NCBI RefSeq assembly: GCF_023015905.1
Contig: NZ_JALKBD010000003.1
Location: 62,001 to 126,000 of the forward strand
Length of the DNA stretch: 64,000 nucleotides
Origin: Arenibacter sp. F20364
GTDB lineage: Bacteria; Bacteroidota; Bacteroidia; Flavobacteriales; Flavobacteriaceae
Direction: 5' to 3'
In this document: piece by piece, positions 1-64,000 of the stretch
Layout: each line of letters begins with the position of its first letter
How positions within the stretch are numbered: the stretch's first letter is position 1
Notes under the pieces: generated by a model
Database searches by the model: none
What the model saw: only the letters and a program-made list of their open reading frames with translations
Told to the model about the DNA's origin: nothing
Made by a program: the position numbers and the translations under genes

Positions 1-2514
1 ACTTGGTGGAAAAATCACCCAGATCCGGTATCCTTCTTTTTTTGGGATGCAAAGGATGGCTTTATCGGTGGTTATGATTACGGGCAAAATGCTGGAACAG
101 TGCATGTTGGCGATCCTAACGTAAACAAGACTTCCAAATTGTGGCAGTTCGGTCCAGGATTGCAAGGGCAAAATGCAAGAAGGAAACTAACCGATGATGG
201 TAAAGCCTATGTGGAGTTAATGACGGGTACTTTCTCCAACAACCAACCCGATTATAGTTGGATAGATCCCCATTCTGCAAAGGATGCCAAAAACTATTGG
301 TATCCGTTAAGGGATATCGAGATTGTAAAAAATTCCAATATCGATGCTTCGGTTACCCTGCAAATGAGAAACCCCAAGACCGTATTCTACGGTTTTAATA
401 CCACAAAGGTTTATCAAAATGCCAAGGTAATATTGAAATACAATGACGAAGTTGTAGCGGAAAATACTATCAATATTGATCCAGGACAACCATTTACAGC
501 CACGTATAAATCCCGAAAGGAATTGGACGAATTTCAGCTGTTGGTTACACTATTGGACAGCAATGGCAAGGAATTGGTATCCTACTCCCCTTACAAACCC
601 AAGCAACCCGAATTGCCAAGGGAACAGGAAAAAGTCAAAAAACCTGAGGAATTGGAATCTGTGGAGGATTTATATCTAACCGGCAGGTTTGTTGAGCAGT
701 TCAACCGTCCAGGGATGAACCCGGATGATTATTATTTGGCAGCACTTGAAAAATCACCCAATGATTACCGGGTAAACTTGGCCTTGGGCATGCGCAGAAC
801 AAATCAATTAAAATATGAGGAAGCCCTGACATACTTACAAAGGGCGGCAGACAAGTTGAATATTAAATATTATCAGCCCAAAGAGGGTGAGATCTACTAT
901 TATATGGCCGTTGCGCAAAGAGCTCTTGGAAATTCAGAGGAGGCCTATCGAAATTTTGCCCGGGCTACCTGGTATTATAGATGGTATTCAGCAGGTCATT
1001 ATCAGTTGGCCCAAATGGAGAGTAAAAAAGGAAACTATGAAAAAGCAAAGGAATATATAGAAAATGCCTATTCCACCAACAATAGGGATGGACGGATCGT
1101 AGTGCTATACAGTGCTATTCTACGTAAACTGAACAGCCCGCAAAAAGCAAAGGAACTTATAGCTAATTTATTGGCCTATGACCCCATTAACTTTACCGCT
1201 CTTTACGAAAAGGGACTTTTGGAAGGGAAGACCTCAATGGATCAATGGCATAAAAATATGCAGGAGGTAGACAACAACTATTTGGAAATTGCCACAAATT
1301 ATATGAATGCGGGCCTATTGGAGGATGGTATTGCTCTCTTGTCATCATTGAGTAAACCTAGCAACCCTTTAACGTATTACTACCTAGCTTGGTTCTATAC
1401 GCAATCTGGTGAAAAAGAGAAAGGCAACAGTATGCTGGCCAATGCTAAACAGACCTCTCTTGATTATTCCTTTCCATATAGAAAGGAAACTGAGCAAGTG
1501 CTGAACAATGCCATAGCGCTAGATCCCCAAAATGTTGGCGCCTATTATCTCCTTGGAAACCTGTTGTATGACAAACGCCCTGGAGATGCCATAAATGCTT
1601 GGGAAAAGGCCGGATCTATAGACAATAGTATCCCTATGATATGGCGTAACCTAGCTTTTGGTGCCTTTTACCATGAGAAGGATGTAGACAAGGCAATTTT
1701 AAATTTAACAAAGGCAATTCAAGAAAAGAACGATATTCCATTATGGTATGCAGAACTTTCGCAGTATTACGACGCTTCCAATGCAGATTTCAAGGAAAAT
1801 CTTGATATTCTGCGGAGGAATATTGACATCGTCAAAAAAGATGTGGCCGCTCCCAAGACCTTGGTGCACTTGTATAACCTAAACGGGGAATATGACGAAG
1901 CTATAAACTTGTTGAGCACCCATCATTTTAGAACTTGGGAAGGCGGCCGATCTATCTATTGGCGCTATGTGGATGCCCATACACTAAAAGCCTTAGAGCT
2001 TATGAAGGAGGAGAAATTTACTGAAGCCATTGCCCATTTGGAAAAGGCATTGCTGTATCCTGAAAACTTGGAGGTTGGAAAACCTTCGGATGATGAAAAA
2101 AATGCCTTGATTTATTATTATATGGGCTTGGCCTATGAAAAAATGAACAAATCCAAGGATTCCAAACTTAGCTATCAAAAAAGTGCCAATTCCAAAAATG
2201 GACGGGGCATGGACGACCTTCTTTATTTCCAAGGCAAAGCCAATGAGAAGCTGGGCAAAACTGAAATAGCTGAGGAAATGTTCAATAATTTAATAGCCGA
2301 GGCTAAAGAGCAAAGACTAAAAGGATCGGACAATTCCCTAGTTGCCGTAGAAGAAGGATCCGTTGGAAACAGCAAGGCCATCTCAAATTCGTACTATTTG
2401 GAGGGCTTGGGAAATAAGGGCCTGGGCAATGAGACCGAAGCCCAAAAACTCTTTAAAACAGCACTTGAGAAGTATAAGAACAATCTCTGGGCTAAAATAA
2501 TGATTAACCAATAG
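1..2514 (+). CDS. DUF5107 / TPR-repeat protein, 5' end outside window
   Basis: The frame is open from base 1, so the gene starts upstream; 837 residues are visible. A GTG at base 100 is internal and should not be taken as the start. The visible N-terminal part (LWQFGPG, LTDDGKAYVELMTG, SNNQPDYSW) matches my memory of DUF5107, a beta-rich domain common in Bacteroidota and Firmicutes proteins near sugar genes. It is followed by an Ig-like stretch at about residues 120-190, then a long array of TPR-type helical pairs to the end (for example around YYYMAVAQRALGNSEEAYRNF). The family probably binds or senses carbohydrate, but no reaction is known to me. The next gene begins 5 bases after the stop on the same strand, so the two are probably cotranscribed. 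The substrate cannot be told from the sequence. Confidence 0.85.
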   Translation, partial: TWWKNHPDPVSFFFWDAKDGFIGGYDYGQNAGTVHVGDPNVNKTSKLWQFGPGLQGQNARRKLTDDGKAYVELMTGTFSNNQPDYSWIDPHSAKDAKNYWYPLRDIEIVKNSNIDASVTLQMRNPKTVFYGFNTTKVYQNAKVILKYNDEVVAENTINIDPGQPFTATYKSRKELDEFQLLVTLLDSNGKELVSYSPYKPKQPELPREQEKVKKPEELESVEDLYLTGRFVEQFNRPGMNPDDYYLAALEKSPNDYRVNLALGMRRTNQLKYEEALTYLQRAADKLNIKYYQPKEGEIYYYMAVAQRALGNSEEAYRNFARATWYYRWYSAGHYQLAQMESKKGNYEKAKEYIENAYSTNNRDGRIVVLYSAILRKLNSPQKAKELIANLLAYDPINFTALYEKGLLEGKTSMDQWHKNMQEVDNNYLEIATNYMNAGLLEDGIALLSSLSKPSNPLTYYYLAWFYTQSGEKEKGNSMLANAKQTSLDYSFPYRKETEQVLNNAIALDPQNVGAYYLLGNLLYDKRPGDAINAWEKAGSIDNSIPMIWRNLAFGAFYHEKDVDKAILNLTKAIQEKNDIPLWYAELSQYYDASNADFKENLDILRRNIDIVKKDVAAPKTLVHLYNLNGEYDEAINLLSTHHFRTWEGGRSIYWRYVDAHTLKALELMKEEKFTEAIAHLEKALLYPENLEVGKPSDDEKNALIYYYMGLAYEKMNKSKDSKLSYQKSANSKNGRGMDDLLYFQGKANEKLGKTEIAEEMFNNLIAEAKEQRLKGSDNSLVAVEEGSVGNSKAISNSYYLEGLGNKGLGNETEAQKLFKTALEKYKNNLWAKIMINQ

Positions 2515-2519
2515 TAGTT

Positions 2520-3308
2520 TTGAAATTGACTCATAGCACATTTAGTAAATTACTTGCCCTAGGCTGTGTCTCCGTAAGCTGTGCCATGGGCAACGCCCAA
2601 ACAGGAAAGAAACTTTCGCTTGGCGAGCAACCCATTTTTAAAGTTTCCAAAACCCATGAAATCATTACTGTGGACGGGAAAATGGACGAGGCCATTTGGC
2701 ACAGTACCGAAGCTAGAGGAATTGAATATTTTTATAAGGTGGAAAAACCGGATGACGATCAGGAGACGATCTACCGAATGCTTTGGGATGATAAAAACCT
2801 ATATGCCTTCTTTCAATGTACAGATAAATATATCACTGCCCGTGAAACCGCAAGGGACGGGCAGCCGTATTTTGATGACTGTGCAGAAATATTTATTATT
2901 CCGGTTCCGGATAGTCTGGACACCCATTTTGGTTTTGAGCTTAACGCATACAAAGCATCCAACGACTTCATTTATTTCAATGATTTTTTCGACGGCAAGG
3001 ATGCTGTATTAAAAACCTTTGACCCTAGTTTTGAGGTGGAGGTCTACATTGATGGTACTGTAAATGACAATTCCGATATTGACAAGGGTTGGAGCATGGA
3101 ATTTAAAATCCCCCTAAGCGCATTTGGCGGTTTAGGGGAAATTGTTCCCGTAAAGAATGGAAATAAATGGGCTTTTTTGGCCATACGCCAGGATCGAAAC
3201 GATGCCGAGGGCAACAGACGGTCCACTTCTACCCTATTTCCAATTTACGACATCTCAAAAAATGTACATCAAGCAAATCGATTTGGCTTAATGGAATTTG
3301 TGGAGTAG
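2520..3308 (+). CDS. Secreted CBM9-like carbohydrate-binding protein
   Basis: A 262-residue protein. The first 27 residues form a signal peptide ending near MGNAQ. Most of the rest resembles the carbohydrate-binding module family 9 / DOMON-like fold: VDGKMDEAIWHS near residue 52, a W-D-D-K-N-L-Y-A strand, DDCAEIFI, FGFELNAY, GWSMEFKIPLSAFG and WAFLAIRQDRN. These proteins usually bind glycans and have no catalytic site. The start is taken as TTG, because this start, 5 bases after the upstream stop, supplies a complete signal peptide; the next in-frame ATG at about 2586 would cut the signal peptide away. A plus-strand terminator-like hairpin lies 42 bases after the stop, inside the convergent neighbouring gene. 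Confidence 0.8.
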   Translation: MKLTHSTFSKLLALGCVSVSCAMGNAQTGKKLSLGEQPIFKVSKTHEIITVDGKMDEAIWHSTEARGIEYFYKVEKPDDDQETIYRMLWDDKNLYAFFQCTDKYITARETARDGQPYFDDCAEIFIIPVPDSLDTHFGFELNAYKASNDFIYFNDFFDGKDAVLKTFDPSFEVEVYIDGTVNDNSDIDKGWSMEFKIPLSAFGGLGEIVPVKNGNKWAFLAIRQDRNDAEGNRRSTSTLFPIYDISKNVHQANRFGLMEFVE

Positions 3309-3335
3309 CAAATACACTATTAGGATTAACTTACA

Positions 3336-5153
3336 CTAGATTTTCTTAAGGACCAGGACTACCCAGTCTTGGTCTTTTTCTTTTGGTGGCAACCCCAAGG
3401 ATTGTGGGCCACTCCCAGAGATGGTCTTTATTTTTCCCTGTTTTAGCGGACCACCTTTTCTAGGGTTATACCATTGCACTGTGTATTCCAAGCTGCTACT
3501 GCCCAGGTCCAAGGTAGATTCTCCCCCATTTTTAAGGTAAACCACATAATTAACACCAGGCGCGGCCAGGACATAATCCCCTTGGGAAGAAATGAGGGAA
3601 TCATTGGATTCCATATCCCAAACAGGTACTTGGTTGTTCTTAAAAAACTCCAAGCATAAACGGCCTTGGTCCCAGAAAAGGTCTCGCGAACGAAAGTCCT
3701 GACAGCTAAGGTCCGAGTGGGGATGTTTGTATCCAAAATACCATTCTGTACCCCATGCGCCGGCCATCATGGCCCCCCATAAACCGTTTTTACGGGCGTC
3801 GTTATGTAGCGGGTCCTCGGCATCGGTTATAAGTGAATGTTGGGCGTCCCCCGGTTCATCACAGGCCACTGCCCAAATTTTCCCTGCTTCTTTTGAATCT
3901 TCCAATATTCTGAGTACAGAACTGTGCACATTTCTAAAATCCTCCTTATTGGTCTGTAAGGAAGCCCCGCTAAACTTGGAATCTTGGCCGTAAAGACCGT
4001 CAAACCAATCGCCGTTGTGAATCACAATATGATGTTGGTACGGATCTATAGAAGAAAGATATTCTGCCAAGCGCAAACGTTCCGCTACATCAATTGGGAA
4101 AGTGGGGGGAGTTACCGTCCAATCGCCAGTTTCCTCTGCCAAGTTCCAGTTGAGGGCCAAATGATGTCCAAAGCGGGCCACTAGTTCACGATAGTATAAT
4201 TTGGTATATAGTCCCGTACCACCATTGTCCAGCAAACCTTGGTTTTCATGTTCCAAGGTCTTAAAATGAAGGAACATTCCCAATTTATCGGCATGTTCAA
4301 AAAGAACTTCCCATTGATCCAGCTTAGAGGAGTCAAAACGATCATAGGTGTCATAATCTACATATGGGAAAACATTTTGATCATCACCTTCTATATTCAT
4401 GGTAAGAAATGAAAATGCATTCATTCCTTTAGTCGCCAAATAATTTATAGCCCCGATCAACTCCTTTCCCTTTCCATCTTTCCAAGTAGGGTCTCCCTCC
4501 TTCCAGTCTTGACGATGTGCCTCCCAAGTTTTTACCAGATCATCCTTATGGCCATCGTTGTGAAAGGTACCATCAAACTGGTCATAGGCCAATAGATTTT
4601 CGGGTGCATCGGAACCACATTTCAGAAAGTATTCGCCTGTTTCTGCAAATTTAAGGTATCGTTCCCCTACGTATTGCAGTAGGCCCCTAGCTCTAAAATC
4701 GCGACCTGTCTTGTCGGATGTCGAAATGCTGAAGTTGCCCGTGGCCCCATCCATATATTCGCCACTAGGCAATTTTACCGAAGTCCGGACAGCCGCCCAT
4801 TTCCCTTTTTTAAAATCGACACTATAAGTCCACTCCCCAATTTCATCCGGGGCAAAATGAACTTTCCAACTGTTTCCTGCAATGGCACCTGTATTTCCGG
4901 CATTGCCGTCCGCCGCGAAATACCCAGGTATTTGGTAGCTCTTACCAGTAGCGGTATGATTAAAAACTACATTTAAACGATAATTTAGAAAAGGATTGTC
5001 ATCGGCGTTTTCAGAAGTCTCCGGTCCTTCAAAATTTAAAGTTACTTTATGCCATTTTTTAAGCTCTCCCGATATTGCTTGTGCGATTACTGTGGCGTTG
5101 ACAAAAAAGACAAATAAACTGGTAAGAAAAAAAATAGGTTTGATCGGTTTCAT
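3336..5153 (-). CDS. Secreted DUF5060 protein with glycosidase-like barrel and C-terminal collagen-binding-like domain
   Basis: A 605-residue protein with a signal peptide over about residues 1-25 (ending VIAQA). Residues 30-115 match the DUF5060 Ig-like domain (KWHKVTLNFEGPETSE, NAGNTGAIAGNSWKVHFAPDEIGEWTYSV). A central TIM-barrel-like region of about 150-490 carries acidic residues at likely strand ends (NLAEETGDW, VACDEPGD). The last 90 residues (YVVYLKNGG, VQWYNPRKGGP) look like the collagen-binding-2 type domain often found at the end of DUF4038/DUF5060 hydrolases. By architecture it resembles GH140-type enzymes, but I cannot name a family or substrate. It is the last gene of the minus-strand operon and converges with the CBM9 gene, 27 bases apart. 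Its start is 19 bases after a sulfatase remnant. Confidence 0.8.
   Translation of the reverse strand: MKPIKPIFFLTSLFVFFVNATVIAQAISGELKKWHKVTLNFEGPETSENADDNPFLNYRLNVVFNHTATGKSYQIPGYFAADGNAGNTGAIAGNSWKVHFAPDEIGEWTYSVDFKKGKWAAVRTSVKLPSGEYMDGATGNFSISTSDKTGRDFRARGLLQYVGERYLKFAETGEYFLKCGSDAPENLLAYDQFDGTFHNDGHKDDLVKTWEAHRQDWKEGDPTWKDGKGKELIGAINYLATKGMNAFSFLTMNIEGDDQNVFPYVDYDTYDRFDSSKLDQWEVLFEHADKLGMFLHFKTLEHENQGLLDNGGTGLYTKLYYRELVARFGHHLALNWNLAEETGDWTVTPPTFPIDVAERLRLAEYLSSIDPYQHHIVIHNGDWFDGLYGQDSKFSGASLQTNKEDFRNVHSSVLRILEDSKEAGKIWAVACDEPGDAQHSLITDAEDPLHNDARKNGLWGAMMAGAWGTEWYFGYKHPHSDLSCQDFRSRDLFWDQGRLCLEFFKNNQVPVWDMESNDSLISSQGDYVLAAPGVNYVVYLKNGGESTLDLGSSSLEYTVQWYNPRKGGPLKQGKIKTISGSGPQSLGLPPKEKDQDWVVLVLKKI
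3351..3379 (+). terminator. Intrinsic terminator for the plus-strand pair, inside the convergent gene
   Basis: GACCAGGACT at 3351-3360, loop ACCC, and AGTCTTGGTC at 3365-3374 form a 10-bp stem with one G-U pair, followed by TTTTTCTTTT on the plus strand. It lies 42 bases after the CBM9 stop and within the last codons of the minus-strand DUF5060 gene. There is no U-tract in the minus orientation, so it can only terminate plus-strand transcripts. Confidence 0.7.
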
Positions 5154-5172
5154 AACTAAGGATTATATCGTT

Positions 5173-5337
5173 TTAATTTAGCAATTCAATATAGGTATAA
5201 TAAACGCCATAGGCTTCACTCCCTTCTATAAAATTGGTTTCCAACATTGTTTTCCCGGGATCTAGGTCTAGCACAAAATCTACGCTTTTGTCTTTCGGAC
5301 CTATTTCCTTTTCATAGGTTTTTCCAAAGAGGGTCAT
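5173..5337 (-). pseudogene. C-terminal remnant of an arylsulfatase (54 codons)
   Basis: A short frame from ATG at 5337 to TAA at 5173 encodes 54 residues. It contains DLDPGKTMLETNFIEG followed by YGVYYTYIELL, which closely resembles the C-terminal beta-hairpin end of S1 sulfatases (the G-K-T-x-L-x-T-x-F ... G-A-Y-Y-V-Y-V pattern). No N-terminal or catalytic region precedes it: the RhaT-type gene ends 21 bases upstream, and the frame is closed by a stop shortly before the ATG. The simplest reading is that a sulfatase gene was deleted from this operon, leaving its last 160 bases. An independently translated mini-protein cannot be excluded, but it would lack every catalytic residue. Confidence 0.65.
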
Positions 5338-5358
5338 ATATTTTATTAAATTAATTTG

Positions 5359-6378
5359 TTAACCTATACCATTGGCATATGCAACAATGATAATTCCTGC
5401 AATCATACAGCCAAGCCCCATATAAAGCATATTTCTGGCCTTGGGCGATGCCATGACCCATTCTTTGGTGACGATACCGCTAACTATTGCAGTGGCCACA
5501 GAGGCCGTGTTAAAAATGGCATAACCCACGGTATTTCCTGAGGCTCCCAATTTAAAAGCTGCATAGGCGAAAAGGGCCGAGGCTGCATAGTGGAATACGG
5601 CCATTATCAATATAAGCGATAAATTTTTCCCAAAGGCCGGTGTTCTAAAATGGCCCCATGCTTTCTTTGCGCTCAATTGCCATAGGAAATACGCGGTCAT
5701 TACAATGCCCCCGCTGATAAAAATGGGAAACATAACGGCTACTGCGGTAATCCAATCCGCATTGCCTTGTGCAATGCTGGCCTCATGCAGATAGGGCCTT
5801 CCGGCAGCATTGGCATAACTAAAGCCAGTAGCCAATAGCCCTCCGACCACGGCAATCATGATACCAGTAGTCATGGAACCTTTGGTCAAGCTTGCTTCTC
5901 CCTTTTCCTGACTAGCTTCGTTCTTTTCACGAAGGAGTCCGGCTTTACCATTTAATATTACCCCCACTAGTACTACTACTATTCCGATCAGAATAAAAGT
6001 AAGGACGTTGGCCGGAGGTAATCCGTCCTCAATAAAGGGAAGCAAAGAACCCACCAAGATTATTGTTCCTATAAAAATGGAAAAGCCCAGGGAAAGTCCT
6101 ATATGGTTTATAGCCTTGCTCCACATCATTACCCCTATACCCCAAAGGAAACTTGTAAGCCCCATTTTAATCCAAATATCGGTAGGCATATTACCAAAAA
6201 TTTCTCCGAAACCTTGGATCAATGTTATGGATGCTATTATGGGCACTACAAACATAGTAAGCAAAAAGAAAAGGCTCCAAGTATTTTCATATTTGAAGTC
6301 TTTAGTAAATTTTTCTGGTAGGGCATAGAGGCCCAACATTAGGCCTGCAAAAATTGCCAATAATACTCCTTCGGTCAT
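5359..6378 (-). CDS. RhaT-family (L-rhamnose/proton symporter type) permease
   Basis: A 339-residue inner-membrane protein with about ten hydrophobic segments. It matches the RhaT family of the drug/metabolite transporter superfamily: YENTWSLFFLLTMFVVP, LWGIGVMMWSKAINHIGLSLGFSIFIGTIILVGSLLP, and ANAAGRPYLHEA in the second half. RhaT proteins import L-rhamnose with protons. No rhamnose isomerase, kinase or aldolase is seen nearby; the neighbours are two GH117 enzymes and an oxidative sugar-acid pathway. A different L-sugar such as 3,6-anhydro-L-galactose, L-galactose or L-fucose is therefore plausible as cargo (inference). The gene lies 53 bases after the epimerase gene, on the same strand. 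Confidence 0.85.
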   Translation of the reverse strand: MTEGVLLAIFAGLMLGLYALPEKFTKDFKYENTWSLFFLLTMFVVPIIASITLIQGFGEIFGNMPTDIWIKMGLTSFLWGIGVMMWSKAINHIGLSLGFSIFIGTIILVGSLLPFIEDGLPPANVLTFILIGIVVVLVGVILNGKAGLLREKNEASQEKGEASLTKGSMTTGIMIAVVGGLLATGFSYANAAGRPYLHEASIAQGNADWITAVAVMFPIFISGGIVMTAYFLWQLSAKKAWGHFRTPAFGKNLSLILIMAVFHYAASALFAYAAFKLGASGNTVGYAIFNTASVATAIVSGIVTKEWVMASPKARNMLYMGLGCMIAGIIIVAYANGIG

Positions 6379-6431
6379 AATCTAATTCTTTGGTTGTGGA
6401 TCTATGGTTTGTATTTCAAAACCAATACTTT

Positions 6432-7472
6432 CTATTTAAACTTAAATATTGTGGTACTGTTAAATGTTTCATTTCTAGGTAAAACACTTCCTGGGGAATC
6501 CTTTATATTGGGTCCATTGGGGTAACGGTGCGTCTCACAACAAAACCCTCTATATTTACCGTATTGAAGACCGTTTTCCCTTCTTAGTTTGTCAGAAGTG
6601 TATTTTCCCGTATAGAGCAACATACAGGGTTCTGTGGAAAAGACCTCCAGACTTAGACCACTACCTTGGTCCTTTATATTTGCTACTTCAAGCAGTTCTG
6701 AATTAGAGTTGTTAAAAATGTAAAAATGTTCAAAACCGTCTCCTATGGCGTTATGGACATCCCCTATTCTTTTAGCTGATCTTAAGTCATCTTCCTTACC
6801 CTGTAACTGCAAGATTTCTCCTGTAGCTGCCCCAGTTTCATCCAGTGCTAATCTTAAGTCCGTATTCACCCTTGCGATGTGGTTTTCTACATTTTCTTGA
6901 AAACCGTTCAAATTAAAATAGGTATGATTGGTCATGGATAATGGGGTATCCTGGTCGGTTGTGGCCTTGTAATCAATTCTGATGGAGTTGTCATTGGCCA
7001 ATCCAAAGGTTACTTCAATTTGGACGTTTCCGGGAAAACCTTCCTCCATATCTTTGGATAACAAGGTCATGGATATTCCTACTACACTCTTTTCAACAAA
7101 AGTCCTAGCAGTCCACAATTTTTTATCGAAGCCATTTAGCCCCCCGTGCAGATTATTGTTTCCGGCATTTTTGGCCAAGCTATATTCCTTGCCATCCAAG
7201 GAAAATTTGGCATCCTTTATTTGTGAACAATAGCGACCGACCGTACCTCCGAAATATGGAGAGTTGGCTTTGTAGGCTTGGGAAAAATAACCTTCCAGGG
7301 TATCAAAACCACAGGCCACTTCACGCAATTTACCATTTACGGGAACCATTATGGAGGTAATAGTGGCCCCATAATCCGTAATCTTTACGACCATGCCGTT
7401 GTCATTTTCAAGTGTAAACAAATTTACTGGAGTCCCGTTAAAACTGCCGAAACGAATCTTTGAGGCATTCAT
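6432..7472 (-). CDS. galM: Aldose 1-epimerase (mutarotase)
   Basis: GalM-family mutarotase that interconverts alpha and beta anomers of free aldoses. Typical motifs are visible: GGTVGRYC, NNLHGGLNGFDKKLW (first catalytic His), SMTNHTYFNL (second His), GDGFEHFYIF, and CCETHRYPNGPN with the catalytic Glu near the C-terminus. There is no signal peptide, so it is cytoplasmic. The frame extends to an ATG at 7514, but that would overlap the upstream dehydratase-like gene by 31 bases. The ATG at 7472 leaves an 11-base gap and begins directly at the conserved fold (MNASKIRFGSFNGT), so I chose it. In this operon it would present the correct anomer of the imported sugar to the dehydrogenase. Confidence 0.88.
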   Translation of the reverse strand: MNASKIRFGSFNGTPVNLFTLENDNGMVVKITDYGATITSIMVPVNGKLREVACGFDTLEGYFSQAYKANSPYFGGTVGRYCSQIKDAKFSLDGKEYSLAKNAGNNNLHGGLNGFDKKLWTARTFVEKSVVGISMTLLSKDMEEGFPGNVQIEVTFGLANDNSIRIDYKATTDQDTPLSMTNHTYFNLNGFQENVENHIARVNTDLRLALDETGAATGEILQLQGKEDDLRSAKRIGDVHNAIGDGFEHFYIFNNSNSELLEVANIKDQGSGLSLEVFSTEPCMLLYTGKYTSDKLRRENGLQYGKYRGFCCETHRYPNGPNIKDSPGSVLPRNETFNSTTIFKFK

Positions 7473-7483
7473 AGTTTCCAATA

Positions 7484-8575
7484 TTATTGTTGATAGGGCT
7501 GTAATTTTTTCCAATCGAACTCAACCCCAATTCCGGGAGTATCAGGAGCAACGGCGCGATAGTTTTCCACGACCAGAGGTCGAGTAGTGTATTCGTCAAT
7601 GGGAAAACTGTGTACTTCCAGCCAGCCCGAGTTGGGTTGTGCAGAAACCAAACTTACATGAAGTTCCTGCATCCCGTGTGAGCAAGCAGGAATTTTGTAC
7701 TTATCCGCCAACCGTGCCGCTTTGAGCCAGCCGGTTACCCCGCCACAATTGGAGGCATCGGGCTGAATAAATGCCAAATCCGATTGCTCCATGGCATATT
7801 CAAACTCGTAAATGGTATGTAAATTTTCGCCCATTGCCAAAGGGAATCCGGTACGTTCCACGATTTCGGCATATCCGAAATAATTATCCGGAATAATGGG
7901 TTCCTCAAACCAATGAATATTGTATTTTTTGAATCCTTCTATTGCCTTAACGGCCTTTTCTACCGTCATGGAATAGTTGGCGTCTACCATAAAGGTGATG
8001 CCGGGACCTATAAACTCCCTTACCGCCCTAATGCGCTCCAAATCTTCTTCAAGGTTTTCCCTGCCTATTTTGATCTTAACAGCGTTAAAACCCCTATCCA
8101 TATATCCCTGCATATTTTTCAGGAGTTTTTCAATTGGAAACTGCAGATCTATACCCCCGCAATATGCCTTGCAGGTTTTTCCGGCGCCTCCGGCCATTTT
8201 CCAAAGCGGTTTCCCTGCCTTTTTGCATTTTATATCCCATAGTGCTATATCAATGGTAGATATGGCAAATGAAGCAATTCCGCCCCTACCCACGTAATGG
8301 ATATGCCATTCCATAAAATCATATATCCCATCAATATCACTCCCATTCTTACCCAGGATTGCAGGGACCAAATCGTGCTGAACCATAGCTTTGATGGCAT
8401 GGCCACCCTTTCCACCTGTATAGGTATAACCAGTACCTTGGCTTCCGTCATCCAAGGTAATTGTGGTGGTCACCAATTCGAAGTGTGTATGGTCCCCATG
8501 TTTGGCATCGTTCATGACCTCTGGGAGCGGCACCTTGAAAAGTTGGCATTCCAAATTTTTAATTTTTGCTTCCAT
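7484..8575 (-). CDS. Enolase-superfamily enzyme of mandelate racemase type; candidate 3,6-anhydro-L-galactonate cycloisomerase
   Basis: A 363-residue cytoplasmic enzyme. All key positions of the mandelate racemase subgroup are present and collinear: K167-I-K169, metal ligands D198, E224 and E250, the D273/H300 dyad and E320, each exactly three residues on from the mandelate racemase numbering as I remember it. Such enzymes abstract a proton alpha to a sugar-acid carboxylate. Family members include acid-sugar dehydratases and the cycloisomerase that opens 3,6-anhydro-L-galactonate to 2-keto-3-deoxy-L-galactonate. The neighbouring GH117 pair and aldehyde dehydrogenase favour the cycloisomerase. 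L-fuconate dehydratases of this superfamily are, as I recall, longer (about 440 residues), which argues against that reading. Its start overlaps the aldehyde dehydrogenase stop in a TAATG, suggesting translational coupling. Confidence 0.82.
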
Positions 8576-10029
8576 TACGCTTTATGTCTAATGTAAAATG
8601 TCTTTTTTTCCAAATATTGTTCAAAGCCGTACTTGCCATCCTCTCCTCCGGAGCCACTAAGTTTATAACCGTTGTGAAAACCTTGATGCTGTTCCCCATG
8701 ACCTCTGTTCACATATATTTCTCCGTATTCCAATTCATCATTACACTTCATAATCGTGTTCATATCGTTGGTAAATACCATGGCTGCAAGACCGTAGTCA
8801 CAATCGTTGGCATACCCTATAACTTCTTCGAAGGTTTTGAATTTTAATACCGGTAAAATGGGCCCAAAAGACTCTTCGTGTACAATGGTCATGTCTTGGG
8901 TGACATTGGTAAGGACAGTAGGCTCAAACCAATATCCTTTTTCGAATTGACTCCCTTCCGGGCGATTGCCTCCGGTAGCCAGAGTAGCTCCTTCCTTAAG
9001 ACTGAGGGCTACTAAATGTTCCATATGCTTAAGCTCGGAGGCATTTACCTTTGGTCCCATATCCGTATCATCAAGCATAGGGTCACCTACTTTTAAAGCC
9101 TTGGTCTTGGCTATGAATTTTTCCATGAAAACATCATAAATATCATCATGCACGTACATTCTTTCATTGCAGGTACATACCTGTCCACAGTTATCGAAAC
9201 GGGAATGTAGGGCAGAGTCCACTGCGGCATCAATGTCCGCATCTGCAAAAACAATAAAGGGCGCCTTACCTCCCAATTCCAATTGTACGTGTGTCAGGTT
9301 TTGGGCTGCATTGCGTGCAATCTGTTGACCAACAGGTGTAGAACCGGTCATGGTGACCATTTTGGTGATGGGACTCGCTACCAGTGCATTGCCCATTTCC
9401 CTACCGGGACCTGTTAAAATATTGATTACGCCATTGGGTATCCCCACTTTTTGGGCAAGATTTCCCAATTCCAATGTAGCCAATGGAGTTTCTGATGTAG
9501 GTTTTATCACTAGGGTATTCCCGGCCACTAAAGCAGGACCCAATTTTCGTCCAGCCAAAGCCAGAGGAAAGTTCCAAGCCGTAATGGCTACCACAACCCC
9601 CCGTGGAATTTTCTGTATCCAAATTTGTTCGTTGGGATTATCGGAAGGGATTATATCCCCCTCTATCCGTCTGGCACCCTCGCAGGCGTATTCTATAAAG
9701 GAGGCTGTTACGGCAACTTCCATTTTTGCCACTTTAAACAATTTACCCTGTTCCTGTACCAGTAGCTTGGCAAGATAATCTGAATTGGACTTAATTTCTT
9801 CGGCCAATTTGTAAAGTAGTTCTGCACGGCTACGAGCAGGAAGCTTTCTCCAGGATTTCTGGGCTTTCTCTGCTGCCTTTAGGGCCATATGTGCCTCTTC
9901 AACAGTTCCGTTCTGTACTTTGGCCACCACTTCCTCGGTGGATGGATTTATAACGTCTATGGTTTCTCCCGAAGAAGAGCTCACCCATTTACCATCAATT
10001 AAAAGTTGGTATTCTTTAATTTTTGACAT
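8575..10029 (-). CDS. AldA-type aldehyde dehydrogenase; candidate 3,6-anhydro-L-galactose dehydrogenase
   Basis: A 484-residue NAD(P)-dependent aldehyde dehydrogenase without a signal peptide. Catalytic residues are intact: N153 in AWNFPLA, K176 in IKP, E251 in ELGGK and the nucleophile C285 in NCGQVCTC. The C-terminus ([25 protein letters not shown]) resembles E. coli lactaldehyde dehydrogenase AldA. Oxidation of 3,6-anhydro-L-galactose to its acid is done by an ALDH of this superfamily in agar degraders, and the adjacent enolase-superfamily enzyme would take the product. The alternative is L-lactaldehyde oxidation at the end of a fucose or rhamnose pathway. The start overlaps the end of the upstream sulfatase gene by 14 bases, and the stop overlaps the next start by one base. 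Confidence 0.85.
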
Positions 10030-11464
10030 CTTTTATGGTTTTATCTGATTTTGTTTTTCTGAATTTGTCCATTCGTTCTGCAGCAAGTCCTTCGTATTTT
10101 CTTTCCAATTGCCATAATGGCCTTTCCAAGGTTAATTCCCAATTGAAGAGAATTTTGTACATTTCCTTTACCTTTTCCGGGTAGGTCGAAGCCAAATCAT
10201 TTACTTCGGAGACATCCTCTATTATGTTGTACAATTCGGCAGGCCTGTCCGGAAAGCGAATAAGTTTCCAATCATTATGTCGGACCGCTCCCCTGGCCTC
10301 CTTCTTCCAAAACAAATTGATATGTGGGCGATCTATTCTTTTTCCCTGTAAAAAAGGTAGCAGGTCTACTCCATCCAATCCGGGAATGGCTTTTGGATTT
10401 CCGCCGGCTGCAGTAATAAATGTGGGTAGGAGATCCAATGTGCTAATAGGGAAATCATATGAAGCTCCACCTTTGAGACGGGCAGGCCATGACATTAAGA
10501 AAGGGACCCTTATTCCACCTTCCAAATGATTGGCCTTGGTACCACTTAAGGGATCATTAACCGATTCGTTGGCATCAGAAGGCCCACCATTGTCATTGGT
10601 AAAAACTATGAGGGTGTTGTCTTCCAATCCAAGTTCTTTTAGCTTTTGAAGAACCAATCCACATGCCCTGTCCATTGCCAAGGTCATGCCTGCCAAGGTC
10701 TTTCTTTTGCCACTCAAATCACTGAATTGGACCATATCCTGGGGAAGTGCTTCCATAGGGGTATGGACTGCATTAAATGACAAATACACAAAAAACGGAC
10801 TTTTTCTATTCTTCTCTATAAATGCTGCCGCTTCCTTAGCCAAAACATGGGTTAGGTAACCTTTGTGTTCCAGAAAATTTCCAAATCCTTTTTCCAGCCT
10901 ATCTTCTTTTTTTTCCAGTTTATTGTCTTCATCATAGGGCATATAACTTCTGACTCCTCCCCTAAAACCATAAAACTCATCAAAACCCCTTTTTGTTGGA
11001 TGAAAGTGGTCTGCATTACCCATATGCCACTTACCAAAAATGGCCGTTTTATAACCAAGTTCCTTTAAGTAATTGGCCATGGTAAGTTGATCTGTTGGGA
11101 GGCCCATATCATCACCCAGCAGCCCGGATTTGCTCATGATCCCAGGCACATTGTTTTCTTCGAAACCAAATTTTTGTTGGTATTTACCTGTCAACAGACC
11201 TGCCCTGGAAGGGCCACAGACAGCAGCGGATACATAGGCTTGGGAGCATACAATACTGTTCTTGGCCAATTTATCCAAATGGGGCGTCATAAAGTCTTTG
11301 CTGCCCTGAAATCCAAAATCGGCATAGCCGGCATCATCCGACAGTATAAATACGATATTGGGTCTTTGCTGAGCCACCATAACGCTGACAGAACATACCA
11401 AGATCGATCCAAGTAGTATAGCTCCGATAAGCCCCTTAAGTTTCAATCTATTTTTTATTTTCAA
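10016..11464 (-). CDS. Secreted S1-family sulfatase
   Basis: A 482-residue sulfatase with an N-terminal signal peptide ending near MVAQ (residue 31). The formylglycine signature C83-G-P-S-R with AGLLTGK is intact. So are the metal-binding [10 protein letters not shown] near residue 42, the GKWHMG motif, and the distal [13 protein letters not shown] segment. It removes sulfate esters from polysaccharide or oligosaccharide in the periplasm or outside. It is the only intact sulfatase inside the catabolic operon, between the KduD-type and aldehyde dehydrogenase genes. It may therefore act late, on small oligosaccharides near the GH117 step (inference). I do not assign an S1 subfamily. Confidence 0.9.
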
Positions 11465-11486
11465 TGGACAAATTATTGTTTATAGA

Positions 11487-12257
11487 TTAGCGTCCCATCC
11501 AACCGCCATCTACCAGCATGGTTGTTCCGTTCATATAGGCCGATGCTTCCGAACATAAAAATACGGCAGGCCCTGCAAAATCCTCAGGATCTCCCCATCT
11601 TCCGGCTGGAATTCTAGCTAGGATGGAAGCGGAACGATCGGGGTCGTTACGGAGCGCCTCGGTGTTATCTGTACTTATATAACCAGGTGCAATAGCGTTT
11701 ACATTAATACCTTTGCCCGCCCATTCATTGGCAAAAGCCATAGTCAATTGTCCAATAGCCCCTTTACTGGCTGCATATCCAGGCACCGTTATACCTCCCT
11801 GAAAGGTTAATAAGGAAGCTGTAAAGACAATTTTGCCCGAACCACGGGCTACCATTTCCTTTCCAATTTCACGGGTGAGGATAAATTGTGCATTTTGGTT
11901 AACCTCTATCACCTTATCCCAATATTCATCCGAATGCTCCACTGCTGGGGCCCGTAAAATGGTACCTGCGTTATTTACAAGAATATCTATAACCGGAAAA
12001 TCGGACTTTACCTGATTAATAAACGCATAAAGGGATTTTCTATCACCAAAGTCGCAGCTGTATCCCTTAAATTTTCTACCAACAGCATTGACTGCTTTTT
12101 GCACTGCGCTACCAGACTCTTCCAGAGTGGCACTTACTCCTATGATATCTGCTCCGGCTTCGGCCAATCCAATAGCCATGGCTTTACCTATTCCTCTTTT
12201 ACAACCAGTGACCAAGGCCGTCTTTCCCTCTAGACTAAATTTGTTCAATATGCTCAT
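11487..12257 (-). CDS. kduD: KduD-type short-chain dehydrogenase (2-keto-3-deoxy sugar acid 5-dehydrogenase)
   Basis: A 256-residue classical SDR. It has the cofactor motif TGCKRGIG (residues 17-24), NNAG at 95-98, and the catalytic triad S148, Y161, K165 in PGYAASKG. The full-length pattern FSLEGKTALVTGC, ANEWAGKGINVNAIAPGYISTDNTEALR, RIPAGRWGDPEDFAGPAVFL and DGGWMGR is characteristic of KduD. KduD interconverts 2-keto-3-deoxy-gluconate and its 2,5-diketo form. In L-galactose and anhydrogalactose routes, a relative oxidises C5 of 2-keto-3-deoxy-L-galactonate, which would follow directly from the neighbouring cycloisomerase. The stereochemistry of the substrate cannot be read from the sequence. 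Confidence 0.85.
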   Translation of the reverse strand: MSILNKFSLEGKTALVTGCKRGIGKAMAIGLAEAGADIIGVSATLEESGSAVQKAVNAVGRKFKGYSCDFGDRKSLYAFINQVKSDFPVIDILVNNAGTILRAPAVEHSDEYWDKVIEVNQNAQFILTREIGKEMVARGSGKIVFTASLLTFQGGITVPGYAASKGAIGQLTMAFANEWAGKGINVNAIAPGYISTDNTEALRNDPDRSASILARIPAGRWGDPEDFAGPAVFLCSEASAYMNGTTMLVDGGWMGR

Positions 12258-12305
12258 AATAGTTTATGTAGTAGTTAGATTAATTTTTTCGATTATTTAT
12301 AAAGG

Positions 12306-13502
12306 CTATTTGGCGTACTCCACGAAGGCTTCGTAACGTTTAATATAATCCCAGCCTTCTTTGTGATCAAAACAAAGTCCCCACTCCAAGGCGGCCACTG
12401 GCTTGGCCTCAGTATTCAATGACCTTACCAGTCCTGCTGCATGTGGTGGTTTTGTTCTGCCACCTATGTGCGACTTTATTTCAAAGTTGATTCCGTCAGG
12501 AGACCATTGTATGGTATTGTTTTCAGGTCCGTCCGAAGTTAACATGGCAGACATTCCACCTTGATAGGGCCATACACATACTTCATGGCCACTATTGGTA
12601 ATGGGGTTATAGGGTGATTTTTTATAGGGCCCTTCCGGTTTGTCCGCAATGGCAACTCCCCATTTAATTTCCCTGCCCCCTAGGGTATGTTCCTCCCCCA
12701 TACGCTCTCCTTTGTAATAGAGATAGAACTTATTTTTATAAAACATTAAGCATGGATCATGGACCTTTTGGCTATCAAAATCACCTTTTTCCTCAACCTT
12801 GAACCTACTGTCCTCCTCTCCAAGCCATTTACCATTATCTGCGGGGGCCAATATAGGGGCGTCCAATTTTTTCCAAGGTCCTAAGGGAGAATCGGCGATG
12901 GCCATGCCCACTTTGTTTTTTACCCGGTTGACATAGGGGGCCTTCACCACCTGATATACTAGATAATACTTACCGTCGTGGGCCAGTATTTCCGGTGTAA
13001 AAACAGACCGGTCGTCGTAGGAGCCTGCAGGACCCCTGCCCACGGACAAGCCCTCATCCTTCCAAGTAATTCCGTCTGTTGAACTGGCGCACCATACCTC
13101 GGACAGATCCCAAGGGAAGACTTTTTTGGTAGGGTCTCCTGTATGGAAACCATGACTTTTTTCTGGGCTCTTGGTGTAATAGGTATAATAAATTCCGTTC
13201 ACTAAAATAACGGCACTTGGGTCCCTTCTTACTACCCCTTTCTCGAATTCAAATACGCCTTTTAAATCTTGCTGCCTGAATTTCGTCCACCATTGAGCTC
13301 CTTCGGCATAGCCCATTTCGATGGCTCTTTTGGAGGCCGAACTAAGGCTGTCCTTATTGGATATCCCTAAAATCTTAACCAGGTCTTCATTTGAAGGGGA
13401 ACGTTCTATGACATCCTCATCTATAACTTGTTTTTTGGATTCTGGAGCACAACTCATGCACAACAAGATAATCATCAGTGAGTAAAAAGAAATTCTATTC
13501 AT
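12306..13502 (-). CDS. GH117 lipoprotein (exo alpha-1,3-(3,6-anhydro)-L-galactosidase type), copy A
   Basis: A 398-residue five-bladed beta-propeller hydrolase with a lipoprotein-type leader (cysteine at about 18). GH117 enzymes such as neoagarobiose hydrolase release 3,6-anhydro-L-galactose from the non-reducing end. Residues corresponding to the known catalytic set are present: D94 in [10 protein letters not shown]249 in KVHDPC, and H306-E307 in NSGHEVCVW. The N-terminal SxAxxRA motif (SSASKRA, residues 54-60), associated with the helical dimerisation arm of this family, is also present. Spacing to the next gene is 48 bases. It shares the whole fold with the copy at 14602-15828 but is clearly diverged, so the two probably differ in subsite preference. 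Confidence 0.87.
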
Positions 13503-13566
13503 TTTTAATGGAATTCAGGAACTGCTTTCAGTTCTTATTTTTTGTAATTTGACCAATGTTGGATTC

Positions 13567-14583
13567 TTAGCCTTGACAATCCATCAGCACTTTCATTCCA
13601 TCTGGATTTTCATCAATGCTTTTAAATACATTTTGAATATTGGTCAAGGGTTGTATATCGGTAATCATTTTTGAAAATGGCAATTCATTTGCTGTCACGA
13701 GTGCTATTGCTTTATCATAATCTTCTTTTTCATAAACTCTTGCCCCTATCAATTTTAATTCCTTCCAAAAGAATTTAAAAAGGTCTATTTCCTTTTTCTG
13801 ACCATGAATAGCTACCATAACAATCCTGCCCCTGATCCCTGCAACTTCGGTCATAACATCCAGTGCGGCCTGTACTCCTGCGACTTCAAATACAACATCG
13901 GCACGACGGTCTTCGGTCTGCTCTTTGACATATTCCACCAGATCCAACTTTGTGGGGTTTACCGCGTTTAAGCCAAGTTCTTTGGCTTTTGCTATTCGAT
14001 TTTCATTTACTTCGGAAACTATGACCTGTGCACCCGATTCCTTGGCCACCATGGCCACCAAAAGACCTATGGGACCTCCACCCAGTACTACTGCGGTTTC
14101 CCCTGGCTTTAGTCCGCTCATCCTTACATCGTGTACCGCTACAGATAATGGCTCTACCAAGGCGGCCAATTTTAGATCGGTTTCGGCTTTTAATTTGTGT
14201 AAGGTAAAGGCCGGTACATTCCAATATTGCTGCATGGATCCAGGGCTATCGATACCAATGAATTTGAGGTTTTCACAAATGTGGTTGAATCCCTTATCAC
14301 TTGGTTTTACTCCCCTATCGTCCAAAGGACGTACAACTACTTTATCGCCGACAGAATAGCCACTGACATCTTCCCCTACGGCATCGATGGTACCGGACAT
14401 TTCATGACCAATGGTCAAAGGCATTTTTACCCGTTTGTCCATCATACCGTGATATATGTGTACATCTGTTCCGCACACCCCTGAATAGGCTACTTTTATT
14501 CGTACTTCTCCCTTTAGAGGCTGTTCTATTTCCTTTTCTATTACAGAGAAGGTCTTATTACCTTCATAAATTGTTGCTTTCAT
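13567..14583 (-). CDS. Zinc-type medium-chain dehydrogenase lacking the structural-zinc cysteines
   Basis: A 338-residue MDR-superfamily alcohol/polyol dehydrogenase. Catalytic zinc ligands are apparent: C37 in GVCGTD, H60-E61 in GHE and E144 in VEPLSVA. The Rossmann motif GGGPIG is at 168-173. The lobe that normally carries four structural-zinc cysteines reads RPLDDRGVKPSDKGFNHIC (85-103) and has only one of them. Relatives oxidise threonine, sorbitol or L-galactonate. Between two GH117 genes and upstream of the KduD-type gene, the likely roles are reduction of a 2,5-diketo-3-deoxy acid to KDG or oxidation of L-galactonate (both inference). It has no signal peptide. Confidence 0.82.
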   Translation of the reverse strand: MKATIYEGNKTFSVIEKEIEQPLKGEVRIKVAYSGVCGTDVHIYHGMMDKRVKMPLTIGHEMSGTIDAVGEDVSGYSVGDKVVVRPLDDRGVKPSDKGFNHICENLKFIGIDSPGSMQQYWNVPAFTLHKLKAETDLKLAALVEPLSVAVHDVRMSGLKPGETAVVLGGGPIGLLVAMVAKESGAQVIVSEVNENRIAKAKELGLNAVNPTKLDLVEYVKEQTEDRRADVVFEVAGVQAALDVMTEVAGIRGRIVMVAIHGQKKEIDLFKFFWKELKLIGARVYEKEDYDKAIALVTANELPFSKMITDIQPLTNIQNVFKSIDENPDGMKVLMDCQG

Positions 14584-14601
14584 TTTTGTTGTTTTCTATT
14601 T

Positions 14602-15828
14602 TTATTTCGTTTCCCCTTTGGCCGTATGCATTGTTTTCCTTTCCGAGGAAAAACGCATAATACTCTGATAGTCCCCATTGTTATAGATATGGGATAAACC
14701 CCATCTAAGAATTTCCGTTGGCTCCTTTTCATTATCGGCAGTACGGTTTAAACCTATGGCATGGGGCGCCCCCTGAATAGAGGACATTATATTAAAATTG
14801 ATTCCGTCCGGAGCCCATTGTATTGTGTTTTTTTCAGGACCATCGGTGGTAATCAAAGCAGCTATTCCCCCGTTGTAAGGCCAAACACAGATTTCATGTC
14901 CACTATTGCTGACGGGATTATAGGGCGACTTCACATAAGGGCCTTTTGGATTGTCGGCAATAGCAACACCATGGCGAATCTGTCTTCCCCCAAAGGTGAT
15001 TTCCTCGCCCATTTGTTCTCCCTTATAATAGAGATAGAATTTCCCTTTGTAAGGAATAATACAGGGGTCGTGTACCTTGTGACTATCAAAATCCCCTTTC
15101 TTTTCAACCATAAACCGGTTTTGCTCCTCTCCTTTCCAAATACCATTATCGGCTGGACTTAGAATGGGTTCCTTACTCTTGGTCCATGGCCCATTGGGGG
15201 AATTGGACCATGCCAGACCCACTTGGTTCTTTACCCGAACGTTATAGGGAGATTTTACGGTCTGATAACACAAATAATAAATGTCTTCGTGCTTCATTAT
15301 TTCAACGGTAAATACAGAACGATCGTCATACTCTCCCTTTTCCCCTCGCGCTACTGCTAGGCCTTCTTCTTTCCATGTCCATCCATCTTCCGAGGTGGCA
15401 TACCAGATGTCGCAACGATCCCAAGGAAATACCTTGTCATTTTCTATATCCCCTGCAAAACCTTGGGTAGGCCCTGTACTTTTGGAATACCAAACATAGT
15501 ATTTGCCATTTTCTTTGATCATGGCACTGGGATCGCGCCTTACCACTCCTTCTTCATAGGCCAGATCACCTTTTAAAGGCTTAAGACCGCTAAACTCTAT
15601 GAACCATTCGTTACCCAGATCCGTTGGCCATTGAAGTGCTCTTTTGGAGGCAGCACTTATATGGTTCCTGTCCGTGATTCCAAGTTTGTCAAGTTGTTCA
15701 TCACTAATTTCTATTGTAGATTCCGTATGGTCTTTTTCGATTTTATTATCAGGTGAATTGTTTTGAGTATTGCAGGCCCAAAATAGGACCAAAACAAATA
15801 AAAGAAGGGGATATTTACGTCTTTTCAT
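14602..15828 (-). CDS. GH117 lipoprotein (exo alpha-1,3-(3,6-anhydro)-L-galactosidase type), copy B
   Basis: A 408-residue GH117 protein and first gene of the catabolic operon. The leader ends in FWAC with the lipid-bearing cysteine at about 19. Catalytic positions are conserved: D99 in [10 protein letters not shown]254 in KVHDPC, H311-E312 in NSGHEICVW. The SAASKRA motif at 58-64 matches the family's dimerisation helix. It differs from copy A in several loops, for example GLAVARGEKGEYDDR where copy A has [13 protein letters not shown]. Paired GH117 genes of different clades are known in agar-degrading flavobacteria, and not all of those are active on neoagarobiose. The upstream 201 bases hold the candidate promoter with the ACTAGACAAAAACT element. 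Confidence 0.87.
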   Translation of the reverse strand: MKRRKYPLLLFVLVLFWACNTQNNSPDNKIEKDHTESTIEISDEQLDKLGITDRNHISAASKRALQWPTDLGNEWFIEFSGLKPLKGDLAYEEGVVRRDPSAMIKENGKYYVWYSKSTGPTQGFAGDIENDKVFPWDRCDIWYATSEDGWTWKEEGLAVARGEKGEYDDRSVFTVEIMKHEDIYYLCYQTVKSPYNVRVKNQVGLAWSNSPNGPWTKSKEPILSPADNGIWKGEEQNRFMVEKKGDFDSHKVHDPCIIPYKGKFYLYYKGEQMGEEITFGGRQIRHGVAIADNPKGPYVKSPYNPVSNSGHEICVWPYNGGIAALITTDGPEKNTIQWAPDGINFNIMSSIQGAPHAIGLNRTADNEKEPTEILRWGLSHIYNNGDYQSIMRFSSERKTMHTAKGETK

Positions 15829-16029
15829 GGCTGATTATTAGTCTTTTGTTAAATTTAGATTTTCCTGATCAATTGTGTTATTGAAAATATTAAGTACACA
15901 ACTCAACACAATGTTTATTTTTATCGCTAAAATTATGCAGATAATACAAAAAACGGGTGTTTTTCAACTAGACAAAAACTGTACAGTCTCCTTTTTACAA
16001 GCCTGTGGGGCATGCAGAATAAATAATGC
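15829..16029 (-). promoter_or_regulatory. Promoter region of the GH117 operon with ACTAGACAAAA/ACTGTACAG element
   Basis: A non-coding 201-base gap upstream of the GH117 operon. ACTAGACAAAA at 15967-15977 is followed directly by ACTGTACAG at 15978-15986, an imperfect direct repeat with an 11-base period. The 14-mer ACTAGACAAAAACT recurs exactly upstream of SusC-1 (28661-28674). On the minus strand, TAATTTTA at 15935-15928 is a near match to the Bacteroidota -7 consensus TAnnTTTG and lies 31 bases closer to the gene. The neighbouring TPR-LuxR regulator is an obvious but unproven candidate to bind here. Confidence 0.45.
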
Positions 16030-17676
16030 TTATAAATCGGCTATAAAGTCTTCCAAATTGTCACTTCTGCTCAAACCCATTTTTTTGCGCAACCTGTAGC
16101 GTGTAGTGTGTACGGATTCTACGGAAATGCCAAGTAGCCGGGCCATGTCCTTGCTGGAGAAATTAAGTTTGATCAAGGCGCAGATCCTATGATCACTTTG
16201 GGTCAGTTGAGGAAATTTTTCCGTTAGGCTCTGATAAAAACGTTCGTTCACATCGGTAAACCGCATTTTAAATTCCTGCCAATTTTGGACGCTACTAACG
16301 GAAATGGATTTAACAAATCTTTGAAGTTCTTTTTCATCAACCTTGCCTTGGTTTCCTTTGATTTTTTCTTTCAGTTCACCAAAAAGCTCATCTTTTTCTA
16401 CCAATTGTAAGGCGGAAGTCGCCAATTCCTTGTTCTTCAATTCCAGTAGTTCTTTTGCTTTCTTTATTTCCAATTCTTTATTTCGGCGAATTATTTGCTT
16501 TTCGGCCTTGTGCTTGGATCGGAGGGATTGTACGTAAATGAATCCTACAATGATCAAAAATACCAAACTGCCCAAAAGTATGGTTCGCTGCAAAAATGAT
16601 ATTTTATCAGCTTGTTCCAATTGTTCCAAACGTTGTTCCTGAATGATCTTTTGTTGGCGTTCCTGCTCTATACGAAACTGATCCTTAATTTCGAGCAGTG
16701 GCCTATTATTTTCACTCCGACTATCGAAAAATTGGGCGTCAAGTGCTTTGGCCATGTTTAGGTTTTCATAGGCCTTCCTGTAGTTTCCCATATCCAAATA
16801 CAAACAAGAGAGTCGCTCATAGATCAGTGGTGAAAAATCGATGTGACTATTGTATTTGGAAGATGTTTCCAATGCCTGTATATATTTCTGCTCCCCCTCC
16901 TTACTTCTTCCAAGCGCAGAAAGAATGTCGCCCCAATAGGTATAGACCAGTACTAGATAAGAGGGTCTATTTTCTTCAAACCATGGTTCTATATCCCGCA
17001 TTATCTGCAGAGCTTCCATGTTTTTATCTTCTTTGGAAAGAATGAATGCTTTTTCGAAATTCAAATATTTAGTATTCACTGGGTCTGAAATGCCCTCCTT
17101 AATAATGATATTGCAACTGTCCAAATATACCTTCCCCATTTTTGGGTCGTTCAATTCCCTATATGTTGCACAGATCATATAGTAGTCTTCGACCAAATCA
17201 GATTTTTCCAGAAGACCTTTTGAAACGAGGCCCTTTTTTATTTCTAAGGAGGTATTTAGGTAGTCGAAGGCCTCCTCCTTTCTTTTAAAAAAGCTGGATA
17301 GTCGGCCTAAATGACTATAAATGGTAGCCCTTAAAACATCATTTCCTATATCATCGGCCAAGAAAAGGGCATGCCATAATACATCGTAAGATTTGGCATA
17401 GTTTACCTGTTGGCCATAAATAAAGGGCATTTCTAAAAGTGCGTTGACGGCAAGTAAGGTATCGGCATCGGCTATAGCTTTGTCGTATACCTTTTCCAAT
17501 AAAGTTGTGGCACCATCGGGATCATTATATCTGATTTCCTTAGCCTTGGCCAAGATGTTGTTTTGATCATTCGTTAAGGAATCAACCCTTTCCCTTTGGG
17601 CAAATGTCCGGAACGAAAGAACAAAGACAAAGATTATTGACCACCATGTATATGTGAGTGTTTTTCTTTTTAACAT
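16030..17676 (-). CDS. TPR-containing LuxR-type transcriptional regulator
   Basis: A 548-residue membrane-anchored regulator of a kind common in Bacteroidota. It has a signal-like leader (ending RTFAQ), TPR-like helical repeats over about residues 40-320, a coiled-coil segment, and one transmembrane helix at about 365-385 (TILLGSLVFLIIVGFIYV). A second coiled coil is rich in K and E (about 390-440). A C-terminal LuxR/GerE-like helix-turn-helix follows, with LTQSDHRICALIKL and SSKDMARLLGISVESVHTTRYRLRKKMGL. It has no phosphoacceptor domain, so the signal is probably sensed through the periplasmic TPR part. The start lies 9 bases after the stop of the upstream FG-GAP gene, so the two are cotranscribed. 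Confidence 0.85.
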   Translation of the reverse strand: MLKRKTLTYTWWSIIFVFVLSFRTFAQRERVDSLTNDQNNILAKAKEIRYNDPDGATTLLEKVYDKAIADADTLLAVNALLEMPFIYGQQVNYAKSYDVLWHALFLADDIGNDVLRATIYSHLGRLSSFFKRKEEAFDYLNTSLEIKKGLVSKGLLEKSDLVEDYYMICATYRELNDPKMGKVYLDSCNIIIKEGISDPVNTKYLNFEKAFILSKEDKNMEALQIMRDIEPWFEENRPSYLVLVYTYWGDILSALGRSKEGEQKYIQALETSSKYNSHIDFSPLIYERLSCLYLDMGNYRKAYENLNMAKALDAQFFDSRSENNRPLLEIKDQFRIEQERQQKIIQEQRLEQLEQADKISFLQRTILLGSLVFLIIVGFIYVQSLRSKHKAEKQIIRRNKELEIKKAKELLELKNKELATSALQLVEKDELFGELKEKIKGNQGKVDEKELQRFVKSISVSSVQNWQEFKMRFTDVNERFYQSLTEKFPQLTQSDHRICALIKLNFSSKDMARLLGISVESVHTTRYRLRKKMGLSRSDNLEDFIADL

Positions 17677-17685
17677 TAATTAATT

Positions 17686-20600
17686 TTACCGTTTACCCAC
17701 CCTAAACAGGTCATGTAAATTGTTATTATTCGCGATAAATATTATTTGGCCTTGACGACTTTTTATGGCAACCATGTTCCTGACATCCTTATCTGCAAAG
17801 AATCCAGAAATTTTATAGGGGATAAATTCAAACTGTCCTTGTTCCTTTCCCTTTAAGAAAATTCCAATACCCGCGTCGGCCCTAGTGGTCTCTACTTCAG
17901 ACTGATAATTGTTGCCAGCCATCAGTAAGTCCTTGGATCCATCTCCGTCGAAATCGGCAAACAGGATACTGTTAATAGGCGATTGTTGCGCTTCACTGGA
18001 GAAAGGATGGAAAGAAAATCCGTCCGCACCGTTATTGACAAAAATTCCCGACCTAAGTTCCGTAGCGCTGTAATGCAATGCAGATTCTAGGCCCTTGCCA
18101 ACGATACCCTCCAAATCCTTATTCGCAAATTCATTATAGGTTGGAATTTTTTGTGCCAAATGGGGCAACTGTTGGGTCATGCATGATTTTCCCCTTACCG
18201 GTACCTCCTTACCGTTATATTCTTTGGCCAGGATTACATCCTCCACTCCGTTAAAGTCAAAATCGGAAGTATAAATTTGAAATGGTTCTTCCTTGGAGGC
18301 ATGGAATTTGGAATTAAGTCCCAAATTACCCGCAACAATATCCTGATCTCCATCACCGTCAATATCGGCCACCAAAAGTCTGTTCCACCAACCTGTGGAA
18401 GATGATAGTACTTCATAATCCGAACTTCTTACCAAGGTGTTTTTCTGGTTCAAAAAAACCTCTACTCCCATCCATTCACCTGTTATCACCAGATCCACAT
18501 GACCGTCACCATTAATGTCGGCCCATTTGGCATCAGTGACCATTCCTATATTCTCCAATTCGGGGGCCAATACCTTGGTTTCAATACTAAATGTCCCCTT
18601 ATTGTTAATTAGCAAAAAACTTACTGCCGGATAAGGATATCGCCCTGGTACTACCCTACCACCAACGAACAAGTCCATATCCCCGTCATTATCATAATCG
18701 TTTGCAACCACAGTAGATCCTGAAGTTAGCATCTCTGGCAGGCTTTGGGAATTAGTGAAATTGCCCTTGCCATCATTCAGGTATAACCTGTCCTGAAGTG
18801 GTTTTAAATCCTCGAAAAATTCATAGCTCCCGCTTACTACATAAAGATCTTGATCGCCATCATTATCTGCGTCAAAGAAGGTAGCCCCTATGTCCTCGTA
18901 TAATTTGTCCTTTTCAAAATCGGAGACCGACTTTTTCTCCAAATCCGTGGAATTTCCAAGTAACAATTGCCCGGCTTCACCCTTGCCGCCACCCACAAAA
19001 ACATCTTCCAAACCATCGCCGTTAACATCCGCTTTGGCCAAGGCCGGACCTAATTGGGATAATTTGTGGGGCAATAAAATCTGCAGATCATAATCGTTAA
19101 AGTACGGATCCTTGTGTTTAAAGTTGGAAGCCACTTTGGTGAAGATGGATTTTTCGGAATTACTGATCTTTGAAATTCCGAACTTAGCGGATTTATAATC
19201 CACAGTTACGGTTTGATTGGCATCTACATTATCAAGCACTTGAACTTTACCGTCTGGCCAGATAACTTCCATTTTTTCTACTGACGGATTATTGTTCAGT
19301 CCAAAATATTGGGTATTGGGAACCGACGATAGAAAGCCTCTTGTAGGGATTACTTGCCTAGTTTGTTTTGTGCCATCCTTAAAATAAAGGTTTACTATTG
19401 TGCCCAAACCAAAGGTGTTTTTTCCTGCCTTTACTAAATCCAATTTTAAATAATTCTTGTCCTGGGTATCCACCGTTCTGTTTTGCAGGAAGGTAGCCTT
19501 ATCGTTGATATTGTTAATGACAACATCCAAGTCTCCATCATTATCAAAATCCGCATAGGCGGCACCATTGGAAAAAGTAGCTACAGGGTCTACCCATGAA
19601 TCCGAGACATCTTCAAAAGTTCTGTTGCCATTGTTCCTAAAAAAGAAATTATTCAGTTTTTGTTGGGGCAACATTTGTGCGAATTTTAAAAAATCCTCGG
19701 CTGTAGGTTTTCTCCCATTGGCTCTTAGGGTAGCTAAAATTTCGTTATTCTTGTCCCTGTCTATAACATCACGGTATACCCCATTGGTGACAAAAACATC
19801 ATTAAAACCATCAAGATCAAAATCTGCGGATAACAGCGACCAACTCCAATCGGTATTTGCTATTCCCGACATATTTCCAATTTCGCTAAAGCTACCGTTT
19901 CCATTATTCAACTGTAGCATATTGTGCATGTATTGGTAGTGATACCCCTTGTCTACCATCAGCTCAAATTGGTCAATAGAGGTCATGGCCATAGTGGTCT
20001 TGGACCTAATATAGTCTTGCGGATTCATGTCCAAGGTCATCAAATCCGGGAGACCGTCATTGTCAATATCGGCCATATCACTGCCCATGCTGTTAAAGGA
20101 CATATGCTTAAAAAGTTGATCCCGAGATTCTGTAAAGGTGCCATCGCCATTATTAATATAGGCCAGATCCGGAACATTGAAATCATTACAGACATATACA
20201 TCGGGCCATCCATCATTATTAAGATCTCCAACTTGCGGATTTAATCCAAAACCAATATCATACAACAAACCCGCTTTTTTGGAGACATCCGTAAAATGGC
20301 CGGTACCATCATTCTGGTATAGGCGATCACTTCCCTTTAATTCCAAAGTCTTTGGGTCTTTCTGCACTTTGTCCAAATCCAACACCTGTGTCCTACTCGT
20401 AATATCTGGCGTATTGGAAATATAAACATCCAAATCATTGTCCTTGTCATAATCAAAAAAAGTAGCTTGAATAGTCCGGTTGTCATCGGCCAGGCCCAGT
20501 TCTTCCGCTTTTTCGGTAAAAGTTAGGTCGCCATTGTTTATGTACAATAGGTTTTTGAACTTCCCATCATCATCTTGCCACCCGCCACGGGAAACATAAA

Positions 20601-21048
20601 TATCCAGAAACCCATCAGCATTAATATCGGCCATGGTGACCCCAGTATTGAACCCCGGCAGGTTCTTTATCCCTGCCTGTTCGGTAATATCCTTGAACCT
20701 CAGGTCTCCTTGATTTAGATATAGCTTATCCCCAGAAGAATTTGAGGTAAAATAGATATCCTCCAAGCCATCTCCATTAAGATCACCAACTGCAACCCCA
20801 CCTCCAATATACGTATACATATATTGGTAGTAGTTGGATTCCAGTGTTTCCTCCAGAACATTTATAAAATCGATTCCTGTCTCATTAGAGGGAATAGAGG
20901 CAAACAAATATTCCTTTGGTAATATATTTGCGGTATTTTCACTGTTTTTTTTAGAACGGTCACAAGAATAGCAACCTACAAGGAATGGAAAAAAAATAAC
21001 TACTTTCAATGGTTTTCTCCATTGACAAAATGAATTTAAAAGCACCAT
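17686..21048 (-). CDS. Large FG-GAP/VCBS repeat lipoprotein, CRTAC1-type with ASPIC/UnbV domain (copy 1)
   Basis: A 1120-residue surface-type protein with a leader ending in a lipobox-like FLVGC (C26) or a nearby cysteine. It contains many FG-GAP/VCBS beta-propeller repeats with calcium-loop motifs D-x-N/D-x-D-G-x-x-D (DLNGDGLEDIYF, DINADGFLDIYV, DFDNDGDLDVVI). Near residues 540-620 an ASPIC/UnbV-like domain is seen (TFGLGTIVNLYF, QTRQVIPTRGFLSS, EVIWPDGKVQ), followed by a second propeller. This double-propeller architecture is shared with 39051-42353. Such genes often sit beside SusCD pairs in marine flavobacteria, but their function is not established; glycan binding or surface scaffolding are guesses. 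It shares a transcript with the downstream TPR-LuxR regulator. Confidence 0.82.
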   Translation of the reverse strand: MVLLNSFCQWRKPLKVVIFFPFLVGCYSCDRSKKNSENTANILPKEYLFASIPSNETGIDFINVLEETLESNYYQYMYTYIGGGVAVGDLNGDGLEDIYFTSNSSGDKLYLNQGDLRFKDITEQAGIKNLPGFNTGVTMADINADGFLDIYVSRGGWQDDDGKFKNLLYINNGDLTFTEKAEELGLADDNRTIQATFFDYDKDNDLDVYISNTPDITSRTQVLDLDKVQKDPKTLELKGSDRLYQNDGTGHFTDVSKKAGLLYDIGFGLNPQVGDLNNDGWPDVYVCNDFNVPDLAYINNGDGTFTESRDQLFKHMSFNSMGSDMADIDNDGLPDLMTLDMNPQDYIRSKTTMAMTSIDQFELMVDKGYHYQYMHNMLQLNNGNGSFSEIGNMSGIANTDWSWSLLSADFDLDGFNDVFVTNGVYRDVIDRDKNNEILATLRANGRKPTAEDFLKFAQMLPQQKLNNFFFRNNGNRTFEDVSDSWVDPVATFSNGAAYADFDNDGDLDVVINNINDKATFLQNRTVDTQDKNYLKLDLVKAGKNTFGLGTIVNLYFKDGTKQTRQVIPTRGFLSSVPNTQYFGLNNNPSVEKMEVIWPDGKVQVLDNVDANQTVTVDYKSAKFGISKISNSEKSIFTKVASNFKHKDPYFNDYDLQILLPHKLSQLGPALAKADVNGDGLEDVFVGGGKGEAGQLLLGNSTDLEKKSVSDFEKDKLYEDIGATFFDADNDGDQDLYVVSGSYEFFEDLKPLQDRLYLNDGKGNFTNSQSLPEMLTSGSTVVANDYDNDGDMDLFVGGRVVPGRYPYPAVSFLLINNKGTFSIETKVLAPELENIGMVTDAKWADINGDGHVDLVITGEWMGVEVFLNQKNTLVRSSDYEVLSSSTGWWNRLLVADIDGDGDQDIVAGNLGLNSKFHASKEEPFQIYTSDFDFNGVEDVILAKEYNGKEVPVRGKSCMTQQLPHLAQKIPTYNEFANKDLEGIVGKGLESALHYSATELRSGIFVNNGADGFSFHPFSSEAQQSPINSILFADFDGDGSKDLLMAGNNYQSEVETTRADAGIGIFLKGKEQGQFEFIPYKISGFFADKDVRNMVAIKSRQGQIIFIANNNNLHDLFRVGKR

Positions 21049-21474
21049 AAAAACGAATTCAAATAATCAAATTAATTGCACTCCACAAAGTACAAAGTTT
21101 CTTAGTAAAATCCTTATGAAACACTGGTTTTTTCCATATATTAAGAGAATATTTTATGATGGTAAACCCTTGTAAACAGGGGTATTACCACTAATTGGAT
21201 ACAGCTGGGGGAAAATTATCTGATTTTGTGTACAGGACATTGAATCTGGGAGGGTGTTTTTTTGAATTTTACATCTCACCGACACCATATTGAAGTTAAA
21301 TTTTTTCATCTTATTCGACCCCTTTAACTACATCATCAAGTAGCTTTAAAAACAATAAAATATTAATTGGTACATGGTCTAAAAGTATGTTGTAATAATT
21401 TGTTGCTAAACAAGAAAATAATTAGATTCGTTTGTTCTATAACCATGTAATTTGCCATATTTAATTCTTGAAAA
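21049..21474. promoter_or_regulatory. Divergent intergenic region between FG-GAP copy 1 and the GT51-like gene
   Basis: 426 AT-rich bases that must carry promoters for both directions. I see no coding sequence. One imperfect dyad stands out at 21161-21189, with arms GGTAAACCCTTGT and ACAGGGGTATTACC around a central AA; it could be an operator. Neither the 21-bp tandem motif nor the ACTAGACA element found at other promoters is present here. Confidence 0.4.
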
Positions 21475-22047
21475 ATGAAACTAAAAAAAGGAGTATTAAA
21501 AGTAACAATAGGGATTCTCCTGATAGGTATTTTAGGCTACTACTATTTGAGAAATAGTTGGGAAAATTTTATAACGGAAAAGGAGTTGACCGAATTTGTA
21601 ACCAAGGTGAAAATAGCGGGGGAATTACCGGAAAAGTTCTACCAAATGTATGAAGAGGAACATCCCAATGTCCTAACCAATAGCCTAAACCAACAAATAC
21701 GTACTGGACTCTTTTCAAACAACTTCACCAAAAGCCCAAGTCTATTGGCCGCCATGATTTCAGATAAAAGTCGCCGGGATAATGACAGTACAAGAATATC
21801 CAATCGAAAGGCATACACCCTTGCTTGGAAATTGGAAGAGGAAGCTACCCAAAAGGAATGCTTAAATTGGGTTTTGGAAAACTATAAATTTGATCTTTAT
21901 ATTCATGGTGTACATGAGCTGGCCAATTTTTATTTCAAAAAAAGTGTTGCAGAACTTAACGATAGGGAGTTGAGCGATATAATTGCCTTGATGAAAAAGC
22001 CCAGTATTGTTAATGTTCCCGATAGATCGAACGAAGACCTGCACTGA
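21475..22047 (+). CDS. Small membrane-anchored protein resembling a GT51 transglycosylase fragment
   Basis: A 190-residue protein with an N-terminal membrane anchor (about residues 8-26, VTIGILLIGILGYYYL). The C-terminal half aligns by eye with the second half of the peptidoglycan glycosyltransferase (GT51) domain: RKAYTLAWKLEEEATQKECLNWVLENYKF corresponds to the K..E..LA..LE...sK.eIL..YLN segment. HGVHELANFYFKKSVAELNDRELSDIIALMKKPS corresponds to the yGi.aAa..YFgks..eLt..E.AlLA.l.kaPs segment. The GT51 catalytic-Glu motif (EDxxFxxHxG) and the STITQQ motif are not recognisable, so it is probably not an active polymerase. It is the only plus-strand gene in the middle of the locus, and its stop is 5 bases from the stop of the convergent FG-GAP/cytochrome gene. 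Confidence 0.6.
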   Translation: MKLKKGVLKVTIGILLIGILGYYYLRNSWENFITEKELTEFVTKVKIAGELPEKFYQMYEEEHPNVLTNSLNQQIRTGLFSNNFTKSPSLLAAMISDKSRRDNDSTRISNRKAYTLAWKLEEEATQKECLNWVLENYKFDLYIHGVHELANFYFKKSVAELNDRELSDIIALMKKPSIVNVPDRSNEDLH

Positions 22048-22052
22048 GAAAA

Positions 22053-23528
22053 TTATTTTGTTTTATTCTCTAATTTTACCCAAGAAATATTTCCCTTATC
22101 CGAAATATTGGACTCTACCGGACCGGCCTTAAAATTAAAAGAACCAATAAACACATCCAGATCCCCGTCCTGGTCATAATCAGCCACATCCAAAGTCTGC
22201 CATCTAAAATCAGGAAGGCCATTAATATATTTTGGCTTAAATTTTAACCCTCCTTCATTGATCAGCAAATGAACACTTTTGAACTTTGGATCAGTAAAGT
22301 CACCAAAGTTGGAAATCGTTAGAATATCGGTATCGCCATCCATATCAAAATCCTCGGCCATAATTTTGCTAACGCCATGAACAGGCATAAAATATTCTTC
22401 AGAAAATTCCTTATCGCCCTTATTGATCAAGACCCTTACTCCATGGAAATTTTTAAGTACCGTGGACAAATCCGAATTATCCCCATTGCCAATTATAATA
22501 TCCTTTAGACCATCACCGTTCATATCCCTTAACTGAAAATCTACCGAACCGAAGGCCGGCTGAAATTGGACCACTTTTTTACCATTAAAAGAATTTTTGT
22601 CATAATCCCAGATCATCATCAATTCATGCTCTTGTGCAAATAAAACCACAATTTCATCCTCCTCATCGGCGTCCATATTTGTTATCTCCACCCTTATTGC
22701 TCCGGACAAAGGATGAATGATCTTTTTATTATAGCTACTATTTCCGAAATTTTCAAACCAAGAAAAATCTCCAACATTATTGCCATAATTACAGACAAAC
22801 ACATCGTCGTATCCATCCGAATTTATATCATGGATCAAAAAATCTACGGGCCTAATTAATCCTTCAATTGCACTATCCCCAATTTGTAATTTTCCCTTTG
22901 CTTCATCCGAAGGATTAAGGTGGCCAATGGTTAGGAGATAATCCAAGGAATCTTTCTGAATCATTTTAACAGCCGGACTTTCCAAGGTTTTTGTTTTAAG
23001 GATTTCACCATCCATATTTAACGTTATCAATGTAGAATTACTGCCATTTCCTAAAATCAAATTGTTCAGTTCTTCATTGTACCAGGTCATGGTGATTAGG
23101 GGTAAAGAATCCAGCATAAAAATATGGGGCTCAAAAATATGATCGACCATTTGGTCTTGTGTGGAATATTTAGGGATACTGTTCTCAGACCTATTCAAGT
23201 AATAATGTACTATTTTGTCCCATTCCTCCTGAGTCAATGTTGGGTTTAGGATCTTAGCGGAATCGGTATCTGTATAGGTGTAGATTGGTCCATGGGACAT
23301 TCCCATTTTTAAACCCATATTGGGCAATACCATTTCCCCCCATACTTTTCTCGGCAATGTTTCGGGATTTTGAAACATATGGCATGAGGCACAATGGATT
23401 TTTGCCAATTTTTCTCCTTCGGCATGTCTGTTTTTCTTGCCACATCCTACCAAAAGAAATAGTAGCCCCATCCCTAAAACAATCGCTGACATTGAAATAA
23501 TTACTTTTGGTTTATAGGGCTTTAGCAT
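22053..23528 (-). CDS. FG-GAP repeat lipoprotein with N-terminal c-type haem motif
   Basis: A 491-residue protein with a lipobox FLLVGC (cysteine at about 29) followed by a short cytochrome-c-like domain. The haem-binding CASCH is at about residues 46-50 and possible distal methionines are in VLPNMGLKMGMSHG. The rest is a seven-bladed-type FG-GAP/VCBS propeller with D-x-D-x-D-G-D-x-D loops (DFDMDGDTDILT, DYDQDGDLDVFIG). It lies downstream of SusD-1, beyond a hairpin at 23672-23703. The combination suggests a surface or periplasmic redox-linked partner of the SusCD system, but no reaction is known to me. Confidence 0.8.
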   Translation of the reverse strand: MLKPYKPKVIISMSAIVLGMGLLFLLVGCGKKNRHAEGEKLAKIHCASCHMFQNPETLPRKVWGEMVLPNMGLKMGMSHGPIYTYTDTDSAKILNPTLTQEEWDKIVHYYLNRSENSIPKYSTQDQMVDHIFEPHIFMLDSLPLITMTWYNEELNNLILGNGSNSTLITLNMDGEILKTKTLESPAVKMIQKDSLDYLLTIGHLNPSDEAKGKLQIGDSAIEGLIRPVDFLIHDINSDGYDDVFVCNYGNNVGDFSWFENFGNSSYNKKIIHPLSGAIRVEITNMDADEEDEIVVLFAQEHELMMIWDYDKNSFNGKKVVQFQPAFGSVDFQLRDMNGDGLKDIIIGNGDNSDLSTVLKNFHGVRVLINKGDKEFSEEYFMPVHGVSKIMAEDFDMDGDTDILTISNFGDFTDPKFKSVHLLINEGGLKFKPKYINGLPDFRWQTLDVADYDQDGDLDVFIGSFNFKAGPVESNISDKGNISWVKLENKTK

Positions 23529-23671
23529 GTATAATTGATGTTGTTTAGTATAAAATCCTATGTATAGAAAGTATCGACTCTTAAATATACGTTACTGAGA
23601 TTAATCTTGAGAGATTATTTTTTGTCGGTGTAATTATATCGATCCGAATTCCAAACTTATATAAAAAGTAT

Positions 23672-23703
23672 AGCGGCAAGATTTATCACTAAATCTCACC
23701 GCT
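23672..23703 (-). terminator. Hairpin after SusD-1
   Basis: AGCGG/CCGCT and AGATTT/AAATCT pair around a six-base loop, with a symmetric CA/CA internal loop. On the minus strand it is followed by ACTTTTTAT. It separates SusD-1 from the FG-GAP/cytochrome gene. It can act as a terminator, or as an attenuator if some transcripts read through. Confidence 0.65.
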
Positions 23704-23742
23704 GTACCAAACTAACTCAAAACTAACTACAAAATTTATTGC

Positions 23743-25356
23743 TTAATTCCCTAGATTAGGGTTTTGCTCAATTTCCTGCAAAGGTATTGGTGCATAATAA
23801 TTGTCTGTACCCAAGGATCCCAAGATGGGGTTTTGGGCGGTTGTAAAAGGCTTTGGGCTGCCTACACCATTTTCGTCATATTCTGTGCCTATGGAAACCC
23901 GTGGGTTTCTATTACCCAATGCCTCCTGCACTTTCTCTTTACGTACCAAATCGTTCCAACGAATAAACTCTCCTGCAAACTCCCATTTACGTTCGGTAAA
24001 GGCCAAATCCTGAATGCTGCCGTCACCCGCCGTAAGATCACTTGGCGATGCTGTAGAAATCGGCAGACCTTCGGCTCTTCTGTGAACCATGTTCAATGCC
24101 TCCCATGCGTCTGCACCTGCAGAGCCCGCTTCACCCGAAGCTTCTGCATAAATTAACAACACCTCTGCATATCTCATGTACAAATCACTTCTAAGTGTTT
24201 GAAATTGAGCCCAATCTCCATCGCCCAAATCCCCTACGATTTTTCTTAGAATAGGACTTTGTTGATCTTTAAACTCTTCCCAACGCAGCATTCTTGTTGG
24301 GCTATCTATGTTAATTGCACCATTATCACCTACGGGTAACTCTGCATAATAGGTAGCTTCCTTTCTAACCCCTTCCGGCATATCCTCAAAAAATCGGATT
24401 TCGGCAAAAGTTTCCTGCCAACCATTTAGACCTGGGTCGGAAGGTAATCCCAACTTTCCCATTTTACGATTGGTAAGGTTATCCCCAGCATTACTATAGG
24501 CTATTGTAAATACGCCTTCCTGATTAAATCTTCCCTCTAGAGACCATAATTTGGCTAAATCAGGTTCCAGTCCAAAACCATGGGAGGCGGCATTATCCAT
24601 TACCGATTTGGCACTTGAGGCAGCGGCTGTATATTTACTTGCATCTTTTAAAGGAAACCCTGCCCAGTCCATATAAAGTCTTGCCAAAAAAGCTCTAGCT
24701 GTTCCTTTACTTGGTCTTGTAGAACCCACATTGGTACTGACCGGCAATCTTGATTCCGCCGCCAAAAGATCGCTTTCTATTTGTTCAAAAACCTCTAACT
24801 GGGAAGCCAAACTTGGTTGTTGAAACGGATCAACTTCCAAAACCAATGGAATACGACCATGTATGCGCATTAAGTGATTGAACATAATTGCTCTTAAAAA
24901 ATATGTTTCCCCTACCAATCTCTCCTGTTTTGTGGGATCCGGATCGGGCAATGTTTGTCCTTCCACACTTTGAAGCACGGTATTTGCAGCACGGATCATC
25001 TCGTAGACCCCATTCCAGTTGGTTTGAGTCCTGGAATTTTCAGGGGTTACAAAGCGTTGGTCATATTCCCTAAAGTCAGCCTTGTTACTGGCAACGTGGG
25101 TAGTTATATCATCTCCGGACCAACCATTTACATAAAAGGTAGACATCCATGCTGCCTTATTAAGTTTTCCATAGATACCTGTAACTCCCAACTCCAACTG
25201 AGGCATAGAACTATAGGTCACAACTTGTAACTGGGAACCCGCAGGATTTTCATCAAGATCGAACTGCTCACAGCTATTGAAACTTAACGCTAAAGCTGCA
25301 AGGAAAAAGACCCCTAAAAGTTCTTTAACTAATTTATAAATTTTTATTGTTTTCAT
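23743..25356 (-). CDS. susD: SusD/RagB-family glycan-binding lipoprotein (pair 1)
   Basis: A SusD-type outer-surface lipoprotein that caps the partner SusC channel and binds glycan. The frame could begin at 25398, which would overlap SusC by 11 bases. The ATG at 25356 gives a normal lipoprotein leader (MKTIKIYKLVKELLGVFFLA ... FNSC) and a 31-base gap, so I chose it; the protein is then 537 residues. Family features include the TPR-like NGVYEMIRAANTVLQ, GETYFLRAIMFNHLMRIHGRIPLV, SKGTARAFLARLYMDWAG, LRSDLYMRYAEVLLIYAEA, ERKWEFAGEFIRWNDLVR and the C-terminal PIPLQEIEQNPNL. Confidence 0.93.
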   Translation of the reverse strand: MKTIKIYKLVKELLGVFFLAALALSFNSCEQFDLDENPAGSQLQVVTYSSMPQLELGVTGIYGKLNKAAWMSTFYVNGWSGDDITTHVASNKADFREYDQRFVTPENSRTQTNWNGVYEMIRAANTVLQSVEGQTLPDPDPTKQERLVGETYFLRAIMFNHLMRIHGRIPLVLEVDPFQQPSLASQLEVFEQIESDLLAAESRLPVSTNVGSTRPSKGTARAFLARLYMDWAGFPLKDASKYTAAASSAKSVMDNAASHGFGLEPDLAKLWSLEGRFNQEGVFTIAYSNAGDNLTNRKMGKLGLPSDPGLNGWQETFAEIRFFEDMPEGVRKEATYYAELPVGDNGAINIDSPTRMLRWEEFKDQQSPILRKIVGDLGDGDWAQFQTLRSDLYMRYAEVLLIYAEASGEAGSAGADAWEALNMVHRRAEGLPISTASPSDLTAGDGSIQDLAFTERKWEFAGEFIRWNDLVRKEKVQEALGNRNPRVSIGTEYDENGVGSPKPFTTAQNPILGSLGTDNYYAPIPLQEIEQNPNLGN

Positions 25357-25387
25357 ATTTTCGATGTATTTTTCTATTAGCATTTTT

Positions 25388-28300
25388 TTAGAATCCAACT
25401 TTTACTCCCAAAGTATACGTTCTTGGGATAGGATAAGCTCCAACATTTATACCTGGAGCAACGTCCGCATTCCCTTGATCAGATCCTCTTCTGGAGGTTG
25501 CCTCAGGGTCATAACCACTATAATCTGTGATCAGGAACAAATTCTGACCACCACCATAGATCTTAACGGTAGTGTCTCCCAGCCAAGATTTATCTTTTAG
25601 GGTATACCCTATGGTTAAGTTACTTAACCTCACAAAATCCCCTTTTTCAATATATCTTGAAGAATTGAACAACTGCACAGTTGCCGGGATATCGGTTTCG
25701 TTGCTAGGAGTCCATTGATTTACTTGATCCGATGCCAAAAAACTTCTAGAATCACCTGCACCACCAGTAATCTGTGCCTGCATTAAATTGTAAACATCAA
25801 AACCATGGGAACCGTTCACGAAAATGTTCAGATCCAAGTTTTTGTACGTAATGGTATTATTGAAACCCCAGGTCATGGTTGGCGTACCATTACCAATGGC
25901 ACCAAAAACAATCTCGCCATCTGCATCCCTTAAGTATTTGGCATCGCCAGGTACTTTACCAAATGTGGCCGCGGTGGCTGCCTCTGAACTTTTCCAAGTT
26001 CCTAGGAAGGTAGCTCCATTAAATTGTCCAAGGGGTTCCCCCAATTGAATGATGTTGGCCCTTCTGGCTTGTCCGCCTGGAACTTGGACTAGACCTTCAA
26101 TTTGTTCAAGGCCACCAAATAATTGGGTAACTTCATTTTTAACATAAGACCCGGCAAAATTGGCGTTCCAGGTAAGATTTTCATTCTGGATAATATCATA
26201 ACCAAAGGCAATATCAATACCAAAATTTTCAACTTCACCTATATTTTGGTTAACATTTCCACCACCATTGGTTCCTGAAACAGGCACACTTAAAAGCAAA
26301 TCCGAGGTTATTTTTTTATACCCATCTACACTAAAGTTACCTCTTCCTTCATTAAATCCTAGATCTATTCCTACGTTGGTTTGAGTAGTAGTTTCCCAGG
26401 TAAGACCTTCATTGGCAAAACTGGTTATGAAGGTACCTGGGGAATTTGCACCGCCCGTATAAGCATAACTGTTATTATCCAAATTTGCGAAGGTACCGTA
26501 AGTACCAACACCTTGGTTACCTACCTGACCCCAACCGGCCCTTAATTTAAGATTATTGATGAATCCGGAACTTTCGGAGGGGTTGATGATACTATATCCT
26601 GCGGCAATAGATGGAAAGAAACCCCATTTATTGCCTGGTCTAAATACAGAGGTGCCATCATATCGCCCAGTAGCGGTAATGGAAAGATTATTATCTAAGA
26701 TATACTCTGCCCGTAACATAAATGAAGATAGTTCTCTTTCTCCAAAATTGTTGCCAATAGAAAATCCTCCAGCTGTTTCTGCAAAATAAAACCCGTTTGG
26801 CAGCAGCAGGTTATCGGCATTATAAGTATTACTGATATTCTTGGCATTGGAATATTCCTGAACTCCGGTTAATTTAACATTGTGCATATTATTAAATTCT
26901 TTTTGCCAAGTAAATATGTTACTTATTTGAAATGATGTGTACTTATACGCTCCATAATTTGCATCTGGAGTATCATCAAGACCTTCAACAGCATATCTTT
27001 GAACGGTAGAATTGTTGTTTTGAATACCGGCAATAATGGTATAACTGAAATTATCGGTAAATTGATAGTTTGCGTTCAAGGTAGCACTTATCTTATCCGC
27101 AACATCGCTAACATCTGTTTCACTTAAGGTTAAGACCGGGTTCAAGTTCAGTGATGCAATACCTTTTATGGAGCGTCGGTTATAATTACCGTTCGCATCA
27201 AAAATTGGGGTTGTTGGATCCCAGGTCAATGCTTTGGCTATCAAACTTCCTTGTCCGTTACCAAAACTCTGGAAATTATTTTTTGTTTCTCCCCTACTAC
27301 CAAATATATTAAGACCTACTTTAAATTTATCACTAATTTGAGCTTCCAAATTGGATCTAAGTGTCAATTGCTGATATCCGGTATTAATAACAGTACCTTC
27401 TTCATCCCTATAATTACCTGATAGGAAATAGCGTAGCCTACCCTCTGAGCCGCTGGCAGACAGCTGTAAGTTTTGGCTAAAACCAGTTCTTAAAATTTCA
27501 TCTTGGTAATTGGTTCCACCATTGGCTTCCAGTGCTGTAATTTCAGCATCTGTAAAAGTCGGATTTTGACCAATATTTAATTTTCTTAGATTTTCAATTC
27601 TTGCAAACTCGCCTACGTTATCGGCTAAAGTTGGCAGAAAATCCGGAACTTGGGAAACGGTTGTAAAAAAATCAACATTGATTTTTCCTTTACCAGAACC
27701 CCTTTTAGTGGTAACGAGTATAACACCATTGGACCCCCTAACCCCATAAATCGCGGTTGCGGAAGCATCTTTCAGTACATCCATAGAGGCGATGTCATTT
27801 GGGTTAAGTGTGCTTAGGTCCCCTCCCAAAACACCATCTATAACCACAAGCGGGTCATTGTTCCCCGTAATTGAGTTAACTCCCCTAATACGTACTTTAA
27901 TACCGGCACCTGGTGCACCGTTTTCTCTTGCCACAGTCACACCTGCCGCTCTACCTTGTAAAGCTTCATCGACCCTAGTTACTGGTTGGTTCTCAAAAGA
28001 CTCCGAAGTAACACGCGAAACAGCCCCTGTAACATCCTTTTTCCTGGTCGTTCCATAACCAATTACAACAACATCCTCTAATTGTTGTACATCTAGATCC
28101 ATTTTTACGTTTATGGACGTCTTTGATCCTACAGCTATACTCTGGGTAGTATAGCCTATATATGAAATCACCAATACGTCCGATGGTGCGGCCTCGATAC
28201 TATATTTGCCATCAAAATCGGTAACCACTCCAGTGGTGGTACCTTGAATCACAATATTGGCCCCTGGAATGGGCTGATCCATTTCATCCAAAACGGTACC

Positions 28301-28408
28301 TGTAATGTTTTGTTGGGCATACATTTGTTGAAAGCCCATTAATGCGAGAAAAAGCCCTGCAAGGAAACATTTTCTCGTAAATTCCAAAAGTTGTTTTTTC
28401 ATAATCAT
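25388..28408 (-). CDS. susC: SusC/RagA-family TonB-dependent outer-membrane transporter (pair 1)
   Basis: A 1006-residue TonB-dependent transporter. It has a signal peptide of about 32 residues, then a carboxypeptidase-regulatory-like domain (NITGTVLDEMDQPIPGANI, about 33-115). The SusC plug signature follows at about 120-240, with VVIGYGTTRKKDVTGAV, DEALQGRAAGVTV, RIRGVNS and NGVILVTTKRG. A 22-strand-type barrel ends in LGVKVGF. There is no extra N-terminal signalling extension, so it is a transporter without an anti-sigma link. It is the first gene of its transcript and is preceded by 854 non-coding bases with two kinds of candidate regulator sites. Confidence 0.95.
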   Translation of the reverse strand: MIMKKQLLEFTRKCFLAGLFLALMGFQQMYAQQNITGTVLDEMDQPIPGANIVIQGTTTGVVTDFDGKYSIEAAPSDVLVISYIGYTTQSIAVGSKTSINVKMDLDVQQLEDVVVIGYGTTRKKDVTGAVSRVTSESFENQPVTRVDEALQGRAAGVTVARENGAPGAGIKVRIRGVNSITGNNDPLVVIDGVLGGDLSTLNPNDIASMDVLKDASATAIYGVRGSNGVILVTTKRGSGKGKINVDFFTTVSQVPDFLPTLADNVGEFARIENLRKLNIGQNPTFTDAEITALEANGGTNYQDEILRTGFSQNLQLSASGSEGRLRYFLSGNYRDEEGTVINTGYQQLTLRSNLEAQISDKFKVGLNIFGSRGETKNNFQSFGNGQGSLIAKALTWDPTTPIFDANGNYNRRSIKGIASLNLNPVLTLSETDVSDVADKISATLNANYQFTDNFSYTIIAGIQNNNSTVQRYAVEGLDDTPDANYGAYKYTSFQISNIFTWQKEFNNMHNVKLTGVQEYSNAKNISNTYNADNLLLPNGFYFAETAGGFSIGNNFGERELSSFMLRAEYILDNNLSITATGRYDGTSVFRPGNKWGFFPSIAAGYSIINPSESSGFINNLKLRAGWGQVGNQGVGTYGTFANLDNNSYAYTGGANSPGTFITSFANEGLTWETTTQTNVGIDLGFNEGRGNFSVDGYKKITSDLLLSVPVSGTNGGGNVNQNIGEVENFGIDIAFGYDIIQNENLTWNANFAGSYVKNEVTQLFGGLEQIEGLVQVPGGQARRANIIQLGEPLGQFNGATFLGTWKSSEAATAATFGKVPGDAKYLRDADGEIVFGAIGNGTPTMTWGFNNTITYKNLDLNIFVNGSHGFDVYNLMQAQITGGAGDSRSFLASDQVNQWTPSNETDIPATVQLFNSSRYIEKGDFVRLSNLTIGYTLKDKSWLGDTTVKIYGGGQNLFLITDYSGYDPEATSRRGSDQGNADVAPGINVGAYPIPRTYTLGVKVGF

Positions 28409-29262
28409 TAAAGTTTAGTTAAAATTGAGTTTACTGGTTAATTTTTGATTTACTTCGTAACTGATTAAATGGAATTTGTCCAATCATGCCTAAGTGGTTC
28501 TTATAAAATCCTAGATCAATCAAGTTCTTTACTTTAAGATATTGGCAATTTAGCTTTGGGGTAATTCATTATTTGCCAATTATTCTATCCTTATTTTTGC
28601 AGGTCGTTAGTTTTGAGATTGGAAAACTAATAAATCTATAATTCCACAGTCCAAATTGGCACTAGACAAAAACTAGACAAGGCCAAAATATTGGATCAAT
28701 AGGATTCTAATAGAGATTTGAGTCCGATGTTTCCACATCATATCAAGTATTCAAAAAGCATAAAGAATTCTCTCATATCAAATATATTTTGGTACTGCAA
28801 TTAAAATTTCTCAAAATTATCCTAAGAAAAAGTAACATATGGTTCCAGATCTACAACATATGGTTTTAGGGGTTTTTGGAGAGGTGTCCGTTCCCAAAAA
28901 TGGCTATCAATTACTTATTCCAACTTACGAACCATTAGACAATTCTAGACTATACACTTCGCTCCGATAAAGGAACCATAATTCAGAAGTACCTTATTTG
29001 CGGTAATTACCTTTCTATGACACTATTTTAACCATAATATTTTGGCGCTATGGGTATTAAATTAACAATAGGAGCCTATTTGTATTTCTAATTTCCCATT
29101 CTACCATTGTGGGGACAAATAATTACACCCAATCATATACCAGCGAAATTTAACCGTAGTTAAACCCGCTTTTGACTTCTCAGCTACATTTTAATACCCT
29201 GGATATACAAGCATATGAACAGGATAAAAGAAGTAAATGTGCGTTTAGTTGTCCTATTTAAT
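28409..29262 (-). promoter_or_regulatory. Long upstream region of SusC-1 with two kinds of candidate operator
   Basis: 854 bases with no convincing coding frame on either strand. ACTAGACAAAA at 28661 is followed by ACTAGACAAGG at 28672, a direct repeat with an 11-base period. ACATATGGTT at 28835-28844 is repeated exactly at 28856-28865, 21 bases apart. Further TAGAC half-sites lie at 28936-28940 and 28946-28950. TATATTTG on the minus strand (28786-28779) is a perfect TAnnTTTG box, and CAAAATTA at 28812-28819 is another. If the tandem site drives SusC-1, the mRNA leader would be about 390 bases long. The segment 28960-29262 shows nothing I can name. Confidence 0.5.
28835..28865 (-). promoter_or_regulatory. 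Tandem 21-bp regulator site upstream of SusC-1
   Basis: Two exact copies of ACATATGGTT (plus-strand reading), 28835-28844 and 28856-28865, separated by 11 bases. The same spacing and a related sequence are found at four other promoter regions in the window. Two turns of the helix separate the copies, as expected for two AraC-type domains binding one DNA face. Confidence 0.5.
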
Positions 29263-29823
29263 TTATCTAAGGGATATTTTAAAAACATTGGCAGTTTCAT
29301 CCAATGGTATTCCATCCAACTTTAGCACTAGGGCCTTCTCATTGTGGTTAAACTGAATTTTCTTTCCAGATCCTAGATGAATGATATGTAGGATATCACC
29401 TTTACGTAATTTGAAGTTAGAATTTAGGGATGCAATTTCTAAATCTCCATCCGGTTTGCCCAAACATGTGGCATAGAGGTGGTCCCCATTTACGGTAAAG
29501 CGAATATCTTCCTTGGTGTACTGAATACCCCTTAATTTAGCCCCTGCGGTCTCAAATAGTTTGGCCCATTCATCGGCATTGAAGTTTTCACCCTTAAATT
29601 GGGATAGTAGCTCTTCATTGGACAGGTTCTCCTTTCCTTTTTCATAGCTTATGGTCTGTATGCCCCAATGACAGTAAATTCCAAACTTGGCATCCATAAG
29701 CCATTGTGGGGTATGGTGACTTCTGAGAGAATTCCAAGAAGGAACATATTTATTGTCTTGGGCCAAGACGGCGCTACTGATTGAGAATAACGTAGAAGTA
29801 AGGAGGAAGACTACTTTTTTCAT
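29263..29823 (-). pseudogene. GH29 alpha-L-fucosidase-type gene with an in-frame deletion of the catalytic centre
   Basis: 186 codons in one uninterrupted frame. Residues 1-22 are a signal peptide and residues 28-96 match the GH29 N-terminus (WNSLRSHHTPQWLMDAKFGIYCHWG, FNADEWAKLFETAGAK). From about residue 97 the sequence jumps to the GH29 C-terminal beta domain (EDIRFTVNGDHLYA, VLKL). In the intact GH29 at 33956-35518, the segments corresponding to AGAK and DIRFT are about 310 residues apart. The region carrying the catalytic nucleophile is thus missing without a frameshift. It is the last gene of the sulfatase/GH operon. It cannot be a working glycosidase, but it could still be expressed and secreted. 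Confidence 0.8.
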
Positions 29824-29875
29824 ATTGGTTGGTTTTACAATATTATATTCATTTTACTAATCCATGGTATTATAC

Positions 29876-30856
29876 TTATCTATTCTTTTGCCATTCAAGC
29901 TTGTCGATACTTACACCCCTATAGGGCCATTCTACACTGGAGATATACCATTGGCCATCTTCTCCCTTAAAAATTTCAGGGGCGTGCGAATTTAAAACGG
30001 TAATTTCCTTTTCGTTATCAACACCAAAATCTGTGAGATCATCCGAGTTATACACATAAGCCTTGTGGGTATAAGCACCTTGGATGTCCTTGCCATCCCA
30101 ATCGTCTTCCCATGCACATACAAATAAGTAAAAAGTATTGTTGTGAAAGATCAGTGAGGGCGATTCCGGATCAAACTTATTGGTTTTTAGTATAGTCTGG
30201 GGTTTGCTCCAAGTGATCAGATCTTTGGAAGATGCCATACGGACACTTTTAATGGAACAGTAGGTTAAATAATAGGTTCCTTGGTAAAGAAGTATATTGG
30301 GATCCCTTGCACCATCAGAGTCAGAAAAAAGTTCCCCTTTCGGCTCCCAATCGTATAAATTTGATGATGTTGCCAAGCGAATGGGACTGTGGCCGTACAC
30401 CATTTGATATAGTCCATCTTTTCTTATAATATAGGGTGCATGGTTGGCGGATATTTCACCTGGTCGGTCCTCTGGTGTTAATATTTTGGGCAAATCGTTA
30501 TACTGATGTTCTTTTACCGTTTCTTTAAAATTGGTTGCAGCTGACACTGCATGAAAAGAGGCGTATTCCCCCTCGTGAATTCCTTTTTTAAGCGGTTTGG
30601 TTTCTACCAAAGGATGTGTTATTCCAAATATATGCCACTTACCGTCATCGGCCTTTACAAAGGTGTGGTCGTTGGGAACCCATTCGTCATACCACTTCCT
30701 TTCTTTTAGGTTTGGAGTGTTGGGACCAAAGAAGTAGTCCCCGTCCGGTTTGTAGATGTGGATATACTCGTTGCCCTGTTTGGGCAAGAGGATATCTTTT
30801 TGGGCATATAATTGTGATTGTACTAGTACTAGAACGAATAAGACTTTTAACCTCAT
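29876..30856 (-). CDS. Secreted beta-propeller glycoside hydrolase-like protein (GH43/GH32-like)
   Basis: A 326-residue protein with a signal peptide ending SQLYAQ (residue 19). It shows the repeated strand pattern of five-bladed propeller hydrolases: DDGKWHIFGI, KDGLYQMVYGHSPIRLATSSNLYDW, ARDPNILLYQGTYYLTYCS, VRMASSKDLITWS, SPSLIFHNNTFYLFV, SHAPEIFKGEDGQWYISS. Candidate acidic residues are the D of ARDPN and the E of HAPEIF. I cannot place it in one CAZy family. It is intact, unlike the genes on both sides, with gaps of 90 and 52 bases to them. The target is presumably the same sulfated polysaccharide. Confidence 0.7.
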   Translation of the reverse strand: MRLKVLFVLVLVQSQLYAQKDILLPKQGNEYIHIYKPDGDYFFGPNTPNLKERKWYDEWVPNDHTFVKADDGKWHIFGITHPLVETKPLKKGIHEGEYASFHAVSAATNFKETVKEHQYNDLPKILTPEDRPGEISANHAPYIIRKDGLYQMVYGHSPIRLATSSNLYDWEPKGELFSDSDGARDPNILLYQGTYYLTYCSIKSVRMASSKDLITWSKPQTILKTNKFDPESPSLIFHNNTFYLFVCAWEDDWDGKDIQGAYTHKAYVYNSDDLTDFGVDNEKEITVLNSHAPEIFKGEDGQWYISSVEWPYRGVSIDKLEWQKNR

Positions 30857-30946
30857 GATAGTTTATTTTAAGTGAACTGAATTTTTATTGGCCTTTCCTG
30901 AATACTGAACCACTTTTTTTATACCTAAAGCTTCAATGTCGGTATT

Positions 30947-32215
30947 CTAAAGTTTTATATTCTGGCTGTCAGCACCTTTTACCTTCATTAAATATTCAAC
31001 TTCTCGGGAAGAAAATAATTGGTCAAATTTTAATTTTTTTCCATTGGTAATCAGAATTGATGAGCCGGCACTAGGTTGAATATCAAAATGTAGCTTTTCA
31101 AAACTACTTTCCGTCACATCGTCCATGACAATGGCGGGGCGGTTATCGTGGTCCCTTAGTTCCATGCTCACATTTTTTACCGTTAAACCTTTCACATGCC
31201 TTAAATACATACCATAGGACGGTAGTGTGCCAAAAAACAATTGCTCCGGGTAACGCGCTTCATCCTTAGGGACGATACGGTCCTTAACATCCAGATCTCG
31301 AAAGCCGGTGTAGGATAAATGGATATTTTCCATAACAACATCTTCAATGTAATGATCGGGCAGCCCTGTAAACATAATACCCTCGGTGGGTGGCCTACTG
31401 TCAAAAATCTGGCAATTCTCCACCTTTATATTTCTAAAACCACTTTTAGAAGCAGTTCCGAATTTTAAGGAAGCGCAGTAACTACTTACCGTGTAGTTGG
31501 CTATATAGAAATTTTCGGTGATCTTGTCTACACTACTTTTTAAACAAATGGCATCATCTTCCACCTGAAGGTTACAATCTGTAATTTATACATTGAAACA
31601 GCCATCAAAGTTCATTCCGTTATTGTTCTTATTTTCTTTGTTGTACACCGAAGTATGATGTATGTTTATAACATCGCACTCCTTGAAGTAGATACACCAA
31701 GACCCCGAGTTATTAATGATCGCATTATCGAACTCTATATTTTTACTGTTTTCAATTCTAAAAAGCTTGGGCCGCTCCGGACTGAGCTTGAACATATAGC
31801 CTTTTCCATTGATCTCGGAGCGCTGGTGGCCTATAATATTAATATTTTCTACGCCATGGGCATAAAATAGGCATTTGGAAAAATGAGGTTCTTCCGTGGC
31901 AATGGGTACCTCTGCATAGTCTTCAAGTGAAGAACTTCCGAATAGTTCCGAATATGCCTCCATTTTAATGGTAGCATTGCTCTTTAAGAAAAGTGTACCT
32001 GTAACATAGGTGCCTTTAGGGATAATTACCGTACCCTTACCGTTTTTGGAACAGGCATCTATGGCAGCTTGTATGGCTTTGGTACTAAGATCGGCATGGG
32101 AGTCTTTGGCCCCATAATCCAGAATATAATAAGTTTGGCCGGTCAGGACATTTAGAGCCAAACAAAACACAATTGAGGCTACACGTGGTAAGAAGTTTTT
32201 TCTTTATTTTTTCAT
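30947..32215 (-). pseudogene. GH28-type glycosidase gene interrupted by two in-frame TAA codons
   Basis: Read as one frame from ATG at 32215 to TAG at 30947, the gene encodes a polygalacturonase-family (GH28) right-handed beta-helix protein. Two TAA stops interrupt it. The first is codon 4 (32206-32204), between ATG AAA AAA and a normal signal peptide (RKNFLPRVASIVFCLALNVL). The second is at 31588-31586, between GMNFDGCFNV and ITDCNLQVEDDAICLKS, where other GH28 proteins read straight through. No frameshift is needed. Both stops could arise from AAA by a single change. The catalytic Asp motifs NFDG and EDDAIC survive. A GTG at 32170 could start a short N-terminal product, but it would lack the second half of the active site. 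Confidence 0.82.
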
Positions 32216-32281
32216 ACGGATAATTCATGAGGTGGTAGATTAAATATTTGTTTTAAAGGTTTTTGTTATCATTGTGAACTC

Positions 32282-33841
32282 TTAATAAAATTCCCAAAAG
32301 TCATATTTTTCACCTTCTATATTTTCTATGGAATCCCCTAATTCCTTTGCCTTTTCCTTCATTTCATTACGCATGGTCTGCACTTTTTCCCTATACTCTG
32401 GAAAAAAAGAGAGGTCCTGTACTTCCCACGGGTCTTTGGCTATATTAAATAATTGGGTTACTCTGGACCCCCTTACCGATTCGCCGGTATTATTTTCATA
32501 GTCCTTGGCCCTTACATATTCTATTAGTTTATACGCTCCTTTTCTATACGCTCTTTGAAATTGTTTGTATGCGTGGTAGGTATAATCCCGAACGGTTGCT
32601 TGTTCATTTTTGATAATAGGCAAAAGACTCTTGCCGGTTACCGAATTCGGGACCTCCATACCAATAATGTCGTAAATAGTGGGAAAAATGTCGAAGTTAT
32701 AGACAAAAGCATCCCGCTTACTGCCTTTATCTTTGATCAAATTCCCAGAAAAGATCAATGGAATATGCACCCCATCTTCATCATAAATATTCTGCTTGCC
32801 CAGAAGTCCATGATTACCGACGGCCAAACCGCTATCCCCTGCAAAAACGATCAAGGTGTTGGCATAGGCACCACTTTCCTTTAATGCCGCAATGACCTTT
32901 CCCAGTTGGGCGTCCAAGTGAGAAATAATGGCATAATAATCTGACAGTTCCTGTTTGGCAATTTCCGGTGTTCTGGGCCAAGGTGCCAACTCCTCGTCCC
33001 TCAATACCATATGGCCGTTATCAAAAGGATGTTGTGCCATATAGGAAGGTGGGAGTATAATATCTTCAACAGGGTACAAGTCTTTATATTTTTGAGGTGC
33101 CTGCCTTGGATCGTGGGGGGTTGGAAATGCCAGGTACATAAAAAACGGTTGTTTTTTCCTATAATCCTGAAAAAAGCCCAATGCCTCATCGGCCAATACT
33201 TCGGAAACATGAGGTCCCGTTTTTTCGGTACCTGTAGGTCCCCTCTTATCATCTTCGGTGAGGGGGCGACGAATAATGTTGCCATCTTTATCATATTCCA
33301 ACAAATAACTATCTTCCTCCTTATAAATACCATCCTTTTTCCAGTCACTAAAGGGCATTCTAAACTGGTCCGTTAAATAACGTGGCTTTCCGGAAACCTT
33401 GGCACCACTGTTAAAAGATCTTGCCAAGGTCTCAAGGTCCTGATGCCATTTTCCGATGTGATAGGCATAGTAGCCCGATTTCATAAAAGCTTCCCCCATT
33501 GTGGTATGCTCCTCTGGAATGCTTTGGCCATGTCCCTGCAATTCAAAAAGGTTTCTTCCTGTCAATAACATCGCTCTACTGGGTATGCAAGTGGCCCCGG
33601 AAAAAGAACCCATCAAATAGCCATTGGAAAATGAAATACCATCTGCTGCAAGGGCATCCATATGGGGAGTCTGCAGCTGCATACCTTTCAAACTATGAAC
33701 CCCGGAAAACCTGTGGTCATCCGTGTAGATCACCAAAACATTGGGCTTTTTGGTCCTTTTCCCTTGAGCGTTCACCGGCCATATGGAAAGGGCACAGAGA
33801 AGGCTCACGGATAATTTTAATGCGATTTTTTTAGTGTTCAT
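32282..33841 (-). CDS. Secreted S1-family sulfatase
   Basis: A 519-residue sulfatase with a signal peptide (residues 1-26, ending WPVNAQ). The formylglycine signature is C85-I-P-S-R with AMLLTGR. Other active-site segments are YTDDHRFSGVHS, HIGKWHQDLE, FPTPHDPRQAP and VFAGDSGLAVGNHG. The C-terminal part (RAYRKGAYKLIEYV, TQLFNIAKDPWEVQDLS) is typical of polysaccharide sulfatases in flavobacterial loci. It follows the intact GH29 gene by 114 bases and precedes the broken GH28. I do not assign a subfamily or the sulfate position it attacks. Confidence 0.9.
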   Translation of the reverse strand: MNTKKIALKLSVSLLCALSIWPVNAQGKRTKKPNVLVIYTDDHRFSGVHSLKGMQLQTPHMDALAADGISFSNGYLMGSFSGATCIPSRAMLLTGRNLFELQGHGQSIPEEHTTMGEAFMKSGYYAYHIGKWHQDLETLARSFNSGAKVSGKPRYLTDQFRMPFSDWKKDGIYKEEDSYLLEYDKDGNIIRRPLTEDDKRGPTGTEKTGPHVSEVLADEALGFFQDYRKKQPFFMYLAFPTPHDPRQAPQKYKDLYPVEDIILPPSYMAQHPFDNGHMVLRDEELAPWPRTPEIAKQELSDYYAIISHLDAQLGKVIAALKESGAYANTLIVFAGDSGLAVGNHGLLGKQNIYDEDGVHIPLIFSGNLIKDKGSKRDAFVYNFDIFPTIYDIIGMEVPNSVTGKSLLPIIKNEQATVRDYTYHAYKQFQRAYRKGAYKLIEYVRAKDYENNTGESVRGSRVTQLFNIAKDPWEVQDLSFFPEYREKVQTMRNEMKEKAKELGDSIENIEGEKYDFWEFY

Positions 33842-33955
33842 TTCTTTCTGGTTTACTTCTTTAATTTATTGATTTTTAATAGGGTTACCAAATAATGAGC
33901 ATGTACTTTTATGACTTGGCAGATCCATTATTTACTTCGGTTTATTTTAAAATTG

Positions 33956-35518
33956 TTATTCGGATATAATCTTAAAGGCGAAAGCATGGGCACCCACTTT
34001 TTTATTGGGCAATTGAATTCTAAGTCCCTTGTCCTCTACCTTAAAGCCCAATGGTTTTTTATAGCCCAATAATTCAATTTTTTTAATTTTCCCAGAGTAA
34101 TATTTGTTGGCCTTTTTTAAGGTATTTATTTGCAACTCCCCATCAGCGGGCCAATCCAAGGCAATGGCGTATAAGACCCCATCTTTGGTCGTAAAGCGAA
34201 TGTCTTTGGAGGTGTTATCCGGATTGCTGCGTTCGCTCAAATGGCCTTCGACCACCTTTGTTCCGCCTTCCCCGTATACCTCAAAAGTTCTTGTGCCATA
34301 TATTGCCTCCCCATTTATCTTTAACCATTGTCCTATTTCCAAAAGTCTTTCCTTCACAGGTTCGGGAATTTCACCGTTGGCTTTGGGGGTAATATTTAAA
34401 AGTACCGCACCATTTTTACTGACCACATCTACCAAAAAATCGATCAGTCTATTAACGGATTTATAATCTGGATTTTTGATGTGGCTCCAGGAATTCCAAT
34501 CAATGGAATCATCTGTTAGCCAGGGAAATTCTTTTTTCTCGCTCATCCGGGCGCGTTCCAGATCCAAAACGGCACTACCTGTGGCAAAATCATAGAACTT
34601 ATAGGTAGATACTACCTCCTGTTTTTTCTTAGTAGCCTGATTGTAATAATATTCTAGAAATTCTTTGCGGTATGATTCTCCAATGACATCCATTTTATTG
34701 TCGAACCACACCAAATCAGGATTGTATTTGTCAATAATTTCCTTTAGCCTATTCAACCATTCCTGATTAAAGCTTTCGTCGGCAAGGGGGTAATATTTTT
34801 TAATTCCAGCATCAATATCATGTGTTGACGGGGGGTATTGAAAGTCGCCCTTTTTCATCTGCGGTCCGTATAGGCCTGCGTATTTGGGGTCGCTCGCGTC
34901 CGTAGTTTCATCCCAAGTAGGAAACCAGCCCAAGAGCCATTGCCTATGAAAGGTGGCAATAAATTTCATATCCCTTTTTCTGATCTCTTGTGCAAGTTCC
35001 TCCATTATATCCCTTTTGGGACCCATTTCTTTGGCATCCCATGAAGTAAGTTTACTATCCCACATAGCAAAGCCATCCGCATGTTCTGAAACGGGCCCGG
35101 CAAATTTTGCCCCAGCTTTTTCAAAGAGATCGGCCCATTCGGCAGCATCAAATTTTTCGGCGGTGAACATTGGGATGAAATCTTTGTATCCAAACTCCTT
35201 CAATGGGCCATAGGTGGCTACGTGGTGGTCGTAAAACTCACTGGCCTTACCGTTCTTGGCTTCAGGGTTATTTTCGTTGACGTACATCCAATGAGCGTAC
35301 CATTCATTTTTAAATTCAGGAACGGAGTAGGGTCCCCAGTGACAATAAATACCAAATTTGGCGTCCAAGAACCACTCAGGGGTCCTGTGCTGTTTTAGGG
35401 ATTCCCAATCGGCTTGATAAGTAATATCTTGTCCCCTATTTTCCTGCAGCCATAGCAAGGTTAAAATAACCAGGAGATACCAGTTGATGGCTGATGTTTT
35501 TATTTTGATTCGTTCCAT
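33956..35518 (-). CDS. GH29 alpha-L-fucosidase-type exo-glycosidase
   Basis: A 520-residue secreted GH29 enzyme with a leader over about residues 1-30. Family motifs: WFLDAKFGIYCHWGPYSVP (49-67), EWADLFEKAGAKFAGPVSEHADGF (127-150), FIATFHRQW, and PDLVWFDNKMD (267-277), in which D273 is the expected nucleophile. A C-terminal beta domain ends HAFAFKII. GH29 removes alpha-L-fucose, and some members act on alpha-L-galactose in porphyran, so both substrates are open. It lies between the GH28 gene (27 bases) and a sulfatase gene in a minus-strand operon. It is the full-length relative of the deleted copy at 29263-29823. Confidence 0.9.
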   Translation of the reverse strand: MERIKIKTSAINWYLLVILTLLWLQENRGQDITYQADWESLKQHRTPEWFLDAKFGIYCHWGPYSVPEFKNEWYAHWMYVNENNPEAKNGKASEFYDHHVATYGPLKEFGYKDFIPMFTAEKFDAAEWADLFEKAGAKFAGPVSEHADGFAMWDSKLTSWDAKEMGPKRDIMEELAQEIRKRDMKFIATFHRQWLLGWFPTWDETTDASDPKYAGLYGPQMKKGDFQYPPSTHDIDAGIKKYYPLADESFNQEWLNRLKEIIDKYNPDLVWFDNKMDVIGESYRKEFLEYYYNQATKKKQEVVSTYKFYDFATGSAVLDLERARMSEKKEFPWLTDDSIDWNSWSHIKNPDYKSVNRLIDFLVDVVSKNGAVLLNITPKANGEIPEPVKERLLEIGQWLKINGEAIYGTRTFEVYGEGGTKVVEGHLSERSNPDNTSKDIRFTTKDGVLYAIALDWPADGELQINTLKKANKYYSGKIKKIELLGYKKPLGFKVEDKGLRIQLPNKKVGAHAFAFKIISE

Positions 35519-35545
35519 ATATTCTACTATTGAGTTTTTAAAGTC

Positions 35546-36940
35546 TTATTTTGTATTGATTTTAGTTAGAGGAACCAAGGTGCGGTTCAAGCGCAATTCA
35601 TTAATGTCTGCATGTAATACGTCGTCCAGTACTATTGGGTTACGTAGATCCTTATTTAGAACAATTAGGTTGAAATTATCCACGACTAGGCCATCAATAT
35701 GTCGTGCGTAAATCCCCGAAGCCGGCAGGGTACCTACCAAACTAAACTCTGGCCACCATCCATTTAGCACTTCTTGTGTATATTCCTTTATTTCCCATTT
35801 ATTGGCATCTTCCGCCGTTCCTCCTCCGGAAACAACAAATTGAACATCCTTTATGGAGATATCCTCTATACGGTGCTCTGGAAATCCGGTCAGGAAGAAG
35901 GCTGAATTTTTATCTAATTTGGAATTATCCACTACAATATTGCTAAAACTAAAGTTGTGCATACTCGTTAAAGGTTCCAGTTCGCCTTCAGGAATATCTA
36001 CGGAAGCACGTTGTGGGGCAAAAGTCATAAAAATAGGCCGTGGCACGTTTTCCATAACCAAATTACTAAAGACCATATTCTTCATTTCACCCCCTTCGTT
36101 CTGTTGAATTTTGAGTCCGGAATCCTGAATGTTCTGGAACGTACAGTTGGTTACGGTAACCGATTCGATATTGCCTCTAGAGAGTAGGCCTATACGCATA
36201 CCGCCCCATTTGGTACTAAAATGGCAATTGCTCACCGTGATATTTTTGCAGGGTCTATCCGGTCGTGAAGCCTGAAGACAGATGCTATCATCACTGTTAT
36301 CAAAATTGCTGTTGACAACGCGAACGTTGGTACATCCATCAAAATCCAAGCCGTCACCATTGTTGTTAACCCGACTTTTAATATTGATGCCGCTGACACT
36401 GATGTTATCGCAATATAACCAAGCCGAAGTCCAGGCTGCCGGATTGATCAAGGTGATATTGTTCAGGTGTATATCGGTTACGTTGACAAACCTGATCATC
36501 ATAGGACGCCCTCCCTTGGCCTTGGTGAAGTTCTTTTGGTAGCCATTCCCGTCTATAGTACCATAACCGTCTATGGCAATGGAGCGGGCATCTTTTGCGA
36601 ATATCAGACAACGATCCATATGGGGTTCGTTTTTATACATATTTTTATGGGTGTCCGTACTATAGTCACTGTAATTTGGACTACCTAAGAGTACGGCGCC
36701 GTTTTCTAGGTGTAGGGTTACGTAATCCTTCAAATAGATGGTTCCGATCAAAACGGTTTTTCCCGAGGGTATAAGCACCCTGCCACCGCCATTTTGGGTA
36801 CAGGCATCGATAGCGCTTTGCACTGCACGGGTGTCCAAAGTAGTCCCATCCCCTTTGGCTCCATAATCCAATACATTAAAGTCTTTGGCAAGCAAGGTCA
36901 AAGGAAGATAGATCAAAATAACAAGAATTATTCTTTTCAT
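35546..36940 (-). CDS. GH28-family beta-helix glycosidase
   Basis: A 464-residue polygalacturonase-fold protein with a signal peptide of about 18 residues (ending TLLAK). The pectate-lyase-3-type start FNVLDYGAKGDGTTLDTRAVQSAIDAC leads into a parallel beta helix. The active-site acids are visible: D199 and D201 in GLDFDGC, and D217-D218 in SDDSICLQAS. The canonical GHG/RIK pair of true polygalacturonases is not evident (KWGGMRIGLLSRGN in the corresponding place), so the substrate is probably not homogalacturonan. It is the second gene of its operon, 6 bases after the first sulfatase. The broken GH28 at 30947-32215 is a distant relative. Confidence 0.85.
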   Translation of the reverse strand: MKRIILVILIYLPLTLLAKDFNVLDYGAKGDGTTLDTRAVQSAIDACTQNGGGRVLIPSGKTVLIGTIYLKDYVTLHLENGAVLLGSPNYSDYSTDTHKNMYKNEPHMDRCLIFAKDARSIAIDGYGTIDGNGYQKNFTKAKGGRPMMIRFVNVTDIHLNNITLINPAAWTSAWLYCDNISVSGINIKSRVNNNGDGLDFDGCTNVRVVNSNFDNSDDSICLQASRPDRPCKNITVSNCHFSTKWGGMRIGLLSRGNIESVTVTNCTFQNIQDSGLKIQQNEGGEMKNMVFSNLVMENVPRPIFMTFAPQRASVDIPEGELEPLTSMHNFSFSNIVVDNSKLDKNSAFFLTGFPEHRIEDISIKDVQFVVSGGGTAEDANKWEIKEYTQEVLNGWWPEFSLVGTLPASGIYARHIDGLVVDNFNLIVLNKDLRNPIVLDDVLHADINELRLNRTLVPLTKINTK

Positions 36941-36946
36941 GCTTTA

Positions 36947-38638
36947 TTACTTGGGTTGAATGATCAATCCCCTTTCAGCTTCACTATCGGCAGTGTACCG
37001 GAGTACCATCGGAGTATCTTCCCCCCTTGCCATCTTTATTTCCATTTCCCATACCGTCCTCATTTTTTCCAGTTCTTTAGTGTAGACCTCGTCCATGGCC
37101 AAATTGGTAGCCTCTTCTGGATCGTTCTTTAAATTAAAGAGTTCTTCATAAACCGCTTGCTCTCCGTTTAGTGGGCCCTCCACAAAATCCCTGTATAGGG
37201 CTATATCCGGGTCGTGGACCTGATATAACATACTGTTCATATTTATATCCATGGCTTTCGCGGTTGCTATTTTTTTACTCGCTGATAGATTTTCATTCTT
37301 GTAATATCTTACGTATTTCCATTCCATGTCCTGTACCGCTTCGCATCTTGGGTTGCCAAATTGGGTGGACCATAAATTTTCGGTATAGAGAAATGACCGT
37401 ACTGCAGTTTCGGAGCCAGCAAGTATTTCGCCTAAATTTTCGCCCTGATAACTATCAGGAATGGCAACACCCGCCATGGTCAACATGGTTGGGGCAATAT
37501 CGATACTTTGCACCAAGGCATCGGAAGTTTTTCCACGAGTAGATTTTTTGGATTTGGGATCAAAAATAATCATGGGTATGTGGGTAGTAACCTCGTAGCA
37601 GAATGCCTTGCCCCCAAGACCGAACTGCCCCATAAAAAGTCCGTGGTCCGAAGTAAAAACTATAACCGTATTCCTGTCCAGTTTCTGATCTTTTAAGGTT
37701 TTTCTAAGTTGGCCTACCAACCGATCTATTCCCGTCATGGCCTCCATTTGCCTTATGTAGCGCTCTCTATGGCCTTCTGGGGTGTCTACATAATTGTAGC
37801 CAAGCTGTCTATCGTTGGCACGGTGTATTTCTTTTGGTAGTTTGGGTGCTACAATGTCTTTTTTGGCCACATAGTTTTTGGGAAGGGGAATATTCTTATC
37901 CCTGTATAATGTCTTATAGATCTCATCGTCGGAATTCCTCATCTCCATACTTCCCGTACCTGCTCCATGGGGGAGGTTAAAGCATACCGATAGCATAAAA
38001 GGCCTATCGGCCGGGCGTTGATCAATGAATTTTAGGGCTCCCTCCAATTTTTGCTCGTTGGATAGAAAGTCCTGTATACCCTCCCCAACTACTTCAACCT
38101 GTGTATCCATTTCAGCATCCTTGAAAATCCCATGTCGTTCCTTAGGGTAGAAACCCAAATGTCCATGACCGGCATACCAATAATCAAAGCTTTTCTCCAT
38201 TACGCCGCTGTCATAACCGCCCTTACCTACCGGCACATGGTTTTTACCTATCCATCCCGTATAGTAACCATTATTGCGCATAACCATGGGATACGTATTT
38301 TTCCACCCCTCTTCGGACATACTGGTTCCCGAATTGAAATTCACACCGTGTTTACGCTCAAATTGGCTGGTAAGTATACTTGCCCGACTGGGAGTACAAA
38401 TGGCACTGGTAATATGGGCATTGGTAAAAAGAACACCGTCTTGTGACAATTTATCCAAATGTGGTGTTTTTACAATTTCGTTTCCTGTGCAGCCCATCAT
38501 TCCGTATTGTTGGTCATCCGTAAGGATGAATATGAAATTGGGGCGTTCCTGTGCCAGGGATTGGGTGTGGGGGGTAATACATAATGTGAAGACTACAACG
38601 AGCAATTGGAAAGTATTTGCTTTCTTATTTTTTTTCAT
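36947..38638 (-). CDS. Secreted S1-family sulfatase, first gene of the sulfatase/GH operon
   Basis: A 563-residue sulfatase with a signal peptide ending SLAQ (residue 30). The formylglycine signature is C81-T-P-S-R with ASILTSQ. The usual GKWH is replaced by GKNHVPVGKGGYD. This is an Asn-for-Trp change next to the catalytic Lys and His, and I believe it is tolerated in some S1 subfamilies. FTSDHGLFMGQFGLGGKAF and YTENLWSTQFGNPRCEAVQ follow in the second half. The first gene of the operon, it is preceded by 412 bases carrying one of the tandem 21-bp motifs. Confidence 0.9.
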   Translation of the reverse strand: MKKNKKANTFQLLVVVFTLCITPHTQSLAQERPNFIFILTDDQQYGMMGCTGNEIVKTPHLDKLSQDGVLFTNAHITSAICTPSRASILTSQFERKHGVNFNSGTSMSEEGWKNTYPMVMRNNGYYTGWIGKNHVPVGKGGYDSGVMEKSFDYWYAGHGHLGFYPKERHGIFKDAEMDTQVEVVGEGIQDFLSNEQKLEGALKFIDQRPADRPFMLSVCFNLPHGAGTGSMEMRNSDDEIYKTLYRDKNIPLPKNYVAKKDIVAPKLPKEIHRANDRQLGYNYVDTPEGHRERYIRQMEAMTGIDRLVGQLRKTLKDQKLDRNTVIVFTSDHGLFMGQFGLGGKAFCYEVTTHIPMIIFDPKSKKSTRGKTSDALVQSIDIAPTMLTMAGVAIPDSYQGENLGEILAGSETAVRSFLYTENLWSTQFGNPRCEAVQDMEWKYVRYYKNENLSASKKIATAKAMDINMNSMLYQVHDPDIALYRDFVEGPLNGEQAVYEELFNLKNDPEEATNLAMDEVYTKELEKMRTVWEMEIKMARGEDTPMVLRYTADSEAERGLIIQPK

Positions 38639-39050
38639 TTTCTATTAGGTATTTTGTTTTAAAAGATAGTCCCGCCTCTGATAGTTGTTTGGAATAACAA
38701 GATGATTTTATTTTGTATGCACCACCGATTATATAGTGAAATCGAAATATCGATATGAAATTCCATATTTATTTTCCTTTCTAGTGCAACAGACTAATTA
38801 AATGATGCAACAGATGATTTATTTCTGTTTATCCGAGTAGGAATTCCTGATAAATCGCTTTGTAGGAAAGGTATGGGGTACATAAAACCATAACCATTTT
38901 CTCTATATAATTGAAGGTTGCAAATAGAATACCGCTTAAACAGCTGGAAATTAAAATGGATCGTTCCCTATGCCCAATAGACCAAATAGCAACTGTTTTA
39001 TAGTTTGATTGGGAACAACCAAATCTGGGAAACCCTACAATCCAAAGAAA
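38639..39050 (-). promoter_or_regulatory. Upstream region of the sulfatase/GH operon
   Basis: 412 bases without a gene. It contains the tandem site at 38789-38819. No clear TAnnTTTG box is found at the spacing seen for the other tandem sites. An imperfect inverted repeat at 38973-39013 (CCCAAT, CAAA / TTTG, ATTGGG) lies 38 bases downstream of the FG-GAP copy 2 stop but has no U-tract. The remainder shows nothing recognisable. Confidence 0.4.
38789..38819 (-). promoter_or_regulatory. Tandem 21-bp regulator site upstream of the sulfatase/GH operon
   Basis: ACAGACTAAT at 38789-38798 and ACAGATGATT at 38810-38819, 21 bases apart. Both are preceded by TGCA, giving TGCAACAGA in each copy. It lies 151 bases upstream of the sulfatase start and matches the geometry of four other sites in the window. 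Confidence 0.45.
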
Positions 39051-42000
39051 TTACTTTACCTTCTTAAGCTTTAAACTCTCGTTGTTTATAGCGAACAAAA
39101 GTGCCTTGGATTTTTTATCCGTTAGATTGATCACTGCCATATTCCGTATGTCACCGGTTAGCAGCAGTCCACTTTTGTCGGGTGCTATCAATTCAAATCC
39201 ATTAGGTCCGCCAATCATTACCAAACCCACACTGGAATCATTTCTTGGGGTTTCCACCTCTGACTGATAGAGATTACCGCCCACCACTACATCTGGGTAT
39301 TTATCCCCGTTATAATCAATTTCCTGAAAGGAGTTGATTGAGGAAAACTGTGCTCTATTGGGTAGGCTATGCATTACATAATTGCCACCTCCCCTATTTT
39401 CTATCCATTGATGTGCAAAGGTTTGGACGGTATAATGTAGGGATTGGTCCAACATTTTTTCTCCATATATATCCTTGAGATCCGCATTGGCAAAAGATTC
39501 AAAGGTTTTAAAGCGCTGCTTAATGGCCGGAACTTGTTGGGAAGAACATTCCCTACCCCGCAAGGGAAGTTTGGTACCGTATTTTTCATAGCTCAATACA
39601 ATGTCCATACTGCCATTTTCATCAAAATCATTGGCATAGACTTCAAAAGGAGCTTTCTCACTGGCCTTGTATTTATAATTAAGACCTAGATTCCCGGCCA
39701 AATAATCCATATCCCCATCCGCATCTACGTCCATCTTCTGCAAACTATACCACCATCCCTGACTTTTCCCAAAACCTAAATCTTGGGTAACTTCCTTGAA
39801 ACGATGGCCTAAATTCCTAAAAAAGCGGATAGGCATCCATTCACCGGTAAGGATCAGATCAATATTTCCGTCTTGGTCAAAATCATCCCAAAGTGCTGAA
39901 GTAACCAAGCCGGCCTCTATTAGTTCTGGAGCCATTTCTTGGGTAACATCTACATATCGGAGCGAATTGTCTATTCCTCCCTCGTTCCTGAGAATATAAC
40001 TTGTCGCGGGGAAAGGATATTTTCCAGGCACAATTCTACCTCCTACAAACAGGTCCAAGTCTCCATCGTTGTCGTAATCTGCCGAAACAACTGTTTGGCC
40101 ACTGGAGGTTATTTTTGGAAGGGCACTGCTCACTTTTTTAAATCCTTCCCGGGTATTTACATACAATCTATCTTGGTAGAACTCCTTGGTTTTTAGTTTA
40201 TTGTTGCCTCCACTTACCACGTACAGATCCAAATCCGAATCTCCGTCAGCGTCAAATAACAGAGCGCCAGTGTCCTCTAAATCCAACTCCTTATCCCAAG
40301 GGCCCGATAGCTTTTCAAATTCACCATTTTCTTTTTGCAGATACATTGCTGCCGGACTCCCTGCTCCGTTTCCAACAAAAAAGTCCTCCAACCCATCGCC
40401 GTTGATATCACCGACCGTCAAGGCCGGTCCAAGTTGGGAATTTTTATGTGGCAACAAGGGTTCAAAGGCAAAATCGTTATAAACGTCCTCTTTGTGAATA
40501 AAATCAATTTTGGAACTAATAGTGATGTCGGGAAAATTTAGAGGACTATCCACTATAGTTTCTGAAACCAAAGGACTATTATCATCGTATTGAATTTTTA
40601 ATGATCGATCGGCAGTAATATTTTCTACGGTCTGGAGCCTTCCATTGGGCCAAACTATTTTTATTTCATCCACTTGGTTTGTCGAACCTAGACCAAAATG
40701 TAGTATAGGTTCCACACTGGATTGATATCCCCTGCTAAGGGTTAGTTCCTGTTGCTGTATGTTTTCTCCACTCTTTACCATTACTTTGGCACCAAGGCCC
40801 AATAAATTCTGCGCTTTACCTTTTAAGGAGACCTTTAAATAGTGGTTTCCTGTTTTTTGTACCTGATTTACGGCTATGGAAGCCGCACCGTCCATATTGT
40901 TAATGACCAGATCTAGGTCACCATCGCCATCCAAATCGGTATAAGTAAATCCATTGGAAAAACCTTTTTCATCTAAACCCCAAGCCTCGGTCACATTTGA
41001 AAATGAAAAATCGCCTTTATTTTGGAAGGCAAAGTTAGAAATGGGCGTACTGGGCATTAGGTTAAAATCAGGATTACTTTCCCTCCCGAAAAAAGTAGCA
41101 CTATCATACTCGGCATTCACATCATTATTGTTGACATCCCTCTTTACACCGTTGGAAACAAATACATCTTTATGGCCATCATTGTCGAAATCTGCAAAAA
41201 GTACTCCCCAGCTCCAGTCGGTGGTTGCCATACCTGCAAATCTGGCAATATCGCTAAATATCGGATTTCCATCCCTATTGGGGCCGTTGTTGAGTTGTAG
41301 CGAATTTTGCATATACTGATAGTTGAACCCGAAATCCACCGCTTCATAAAATGATTCTGGGTTCATACTTGCCATATTGGTTTTAGATCTTTTGTAATCT
41401 GCCGGTGTCATATCTACCTGTAATAGGTCTGTATACCCGTCATTGTTAAAATCAGCAGCATCTATGCCCATTCCAAACATAGAAGTATGGCGGGTAGCTT
41501 TTTCGGATATTTCCTTAAAGGTACCATCACCATTGTTCTGGTATAGGTAATCGGGAACATTAAAATCATTGGAGAGATAAAGGTCTACATGTCCATCGTT
41601 GTTAAAATCGCTTGCCACCAATCCCAAGGTTAAGCCAAATTTTTGTACCCCGGCTTCAACGGTAACATCCACAAATTTACCATTTCCTTGGTTCTTGTAA
41701 AGATGGCCGGAATCTTCAAATTTGTTTTCATCCATTTTTTCCTTATAGTATTTATTCCCCATGCTAACCATAACATTGGAGTAGTTTGCAACAAAGAGAT
41801 CAAGTAATCCATCGTTGTCATAATCGAAAAAAGTAGATTGTATGGAAGCGCCCTTATCGGCTATCCCATAAGATTCAGCACTTTCCGTAAAAGTATTATT
41901 GCCGTTATTGATAAAAAGTTGGTTGGCCTTATCTCCAAATTTGCCTGAAACACTGAGATAAATATCCAAATAGCCATCATGGTTTATATCTACCATGGTT

Positions 42001-42353
42001 GTCCCGGAATACCAACGGTCATCTCCGGAAATTCCTGCTGATTCACTGATGTCCTCAAATTGTAAACCACCATTATTTAAATACAGTTTGTTGGGAACAA
42101 GATTACCAGTGAAATATAGATCGGGAAGTCCGTCATTATTGATATCCCCTGCCGAGACACCGGCTCCTAAATAAAGATATGGAAAATCGAAATAGTTGAG
42201 GGTGTCGTTTTCTACAATGTCATTAGAGAAATTAATTCCAGAAGTCTTGGCATCAATTTGGACGAATCCGGTATTAGTCACGGATTCCTTTTCATAAGAA
42301 CAGGAAGTAATGGTCAGGACAAATATTAAAGATAAAATTCTCATACGCATCAT
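39051..42353 (-). CDS. Large FG-GAP/VCBS repeat lipoprotein, CRTAC1-type with ASPIC/UnbV domain (copy 2)
   Basis: An 1100-residue protein with a lipobox TITSC (cysteine at about 18). Its architecture is the same as 17686-21048: a first FG-GAP propeller (GDINNDGLPDLYFTG, DINHDGYLDIYLS), an ASPIC/UnbV-like segment near 520-590 (LGLGAKVMVKSG, LTLSRGYQSSVEPILHFG, VWPNGRLQ), a second propeller (GDINGDGLEDFFVG, DADGDMDYLAGNLG) and a similar end (GDIRNMAVINL). It lies immediately downstream of the SusC-2/SusD-2 pair, and its ATG is only 12 bases from the foot of a strong hairpin. The function is unknown; surface glycan capture or a SusCD accessory role is the natural guess. Confidence 0.82.
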   Translation of the reverse strand: MMRMRILSLIFVLTITSCSYEKESVTNTGFVQIDAKTSGINFSNDIVENDTLNYFDFPYLYLGAGVSAGDINNDGLPDLYFTGNLVPNKLYLNNGGLQFEDISESAGISGDDRWYSGTTMVDINHDGYLDIYLSVSGKFGDKANQLFINNGNNTFTESAESYGIADKGASIQSTFFDYDNDGLLDLFVANYSNVMVSMGNKYYKEKMDENKFEDSGHLYKNQGNGKFVDVTVEAGVQKFGLTLGLVASDFNNDGHVDLYLSNDFNVPDYLYQNNGDGTFKEISEKATRHTSMFGMGIDAADFNNDGYTDLLQVDMTPADYKRSKTNMASMNPESFYEAVDFGFNYQYMQNSLQLNNGPNRDGNPIFSDIARFAGMATTDWSWGVLFADFDNDGHKDVFVSNGVKRDVNNNDVNAEYDSATFFGRESNPDFNLMPSTPISNFAFQNKGDFSFSNVTEAWGLDEKGFSNGFTYTDLDGDGDLDLVINNMDGAASIAVNQVQKTGNHYLKVSLKGKAQNLLGLGAKVMVKSGENIQQQELTLSRGYQSSVEPILHFGLGSTNQVDEIKIVWPNGRLQTVENITADRSLKIQYDDNSPLVSETIVDSPLNFPDITISSKIDFIHKEDVYNDFAFEPLLPHKNSQLGPALTVGDINGDGLEDFFVGNGAGSPAAMYLQKENGEFEKLSGPWDKELDLEDTGALLFDADGDSDLDLYVVSGGNNKLKTKEFYQDRLYVNTREGFKKVSSALPKITSSGQTVVSADYDNDGDLDLFVGGRIVPGKYPFPATSYILRNEGGIDNSLRYVDVTQEMAPELIEAGLVTSALWDDFDQDGNIDLILTGEWMPIRFFRNLGHRFKEVTQDLGFGKSQGWWYSLQKMDVDADGDMDYLAGNLGLNYKYKASEKAPFEVYANDFDENGSMDIVLSYEKYGTKLPLRGRECSSQQVPAIKQRFKTFESFANADLKDIYGEKMLDQSLHYTVQTFAHQWIENRGGGNYVMHSLPNRAQFSSINSFQEIDYNGDKYPDVVVGGNLYQSEVETPRNDSSVGLVMIGGPNGFELIAPDKSGLLLTGDIRNMAVINLTDKKSKALLFAINNESLKLKKVK

Positions 42354-42365
42354 AAAACAAAATTA

Positions 42366-42400
42366 GTCGGCGATTGCAATATAAATATTGAATCGCCGAC
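42366..42400 (-). terminator. Strong hairpin between SusD-2 and FG-GAP copy 2
   Basis: GTCGGCGATT at 42366-42375 pairs perfectly with AATCGCCGAC at 42391-42400, and an inner CAATAT/ATATTG extends the stem. On the minus strand it is followed by TAATTTTGTTTTATG. It ends 12 bases before the FG-GAP start codon, so it could act as a terminator, an RNA-processing site, or a structure that limits translation of the downstream gene. Confidence 0.7.
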
Positions 42401-42438
42401 ATAAACAAAAAACTAACTTAATTAAACTAACTTCTTTA

Positions 42439-43995
42439 TTAGTATCCAGGATTTTGTTTAAATACTGGATTGGCGTCTATTTCGTTCTGTGGGATTGCAA
42501 TGTATTCCCGTCCCGGTTTATAGGAACTGGTACCTGCACTCTCAGATTTCAATTCTGGTTTGTTTACAATGTATTCCTCAACTTTTCCCCACCGCAGAAT
42601 ATCGAAATAACGCGTACGCTCAAGCGATAATTCTTTTACACGCTCATCTTCTATATCTTGCATAGTTATGGTGGTTAAAGCCGGCATATCTGCCCTTTCA
42701 CGTACTTCGTTAATGGCATCCAAGGCAGGGGTAGTAGAACCGTTCAACATAAATTCAGCTTCGGCAAACATTAGTATAATATCCGCATAACGCAATAACC
42801 TTAAATTATTGCCGGATTGGTGCCAACCACCATCTTGGGAACCTGTTTTGTTATCAAAGCTGATGTCTAGCCATTTGTTGCCCCATACGAAAGATTCCCC
42901 TGGGAAAACCTCCTGATAGCTTAAATCGCCATAAGTCTTGGATGACAACACTTTACCATTATAGGAGGTAGTTTCATCAGTGTCGAAAAACAGGGTAGTA
43001 TAGGTTCTTGGGTCTATTTCATCGTTTACAGTTCTTTCATCCAAAAACAGATCCAATACCCAATTGTTTATACGCATACCATCCTGACCTGTAAATCCTC
43101 TTGGGGCAATATCGGGATGAAAGGCTGCACCCTTACCAAGGCCTGCATTATCACCTCCCCAACCGCTATTGCCATCGGCTACCAACTGTACTTCAAAAAG
43201 GGATTCTTTGTTATTTTCGGAAGCCTCGGTAAAGTTGTCTGAATAATCCTCCATTAACGCGTACCTACCGTCCATAATTTTAGCGAACTCGGCCTTGGCC
43301 TCTGTGTACTTTTTCTGGTACAAGAACACTTTGCCCAGCATTCCTGTGGCAGCACCATTGGTAATTCTACCTTTCATTTCTGGTGGCCAGGAATCCGGAG
43401 CCAACTGCTGTGCTTCCATAAGATCGTTCTCTATTTGGGCCCAAACGTCTGCAGGATCGGCTTGAGAAAGGGAATTTGGATTCTCTATATCACCTATTGG
43501 AGTAGTGATCAAAGGTACGTTTCTCCAACCGTTCAATAAATTGAAGTAATTGTAAGCCCTTATAAAATAGGCCTCACCCAAAATGTTGTTCTTTTTTGTT
43601 TGGTCCATTTCAATATCTGGAACATGGGCCAAGACCTCGTTGGCCCTGGTTACGCCTTGGAACATGGCACTCCACACCCAAAAAGCTCCGTTACTCTGAG
43701 GAACCCCATTAAATGATCCGGCAGCAGTACGTTCAGAAGTTGCAAAGGCGTTCACTACATCATCCCTGTAATCTGAAAGGAAAATTTCAAACCTGGTGTA
43801 ATACCAAATATGGGTAAACGGACTATAAGCGCCGATAATACCTTTGGTTGCATCATCTTCAGTTTTCCAAAATGATTGAGGTGTAACGGCATTCGGATTT
43901 TCTTGCTCAAGAATATCTGTTCTACAACTATTCGTTGTCATCATTAACAACACTAGTGCAGCCAGAGTACTTTTTGATAATATTTTATTTTTCAT
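42439..43995 (-). CDS. susD: SusD/RagB-family glycan-binding lipoprotein (pair 2)
   Basis: A 518-residue SusD-type lipoprotein with leader and lipobox TTNSC (cysteine at about 24). Family signatures: NPNAVTPQSFWKTEDDATKGI, RANEVLAHVPDIE, LGEAYFIRAYNYFNLLNGWRNVPLI, GAATGMLGKVFLYQKKYTEA, LRLLRYADIILMFAEAEFML, VKELSLERTRYFDILRWGKVEEY and the terminal IPQNEIDANPVFKQNPGY. It follows SusC-2 by 17 bases. It diverges strongly from SusD-1, so the two pairs probably recognise different oligosaccharides of one polymer. Confidence 0.93.
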   Translation of the reverse strand: MKNKILSKSTLAALVLLMMTTNSCRTDILEQENPNAVTPQSFWKTEDDATKGIIGAYSPFTHIWYYTRFEIFLSDYRDDVVNAFATSERTAAGSFNGVPQSNGAFWVWSAMFQGVTRANEVLAHVPDIEMDQTKKNNILGEAYFIRAYNYFNLLNGWRNVPLITTPIGDIENPNSLSQADPADVWAQIENDLMEAQQLAPDSWPPEMKGRITNGAATGMLGKVFLYQKKYTEAKAEFAKIMDGRYALMEDYSDNFTEASENNKESLFEVQLVADGNSGWGGDNAGLGKGAAFHPDIAPRGFTGQDGMRINNWVLDLFLDERTVNDEIDPRTYTTLFFDTDETTSYNGKVLSSKTYGDLSYQEVFPGESFVWGNKWLDISFDNKTGSQDGGWHQSGNNLRLLRYADIILMFAEAEFMLNGSTTPALDAINEVRERADMPALTTITMQDIEDERVKELSLERTRYFDILRWGKVEEYIVNKPELKSESAGTSSYKPGREYIAIPQNEIDANPVFKQNPGY

Positions 43996-44012
43996 GATCT
44001 TTTATTAATATG

Positions 44013-47000
44013 TTAAAATGCAATCTGTAAACCTAGTTGAATTGTCCTTGCTGTTGGATAAGCACTCTCATCCACTCCGGAACTAAAAATTCTTCTGGCC
44101 GATCTTGTATTTCTTCCAACCTCTGGATAGTACCCGGTATATTCTGTTATTGTAAAGAGATTGGTTGCGGAAGCATATATCCTTAATTTGGACATTAGCA
44201 TCTTTTCAGACAAGTCGGACGGAATGGTATATCCCAACTGCATATTCTTTAACCTGAAGTAATCTCCTTTTTCCAAATAGAAGTCGGAAGGCCTTCTGTT
44301 AAATCCAGGGTCAATCTGTGTGTTTCTAGGAATATTAGTGTCCGTATTTGTTGGTGTCCAAGCATTTAATGCATCAGTCAAATATGGCCCTTCGGTATCA
44401 AAGTAACCTCTATATATATTACCGTTCAATATTTTATTTCCGGCTACCCCATTGAAAAATAAGCTTAAGTCCAAATTCTTGTATGTCGCTGTAATATTGA
44501 GACCATACTCAAAGTTGGGTGCAGGGTTACCCAAAAATTTCTGATCGTTTTCATCAATAAGTCCGTCAGGACCACTTCCGTCCGGACCGGCAATATCCTT
44601 AAACTTAAGGTCACCAGCTTGTGGATTATTGTTGTCATTGGCAGCAAGCGCTTCGGCACCGGTCTGATAGATACCTTCAACTACGTAACCAAAGAAGGAC
44701 GAAACTGGTTGGCCAACATCGGTTTTTGTACCTTTTAGTCCGTTAGAGGTAAATTGTCCTTCTATTATAGGAGTAGCGTCTCCCAAGGCAGTTACCGTAT
44801 TGTTCAAAGTTGTAAAGTTTCCACTTATGCTAAAGGAAAAATCTTCATTTACATATTCGGAGTAATTGGCCAAGAATTCAAAACCTTCGTTTTCAATACT
44901 CGCTGTATTAAAGGGAACCCTATTTCCAAATCCGGTGTAAAGCGGAAGCCCTAGCTCGACAAGAACATCTTCGGATTTTTTAAAGAAATAGTCCATTGTA
45001 AAATTCAGCTTATTATTCAAGGCATTAAATTCTAGACCTATGTCGGTCGTCTTACTGGTTTCCCAGGTAATATTCTCGTTTATACCTTTTGTAATGGAGT
45101 ATCCTGTGGCACGGTTTTGACTTTCTCCGATAGGATATTCACTATTTAGGTTCAATTCAGGACTTAATGAATATATTGGGACATTGTCCGATCCAACTTC
45201 CCCATAACTGGCTCTAAGTTTTAGGTCTGTAATGGCAGTAAAATTTTCCATAAAGGATTCGTTACCAATATTCCATCCCAAAGCAAAAGAGGGAAAAGTA
45301 CCCCATCTCAAGTCTTTCTTGAACAGGGAGGAACCATCCCTACGAAGTGTAGCGGTCAATAAATATCTACTGTCAAAAGAATAACTCAACCTACCAAAAT
45401 AGGATTGGATAGTTTTTGTTAGATCTTGTGAAGGAAAGTTTACCTTGTCCTCGGCGGCGGAGGCTACACGAACATCATTGGAAGGGAATTTCCTTGCCAA
45501 TGCACCCAGTGATCTGGTATTGGATACCTGATCGGTATATCCTACTACCGTATTGACATTATGCTTGTTGAATTGTTTGCTGTAGGTTAGCGTATGTTCT
45601 ATAAGGGTTGAAAGGAATTCGGTATTTACCTCGTTCAATTCAGCAAACTGGTTGTTTCCAAATGTAGCTGCGTTGAAAAAATAGGTAGGAGTAAATGTAT
45701 AATTGTTATTGGCATAATAGTCCAAACCTAAATTCAATTTATAGGTAAGTCCATCAAAAACTTCTAAAGATCCCGCTATGTTCCCAAGGACCGAATTTCT
45801 GGTAATAGTTCTGTCTTCAACAGTGGCAAGACCTAAGGAGTTACCCACATTACCAACTCCGTAAAAAGAACCAACAGCTACATTATCGGGTTGATCAGAA
45901 GCGCTAAAATTACCCTCTTCATCATAAATAGCGATGGTTGGCACTAAATCCCTTTCCCTATTAAAATATGGGTTGGGGTTATCTACGGTACGGGTTAGAC
46001 CAATAGTGTTCTCAAGTTTAAACCTACCCATGTTCATAGTGGCATTTACCCTAGCAGTAGTACGTTTATAGTCGGATTGTTTTACAATTCCCTCTTGATC
46101 ATAATGGTTAAGGGAAAGACTGTAGGTGCTGTGTTCATTGCCGCCGTATATTCTGGCGTTGGCATTCATTACCCCTGCAGTGCGCAACGATTCCCTTTGT
46201 ATATCACTATCTATATTTGGATTGAACTGTGCATCATTGGCAGGAAATCTGGGGTTACCATCATTGTCCCTTGCGCGGTTAACGATATCGGCATAGTCCC
46301 TAGCATTGGCCCAGTCAATATTATTAACCGTTTTCTGAAGTCCATAGCTGTAATCCAGGTCAACTTTCATTCCACCGCCTTTAGTTCCTTTTTTGGTCGT
46401 TACAATGATAACACCATTGGCGGCCCTTGATCCATAGATGGCACTAGCGGAAGCATCCTTTAAAACAGAGATACTTTCAATATCACTGGGATTAAGCGTG
46501 GTCATGTCACCAGTAAGCATTCCGTCTATAACATACAACGGTCCGGCATCGGAAAGGGTACTGGAACCACGTATGGTGACCAGGGCGTTGGCCCCTGGAG
46601 ATCCTCCATTTGCCTCTACCCTAACCCCAGCAGTTCGTCCTTGGATTGCTTGCGCAGCATCGTTATAGGTAAATTTGCTTATTTCATCTCCATCGACCGT
46701 GCTCACAGAGCCGGTAAGATCACTCTTCTTCTGGGTACCATAACCAATAACAACAACTTCTTCAAGTTGACTGGCGTCCTCTAACAGGGACACATCAATT
46801 ACAGACTTTCCATTTACTGCCACCTCTGTGGAAACAAAACCTATATAACTAACCACAAGGGTAGAGTTACTATCCGCAGTTATGGCGTAGTTCCCATCAA
46901 AATCAGTTTGGGTTCCATTAGTGGAGCCTTTTACCAAAATATTGGCCCCAGGAAGTGGCTCTCCGGTATTATCCGTGACGTTTCCGGTTATCGTAATCTC

Positions 47001-47096
47001 CTGGGAAAAAACATACGTGGCACTTGCCAACCAAAACAAGGTAAGTAACCAAACCTTGGGTCGGTTTTTTTTCTTAAGCATTTTTAGTGATTTCAT
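44013..47096 (-). CDS. susC: SusC/RagA-family TonB-dependent outer-membrane transporter (pair 2)
   Basis: A 1027-residue transporter with a 32-residue signal peptide (ending YVFSQ). A carboxypeptidase-regulatory-like domain follows (TGNVTDNTGEPLPGANILV), then a plug with VVIGYGTQKKSDLTGSVS, AAQAIQGRTAGVRV and NGVIIVTTKKG, and a barrel ending IQLGLQIAF. It is the first gene of the SusC-2/SusD-2/FG-GAP unit. Upstream, a tandem 21-bp site and a TACTTTTG -7-like box are correctly ordered for activation, giving an mRNA leader of roughly 45 bases. Confidence 0.95.
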   Translation of the reverse strand: MKSLKMLKKKNRPKVWLLTLFWLASATYVFSQEITITGNVTDNTGEPLPGANILVKGSTNGTQTDFDGNYAITADSNSTLVVSYIGFVSTEVAVNGKSVIDVSLLEDASQLEEVVVIGYGTQKKSDLTGSVSTVDGDEISKFTYNDAAQAIQGRTAGVRVEANGGSPGANALVTIRGSSTLSDAGPLYVIDGMLTGDMTTLNPSDIESISVLKDASASAIYGSRAANGVIIVTTKKGTKGGGMKVDLDYSYGLQKTVNNIDWANARDYADIVNRARDNDGNPRFPANDAQFNPNIDSDIQRESLRTAGVMNANARIYGGNEHSTYSLSLNHYDQEGIVKQSDYKRTTARVNATMNMGRFKLENTIGLTRTVDNPNPYFNRERDLVPTIAIYDEEGNFSASDQPDNVAVGSFYGVGNVGNSLGLATVEDRTITRNSVLGNIAGSLEVFDGLTYKLNLGLDYYANNNYTFTPTYFFNAATFGNNQFAELNEVNTEFLSTLIEHTLTYSKQFNKHNVNTVVGYTDQVSNTRSLGALARKFPSNDVRVASAAEDKVNFPSQDLTKTIQSYFGRLSYSFDSRYLLTATLRRDGSSLFKKDLRWGTFPSFALGWNIGNESFMENFTAITDLKLRASYGEVGSDNVPIYSLSPELNLNSEYPIGESQNRATGYSITKGINENITWETSKTTDIGLEFNALNNKLNFTMDYFFKKSEDVLVELGLPLYTGFGNRVPFNTASIENEGFEFLANYSEYVNEDFSFSISGNFTTLNNTVTALGDATPIIEGQFTSNGLKGTKTDVGQPVSSFFGYVVEGIYQTGAEALAANDNNNPQAGDLKFKDIAGPDGSGPDGLIDENDQKFLGNPAPNFEYGLNITATYKNLDLSLFFNGVAGNKILNGNIYRGYFDTEGPYLTDALNAWTPTNTDTNIPRNTQIDPGFNRRPSDFYLEKGDYFRLKNMQLGYTIPSDLSEKMLMSKLRIYASATNLFTITEYTGYYPEVGRNTRSARRIFSSGVDESAYPTARTIQLGLQIAF

Positions 47097-47181
47097 AAAC
47101 TTTTTTGAGTTATTTAGGTTAATTGATAAACAGCTAAAACTGTTGCTTCAAAAGTATGTTTGGTAGTTTTTGTGCAGGGAA

Positions 47182-47212
47182 ACAAATAGGTTAATAAATA
47201 GAACAAATGGTT
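47182..47212 (-). promoter_or_regulatory. Tandem 21-bp regulator site upstream of SusC-2
   Basis: ACAAATAGGT at 47182-47191 and ACAAATGGTT at 47203-47212, separated by 11 bases. It ends 116 bases upstream of the SusC-2 ATG and starts 25 bases upstream of the TACTTTTG box, a position suited to direct contact with RNA polymerase. Confidence 0.55.
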
Positions 47213-47405
47213 TTTTTGGCAATAAATGCACGCATTTTCAACGTTTATCGCAAAATCAAAGGGTTATTTTTGATATATACTCCCAATAATATTTTTGCCT
47301 GAGAAATGAATGGATCAATTGCGTTCCGAGTACATTTTTTTGAAAAGCATAAACAGCCTATTTTGTAGAAATCCTGGAATCCAAGGAAGGGAAAGGCTAA
47401 AAAGA

Positions 47406-47445
47406 AATTCCCGATCTTAAAAATCCATTTTTAAGATCGGGAATT
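47406..47445 (-). terminator. Terminator of the HTCS/sulfatase unit
   Basis: AATTCCCGATCTTAAAAA at 47406-47423 and its exact complement at 47428-47445 form a perfect 18-bp stem with loop TCCA. On the minus strand it is followed within a few bases by CTTTTTAG. It lies 52 bases after the stop of the 559-residue sulfatase gene. Confidence 0.85.
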
Positions 47446-47497
47446 GAGTATACTATTAAAATTGTGTAGTTAAAGCTAATTAAGAAGGGCCTAATTT

Positions 47498-49177
47498 TTA
47501 ATCATTCCAATGCTCATCTATGACCTTTTGGATGTGGGGATAATTCACGTCGGTCTCGTTGAGATCTTCGCGCAAATTGACCAACTGTTCCTTTAAGTCC
47601 GCGATTATATCTTTATATTTCGGGTCTTCATAGGCATTCTTCATTTCCTTCGGATCTTGTTTAAGATCATAAAACTCCCAGGCCACGGGCGTATGGTTGG
47701 TAAAGTCATTGCCCCAACTATCCTTGTTCCATTCAGCATTTGCATCATCGGTATCTACCCAATATTTTCCGTAAAAAAATATTAATTTATGGTCTTTGGT
47801 CCTAATGCCAAAGTGGGCTGGATTTTGATGACGGTGCGCTAAATGCATCCAATAGCGGTAATAGGTAGCTTGCTGCCAGCCTTCCGGTTCCTGCCCAGTT
47901 TCCAATATGGTTTTAAAACTCTGGCCCTGCATATAGTCAGGGGTCTTCCCTCCTGCCATTTCAATTAAAGTGGGAGCAAAATCTGTGTTGTTGATAATGG
48001 CATCGGTGCGTGTTCCTGCCTTAATGGATTTTGGATACCTAACAAAAAATGGCATGCGCATGGATTCCTCATACATCCATCTCTTGTCTATATAATCGTG
48101 TTCGCCCAACATAAATCCTTGGTCTCCGGTATAAACAATAATGGTATTGTCCAAAAGATTTTCCGCTTCCAAATAATCCAGCAATCGCTTTACATTATCG
48201 TCCACACCCTTGACACATCTCAGGTACTTTTTTAAATAATCCTGGTAGACTTTGCTGGTGTATTCTTTTTCATCCCCTGTCATTTCCCACTTTACATATT
48301 CCGATGGGGCAATATCTTCTGCATTCCTATATTTCTTATATACGGTGGTATCGTTCCAATATATATTGTTGGCCTGTCGGCGAATTAAGTTTCGGTGTGA
48401 AACCGAAGATCCTATTATCCTAGTAAGTGAATCGTTCTTGCCCCTAGTAGCTATTGATCCATTATTACCATTATTGTAGAGGCTTTCAGGTTCAGGAATA
48501 AAAGTGTCTGCCAAATAATCCTCATATCGAGGCGCGTACTCAAAATCGTCATGAGGTGCCTTAAAGTGGTGCATTAGAAAGAACGGTTTGTTGGGATCCC
48601 TCTTATTCTTTAAATAATCCAAGGTGATATCCATGATGTTATCAGAGGAATGCCCCTTGGTCTTTACCTTATTATCGGGCCATGATTTTTCACCCCTTAC
48701 CAGAAATTCTGGGTCAAAATAGTCACCTTGTCCGGGCAATACCTTATAGTAATCAAAAGCTGCGGGCTCGTCATGTAAATGCCACTTACCAACAATGGCC
48801 GTTTGGTACCCCAATTTTTTCATCTCTTTTGGAAGATACTGCCTTTCAACCCCAATAACACCTTCAAGGTCCAATACTCCGTTGGTCTGTGGGTATTGTC
48901 CAGAAATAATAGAAGCTCTACTGGGCGTACAGATGGAGTTGTTTACAAAACAATTGTCAAAAATTATTCCTTCGTTGGCAATCTTGTCCAAGTTTGGGGT
49001 CGGATTTAAACCGGCCAACCTACTCCCGTATACACCAAAGCCTTGGGTGGTATGATCATCGGACATGATGTATATAATGTTGGGTTGCGGTTTTACCGGC
49101 GTTTCCTTTTCATTACAGGAAGATAGGATTATTGCAAAAAGCAACAAATATGCTAAACTGTTTTTGTAATTGTACAT
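47498..49177 (-). CDS. S1-family sulfatase lipoprotein
   Basis: A 559-residue sulfatase with a lipobox ILSSC (C21), so it is probably membrane-tethered. The formylglycine signature is C83-T-P-S-R with ASIISGQ. Also visible are MSDDHTTQGFGVYG, GKWHLHDEP, HHFKAPHDDFEYAP, YTGDQGFMLGEHDYIDKRWMYEESMRMPFFVRYP and a C-terminal YDLKQDPKEMKN. The last two resemble sulfatases acting on sulfated polysaccharides and glycosaminoglycans. The intergenic gap upstream (116 bases) contains its own tandem regulator site and a -7-like box, so it can be transcribed independently of the HTCS gene. Confidence 0.9.
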   Translation of the reverse strand: MYNYKNSLAYLLLFAIILSSCNEKETPVKPQPNIIYIMSDDHTTQGFGVYGSRLAGLNPTPNLDKIANEGIIFDNCFVNNSICTPSRASIISGQYPQTNGVLDLEGVIGVERQYLPKEMKKLGYQTAIVGKWHLHDEPAAFDYYKVLPGQGDYFDPEFLVRGEKSWPDNKVKTKGHSSDNIMDITLDYLKNKRDPNKPFFLMHHFKAPHDDFEYAPRYEDYLADTFIPEPESLYNNGNNGSIATRGKNDSLTRIIGSSVSHRNLIRRQANNIYWNDTTVYKKYRNAEDIAPSEYVKWEMTGDEKEYTSKVYQDYLKKYLRCVKGVDDNVKRLLDYLEAENLLDNTIIVYTGDQGFMLGEHDYIDKRWMYEESMRMPFFVRYPKSIKAGTRTDAIINNTDFAPTLIEMAGGKTPDYMQGQSFKTILETGQEPEGWQQATYYRYWMHLAHRHQNPAHFGIRTKDHKLIFFYGKYWVDTDDANAEWNKDSWGNDFTNHTPVAWEFYDLKQDPKEMKNAYEDPKYKDIIADLKEQLVNLREDLNETDVNYPHIQKVIDEHWND

Positions 49178-49251
49178 TGATTAAAAGGCTTTAAAGTGGT
49201 TCAATTATTTAATGGAGGAAAAATACATATATCTGCTCTATAATCGCTAGA

Positions 49252-49282
49252 AGATATGTTCAATTTCCTACTACAAATGATT
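49252..49282 (-). promoter_or_regulatory. Tandem 21-bp regulator site upstream of the 559-residue sulfatase
   Basis: AGATATGTTC at 49252-49261 (degenerate) and ACAAATGATT at 49273-49282, 21 bases apart. On the minus strand TATTTTTC (49225-49218) is one base off the TAnnTTTG box, and the gap from it to the site is 26 bases, close to the 25 seen for SusC-2 and the HTCS gene. Confidence 0.45.
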
Positions 49283-49293
49283 TTTATGCGTGT

Positions 49294-51108
49294 TCAATAC
49301 TTTTCTATCAGGGTATAATAAGCCGGTATGCTTTCCCCTGAAGCGGTGGTGAACGAACTGAACAATTTATAACTCCCTTTTTCCAGTTCTCCCTCCAACT
49401 GCGCAAATGGCTCATTGGAGTTTGCCTTTCCTTCCAACTTTACATTTTCCAATTCAACTGTGGCACTAATAGGCTGAACAGAAGATCCTTGGGGCAAGGT
49501 TTCTATATAGGACGTTCCCGTTATTTCTTGCACTGAGGCGTTCATGTTGAGGCCGGACTCTGGAGGATATCGATATAGTTTAAACCTATACCTACCGCTT
49601 TCCTGAATTTTAACACTATAGAAACCTTCTGGCAAAAATTTGCCCTCCCTTATCTGAACTTGATTCCAAGGAATATTATCATTGGTATGCATATCGTGTA
49701 CTGTAACTAAGGTAGGGTTAGCTTGCGGGTGACCCAAAGGAATTTCGGCATAGCCGATATCGGGTTCTATGCTGGTCCACCATGAATCATAAAAAGCCTG
49801 CATTTTGGCAACTATCTCCGGATATTGGTCGGCAACGTCATTCGTTTGTCCTTCATCATCTATTATATTGTAAAGCTCCTCACCATTTACCAAGCGCCAA
49901 TTAGTGGACATAACACAGCTGTTTCTACCTTTCTCGGGCAATTGGTTGCGTTGAGTGTCTATTACTAACATACGATCATGATTCTCTTGCTCCCCTGTCC
50001 ATATTTTGGCCACACTGCTACCATCCAAAGGTTTTTTCTCCTTGAATGGTATTCCTGCCAGCTCGGTCAAAGTCGGCAAAAGATCAACATGGGCGGCCAA
50101 TTCGTTGTTCGTTGTGCCCTTTGCGATACTTCCATTTGGCCAACTTATGAAAAATGGTACTCTATGGCCACCATCGTAATGGCTCCCTTTTGTTCCTTTT
50201 AGTCCGGCATTATATCCTATAATATCTCCATTTTTTTGATGCTTTATCCCAGCCGCGGTTCCGTTGTCCGTGGTATAAATAATTAAGGTATCTTCAAAGA
50301 GTTTTTTTTCTTTGAGATAAGAGACTAGCTTCCCAAAATTATCATCAATATTGGTAATCATTCCATAAAACCGCTTTTGCACCTCCGTCAATGGAGCATC
50401 ATCATACATTTTTGCGTAGTCTTCCGGAACATTAAAGGGGCCATGGGCGGCATTAAGGGGGAGATATATAAAAAATGGATCTTTCCGTTCTTTTTCTAAA
50501 AATGCAGTGGCTTCATTGAACCAAACATCTGTACAATAACCTTCAAACTTTTCGGGCTTTCCATTACGGAAATAGGTGTCGTCAAAATAATCGTTGTTCC
50601 AATAATCCGGGGTTTGGTTGACACCTCCCCCACCGTGGTACAGGGCGTGTTGAAACCCTCTATCATGTGGTCTAAAAGGGTAGTTGTCCCCCAAGTGCCA
50701 TTTTCCGAACATGGCAGTTTCATAACCATTTTTAGCAAATACCTCGGCCATGGTTTCTTCATCTTCCTTAAGGATAGAACATCCGGCAATGGTGTGCCAA
50801 GCATTGTTTCTATTGGCATTTCTGCCCGTCATTAATCCTGCGCGGGTGGGGGCGCAGGTTGTCCCTACATGAAAGTTCGTAAGTTCTAAAGAGGATTGCG
50901 CAAAAGTATCCAAATTAGTCGTTTTTATCCAAGGATTCCCATGGTGACCCAAGTCTCCATACCCTTGGTCGTCCGCCATTATAATGATTACGTTAGGTTT
51001 GGTAATTCTCTGATCATTAATTCCTGTTTTCTCCTTACAGCCCATGGCAATAAGCAAGCAAGACAATAGGATACCTTTGCAATGAATTCGGTTCATAGGC
51101 AAGCTCAT
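49294..51108 (-). CDS. S1-family sulfatase lipoprotein with C-terminal extension
   Basis: A 604-residue sulfatase with a lipobox IAMGC (C24). The signature reads C85-A-P-T-R with AGLMTGR; Thr replaces the usual Ser but fits the CxPxR core recognised for formylglycine formation. Further motifs: MADDQGYGDLGHHGNPW, FGKWHLGDNYPFRPHDRGF, LNAAHGPFNVPEDY and YTTDNGTAAG. The last 130 residues form an added beta-rich domain (VQIREGKFLPEGFYSVKIQESGRYRFKLYRYPPES). The ATG is 2 bases after the HTCS stop, so the regulator and this sulfatase are cotranscribed. A later ATG (51096) is possible. Confidence 0.9.
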   Translation of the reverse strand: MSLPMNRIHCKGILLSCLLIAMGCKEKTGINDQRITKPNVIIIMADDQGYGDLGHHGNPWIKTTNLDTFAQSSLELTNFHVGTTCAPTRAGLMTGRNANRNNAWHTIAGCSILKEDEETMAEVFAKNGYETAMFGKWHLGDNYPFRPHDRGFQHALYHGGGGVNQTPDYWNNDYFDDTYFRNGKPEKFEGYCTDVWFNEATAFLEKERKDPFFIYLPLNAAHGPFNVPEDYAKMYDDAPLTEVQKRFYGMITNIDDNFGKLVSYLKEKKLFEDTLIIYTTDNGTAAGIKHQKNGDIIGYNAGLKGTKGSHYDGGHRVPFFISWPNGSIAKGTTNNELAAHVDLLPTLTELAGIPFKEKKPLDGSSVAKIWTGEQENHDRMLVIDTQRNQLPEKGRNSCVMSTNWRLVNGEELYNIIDDEGQTNDVADQYPEIVAKMQAFYDSWWTSIEPDIGYAEIPLGHPQANPTLVTVHDMHTNDNIPWNQVQIREGKFLPEGFYSVKIQESGRYRFKLYRYPPESGLNMNASVQEITGTSYIETLPQGSSVQPISATVELENVKLEGKANSNEPFAQLEGELEKGSYKLFSSFTTASGESIPAYYTLIEKY

Positions 51109-51110
51109 AT

Positions 51111-54100
51111 TTAATTGGTTTCTGATTTAACTTCGGTATTCATTTTGCCCACGTACTCGCTGGGAACAACACCAAATTGTTTTTTAAAACATTTTGAAAA
51201 GTATGAGGCGGTATTGAAACCGGTCATATACATGATCTCCTTAACAGAAAGATCGCTCTGATCAAAGAGTTGAACTGCACGCTTCAGTCTAACATTTCTG
51301 ATAAATTCACTGGATGACAAACCTGTTAGTTCTTTGAATTTTAGGTAAAGGTTGCTCCTGCTCAAACCCATTTCGCTCACCATCATCTCCACATTGAAAT
51401 CTGTGTTCATCATATGCTTTTCAACAATTTGGATAGCCTGACTCAAGAATTTTTCATCCATTGTAGTCACTGTTACCTCATTGGGTTGCAGCGTAATATC
51501 CCTATTGAAACGTTTCCTCATCTGCTCGCGACGTTTCACTATATTGGAAAGCTTAAGTTGCAATAACTCAAAACTGAAAGGCTTTCTCAAATATTCATCC
51601 ACCCCCAATTGCAAGCTCTGGACTTCACTTTCTTGGGAGGATTTCGCTGTTAATATTATTATGGGGATATGACTTGTTTCCTGGTGTTCTTTCATAGCCT
51701 TACAAAAGGCAATACCATCCATAACGGGCATTAAAATATCACATATAACTATATTGGGCATTGTTTTTTTGGCAATTTCAAATCCCTCTTCACCGTTCTC
51801 CGCCTCATAAATTGCATAATTTTTGTTCACAACCTGTTTTATAAAACTGCGTATATCCGGATTGTCATCCACAATTAATAATACCGGTAATTTGGATCTT
51901 GATTTTGACAAACTCTCATCTATGAGGTCGTCGTTCAGACCAATGGCAAAGGATTCCGTTTCAGAGGACCGCACAAGAAAATCGTTGTCAGAAACATCTT
52001 TGCAACTAATTTCTTCAATATTCATATAAGCATCTTTATCCTTAGGAAGCCATACTTTAAATTTAGTACCCAGATTGGCCTTGCTGCTAACCGTTATGCC
52101 TCCTTGGTGCAATTCAATCAAATTTTTGGAGAAAGACAAGCCTATTCCCATTCCTTCGCGATTAATAGAGCTATCCTCCTTTGCCGTATGAAAGCGTTCA
52201 AAAATACTGGAAAGTTTATCCTTGGGGATACCCAAACCAGTATCTTTGACCTGTATTACTATTTGATTTTGGCCATGACGAACCTTTTCCGAAATCTTGA
52301 TGCGGATTTGTCCCCCGTTTTGGGTGAATTTAAAAGCATTGGAAAGAAGGTTGTTTATAATCTTTTCCATGGCGTCATGATCGAACCACGATTCTATATT
52401 GGGATTGGCAGTTTCAATACTAAAAAGGATGGATTGTTTGTGGGCCATAAATTGGAAAGGCTCTGCTACTTCCTTTATAAAGGATACAATATCGCTATTA
52501 CGCATTACCAGCCTCATTTTACCTTGGTTCAGCTTCCTAAAATCCAATAATTGGCCAACAAGTCTTAGAAGGTAATCCGTATTTTTATGCATCAAGGCAT
52601 ATTGTTCCGCGAGGGCCTTGCTATCCACTTTTCCGATGTTCTTTTGCAAATATTCCAAGGGCCCCTTAATAAGTGTAAGTGGGGTGCGGAATTCATGGGA
52701 AATATTTGTAAAAAATTCCAACTTAATTTTTTGAAGTTCCTCCGACTTTTCTTTTTCAACATGTTCCAACTCCAATTGATGTTTTTTAGAGGTTCTGATA
52801 AAGGTGTATCGGTAGAAAAGCCATAATAGGCCAAGGACCAAAAGGAAATAACCAACAAAGGCCGTACGGCTATACCACCAGGGAGGTGCAATGGTCAATT
52901 TTAATTGGGTAGGGTCTTGATCCCAGAAGCCATCATTGTTGGAGGCCTTCACCTTAAAAGTGTATTTTCCAGGTGCTAAGTTGGTGTAAGTTGCGAAACG
53001 TTTTTTTGCAGTGGTCTCGGTCCATCCTGTATCAAAACCTTCCAACATATAGGCAAACTGATTTTTGGAGGGTGCTGCAAAATGTAAGGCTGCAAACTCA
53101 AATGAAAAATTATTTTCACCGTACTCCAATAAGATTTCATTGGTTTTGTTAATGCTTTTATCCAGTATTATTCTCCCGTTAACCTCCTCACCAATGTCGA
53201 TAGACTTGTTGAATATTAGTAAGTCCGTAATAACCGTTTTGGCAGGAAATTCATTAACTCCTATTTCTTCCGGATTGAAGGCATTGAAACCGTTGATACC
53301 TCCAAAAAGCATTTCTCCATCGGATCTTTTAACACAGGCCAGTTCTTGAAATTCATTATCTTGAAGTCCATCGCTCTCATTATAGTTTTTAATTTGTTCT
53401 GTTTCAGGGTCGAATTGAGAAAGCCCTTTATTGGTTGAGAACCATAGGTTACCATCGTTATCTTCCAAAATTCCTTTTATAACATTGTTGGGCAGCCCAT
53501 TTTTTTCGGAGTAGGAAACAAAAGTAGGATTCGAATCATCGGTTCCTTTAATCAGTTTATTAAGTCCGCCCCCAAAGGTGCCTATCCATAGGTCGCCTGA
53601 TTTGCTCTCGTACAACGAGAGGATGTAATTATGACTAAGGGACGAGGCATTTTCCGGATGGTTCTTGTAGGTTACAAATTTAGGTCGTTTTTTGTAACGT
53701 TCCTGGGCGGAAATCATGCATAATCCATTGCCGGTCGCAAGCCAAATGTTACCTTGACTATCTTCAAGAATACTTCTTATAATATCACTTGGAACCGAAT
53801 TGGTGCTATTGGCATAATGGCTAAAGACCTCCTTTTCATATACTCCTTCAATTTCTGTACGCAGCCATCTATGTACGCCCGAGCCATAGGTTCCTATCCA
53901 AATATTTTGCTCGGAATCCGTTAATAAACTAAAAACGCCACGCATTAGCTCTTGTGGCACTAAGTTTTTTTCAGATATGTTGTTGGGGTCACTAATATCC
54001 AATTGAAAAAGCCCTGGCGCGCTCTCCGTACCTATATAAAGTATTTTTCTATTGCCTATTTGCGTCTCCGTTAAGGCAAATGTTCTTTGGATAGAGTTAA

Positions 54101-55340
54101 AATGTTTAAACGCATTATAGGTCCCATTGTCATTTTTTTCGGTCAACATGTTCAGACCGCCACCTTCGGTTCCTATCCATAAGGTCCCATTGCTATCCTC
54201 GTACATAGCCCTTATTTTATCATAACTAAGGCTATTGGGATCAGAAGTATTTCTGATATGTCTAAACTTCTTCCTTCCCGGGTCAAGGGTATTCACCCCT
54301 CCCCCATTGGTCCCTATCCATATTATTCCAGTGCTATCCAAGAATAGGGATTTAATAATATTTTTGCTGATACTCGCCGGATTCCTTGAATCATAAACAA
54401 AACGATCCGTGAATTTTGGCAAATTTTCTCCAGAAGTATTTTCAAAAAGAAAGAGGCCATCATTGGCACCTGCCCATATTCTATTTTCATTGTCTACCAA
54501 TAAGGCAACAAAATTTCCGTCATACAGCTTCCGAAGTTTTTCACCCTGACCTTTGACCTGACAATAAATACCTAGGCCAGTGGCTACAAATAGCCTACCA
54601 GTGGCATCTTCCTCAACGTCCCGAACGGCAACATTAGGTAGCCCAAGGTCTTTGGTTATGCTCCCGAAATAATCCCTGCCTTCTGCATCCTTTGACAATT
54701 TAAACAAACCTGAAGCGCCGCCCACCAATAATTGACCATTTTTATCTTCATAAATAGTATGTACCATGGTTCCGTCCCATCCAGCAATAAAAGGAGCCTG
54801 TTCCGAGTTATAATGTTGAAAAACAAGTTCATTGGATGTAGACGAAAGGTCGGTCATATCCAACCCATTCCGAGTACCCAGCCATAATCGTTTTTTACTG
54901 TCCAAATAAACATTGGTTATATGATCACTGGACAAACTGTTACTATCTCCATCCTTGTGCCTGTAATGGGTGAATTTACCTGTGGTAGCATTGAAAAAAT
55001 TTAAGCCACTACCTGTTGTGCCTATCCAAAGGTTACCATCTTCATCACCAACAATGTCATATATTAAATTGCTATTGATGCTACCTGGTTTGTCATTGTC
55101 CGGATTGTACACGGTAAAACTATATCCATCATACTTATTAAGTCCGTCATGGGTTCCAAACCACATGTATCCAAATTTGTCCTGATAGATATCATTGACG
55201 TCGCTTTGGGAGAGACCATCTTTGGTGGTAATATGCTTAAAATCGATTATTTCTTGGGCGAACCCTATAACAGAGGATATTAGAAATACAGATGTCCAAA
55301 AACTTATAAGCCAGTTGATATGGTATATTTTGAATTTCAT
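51111..55340 (-). CDS. Hybrid two-component system sensor/regulator (HTCS)
   Basis: A 1409-residue one-protein sensor and transcription factor. Order of domains: signal peptide (1-29); about 14 reg_prop propeller repeats (for example DVNDIYQDKFGYMWFGTHDGLNKYDGY) to about 690; a Y_Y_Y domain near 735-815; a transmembrane helix at about 827-847; HisKA with H882 in NISHEFRTPL; HATPase with N-box NNLLSNAFKF near 996-1005; a receiver domain 1152-1265 with phosphoacceptor D1201; and an AraC-type helix-turn-helix at about 1300-1400. HTCS proteins sense an oligosaccharide in the periplasm and activate SusCD and enzyme genes. The gene has its own tandem 21-bp site upstream, suggesting autoregulation. 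Confidence 0.95.
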   Translation of the reverse strand: MKFKIYHINWLISFWTSVFLISSVIGFAQEIIDFKHITTKDGLSQSDVNDIYQDKFGYMWFGTHDGLNKYDGYSFTVYNPDNDKPGSINSNLIYDIVGDEDGNLWIGTTGSGLNFFNATTGKFTHYRHKDGDSNSLSSDHITNVYLDSKKRLWLGTRNGLDMTDLSSTSNELVFQHYNSEQAPFIAGWDGTMVHTIYEDKNGQLLVGGASGLFKLSKDAEGRDYFGSITKDLGLPNVAVRDVEEDATGRLFVATGLGIYCQVKGQGEKLRKLYDGNFVALLVDNENRIWAGANDGLFLFENTSGENLPKFTDRFVYDSRNPASISKNIIKSLFLDSTGIIWIGTNGGGVNTLDPGRKKFRHIRNTSDPNSLSYDKIRAMYEDSNGTLWIGTEGGGLNMLTEKNDNGTYNAFKHFNSIQRTFALTETQIGNRKILYIGTESAPGLFQLDISDPNNISEKNLVPQELMRGVFSLLTDSEQNIWIGTYGSGVHRWLRTEIEGVYEKEVFSHYANSTNSVPSDIIRSILEDSQGNIWLATGNGLCMISAQERYKKRPKFVTYKNHPENASSLSHNYILSLYESKSGDLWIGTFGGGLNKLIKGTDDSNPTFVSYSEKNGLPNNVIKGILEDNDGNLWFSTNKGLSQFDPETEQIKNYNESDGLQDNEFQELACVKRSDGEMLFGGINGFNAFNPEEIGVNEFPAKTVITDLLIFNKSIDIGEEVNGRIILDKSINKTNEILLEYGENNFSFEFAALHFAAPSKNQFAYMLEGFDTGWTETTAKKRFATYTNLAPGKYTFKVKASNNDGFWDQDPTQLKLTIAPPWWYSRTAFVGYFLLVLGLLWLFYRYTFIRTSKKHQLELEHVEKEKSEELQKIKLEFFTNISHEFRTPLTLIKGPLEYLQKNIGKVDSKALAEQYALMHKNTDYLLRLVGQLLDFRKLNQGKMRLVMRNSDIVSFIKEVAEPFQFMAHKQSILFSIETANPNIESWFDHDAMEKIINNLLSNAFKFTQNGGQIRIKISEKVRHGQNQIVIQVKDTGLGIPKDKLSSIFERFHTAKEDSSINREGMGIGLSFSKNLIELHQGGITVSSKANLGTKFKVWLPKDKDAYMNIEEISCKDVSDNDFLVRSSETESFAIGLNDDLIDESLSKSRSKLPVLLIVDDNPDIRSFIKQVVNKNYAIYEAENGEEGFEIAKKTMPNIVICDILMPVMDGIAFCKAMKEHQETSHIPIIILTAKSSQESEVQSLQLGVDEYLRKPFSFELLQLKLSNIVKRREQMRKRFNRDITLQPNEVTVTTMDEKFLSQAIQIVEKHMMNTDFNVEMMVSEMGLSRSNLYLKFKELTGLSSSEFIRNVRLKRAVQLFDQSDLSVKEIMYMTGFNTASYFSKCFKKQFGVVPSEYVGKMNTEVKSETN

Positions 55341-55540
55341 ACAATTAAACTACGATTTCTTAATGAAAACGATCCAAGAACCTGTGACTAATTTGTCCAA
55401 ACAGCCCCAAATAAAGGTGATTTTAACATCCATTGTGAAATTCTAAAGATCGGCATCCCATTTGTTTTTTAATGACCTATCATTGTAAACTTGAAGCCAT
55501 TAATTTCCAAAATTACAGCAAATAACCCTTTTGTTCTACA

Positions 55541-55571
55541 ACAAATGGTTTCGAGGCTATATCAAATGATT
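55541..55571 (-). promoter_or_regulatory. Tandem 21-bp regulator site upstream of the HTCS gene
   Basis: ACAAATGGTT at 55541-55550 and TCAAATGATT at 55562-55571, 21 bases apart. The first copy is identical to the second copy of the SusC-2 site. The TAATTTTG box lies 25 bases downstream on the minus strand, the same gap as at SusC-2. Confidence 0.55.
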
Positions 55572-55657
55572 GAATGCTATACTTGGCTATGAGGAATAAA
55601 TGCCCCATATCAGATGGTGAAGCAGGAACTGAGGCTATCTTATTCGAGTTGTAGTTT

Positions 55658-55747
55658 TACTCGATAATCGAGATTAAAACCTGCTTGCCGGCAGGTGCTC
55701 CGACGTTTGCCTTGCCCGATTCCGTTCAGGTGGGCTTGCCCCGAGTA
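55658..55747. repeat. Palindromic, GC-rich intergenic element
   Basis: A 90-base segment bounded by TACTCG (55658-55663) and its complement CGAGTA (55742-55747). Inside are the small palindrome CTCGATAATCGAG and CCTGCTTGCCGGCAGG (55680-55695). It is richer in GC than the surrounding DNA. CCTGC...GCAGG palindromes of this kind are frequent extragenic repeats in flavobacterial genomes. No second copy exists in this window. Confidence 0.4.
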
Positions 55748-55770
55748 GTTTCACCTTTTTTACTATAACT

Positions 55771-55796
55771 AAAAACCCCCAACAAAATGTTGAGGG
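55771..55796 (-). terminator. Terminator of the adhesin-PorP/SprF operon
   Basis: On the minus strand, CCCTCAACA, loop TTT and TGTTGGGGG form a 9-bp stem with one G-T pair, followed by TTTTTAG. It lies 24 bases after the PorP/SprF stop codon. Confidence 0.85.
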
Positions 55797-55820
55797 CTTG
55801 GCTATATCATTGGGCTACAA

Positions 55821-56819
55821 TTAATAGAACCTGCTGTAGTCCGATCTTCTTCGTTCTTTAAACCTGGAAATATCAAAGACCAAAAATAATTCCAACGAAT
55901 TGGGAATATATTGCTTGGCCTCACCACCAAAGGGCAATCTATAGTTTAATCCAAATTCAAATGTTTCCAAGGTAAGGCTTGTGGCAAAACCTATTTCGGA
56001 AAAAGAGGCATTTTCCAAATAGCTGAGATGTTCATTTATGCCAATACTAAAGTTGCCCAGGGTAACATCCTGATAGAAATCCAATCTAGTATTTGGGCCT
56101 TGTATAGTCACTGCATTAAATAAGTATAAATAGGAATGTTCCGGCAATTTGGCCTGTCCGTATTTATTAATATCCATTTCATATCCAAACTGCCCGGATA
56201 TCAGCATGTTTAAATTTACATTATTCTCGCTTTGTTTGGATGATATTCTTAGCTGATTCAAATGTTTTAGGGAGAGCCCAAAAAGGGTATTGATATCGTT
56301 ATGGATCAAAACGGATGCACCCATATCCAAATAGCCAACATTTTCAGAGGCTGTAATGGGATCTATGGTATTGGCACTAATTTGCCCGGTAAATATGTTT
56401 ATTTGATCCTGAAAGGTAAGATTGTTAAAATCGTACCTGTAATTGCTATAGGCCGCAGTAATTCCGGGATATACGATCCAATCGTTCTTTAAAACCAATT
56501 TGTACATATAGCTCAATGCCGCAGAAGTATAATTAAACCCTGAATTGTTCAGGTTATTATTGAACAGATCTACGCCCAGTTGAAAATTGTATTCTTCAAA
56601 GGCCGTTGAGCCAAAGGCATATTTGTGCTGGGATTGGTTTCCTTGACTTTGACTGGCAAATTCGGCCAAGACCCCTATCCTAGTCTTATCCTTAAAAGCA
56701 TGAAAACTGGGGTTTAAGGAAGCCGGAACCTTGCTTAGGTTGTTCACAAATTTTTCCTGAGCGTTCGCCCCCAACGTAATAAAAACAATTAGTAGGGTTA
56801 TTAGATTAAGTTTCTTCAT
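55821..56819 (-). CDS. PorP/SprF-family type IX secretion outer-membrane protein
   Basis: A 332-residue protein with a signal peptide ending ANAQ (residue 21), predicted as a beta-barrel. The pattern typical of the family is seen: N-terminal FVNNLSKVPASLNPSF, YTSAALSYMYKLVLKNDWIVYPGITAAY, DMGASVLIHNDINTLFGLSLKHLNQ, then a terminal ELFLVFDISRFKERR. PorP/SprF proteins are usually encoded next to a large CHU_C-type adhesin and are needed for its attachment or export by the type IX system. Here the adhesin stop is 2 bases before this ATG. The gene is not expected to take part in polysaccharide catabolism. Confidence 0.88.
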   Translation of the reverse strand: MKKLNLITLLIVFITLGANAQEKFVNNLSKVPASLNPSFHAFKDKTRIGVLAEFASQSQGNQSQHKYAFGSTAFEEYNFQLGVDLFNNNLNNSGFNYTSAALSYMYKLVLKNDWIVYPGITAAYSNYRYDFNNLTFQDQINIFTGQISANTIDPITASENVGYLDMGASVLIHNDINTLFGLSLKHLNQLRISSKQSENNVNLNMLISGQFGYEMDINKYGQAKLPEHSYLYLFNAVTIQGPNTRLDFYQDVTLGNFSIGINEHLSYLENASFSEIGFATSLTLETFEFGLNYRLPFGGEAKQYIPNSLELFLVFDISRFKERRRSDYSRFY

Positions 56820-56821
56820 CT

Positions 56822-59800
56822 CTATCTTAATATTGAGGCTTCGCCAGTTTTGGTTATTTGGTTGTTGTCTTTCGTTGTTCCTACAAACAGATATCTGAAG
56901 GAAGTGTTTTTATAAGGTTTTCCCGAACTATAATTGCCGTTCCAACCCCAATTTACGGGCATGGAATCAAAGTCATAGGCCACGCTATACACCAATGAGC
57001 CCCACATATCATAAATCTGAAAGGTAAACGAGGCCATCCCGGTAAATTCGCCCTGGAAGTAATCGTTTATTCCATCCGCATTGGCAGAGAATACATTAGG
57101 GAACATTACGTCATAACCGTTACCTACCTGCACATCTTGTTGTACCGTTTTACTACAGCCCTCCTCATTATATAAAGTTAGGGTGGTAGTAAAAATACCA
57201 GGATAACTATATTTATGCACGGTCATAATACCGTCCACATCCGGATCAATGTTAATTATGGGACTTCCATCTCCAAAATCCCACGAAGCATTGCCATATC
57301 CTGCCTCACTAGTTATACTGAATCGAATATCCTCCTTGGCCATCAATAGGCCTGTAATTTCATATTCGTCCGAGGTATATGCAAATGTCGGATCCGTTAC
57401 CCCTGCACTGATAGGCATGGTAATTCCACATCCTTGATCATTTACTACATTAAGGGTAGCGTTATCCAACGGATTTCCAATTTGAACAGAGTAAGTATTG
57501 GTACCTGTTTTTACGGATGGCACAAGGGCACCTTCATAGTAAAAACTTAAATCTCCAGGTTGACTATTGAAAACCGATACCGAAATACTTCCGGGATTGC
57601 CCAAACAAAGTGACTGATCCAGAAAAGGTCCGTCTAGGAGCTGAAGTGATTCCGCTTTATTAATGGTAATAATTTCCTGATAATAATAGGCTGGATCAGC
57701 ATTGGTACAACCATTTATATTACTTGTAATGGTAAGTCGCAATCTTCCTTCCTCCAATCCGTTCAATTGTGTTACGTTTTGTCCAAAAGGAGTAAACACA
57801 GGATCGGGATTATTGGCTGTTCCGGCTGTTTCTTTTTCCCAAACAATATTATACGGTCTAAGGCCACCACTTACCGTAATGGAAATAGCTCCATCGTTGG
57901 TAGCACCACAGCTTACCGGGGTGATGGACTTGACTACGGATATAGGACTGTATGTTGTGCTAAAGGTAAATTCAATTTCTTCTGATGAACAGTCGTTGCT
58001 GTCGGTAATCGTCAACCAATAAGAACCTGGCACCGCATCAAAACTGGTAATGTCCTGGGCCACAAAATTATTGGGACCTCTCCAGTCATAAAAGTAATAC
58101 GGGTTGTTATTTCCATCCATAAACGGCTTTCCACCAGAAATCAAATTGGTATTCAAACTAAAGGCGTAATCTGTTTCACATGGCGCAAGAGTATAGGATT
58201 TGGCACCGGTATAATCCATGGCCTCATAACTATCCATGGTAAACGTTTCTACAACACATTGGTTGGCATCGGTTACCTCTATAACATGACTGTTATTGGA
58301 AAGCGAGCTTATTGTGGTTTGGGTATTGGTAAATATTACAGGAGTTCCACCGTCCAAAGTATACTGAAAAGGTGATGTACCTCCCTGAACCCTAAAAGTA
58401 AAATCCCTTCCGGTACTGGCATCCACACAAGTGGTACTGCCACTAGTTACCTCTGTGGCACTAAATACGGTGGGAGCCGTAATAACAAACGTCTGTCTAA
58501 CGGTACATGGTGTATTGGCATCGCTATTGGTATCAATAATTACCACTTCGTAGCTACCTCCACCCAGATTGGTAAGACTGGTGTTGTTGGTAGAATAACT
58601 TGTTCCGTTTTTGTACCAGTTTATTTGTAATTGGCTGCTAGGGTCAGAACTTATCTGTATGCTAATTTCAGCATTGGCATCACCGGCACATTGCAACTGC
58701 TGGTTGATTACCTGAACGCTACTGATTTCCAATTGAGCTTTTGAAGCCACATTCGCAGTATAGGTTGTTGAACAACCAAGCTGGTCCGTTACGGATAGTA
58801 CATATACCCCAGGTGCCAAGTTGGTAATATTTTCTGTGGTAAAATTGGCATTATTGGGACCTGTCCAACTAAAATTATAGGGCGGATACCCACCTGTAAC
58901 TGTTGTAGCTCCAATGTTTAAACTAATGCTACCATCATTTTGACCATAGCAAGTGGCATTATCCACTACTACGGATGCCTGATCAAATTGTAGCCCCATG
59001 GGCAAGGTTACTGATTGCGATTGCTGTATTCCACAAGAGGCATCCTGTACACTTATGTTGTAAGTAGCTCCACCAGTTAAATTGGTGTAGGTAATATTCG
59101 GATTATTGGATGTCTGTACCAATGTTGTACCGTTGGGCCTTGTAAGCGTAAAGGTGAAAGGCGCAATGCCTCCAGTGCTATAGGCTGTAATGGCCGTATT
59201 ACAGGTATCCCCAATATTCAAGGTCAATACCTCGGGTTCCGATACTATAAACGGTGACGATGTGGTTCCGCAGAATTCATTGTACACTGTTAATTGGTAG
59301 GCTCCAGCTGTAAGATTGCTTATGCTCAAAGTAGAAGCCGTAAAGCTGTTATCCCCAATTTTGGACCAAACATAAGTATTGGCCACGGAATTAGGTTGTG
59401 TTACTACATTGGTGGCACTGGCATTTGGATCACTTCCAGTACTTACATATGCCGTAAATCCAATCCCCGCAACCTTGGCGGTCAAGGTAATTTCATGGAA
59501 ATTGTTTGCTGCTATGGCCGGACTTAAGTTAGCGCCGGTTGCAGCATTTATTTTTTGGGCAAGGGCAGCAGCTACCTCATTATTGTCCTGCGGCTGATTA
59601 ATGCCGTTCAAAGTAACTTGGTGATCATAGACCTTACTGTCGATAATGATACTATATGTATTGCCTAAAGTTGGAGTGCCGAAAAGCGAAATTGTATTGA
59701 TTTGCTTCTGGGCCGTATTACCTCCAGTGATTCTTCCGTTAGGTATTACAATACTTCCATCATTGCCTCCATTACAGCTTACATTGGTGATGTCGTTGTC

Positions 59801-62800
59801 AATGATGGCATCATTGTCTATAATGGCATAAGGGATTACAGTTACAATTTTCGGCGAAGTTTCCTCCGCACAGGCCACACCGTTCAATGTACTGGTAACT
59901 ATTCTTTTAAAGTAGGTAGAAGTAGTAAGGGTACTTGGCGGGGTATAATTTGGCTGGGTGGCACCGGCAACGGCAGTATAAGTTTGATTGTCCGGGGAAG
60001 ACCACCACTGGTATGTCAACACACCTGCACCAGTGGCCGATTCCTGTTCCACAATGGCCAAAGGCTGACTTCCCTCGCATACCGATTGATTGTCCGTTAT
60101 TTTTCCTGCATAAACCGAGTTTAAAGTCACTTTTACTGCGTTGGATTCTACAACACAAGTCTGGTCTACCAAACTGGTTCTGGTAATAGTCCGCTTATAA
60201 TACATAGTAGTTGTTGGGACCGGAGGTGTATAGGAAGCAGAATGCACAGCGATATCTGTCCAGGTCGTGCCATTTGGCGAGGAATACCAGTCATAGGTTT
60301 GGTCCACAAAGGTGCTGCCACCGGTTACGGTCAAGGATCCCGGTACAACCCCTTCACAAATGGTTTGATCGTTTACTAGGGTTCCGGGCAATAATTGTTC
60401 AGTAACCTGTACAACAATAGTATTACTGTCTTCCGTACAAACCACACTGTTAAGGGTGGAAGATGTTGTCCTCTTAAAATAGGTCGTTGGATAATTACCT
60501 GCCTGTGGGTCATAAGTGCTGTTTACGGCTCCATTGATCATGCCCCAGTTACTGTTATCCACAGAAGAGTACCATTGATATTTTAATACTCCCTCTGCAG
60601 TTCCATCTACGGTATTTCCCAGGATAGCCGGATCTTCCCCGTAGCATATTTTTTGATTGCCTGAAATAGTACCAGCGTCCACATCATTGACAAAAATTCT
60701 AATTACATTACTCGGAGTATAGGATAGCTCGCAGGGAATACCGTCGACAGTAGCTAGGTAATCCCTCCTATAATATTTATCATCGGTAAAGGCCGTTCCG
60801 GGGGTATAGGTTTCACTGGTTGCTCCTATAATTTCAGTAAAGGTAGATCCATCATTGGATTCGTACCATCTAAAAGCCAAATAAGGCAATCCTTCTATGG
60901 CGCTGGGGTTGCCAAGGGTCGGGGCCATGGTATTATAACAGATGGTAATATTGTTGCCAATATTGTCCGCTTGTGGCACCAAAACCGTTACGGGGTTGCT
61001 GTCCACTACACATTCCACCCCGGAAATATCCGTGCTTGTGGTAGTTCTAATATAGGTTGTTGTATTTATGATATTGGTCGGGTCGTAACTAGTGCCGGTA
61101 GCACCAACAATCGCTACGCCATTGGCATACCATTGGTAGGTTAAGGTCTGTCCTGTAGAAGGGGTCAACTCTTGAATTAAGCTAGGATCATCCCCGCTAC
61201 AAACTACCTCTTCATTGGTTCCATTGCTACCGTTCGCATGGGTTGTACCTATAGTACCTCCCGTGGCATTTCCACCGTTTATGATTTCCAGAACGTTACT
61301 GGTTACCGTACAGGATAGACCATTTAAGGTAGAAGTGGTAATTCTTCTATAGTAATTATCCTGTGTTACCGAAGGCGGGTCATAAGTAGCTGCGGTAGCT
61401 CCTGCAATGTCTGAATATGAAACATTATCATTGGAAATCTGCCATTGGTAGCTTACAGTTCCTGAGGCAATCAATTGAAAATTAGTGCTAAAAGCCTGTG
61501 GATCTCCACCATTACATACTTCCGTACTTCCGGTTGCCCCGGAAGAAAAAGTGACTCTATGGCTGGGTCCATTGTCAAATTTATTAACGTAGATTATAAC
61601 CGGAGTGGTTATGGCTTCGCAAGTGACGCTTTGCAATGTTGAAATAGCCTTTCTTCTATAGTAGGTTTGTAGATCCCCATTGTTTACTGGGGTATAGGTA
61701 GCTTGATTTGTATTGGCAATATCGGCCCAAGTGCTCCCATCTGGAGAACTCTGCCATGTATAGCTTATAGCACCGTTGGAACTTGCATCGGCGGAACTGG
61801 TAATCGGTGCCACAAGGCTAGAACCACAGACGGTTTGGGTTTGTGAAATAGACCCTTCGTTCAAGGTGATTAGGGTAACCAAGGTTGGAAGACTTGAGGC
61901 CTCACAAGTATTACCGTTATTAGTGTTGGTAACGTTTCTCCTAAAATAGGTCGATGTTGCCAATCCTATGGAAAAACTTAGGCTTTCACCAGTTTCCCCG
62001 CTCATCACGGTGTAATTGACATTATCGGTGGACGAATACCATTGAAAATTAATCCCTGTACCTGCAGGCGTACCGTTGGAAACTGTAATGGTTGATGGGG
62101 TATCACCTTCACAAATGGCTTGGTCCGCAGACCCTTCCCCTCCAGAAATGGCTCCGGCTACAGTGATAGTAACTTCATTGGTGTATCCAGTACACACCTT
62201 ACCGTTTAAGGTGGTGGTGTTCAATCGTCTATATTTGGTAGACGTTGCCAGTACGCCAGGGGTATAAGTAGACCCTGTGGCGGAAGCTATCGGGCTCCAG
62301 CTTACCCCATTGTCGGTGGAGGATTCCCATGCATAGGTTAGATTGCCGGCGGCGGTCGTATTTGCTATATTAATAATGGTGCTGGGGGCTTGTCCTGCAC
62401 AAACATTCTGATCATTGCCAATTGTGCCTACATTTAGGCTGTTTACAAAAACAGTGCTTACAGTAGAATTTTGTAAACATACTTTGGCATTATTGGAAAC
62501 TATGGTTTGTCTTCTATATCTTGTAGTAACAGATGGTGCCCCGGCAAAATTATATACTGCATTGGTTTCCCCGCTAATATTAGTAAAACTCCCTGTGGTT
62601 GCCGATTGCCATTGGTAGCTAATGTTGGGACCTGCTGCTGTGGCATTGTTAATATTTATTGCATTGGGTGTTTCCCCTGCACAAATAGTCTGGTCGGCAC
62701 TTGCCGTTCCTCCGTTAATTTGACCAAGAACAGTGATTTCTATTTCATTGGTATAGTCCGAACATGTGTAACTATTTAGAAGTATGTTGTCCTCTCTTCT

Positions 62801-63997
62801 AAAGGTCGTGGTCTGTGTTAGGGCACTTGGCTGGTAGTCCGCATTATTGGCTCCAGAAATTGCGGCCCATGAACTTCCATCAAATCGCTCCCATTGGTAT
62901 GAAATTGTACCTGTACCCGAAGCATTGGTATCCGATGCTATGGCACTTGGAGCTTCATTGTAACAAACAGTTTCAGCGCCCGTAATACTTCCTACCGCAA
63001 AATTGGTATAAGTTATGGTAGCCACTGTACTAACACCTTGGCAACTTGCACCGGAAACGGTGGTAACTCTTCTAAATTGTTCTACTCCAGGATTTAGGTT
63101 GGCACTGGCGTTGTAATTGCTCTGCGTGGCGCCACTTATGTTTAGCCAGTTACTGCCATCGTATTTCTGCCATTGATAGGTTCCATTGTTTTCGCCATTG
63201 TTTATCGTCAACAATTGTAATTCGCTTAATGAACATATATTTTGATTGGTGGCCGTACCTCCCAATACGGCGGAATTTACAATTATGGAAACCGCCGGGG
63301 TTTCCTTAAAACAACTAAATCCGTTCAAAACATTGGTAACCCTTCTTTTGAAAGAAGTGGTTTTGGTTAAAGCGCTAGGTTGATAAAAATTATCGGTTGC
63401 TCCGGGAATTATATCCCAAGGACCTGAATCGTTTTTGTACCATTGGTAGGTTGTGGTTCCAGCAGGGGTGACTGCCACATCCCCAGCGGTGCTTAATTGC
63501 TCCGGAATTTGGGTGGCACAAACGTTTTGGCCTGTTCCTTCTGTTATGCTACCGGCATATAATTCATTTACGGTAATAGTTGCTACCGTGCTGATTTGTG
63601 TACATGTTTCCCCATTTAGAGTAAATGTAGTTGCACGTCGGTACCTGCTTACTCCATTTGGGAAGGATGGCTTATCTACCACCAATATTTCGGTGTTGGA
63701 ATTTGCAATGGCCGTCCAGGTTCCGTTAACATCTTTTTCCCATTCAAAGGTTCTGGTTTGGGTGATATTGGAACCTGTAATACTTATGTTCTGTACATCG
63801 TTGATGGCACAAACCTGTTGATTAACCCCTGTGCCTCCAGTAAGAGCGGTGAAAGCTACGTTGGCAAGGGTTTGATTATCGGCAAGTCCGTTCACCATAT
63901 TGGTATTACCTCCCAATACATATTTTAGGTTGCCGTCTGTCGTTGTTGAATTTGGTATAAGTTGAATCCTTACATTTTCTATGGTAAATACATCCAA
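56822..63997 (-). CDS. Giant repeat adhesin with gliding-motility C-terminal domain, 5' end outside window
   Basis: 2391 residues are visible and the start lies beyond the window. From about residue 55 to 1430 there are about 14 Ig-like repeats of 85-100 residues. Each has a G-x-I-x-x-x-Q-x-[IV]-C-x-G-x-x-P start, a central Y-Q-W-Y-x-S, an S-x-Y-x-P turn, and a Y-x-R-R ... N-G-x-x-C end; the paired cysteines could form disulfides. SprB-type repeats follow (NVSCNGGNDGSI, NATCYGQNDGSISL, PVSCGATNDGAISI), then a PKD-like segment (ASWDFGDGSP) and a type-B CHU_C domain (VFSANADGINDYFQGEF ... DMWGSLVY) that targets the protein to type IX secretion. It is likely a surface adhesin for gliding or attachment, as in SprB. 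Confidence 0.9.
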   Translation of the reverse strand: MDVFTIENVRIQLIPNSTTTDGNLKYVLGGNTNMVNGLADNQTLANVAFTALTGGTGVNQQVCAINDVQNISITGSNITQTRTFEWEKDVNGTWTAIANSNTEILVVDKPSFPNGVSRYRRATTFTLNGETCTQISTVATITVNELYAGSITEGTGQNVCATQIPEQLSTAGDVAVTPAGTTTYQWYKNDSGPWDIIPGATDNFYQPSALTKTTSFKRRVTNVLNGFSCFKETPAVSIIVNSAVLGGTATNQNICSLSELQLLTINNGENNGTYQWQKYDGSNWLNISGATQSNYNASANLNPGVEQFRRVTTVSGASCQGVSTVATITYTNFAVGSITGAETVCYNEAPSAIASDTNASGTGTISYQWERFDGSSWAAISGANNADYQPSALTQTTTFRREDNILLNSYTCSDYTNEIEITVLGQINGGTASADQTICAGETPNAININNATAAGPNISYQWQSATTGSFTNISGETNAVYNFAGAPSVTTRYRRQTIVSNNAKVCLQNSTVSTVFVNSLNVGTIGNDQNVCAGQAPSTIINIANTTAAGNLTYAWESSTDNGVSWSPIASATGSTYTPGVLATSTKYRRLNTTTLNGKVCTGYTNEVTITVAGAISGGEGSADQAICEGDTPSTITVSNGTPAGTGINFQWYSSTDNVNYTVMSGETGESLSFSIGLATSTYFRRNVTNTNNGNTCEASSLPTLVTLITLNEGSISQTQTVCGSSLVAPITSSADASSNGAISYTWQSSPDGSTWADIANTNQATYTPVNNGDLQTYYRRKAISTLQSVTCEAITTPVIIYVNKFDNGPSHRVTFSSGATGSTEVCNGGDPQAFSTNFQLIASGTVSYQWQISNDNVSYSDIAGATAATYDPPSVTQDNYYRRITTSTLNGLSCTVTSNVLEIINGGNATGGTIGTTHANGSNGTNEEVVCSGDDPSLIQELTPSTGQTLTYQWYANGVAIVGATGTSYDPTNIINTTTYIRTTTSTDISGVECVVDSNPVTVLVPQADNIGNNITICYNTMAPTLGNPSAIEGLPYLAFRWYESNDGSTFTEIIGATSETYTPGTAFTDDKYYRRDYLATVDGIPCELSYTPSNVIRIFVNDVDAGTISGNQKICYGEDPAILGNTVDGTAEGVLKYQWYSSVDNSNWGMINGAVNSTYDPQAGNYPTTYFKRTTSSTLNSVVCTEDSNTIVVQVTEQLLPGTLVNDQTICEGVVPGSLTVTGGSTFVDQTYDWYSSPNGTTWTDIAVHSASYTPPVPTTTMYYKRTITRTSLVDQTCVVESNAVKVTLNSVYAGKITDNQSVCEGSQPLAIVEQESATGAGVLTYQWWSSPDNQTYTAVAGATQPNYTPPSTLTTSTYFKRIVTSTLNGVACAEETSPKIVTVIPYAIIDNDAIIDNDITNVSCNGGNDGSIVIPNGRITGGNTAQKQINTISLFGTPTLGNTYSIIIDSKVYDHQVTLNGINQPQDNNEVAAALAQKINAATGANLSPAIAANNFHEITLTAKVAGIGFTAYVSTGSDPNASATNVVTQPNSVANTYVWSKIGDNSFTASTLSISNLTAGAYQLTVYNEFCGTTSSPFIVSEPEVLTLNIGDTCNTAITAYSTGGIAPFTFTLTRPNGTTLVQTSNNPNITYTNLTGGATYNISVQDASCGIQQSQSVTLPMGLQFDQASVVVDNATCYGQNDGSISLNIGATTVTGGYPPYNFSWTGPNNANFTTENITNLAPGVYVLSVTDQLGCSTTYTANVASKAQLEISSVQVINQQLQCAGDANAEISIQISSDPSSQLQINWYKNGTSYSTNNTSLTNLGGGSYEVVIIDTNSDANTPCTVRQTFVITAPTVFSATEVTSGSTTCVDASTGRDFTFRVQGGTSPFQYTLDGGTPVIFTNTQTTISSLSNNSHVIEVTDANQCVVETFTMDSYEAMDYTGAKSYTLAPCETDYAFSLNTNLISGGKPFMDGNNNPYYFYDWRGPNNFVAQDITSFDAVPGSYWLTITDSNDCSSEEIEFTFSTTYSPISVVKSITPVSCGATNDGAISITVSGGLRPYNIVWEKETAGTANNPDPVFTPFGQNVTQLNGLEEGRLRLTITSNINGCTNADPAYYYQEIITINKAESLQLLDGPFLDQSLCLGNPGSISVSVFNSQPGDLSFYYEGALVPSVKTGTNTYSVQIGNPLDNATLNVVNDQGCGITMPISAGVTDPTFAYTSDEYEITGLLMAKEDIRFSITSEAGYGNASWDFGDGSPIINIDPDVDGIMTVHKYSYPGIFTTTLTLYNEEGCSKTVQQDVQVGNGYDVMFPNVFSANADGINDYFQGEFTGMASFTFQIYDMWGSLVYSVAYDFDSMPVNWGWNGNYSSGKPYKNTSFRYLFVGTTKDNNQITKTGEASILR

Positions 63998-64000
63998 GGA

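Follow-up and report, generated by a model that had tools for sequence, protein, structure and literature searches.

Tandem half-sites 21 bp apart define a candidate HTCS regulon at a polysaccharide locus of Arenibacter

The araI1-I2 operator of Escherichia coli AraC consists of direct half-sites about 21 bp apart, placed upstream of and reaching into the -35 region. The sites that we describe here share this spacing and direct orientation, but AraC is a free sugar-binding regulator and its promoter uses a different sigma factor. A closer parallel comes from the HTCS regulons of Bacteroides, where direct-repeat sites have been described with a tandem distance averaging 21 bp (Ravcheev et al. 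2013, PMC3878776). Because such sites are already published, no novelty attaches to the architecture as such. The locus examined here has in common with the regulons treated in that paper an AraC-type HTCS encoded beside SusCD genes and direct repeats of about 21 bp, a likeness of arrangement and not a comparison of letters. A dimer on one face of the DNA is described there and proposed likewise here, and sulfatases belong to some of those regulons (heparin, hyaluronan) as they do to ours. The differences are that the present locus belongs to the Flavobacteriia and to a marine sulfated-galactan context, that the promoter of the regulator gene and those of two SusCD pairs all have sites, and that the -7 box could be measured to follow at a fixed 25 bp, of which the available sections of PMC3878776 make no mention.

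Among marine flavobacteria, the carrageenan regulon of Zobellia galactanivorans likewise serves a sulfated galactan, has dispersed targets and includes an AraC-type regulator, CgrA, but the accessible part of its description places CgrA in the AraC family and not among the HTCSs and gives no operator for it (PMC5698469). According to the sections available, the Vibrio xylan regulator of PMC12125979, whose direct repeats are AT-rich, is not an HTCS, and those of PMC11501099 treat no HTCS operator. Within the main texts of the open-licence literature, partly accessible, we found neither an operator for a flavobacterial HTCS nor a fixed operator-to--7 distance.

We analyzed a 64,000-nucleotide stretch of the Arenibacter sp. 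F20364 genome (the window) and the 112 kb surrounding the locus. A preliminary description had proposed five promoters with tandem 10-mers. All ten half-sites lie at the coordinates and have the letters given for them; the number of sites, however, was too low, since a composite model retrained on relatives detects seven sites of at least 25 bits in the 112 kb, five in the window and two to its left (Table 1). Nothing else there reaches 9 bits, in agreement with the earlier observation that no tandem site precedes the GH117 operon. Read in gene orientation, the half-site consensus is AAYCATWTGTTnYA, repeated at an interval of 21 bp, and all five window genes preceded by sites lie on the minus strand. 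The half-site pairs are AACCATATGT/AACCATATGT at SusC-1, a perfect repeat, AATCATCTGT/ATTAGTCTGT at the sulfatase/GH operon, AACCATTTGT/ACCTATTTGT at SusC-2, AATCATTTGT/GAACATATCT at the 559-aa sulfatase and AATCATTTGA/AACCATTTGT at the HTCS gene. Each site lies upstream of PUL genes and comprises two direct half-sites spaced about 21 bp in tandem. Two other operator types were ruled out: the SusR type, a direct repeat with a 67- or 77-bp centre distance and a SusR-like regulator, by the 21-bp spacing, and the Bacteroides Crp (BT4338) site, the palindrome wwwTATGTTnTAnAACATAwww, by a repeat that is direct and not inverted.

Table 1. Candidate operators, -7 boxes and genes of the locus (window positions unless a locus or contig is named)
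Feature	Position	Strand	Score or basis
Candidate tandem operator, SusC-1/SusD-1 operon	28831..28868	-	33.8 bits composite, 30.1 pair only
Candidate tandem operator, sulfatase/GH28/GH29 operon	38785..38822	-	25.5 bits, weakest of the sites
Candidate tandem operator, SusC-2/SusD-2 operon	47178..47215	-	38.1 bits, strongest of the region
Candidate tandem operator, 559-aa sulfatase	49248..49285	-	31.3 bits
Candidate tandem operator, HTCS gene itself (autoregulation)	55537..55574	-	32.7 bits
Candidate operator, DUF5107/CBM9 gene pair	L131:18949-18986 = G000:C116:60949-60986, 1 kb left of window		32.6 bits
Seventh candidate operator, before GH29 gene	L131:13081-13118 (C116:55081), left of window		36.1 bits
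Exact box TAATTTTG, 15 bp downstream of SusC-1 operator	28812..28819	-	
Exact -7 box TACTTTTG, 25 bp downstream of SusC-2 operator	47149..47156	-	
One-mismatch -7 box TATTTTTC, 26 bp, 559-aa sulfatase	49218..49225	-	
Exact -7 box TAATTTTG, 25 bp downstream of HTCS operator	55508..55515	-	
DUF5107/TPR gene (part inside window) and CBM9 gene	100..3308	+	
SusC-1 TonB-dependent transporter, then SusD-1 at 23743-25398	25388..28408	-	Pfam
Sulfatase - GH28 - GH29 gene run	33956..38638	-	Pfam
SusC-2 TonB-dependent transporter, then SusD-2 at 42439-43995	44013..47096	-	Pfam
559-aa sulfatase	47498..49177	-	Pfam Sulfatase
HTCS, 1409 aa, proposed regulator	51111..55340	-	Pfam

The sites differ in how far they stand out. 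When plus-strand pairs were compared with ACAAATGRTT, three with at most two mismatches in total occurred at 21 bp, against a mean of 0.02 over the other 49 spacings (11 to 60). The 559-aa sulfatase site carries four mismatches, a level at which there are four pairs at 21 bp versus a mean of 0.6 and a maximum of 2 elsewhere, and is therefore marginal by consensus. The sulfatase/GH site carries five and is indistinguishable by this measure (seven pairs at 21 bp; mean 3.5 and maximum 7 elsewhere). The matrix built from relatives makes both clear, and a Markov null predicts 0.05 matches to it per 112 kb at 16 bits or more. Taken alone, the sulfatase/GH site could be non-functional. The SusC-1 operator lies 423 bp upstream of the SusC-1 start and is the sole match without mismatches to a doubled AAYCATWTGT in the whole genome. 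To look for a structured leader ahead of SusC-1, window positions 20000-57000 were scanned against Rfam; nothing matched at gathering thresholds.

The 21-bp interval is equally distinct in related loci. With a matrix derived from the window only, and identical pairs counted once, 65 related loci contain 54 intergenic pairs of at least 18 bits at 21 bp versus 0-7 at any other spacing between 11 and 40. A count over 84 loci, some of which overlap (short and long loci from the same species), gave 64 versus 0-7 across that range. Consensus pairs with at most two mismatches number 35 at 21 bp in 55 close loci, versus 0-4 at other spacings, and 17 distant loci have no such pair at 21 bp. At the same stringency all four matches in the 5.7-Mb genome fall within a 57-kb segment of the PUL contig, all of them at this locus. 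The four genus genomes with an HTCS at least 60% identical hold 4, 4, 6 and 6 matches (reversed-pattern control, 7 in total), and the other 14 hold 13 together (control 18); two of four matches in G005 and one of six in G016 lie off the PUL contig. Allowing three mismatches gives 16 matches in the Arenibacter genome itself versus 19 for the reversed control, and 14 and 11 at 23- and 18-bp spacings. Because this pattern rises no higher than its control, it is too loose, and we relied on two mismatches and on matrices. The preliminary description had named, as the outcome that would count against it, a motif pair just as common at random sites; the spacing counts and the genome localization oppose this.

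We then placed the sites relative to the promoter. Flavobacterial sigma-A promoters have a -7 box of the form TAnnTTTG. In Flavobacterium this element is reported at -12 to -5 in the available portion of PMC9723704. As described before, SusC-2 and the HTCS gene have exact boxes 25 bp downstream of the operator and the 559-aa sulfatase has a one-mismatch box at 26 bp, while the match at 25 bp is weak at SusC-1 (AAATTTTA, two mismatches) and poor at the sulfatase/GH operon (three). At SusC-1, exact boxes are located at 15 and 48 bp, and the sulfatase/GH operon has a one-mismatch box at 17 bp. The DUF5107/CBM9 operator and the seventh site are followed at 25 bp by TATATTTA and GATATTTG, respectively, so that a box with at most one mismatch lies at 25 bp in four of the seven sites and at 26 bp in one. 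Among relatives, 26 of 56 sites have such a box exactly 25 bp downstream (12 of 24 non-redundant ones; other offsets average about 0.3). Only sites that scored at least 18 bits and had their full context entered this count and the composite training set; weaker ones were excluded beforehand. With the box set at -12 to -5, the half-site cores fall at -68 to -59 and -47 to -38. The proximal half-site thus reaches the position of the -33 element, as expected of an activator that contacts RNA polymerase directly, and the fixed distance points to such contact.

Conservation in orthologous loci, raised earlier as a check, is borne out: sites of at least 15 bits occur in 50 of 55 loci (five have none) and in three further Arenibacter genomes, G005, G015 and G016. 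All three have sites upstream of the 559-aa sulfatase orthologue. G015 and G016 have them upstream of an orthologous SusC, the counterpart of the SusC-2 operator; in G015 the SusC-1 site is kept at an equal distance (461 versus 460 bp measured from the far end), and in G016 a site precedes the orthologue of the sulfatase in the sulfatase/GH28/GH29 operon. Because the window matrix was used to choose the relatives' sites at the outset, later steps are in part circular; this does not affect the spacing counts, the box offset or the motif-free tests. The 55 orthologous loci (1,298 kb) contain 127 sites of at least 15 bits versus six in 49 non-orthologous HTCS loci (796 kb), a comparison made with a matrix trained on the orthologous loci. 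The 127 include some sites counted twice, since CATATG, being self-complementary, can score on both strands; 49 of them are followed by no gene that matches a window protein.

The proposed regulator is encoded alongside SusC/SusD and glycan-degrading enzymes. Pfam assigns it a Reg_prop propeller, Y_Y_Y, HisKA, HATPase_c, a receiver and an AraC-type HTH, in that order, with a putatively periplasmic sensor, and SHIP at residue 1223 is the S/CHIP motif of the receiver. As far as PMC11253607 is accessible, most HTCSs have this motif, and in BT4124 and BT4663 it accompanies DNA binding that is suppressed until phosphorylation; our protein shares their domain order and motif, judged from its sequence. 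Several observations link the sites to this HTCS in particular, as opposed to AraC-type regulators in general. The motif follows the HTCS orthologues, and in the Arenibacter genome itself none of nine loci of other HTCSs has a site above 14.3 bits (a partial match on contig C108 was left out). A site often lies near the HTCS gene itself, facing it in 20 of 54 orthologous loci and lying within 700 bp upstream in either orientation in 33, with none in the other 21. Finally, members of the orthogroup share about 82% identity in the DNA-binding domain, versus 43% for other HTCSs. Together with the seven-site set and the spacing, this conservation and co-occurrence support the original reading, and the sites are very probably operators of one regulon under the HTCS at 51111-55340, with binding, activation and ligand inferred.

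The main rival regulator is an AraC-cupin protein whose gene (L131:12094-12936) adjoins the GH29 site on its left. Its family fits, for AraC-type proteins likewise recognize tandem sites at a distance of about two turns, and it has close orthologues (86-91%) in G005, G014, G015 and G016, three of which (G005, G015 and G016) also have the sites; weaker homologues (52-64%) occur in G018 and G028. Genome G014 has one site and an open 278-aa AraC-cupin copy despite having no close HTCS orthologue. The TAG in this copy is its stop codon. The G014 site, however, has a degraded -7 box (AAAATCTA), is not followed by a GH29 gene and looks like a relic. Among 55 HTCS loci, taken with flanks of up to 10 kb, 50 have sites but just two showed the AraC-cupin gene, and G034, whose HTCSs are 54-57% identical, has no homologue at E<=1e-40. 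The HTCS promoter has a site; the AraC-cupin gene has no convincing one of its own, the best pair within the 250 bp upstream scoring 0.2-10 bits in five species. A tandem-like element before it (C116:53948, three mismatches; two in G015) was discounted on these scores. We consider control by the AraC-cupin protein unlikely.

It is very unlikely that the operators are shared with another HTCS of the genome or with a global regulator. About ten HTCS-like proteins are encoded (12 matches, some partial), and in Bacteroides groups of related HTCSs have common motifs, as the available part of PMC3878776 reports, but the other HTCSs here are 33-42% identical in the kinase-regulator part, nine of their loci have no site above 14.3 bits, every two-mismatch match in the genome falls in this locus, and the direct repeat is unlike the published Crp palindrome. 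Chance resemblance within AT-rich promoter DNA might explain one unremarkable and one marginal site by consensus, or a three-mismatch pattern at background, but for the set as a whole it is refuted by spacing, conservation, genome localization and box offset, all far from random.

With the HTCS as regulator, its periplasmic propeller would sense an oligosaccharide from a sulfated red-algal galactan. The kinase would then phosphorylate the fused receiver, freeing the AraC-type domain from inhibition, and two such domains would occupy the tandem half-sites on one DNA face, 21 bp being two turns. Predicted targets are the two SusCD pairs, sulfatases, GH28 and GH29 enzymes and the DUF5107/CBM9 pair; the HTCS gene would itself be a target, providing feedback, and the site-less GH117 operon would be under other control.

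It is an even call whether HTCS promoters across the Flavobacteriaceae share one geometry whatever their letters, with a direct repeat of exactly 21 bp, a -7 box about 25 bp on and the proximal half-site replacing the -33 element. In a motif-free test of 210 upstream regions from the 49 non-orthologous HTCS loci, some of them orthologous to one another, repeats matching at 12 or more of 14 positions number nine at 21 bp versus 0-2 at any other spacing between 14 and 33, and their letters do not resemble the AAYCATWTGTTnYA motif. Regions combining repeat and box number 19 at 21 bp versus 1-12 at other spacings; the fixed step to the -7 box was measured for the present orthogroup only. Taken alone, the Arenibacter genome's nine further HTCS loci (39 regions) give 21 bp the highest mean from too few cases; their lone 14/14 match is a simple repeat, still counted in the 49-locus test. 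If this geometry holds, HTCS regulons would be readable from sequence without prior knowledge of the motif.

The proposed regulon is a well-supported additional example of a control scheme known from gut bacteria. It carries the 21-bp rule for HTCS sites over from Bacteroides to the Flavobacteriia and supplements it with a fixed operator-to--7 distance. The motif matrix is transferable to the related species scanned, including Zobellia, Maribacter, Aquimarina and Polaribacter, and the locus offers marine Flavobacteria a testable algal-galactan regulon with an explicit matrix and promoter register.

The window covers positions 62001–126000 of contig C116 in a 5.74-Mb genome. By Pfam, this region is a polysaccharide utilisation locus with two SusC/SusD pairs and one hybrid two-component system (HTCS), together with sulfatases, GH28, GH29 and GH43-like enzymes, an aldehyde dehydrogenase and an enolase-superfamily enzyme. 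The enzymes labelled GH117 in the preliminary description are assigned only as GH43-like. Arenibacter aquaticus is the closest named relative by HTCS (85% identity). From known pathways, we take the substrate to be a red-algal galactan (agar or porphyran). A cytochrome P450 and ferredoxin-reductase pair goes with methyl-group removal from porphyran galactose, so the genes of this kind left of the locus would suit a porphyran locus.

The preliminary description proposed that five promoters here form an HTCS regulon, and all ten of its half-sites are present at the positions it gave, reading AAYCATWTGT in gene orientation. At up to two mismatches the window holds three pairs spaced by 21 bp, where other spacings average 0.02. 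On consensus alone, one of the two weaker sites is marginal and the other invisible. We gathered 85 loci through their HTCS (65 and 20, from the same species in part) and scanned 84, excluding our own, with a matrix from the window's ten half-sites only. Intergenic tandem pairs of at least 18 bits numbered 64 at 21 bp, any other spacing between 11 and 40 bp gave 0–7, and coding sequence in these loci gave no spacing peak at that score (one pair at 21 bp). In the 65-locus subset, with identical pairs counted once, there are 54 pairs at 21 bp against 0–7 elsewhere. With the plain pattern at up to two mismatches, the 55 loci whose HTCSs are at least 48% identical (one a fragment) contain 35 pairs at 21 bp and 0–4 elsewhere, and 17 distant loci contain none at 21 bp. 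A motif-free measure has its peak at the same distance: scored for self-similarity, the orthogroup's 349 upstream regions include 47 with at least 11 of 14 matches at 21 bp, and 4–20 at any other distance between 14 and 33.

The pattern accompanies orthologues of this regulator. In its own genome, all four matches at up to two mismatches fall inside the locus. Of 18 genus members, four carry a close HTCS orthologue; these have 4, 4, 6 and 6 matches (reversed-pattern control, 7 in total), and the other 14 have 13 altogether (control, 18). Matches lie on the HTCS contig in six of six cases in A. palladensis, five of six in A. aquaticus and only two of four in A. hampyeongensis. Nine other HTCS loci in the own genome contain no match above 14.3 bits, and 49 loci of other HTCSs (18 genomes, 796 kb) contain six of at least 15 bits. 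By comparison, 127 occur in the 1,298 kb of the 55 orthologous loci, which also trained the matrix. These 127 sites precede genes matching the HTCS (20), SusC (20), GH29 (22) and sulfatases (16), and for 49 the downstream gene has no match to any window protein. Mean identity of the DNA-binding domain is 82% within the orthogroup (55 sequences) and 43% in the others (48).

We also examined the register between repeat and promoter in 56 relatives' sites chosen by the repeat alone. A TAnnTTTG box (at most one mismatch) starts exactly 25 bases past the second core in 26 of them; each other offset from 0 to 109 accounts for at most five. Once similar sites are removed, 12 of 24 have the box at this offset, where other offsets average 0.3 and reach 3 at most. 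In a matrix built on these sites the box is visible and a separate −33 element is absent; at the usual −33 spacing, the proximal half-site's 3′ tail falls at the expected position. In Flavobacterium psychrophilum this box spans −12 to −5 (PMC9723704), which would place the cores at −68 to −59 and −47 to −38.

A composite matrix, trained without the window on sites originally located by the window matrix, gave seven matches of at least 9 bits across contig positions 28,001–140,000, each scoring at least 25; a Markov null gave 0.05 matches at 16 bits or more. The five original sites are recovered, and the count rises to seven with two predicted sites beyond the window, both followed at exactly 25 bp by a box with one mismatch. 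In two stretches of the A. hampyeongensis genome, five of A. palladensis and three of A. aquaticus, sites lie upstream of orthologues of the seven target genes, and every target gene has such a site in one or more of these species. The GH117 operon has no site of at least 9 bits in the window and none of at least 12 bits upstream in A. palladensis, so the split control proposed earlier stands. A TPR protein is a candidate regulator of that operon. Elsewhere in the locus, a block in the SusC-1 leader is possibly a second control element, and a run of short ORFs looks like decayed enzyme genes.

Features of the locus and its relatives (L131, left-extended own-genome locus; C116, own contig; other positions refer to the window)
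Feature	Position	Description
Added predicted site	−1051	before DUF5107/CBM9 gene pair
Added predicted site	−6919	before GH29 gene
HTCS gene	51111–55340, minus	1409 aa; Reg_prop, Y_Y_Y, HisKA, HATPase_c, receiver and AraC-type domains
TPR protein	16030–17676	weak match to a sigma-70-region-4-like HTH at the C-terminus; SusR-family similarity weak and far below cut-off
SusC-1 leader block	28593–28688	long leader; conserved, non-coding, 81% identity to A. palladensis; word TTGTCTAG occurs twice on the minus strand, 11 bp apart; nothing matched in Rfam
Short ORF run	29263–32170	between SusC-1 operator and intact sulfatase; four in a row, 186–326 aa; partial GH29, GH43 or GH28 matches in three of them
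Segment of ORF run	30898–31271	matches GH29 region of A. aquaticus, 85%
PorP/SprF-type protein and 2391-aa ORF	55821–63997	directly beside HTCS; ORF carries SprB repeats and CHU_C type IX secretion signal
P450 and ferredoxin-reductase-like genes	L131:9134–11887
AraC-cupin gene	L131:12094–12936	left of GH29-gene site
Weak tandem-like element	C116:53948–53978 (L131:11948)	about 150 bp before AraC-cupin gene; similar in part across five species, low scores
Site in genus member G014	L153:8769	25.8 bits

The HTCS is the best candidate for the putative binder of the tandem sites, as judged from sequence. Its rival is the AraC-cupin protein encoded next to the GH29 site, which lies within the flanks of only 2 of the 55 orthologous loci. 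One genus member, G014, has a close AraC-cupin orthologue with an open reading frame and no close HTCS orthologue, and an operator-like site stands behind its AraC-cupin gene. That arrangement may count in the rival's favour; the site's −7 box is degraded and no GH29 gene follows, which perhaps fits a relic. In Zobellia uliginosa, where two contigs carry an HTCS, one of them also encodes a 64% AraC-cupin homologue about 22 kb away from its HTCS, so distribution does not cleanly separate the two regulators.

Direct repeats at this spacing have a precedent. The 16 HTCS motifs that Ravcheev and co-workers predicted in Bacteroides are all direct repeats, at an average distance of 21 bp, explained as dimers on one DNA face (PMC3878776). 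The preliminary interpretation is therefore the established one, here carried over to a new regulator from a different class. A second HTCS regulon is a candidate at another HTCS locus, L136 in the own genome (G000:C149) and L188 in A. aquaticus (G016:C4): each species has there a different tandem repeat, two copies of approximately GGATTGGTTGA spaced by 21 bp and followed by a TAnnTTTG box. What appears newer is the predicted membership of the regulon, its wide conservation in marine Flavobacteriaceae and the constant distance between repeat and −7 box, together with an indication that further HTCSs in the family retain 21-bp spacing while their letters differ.
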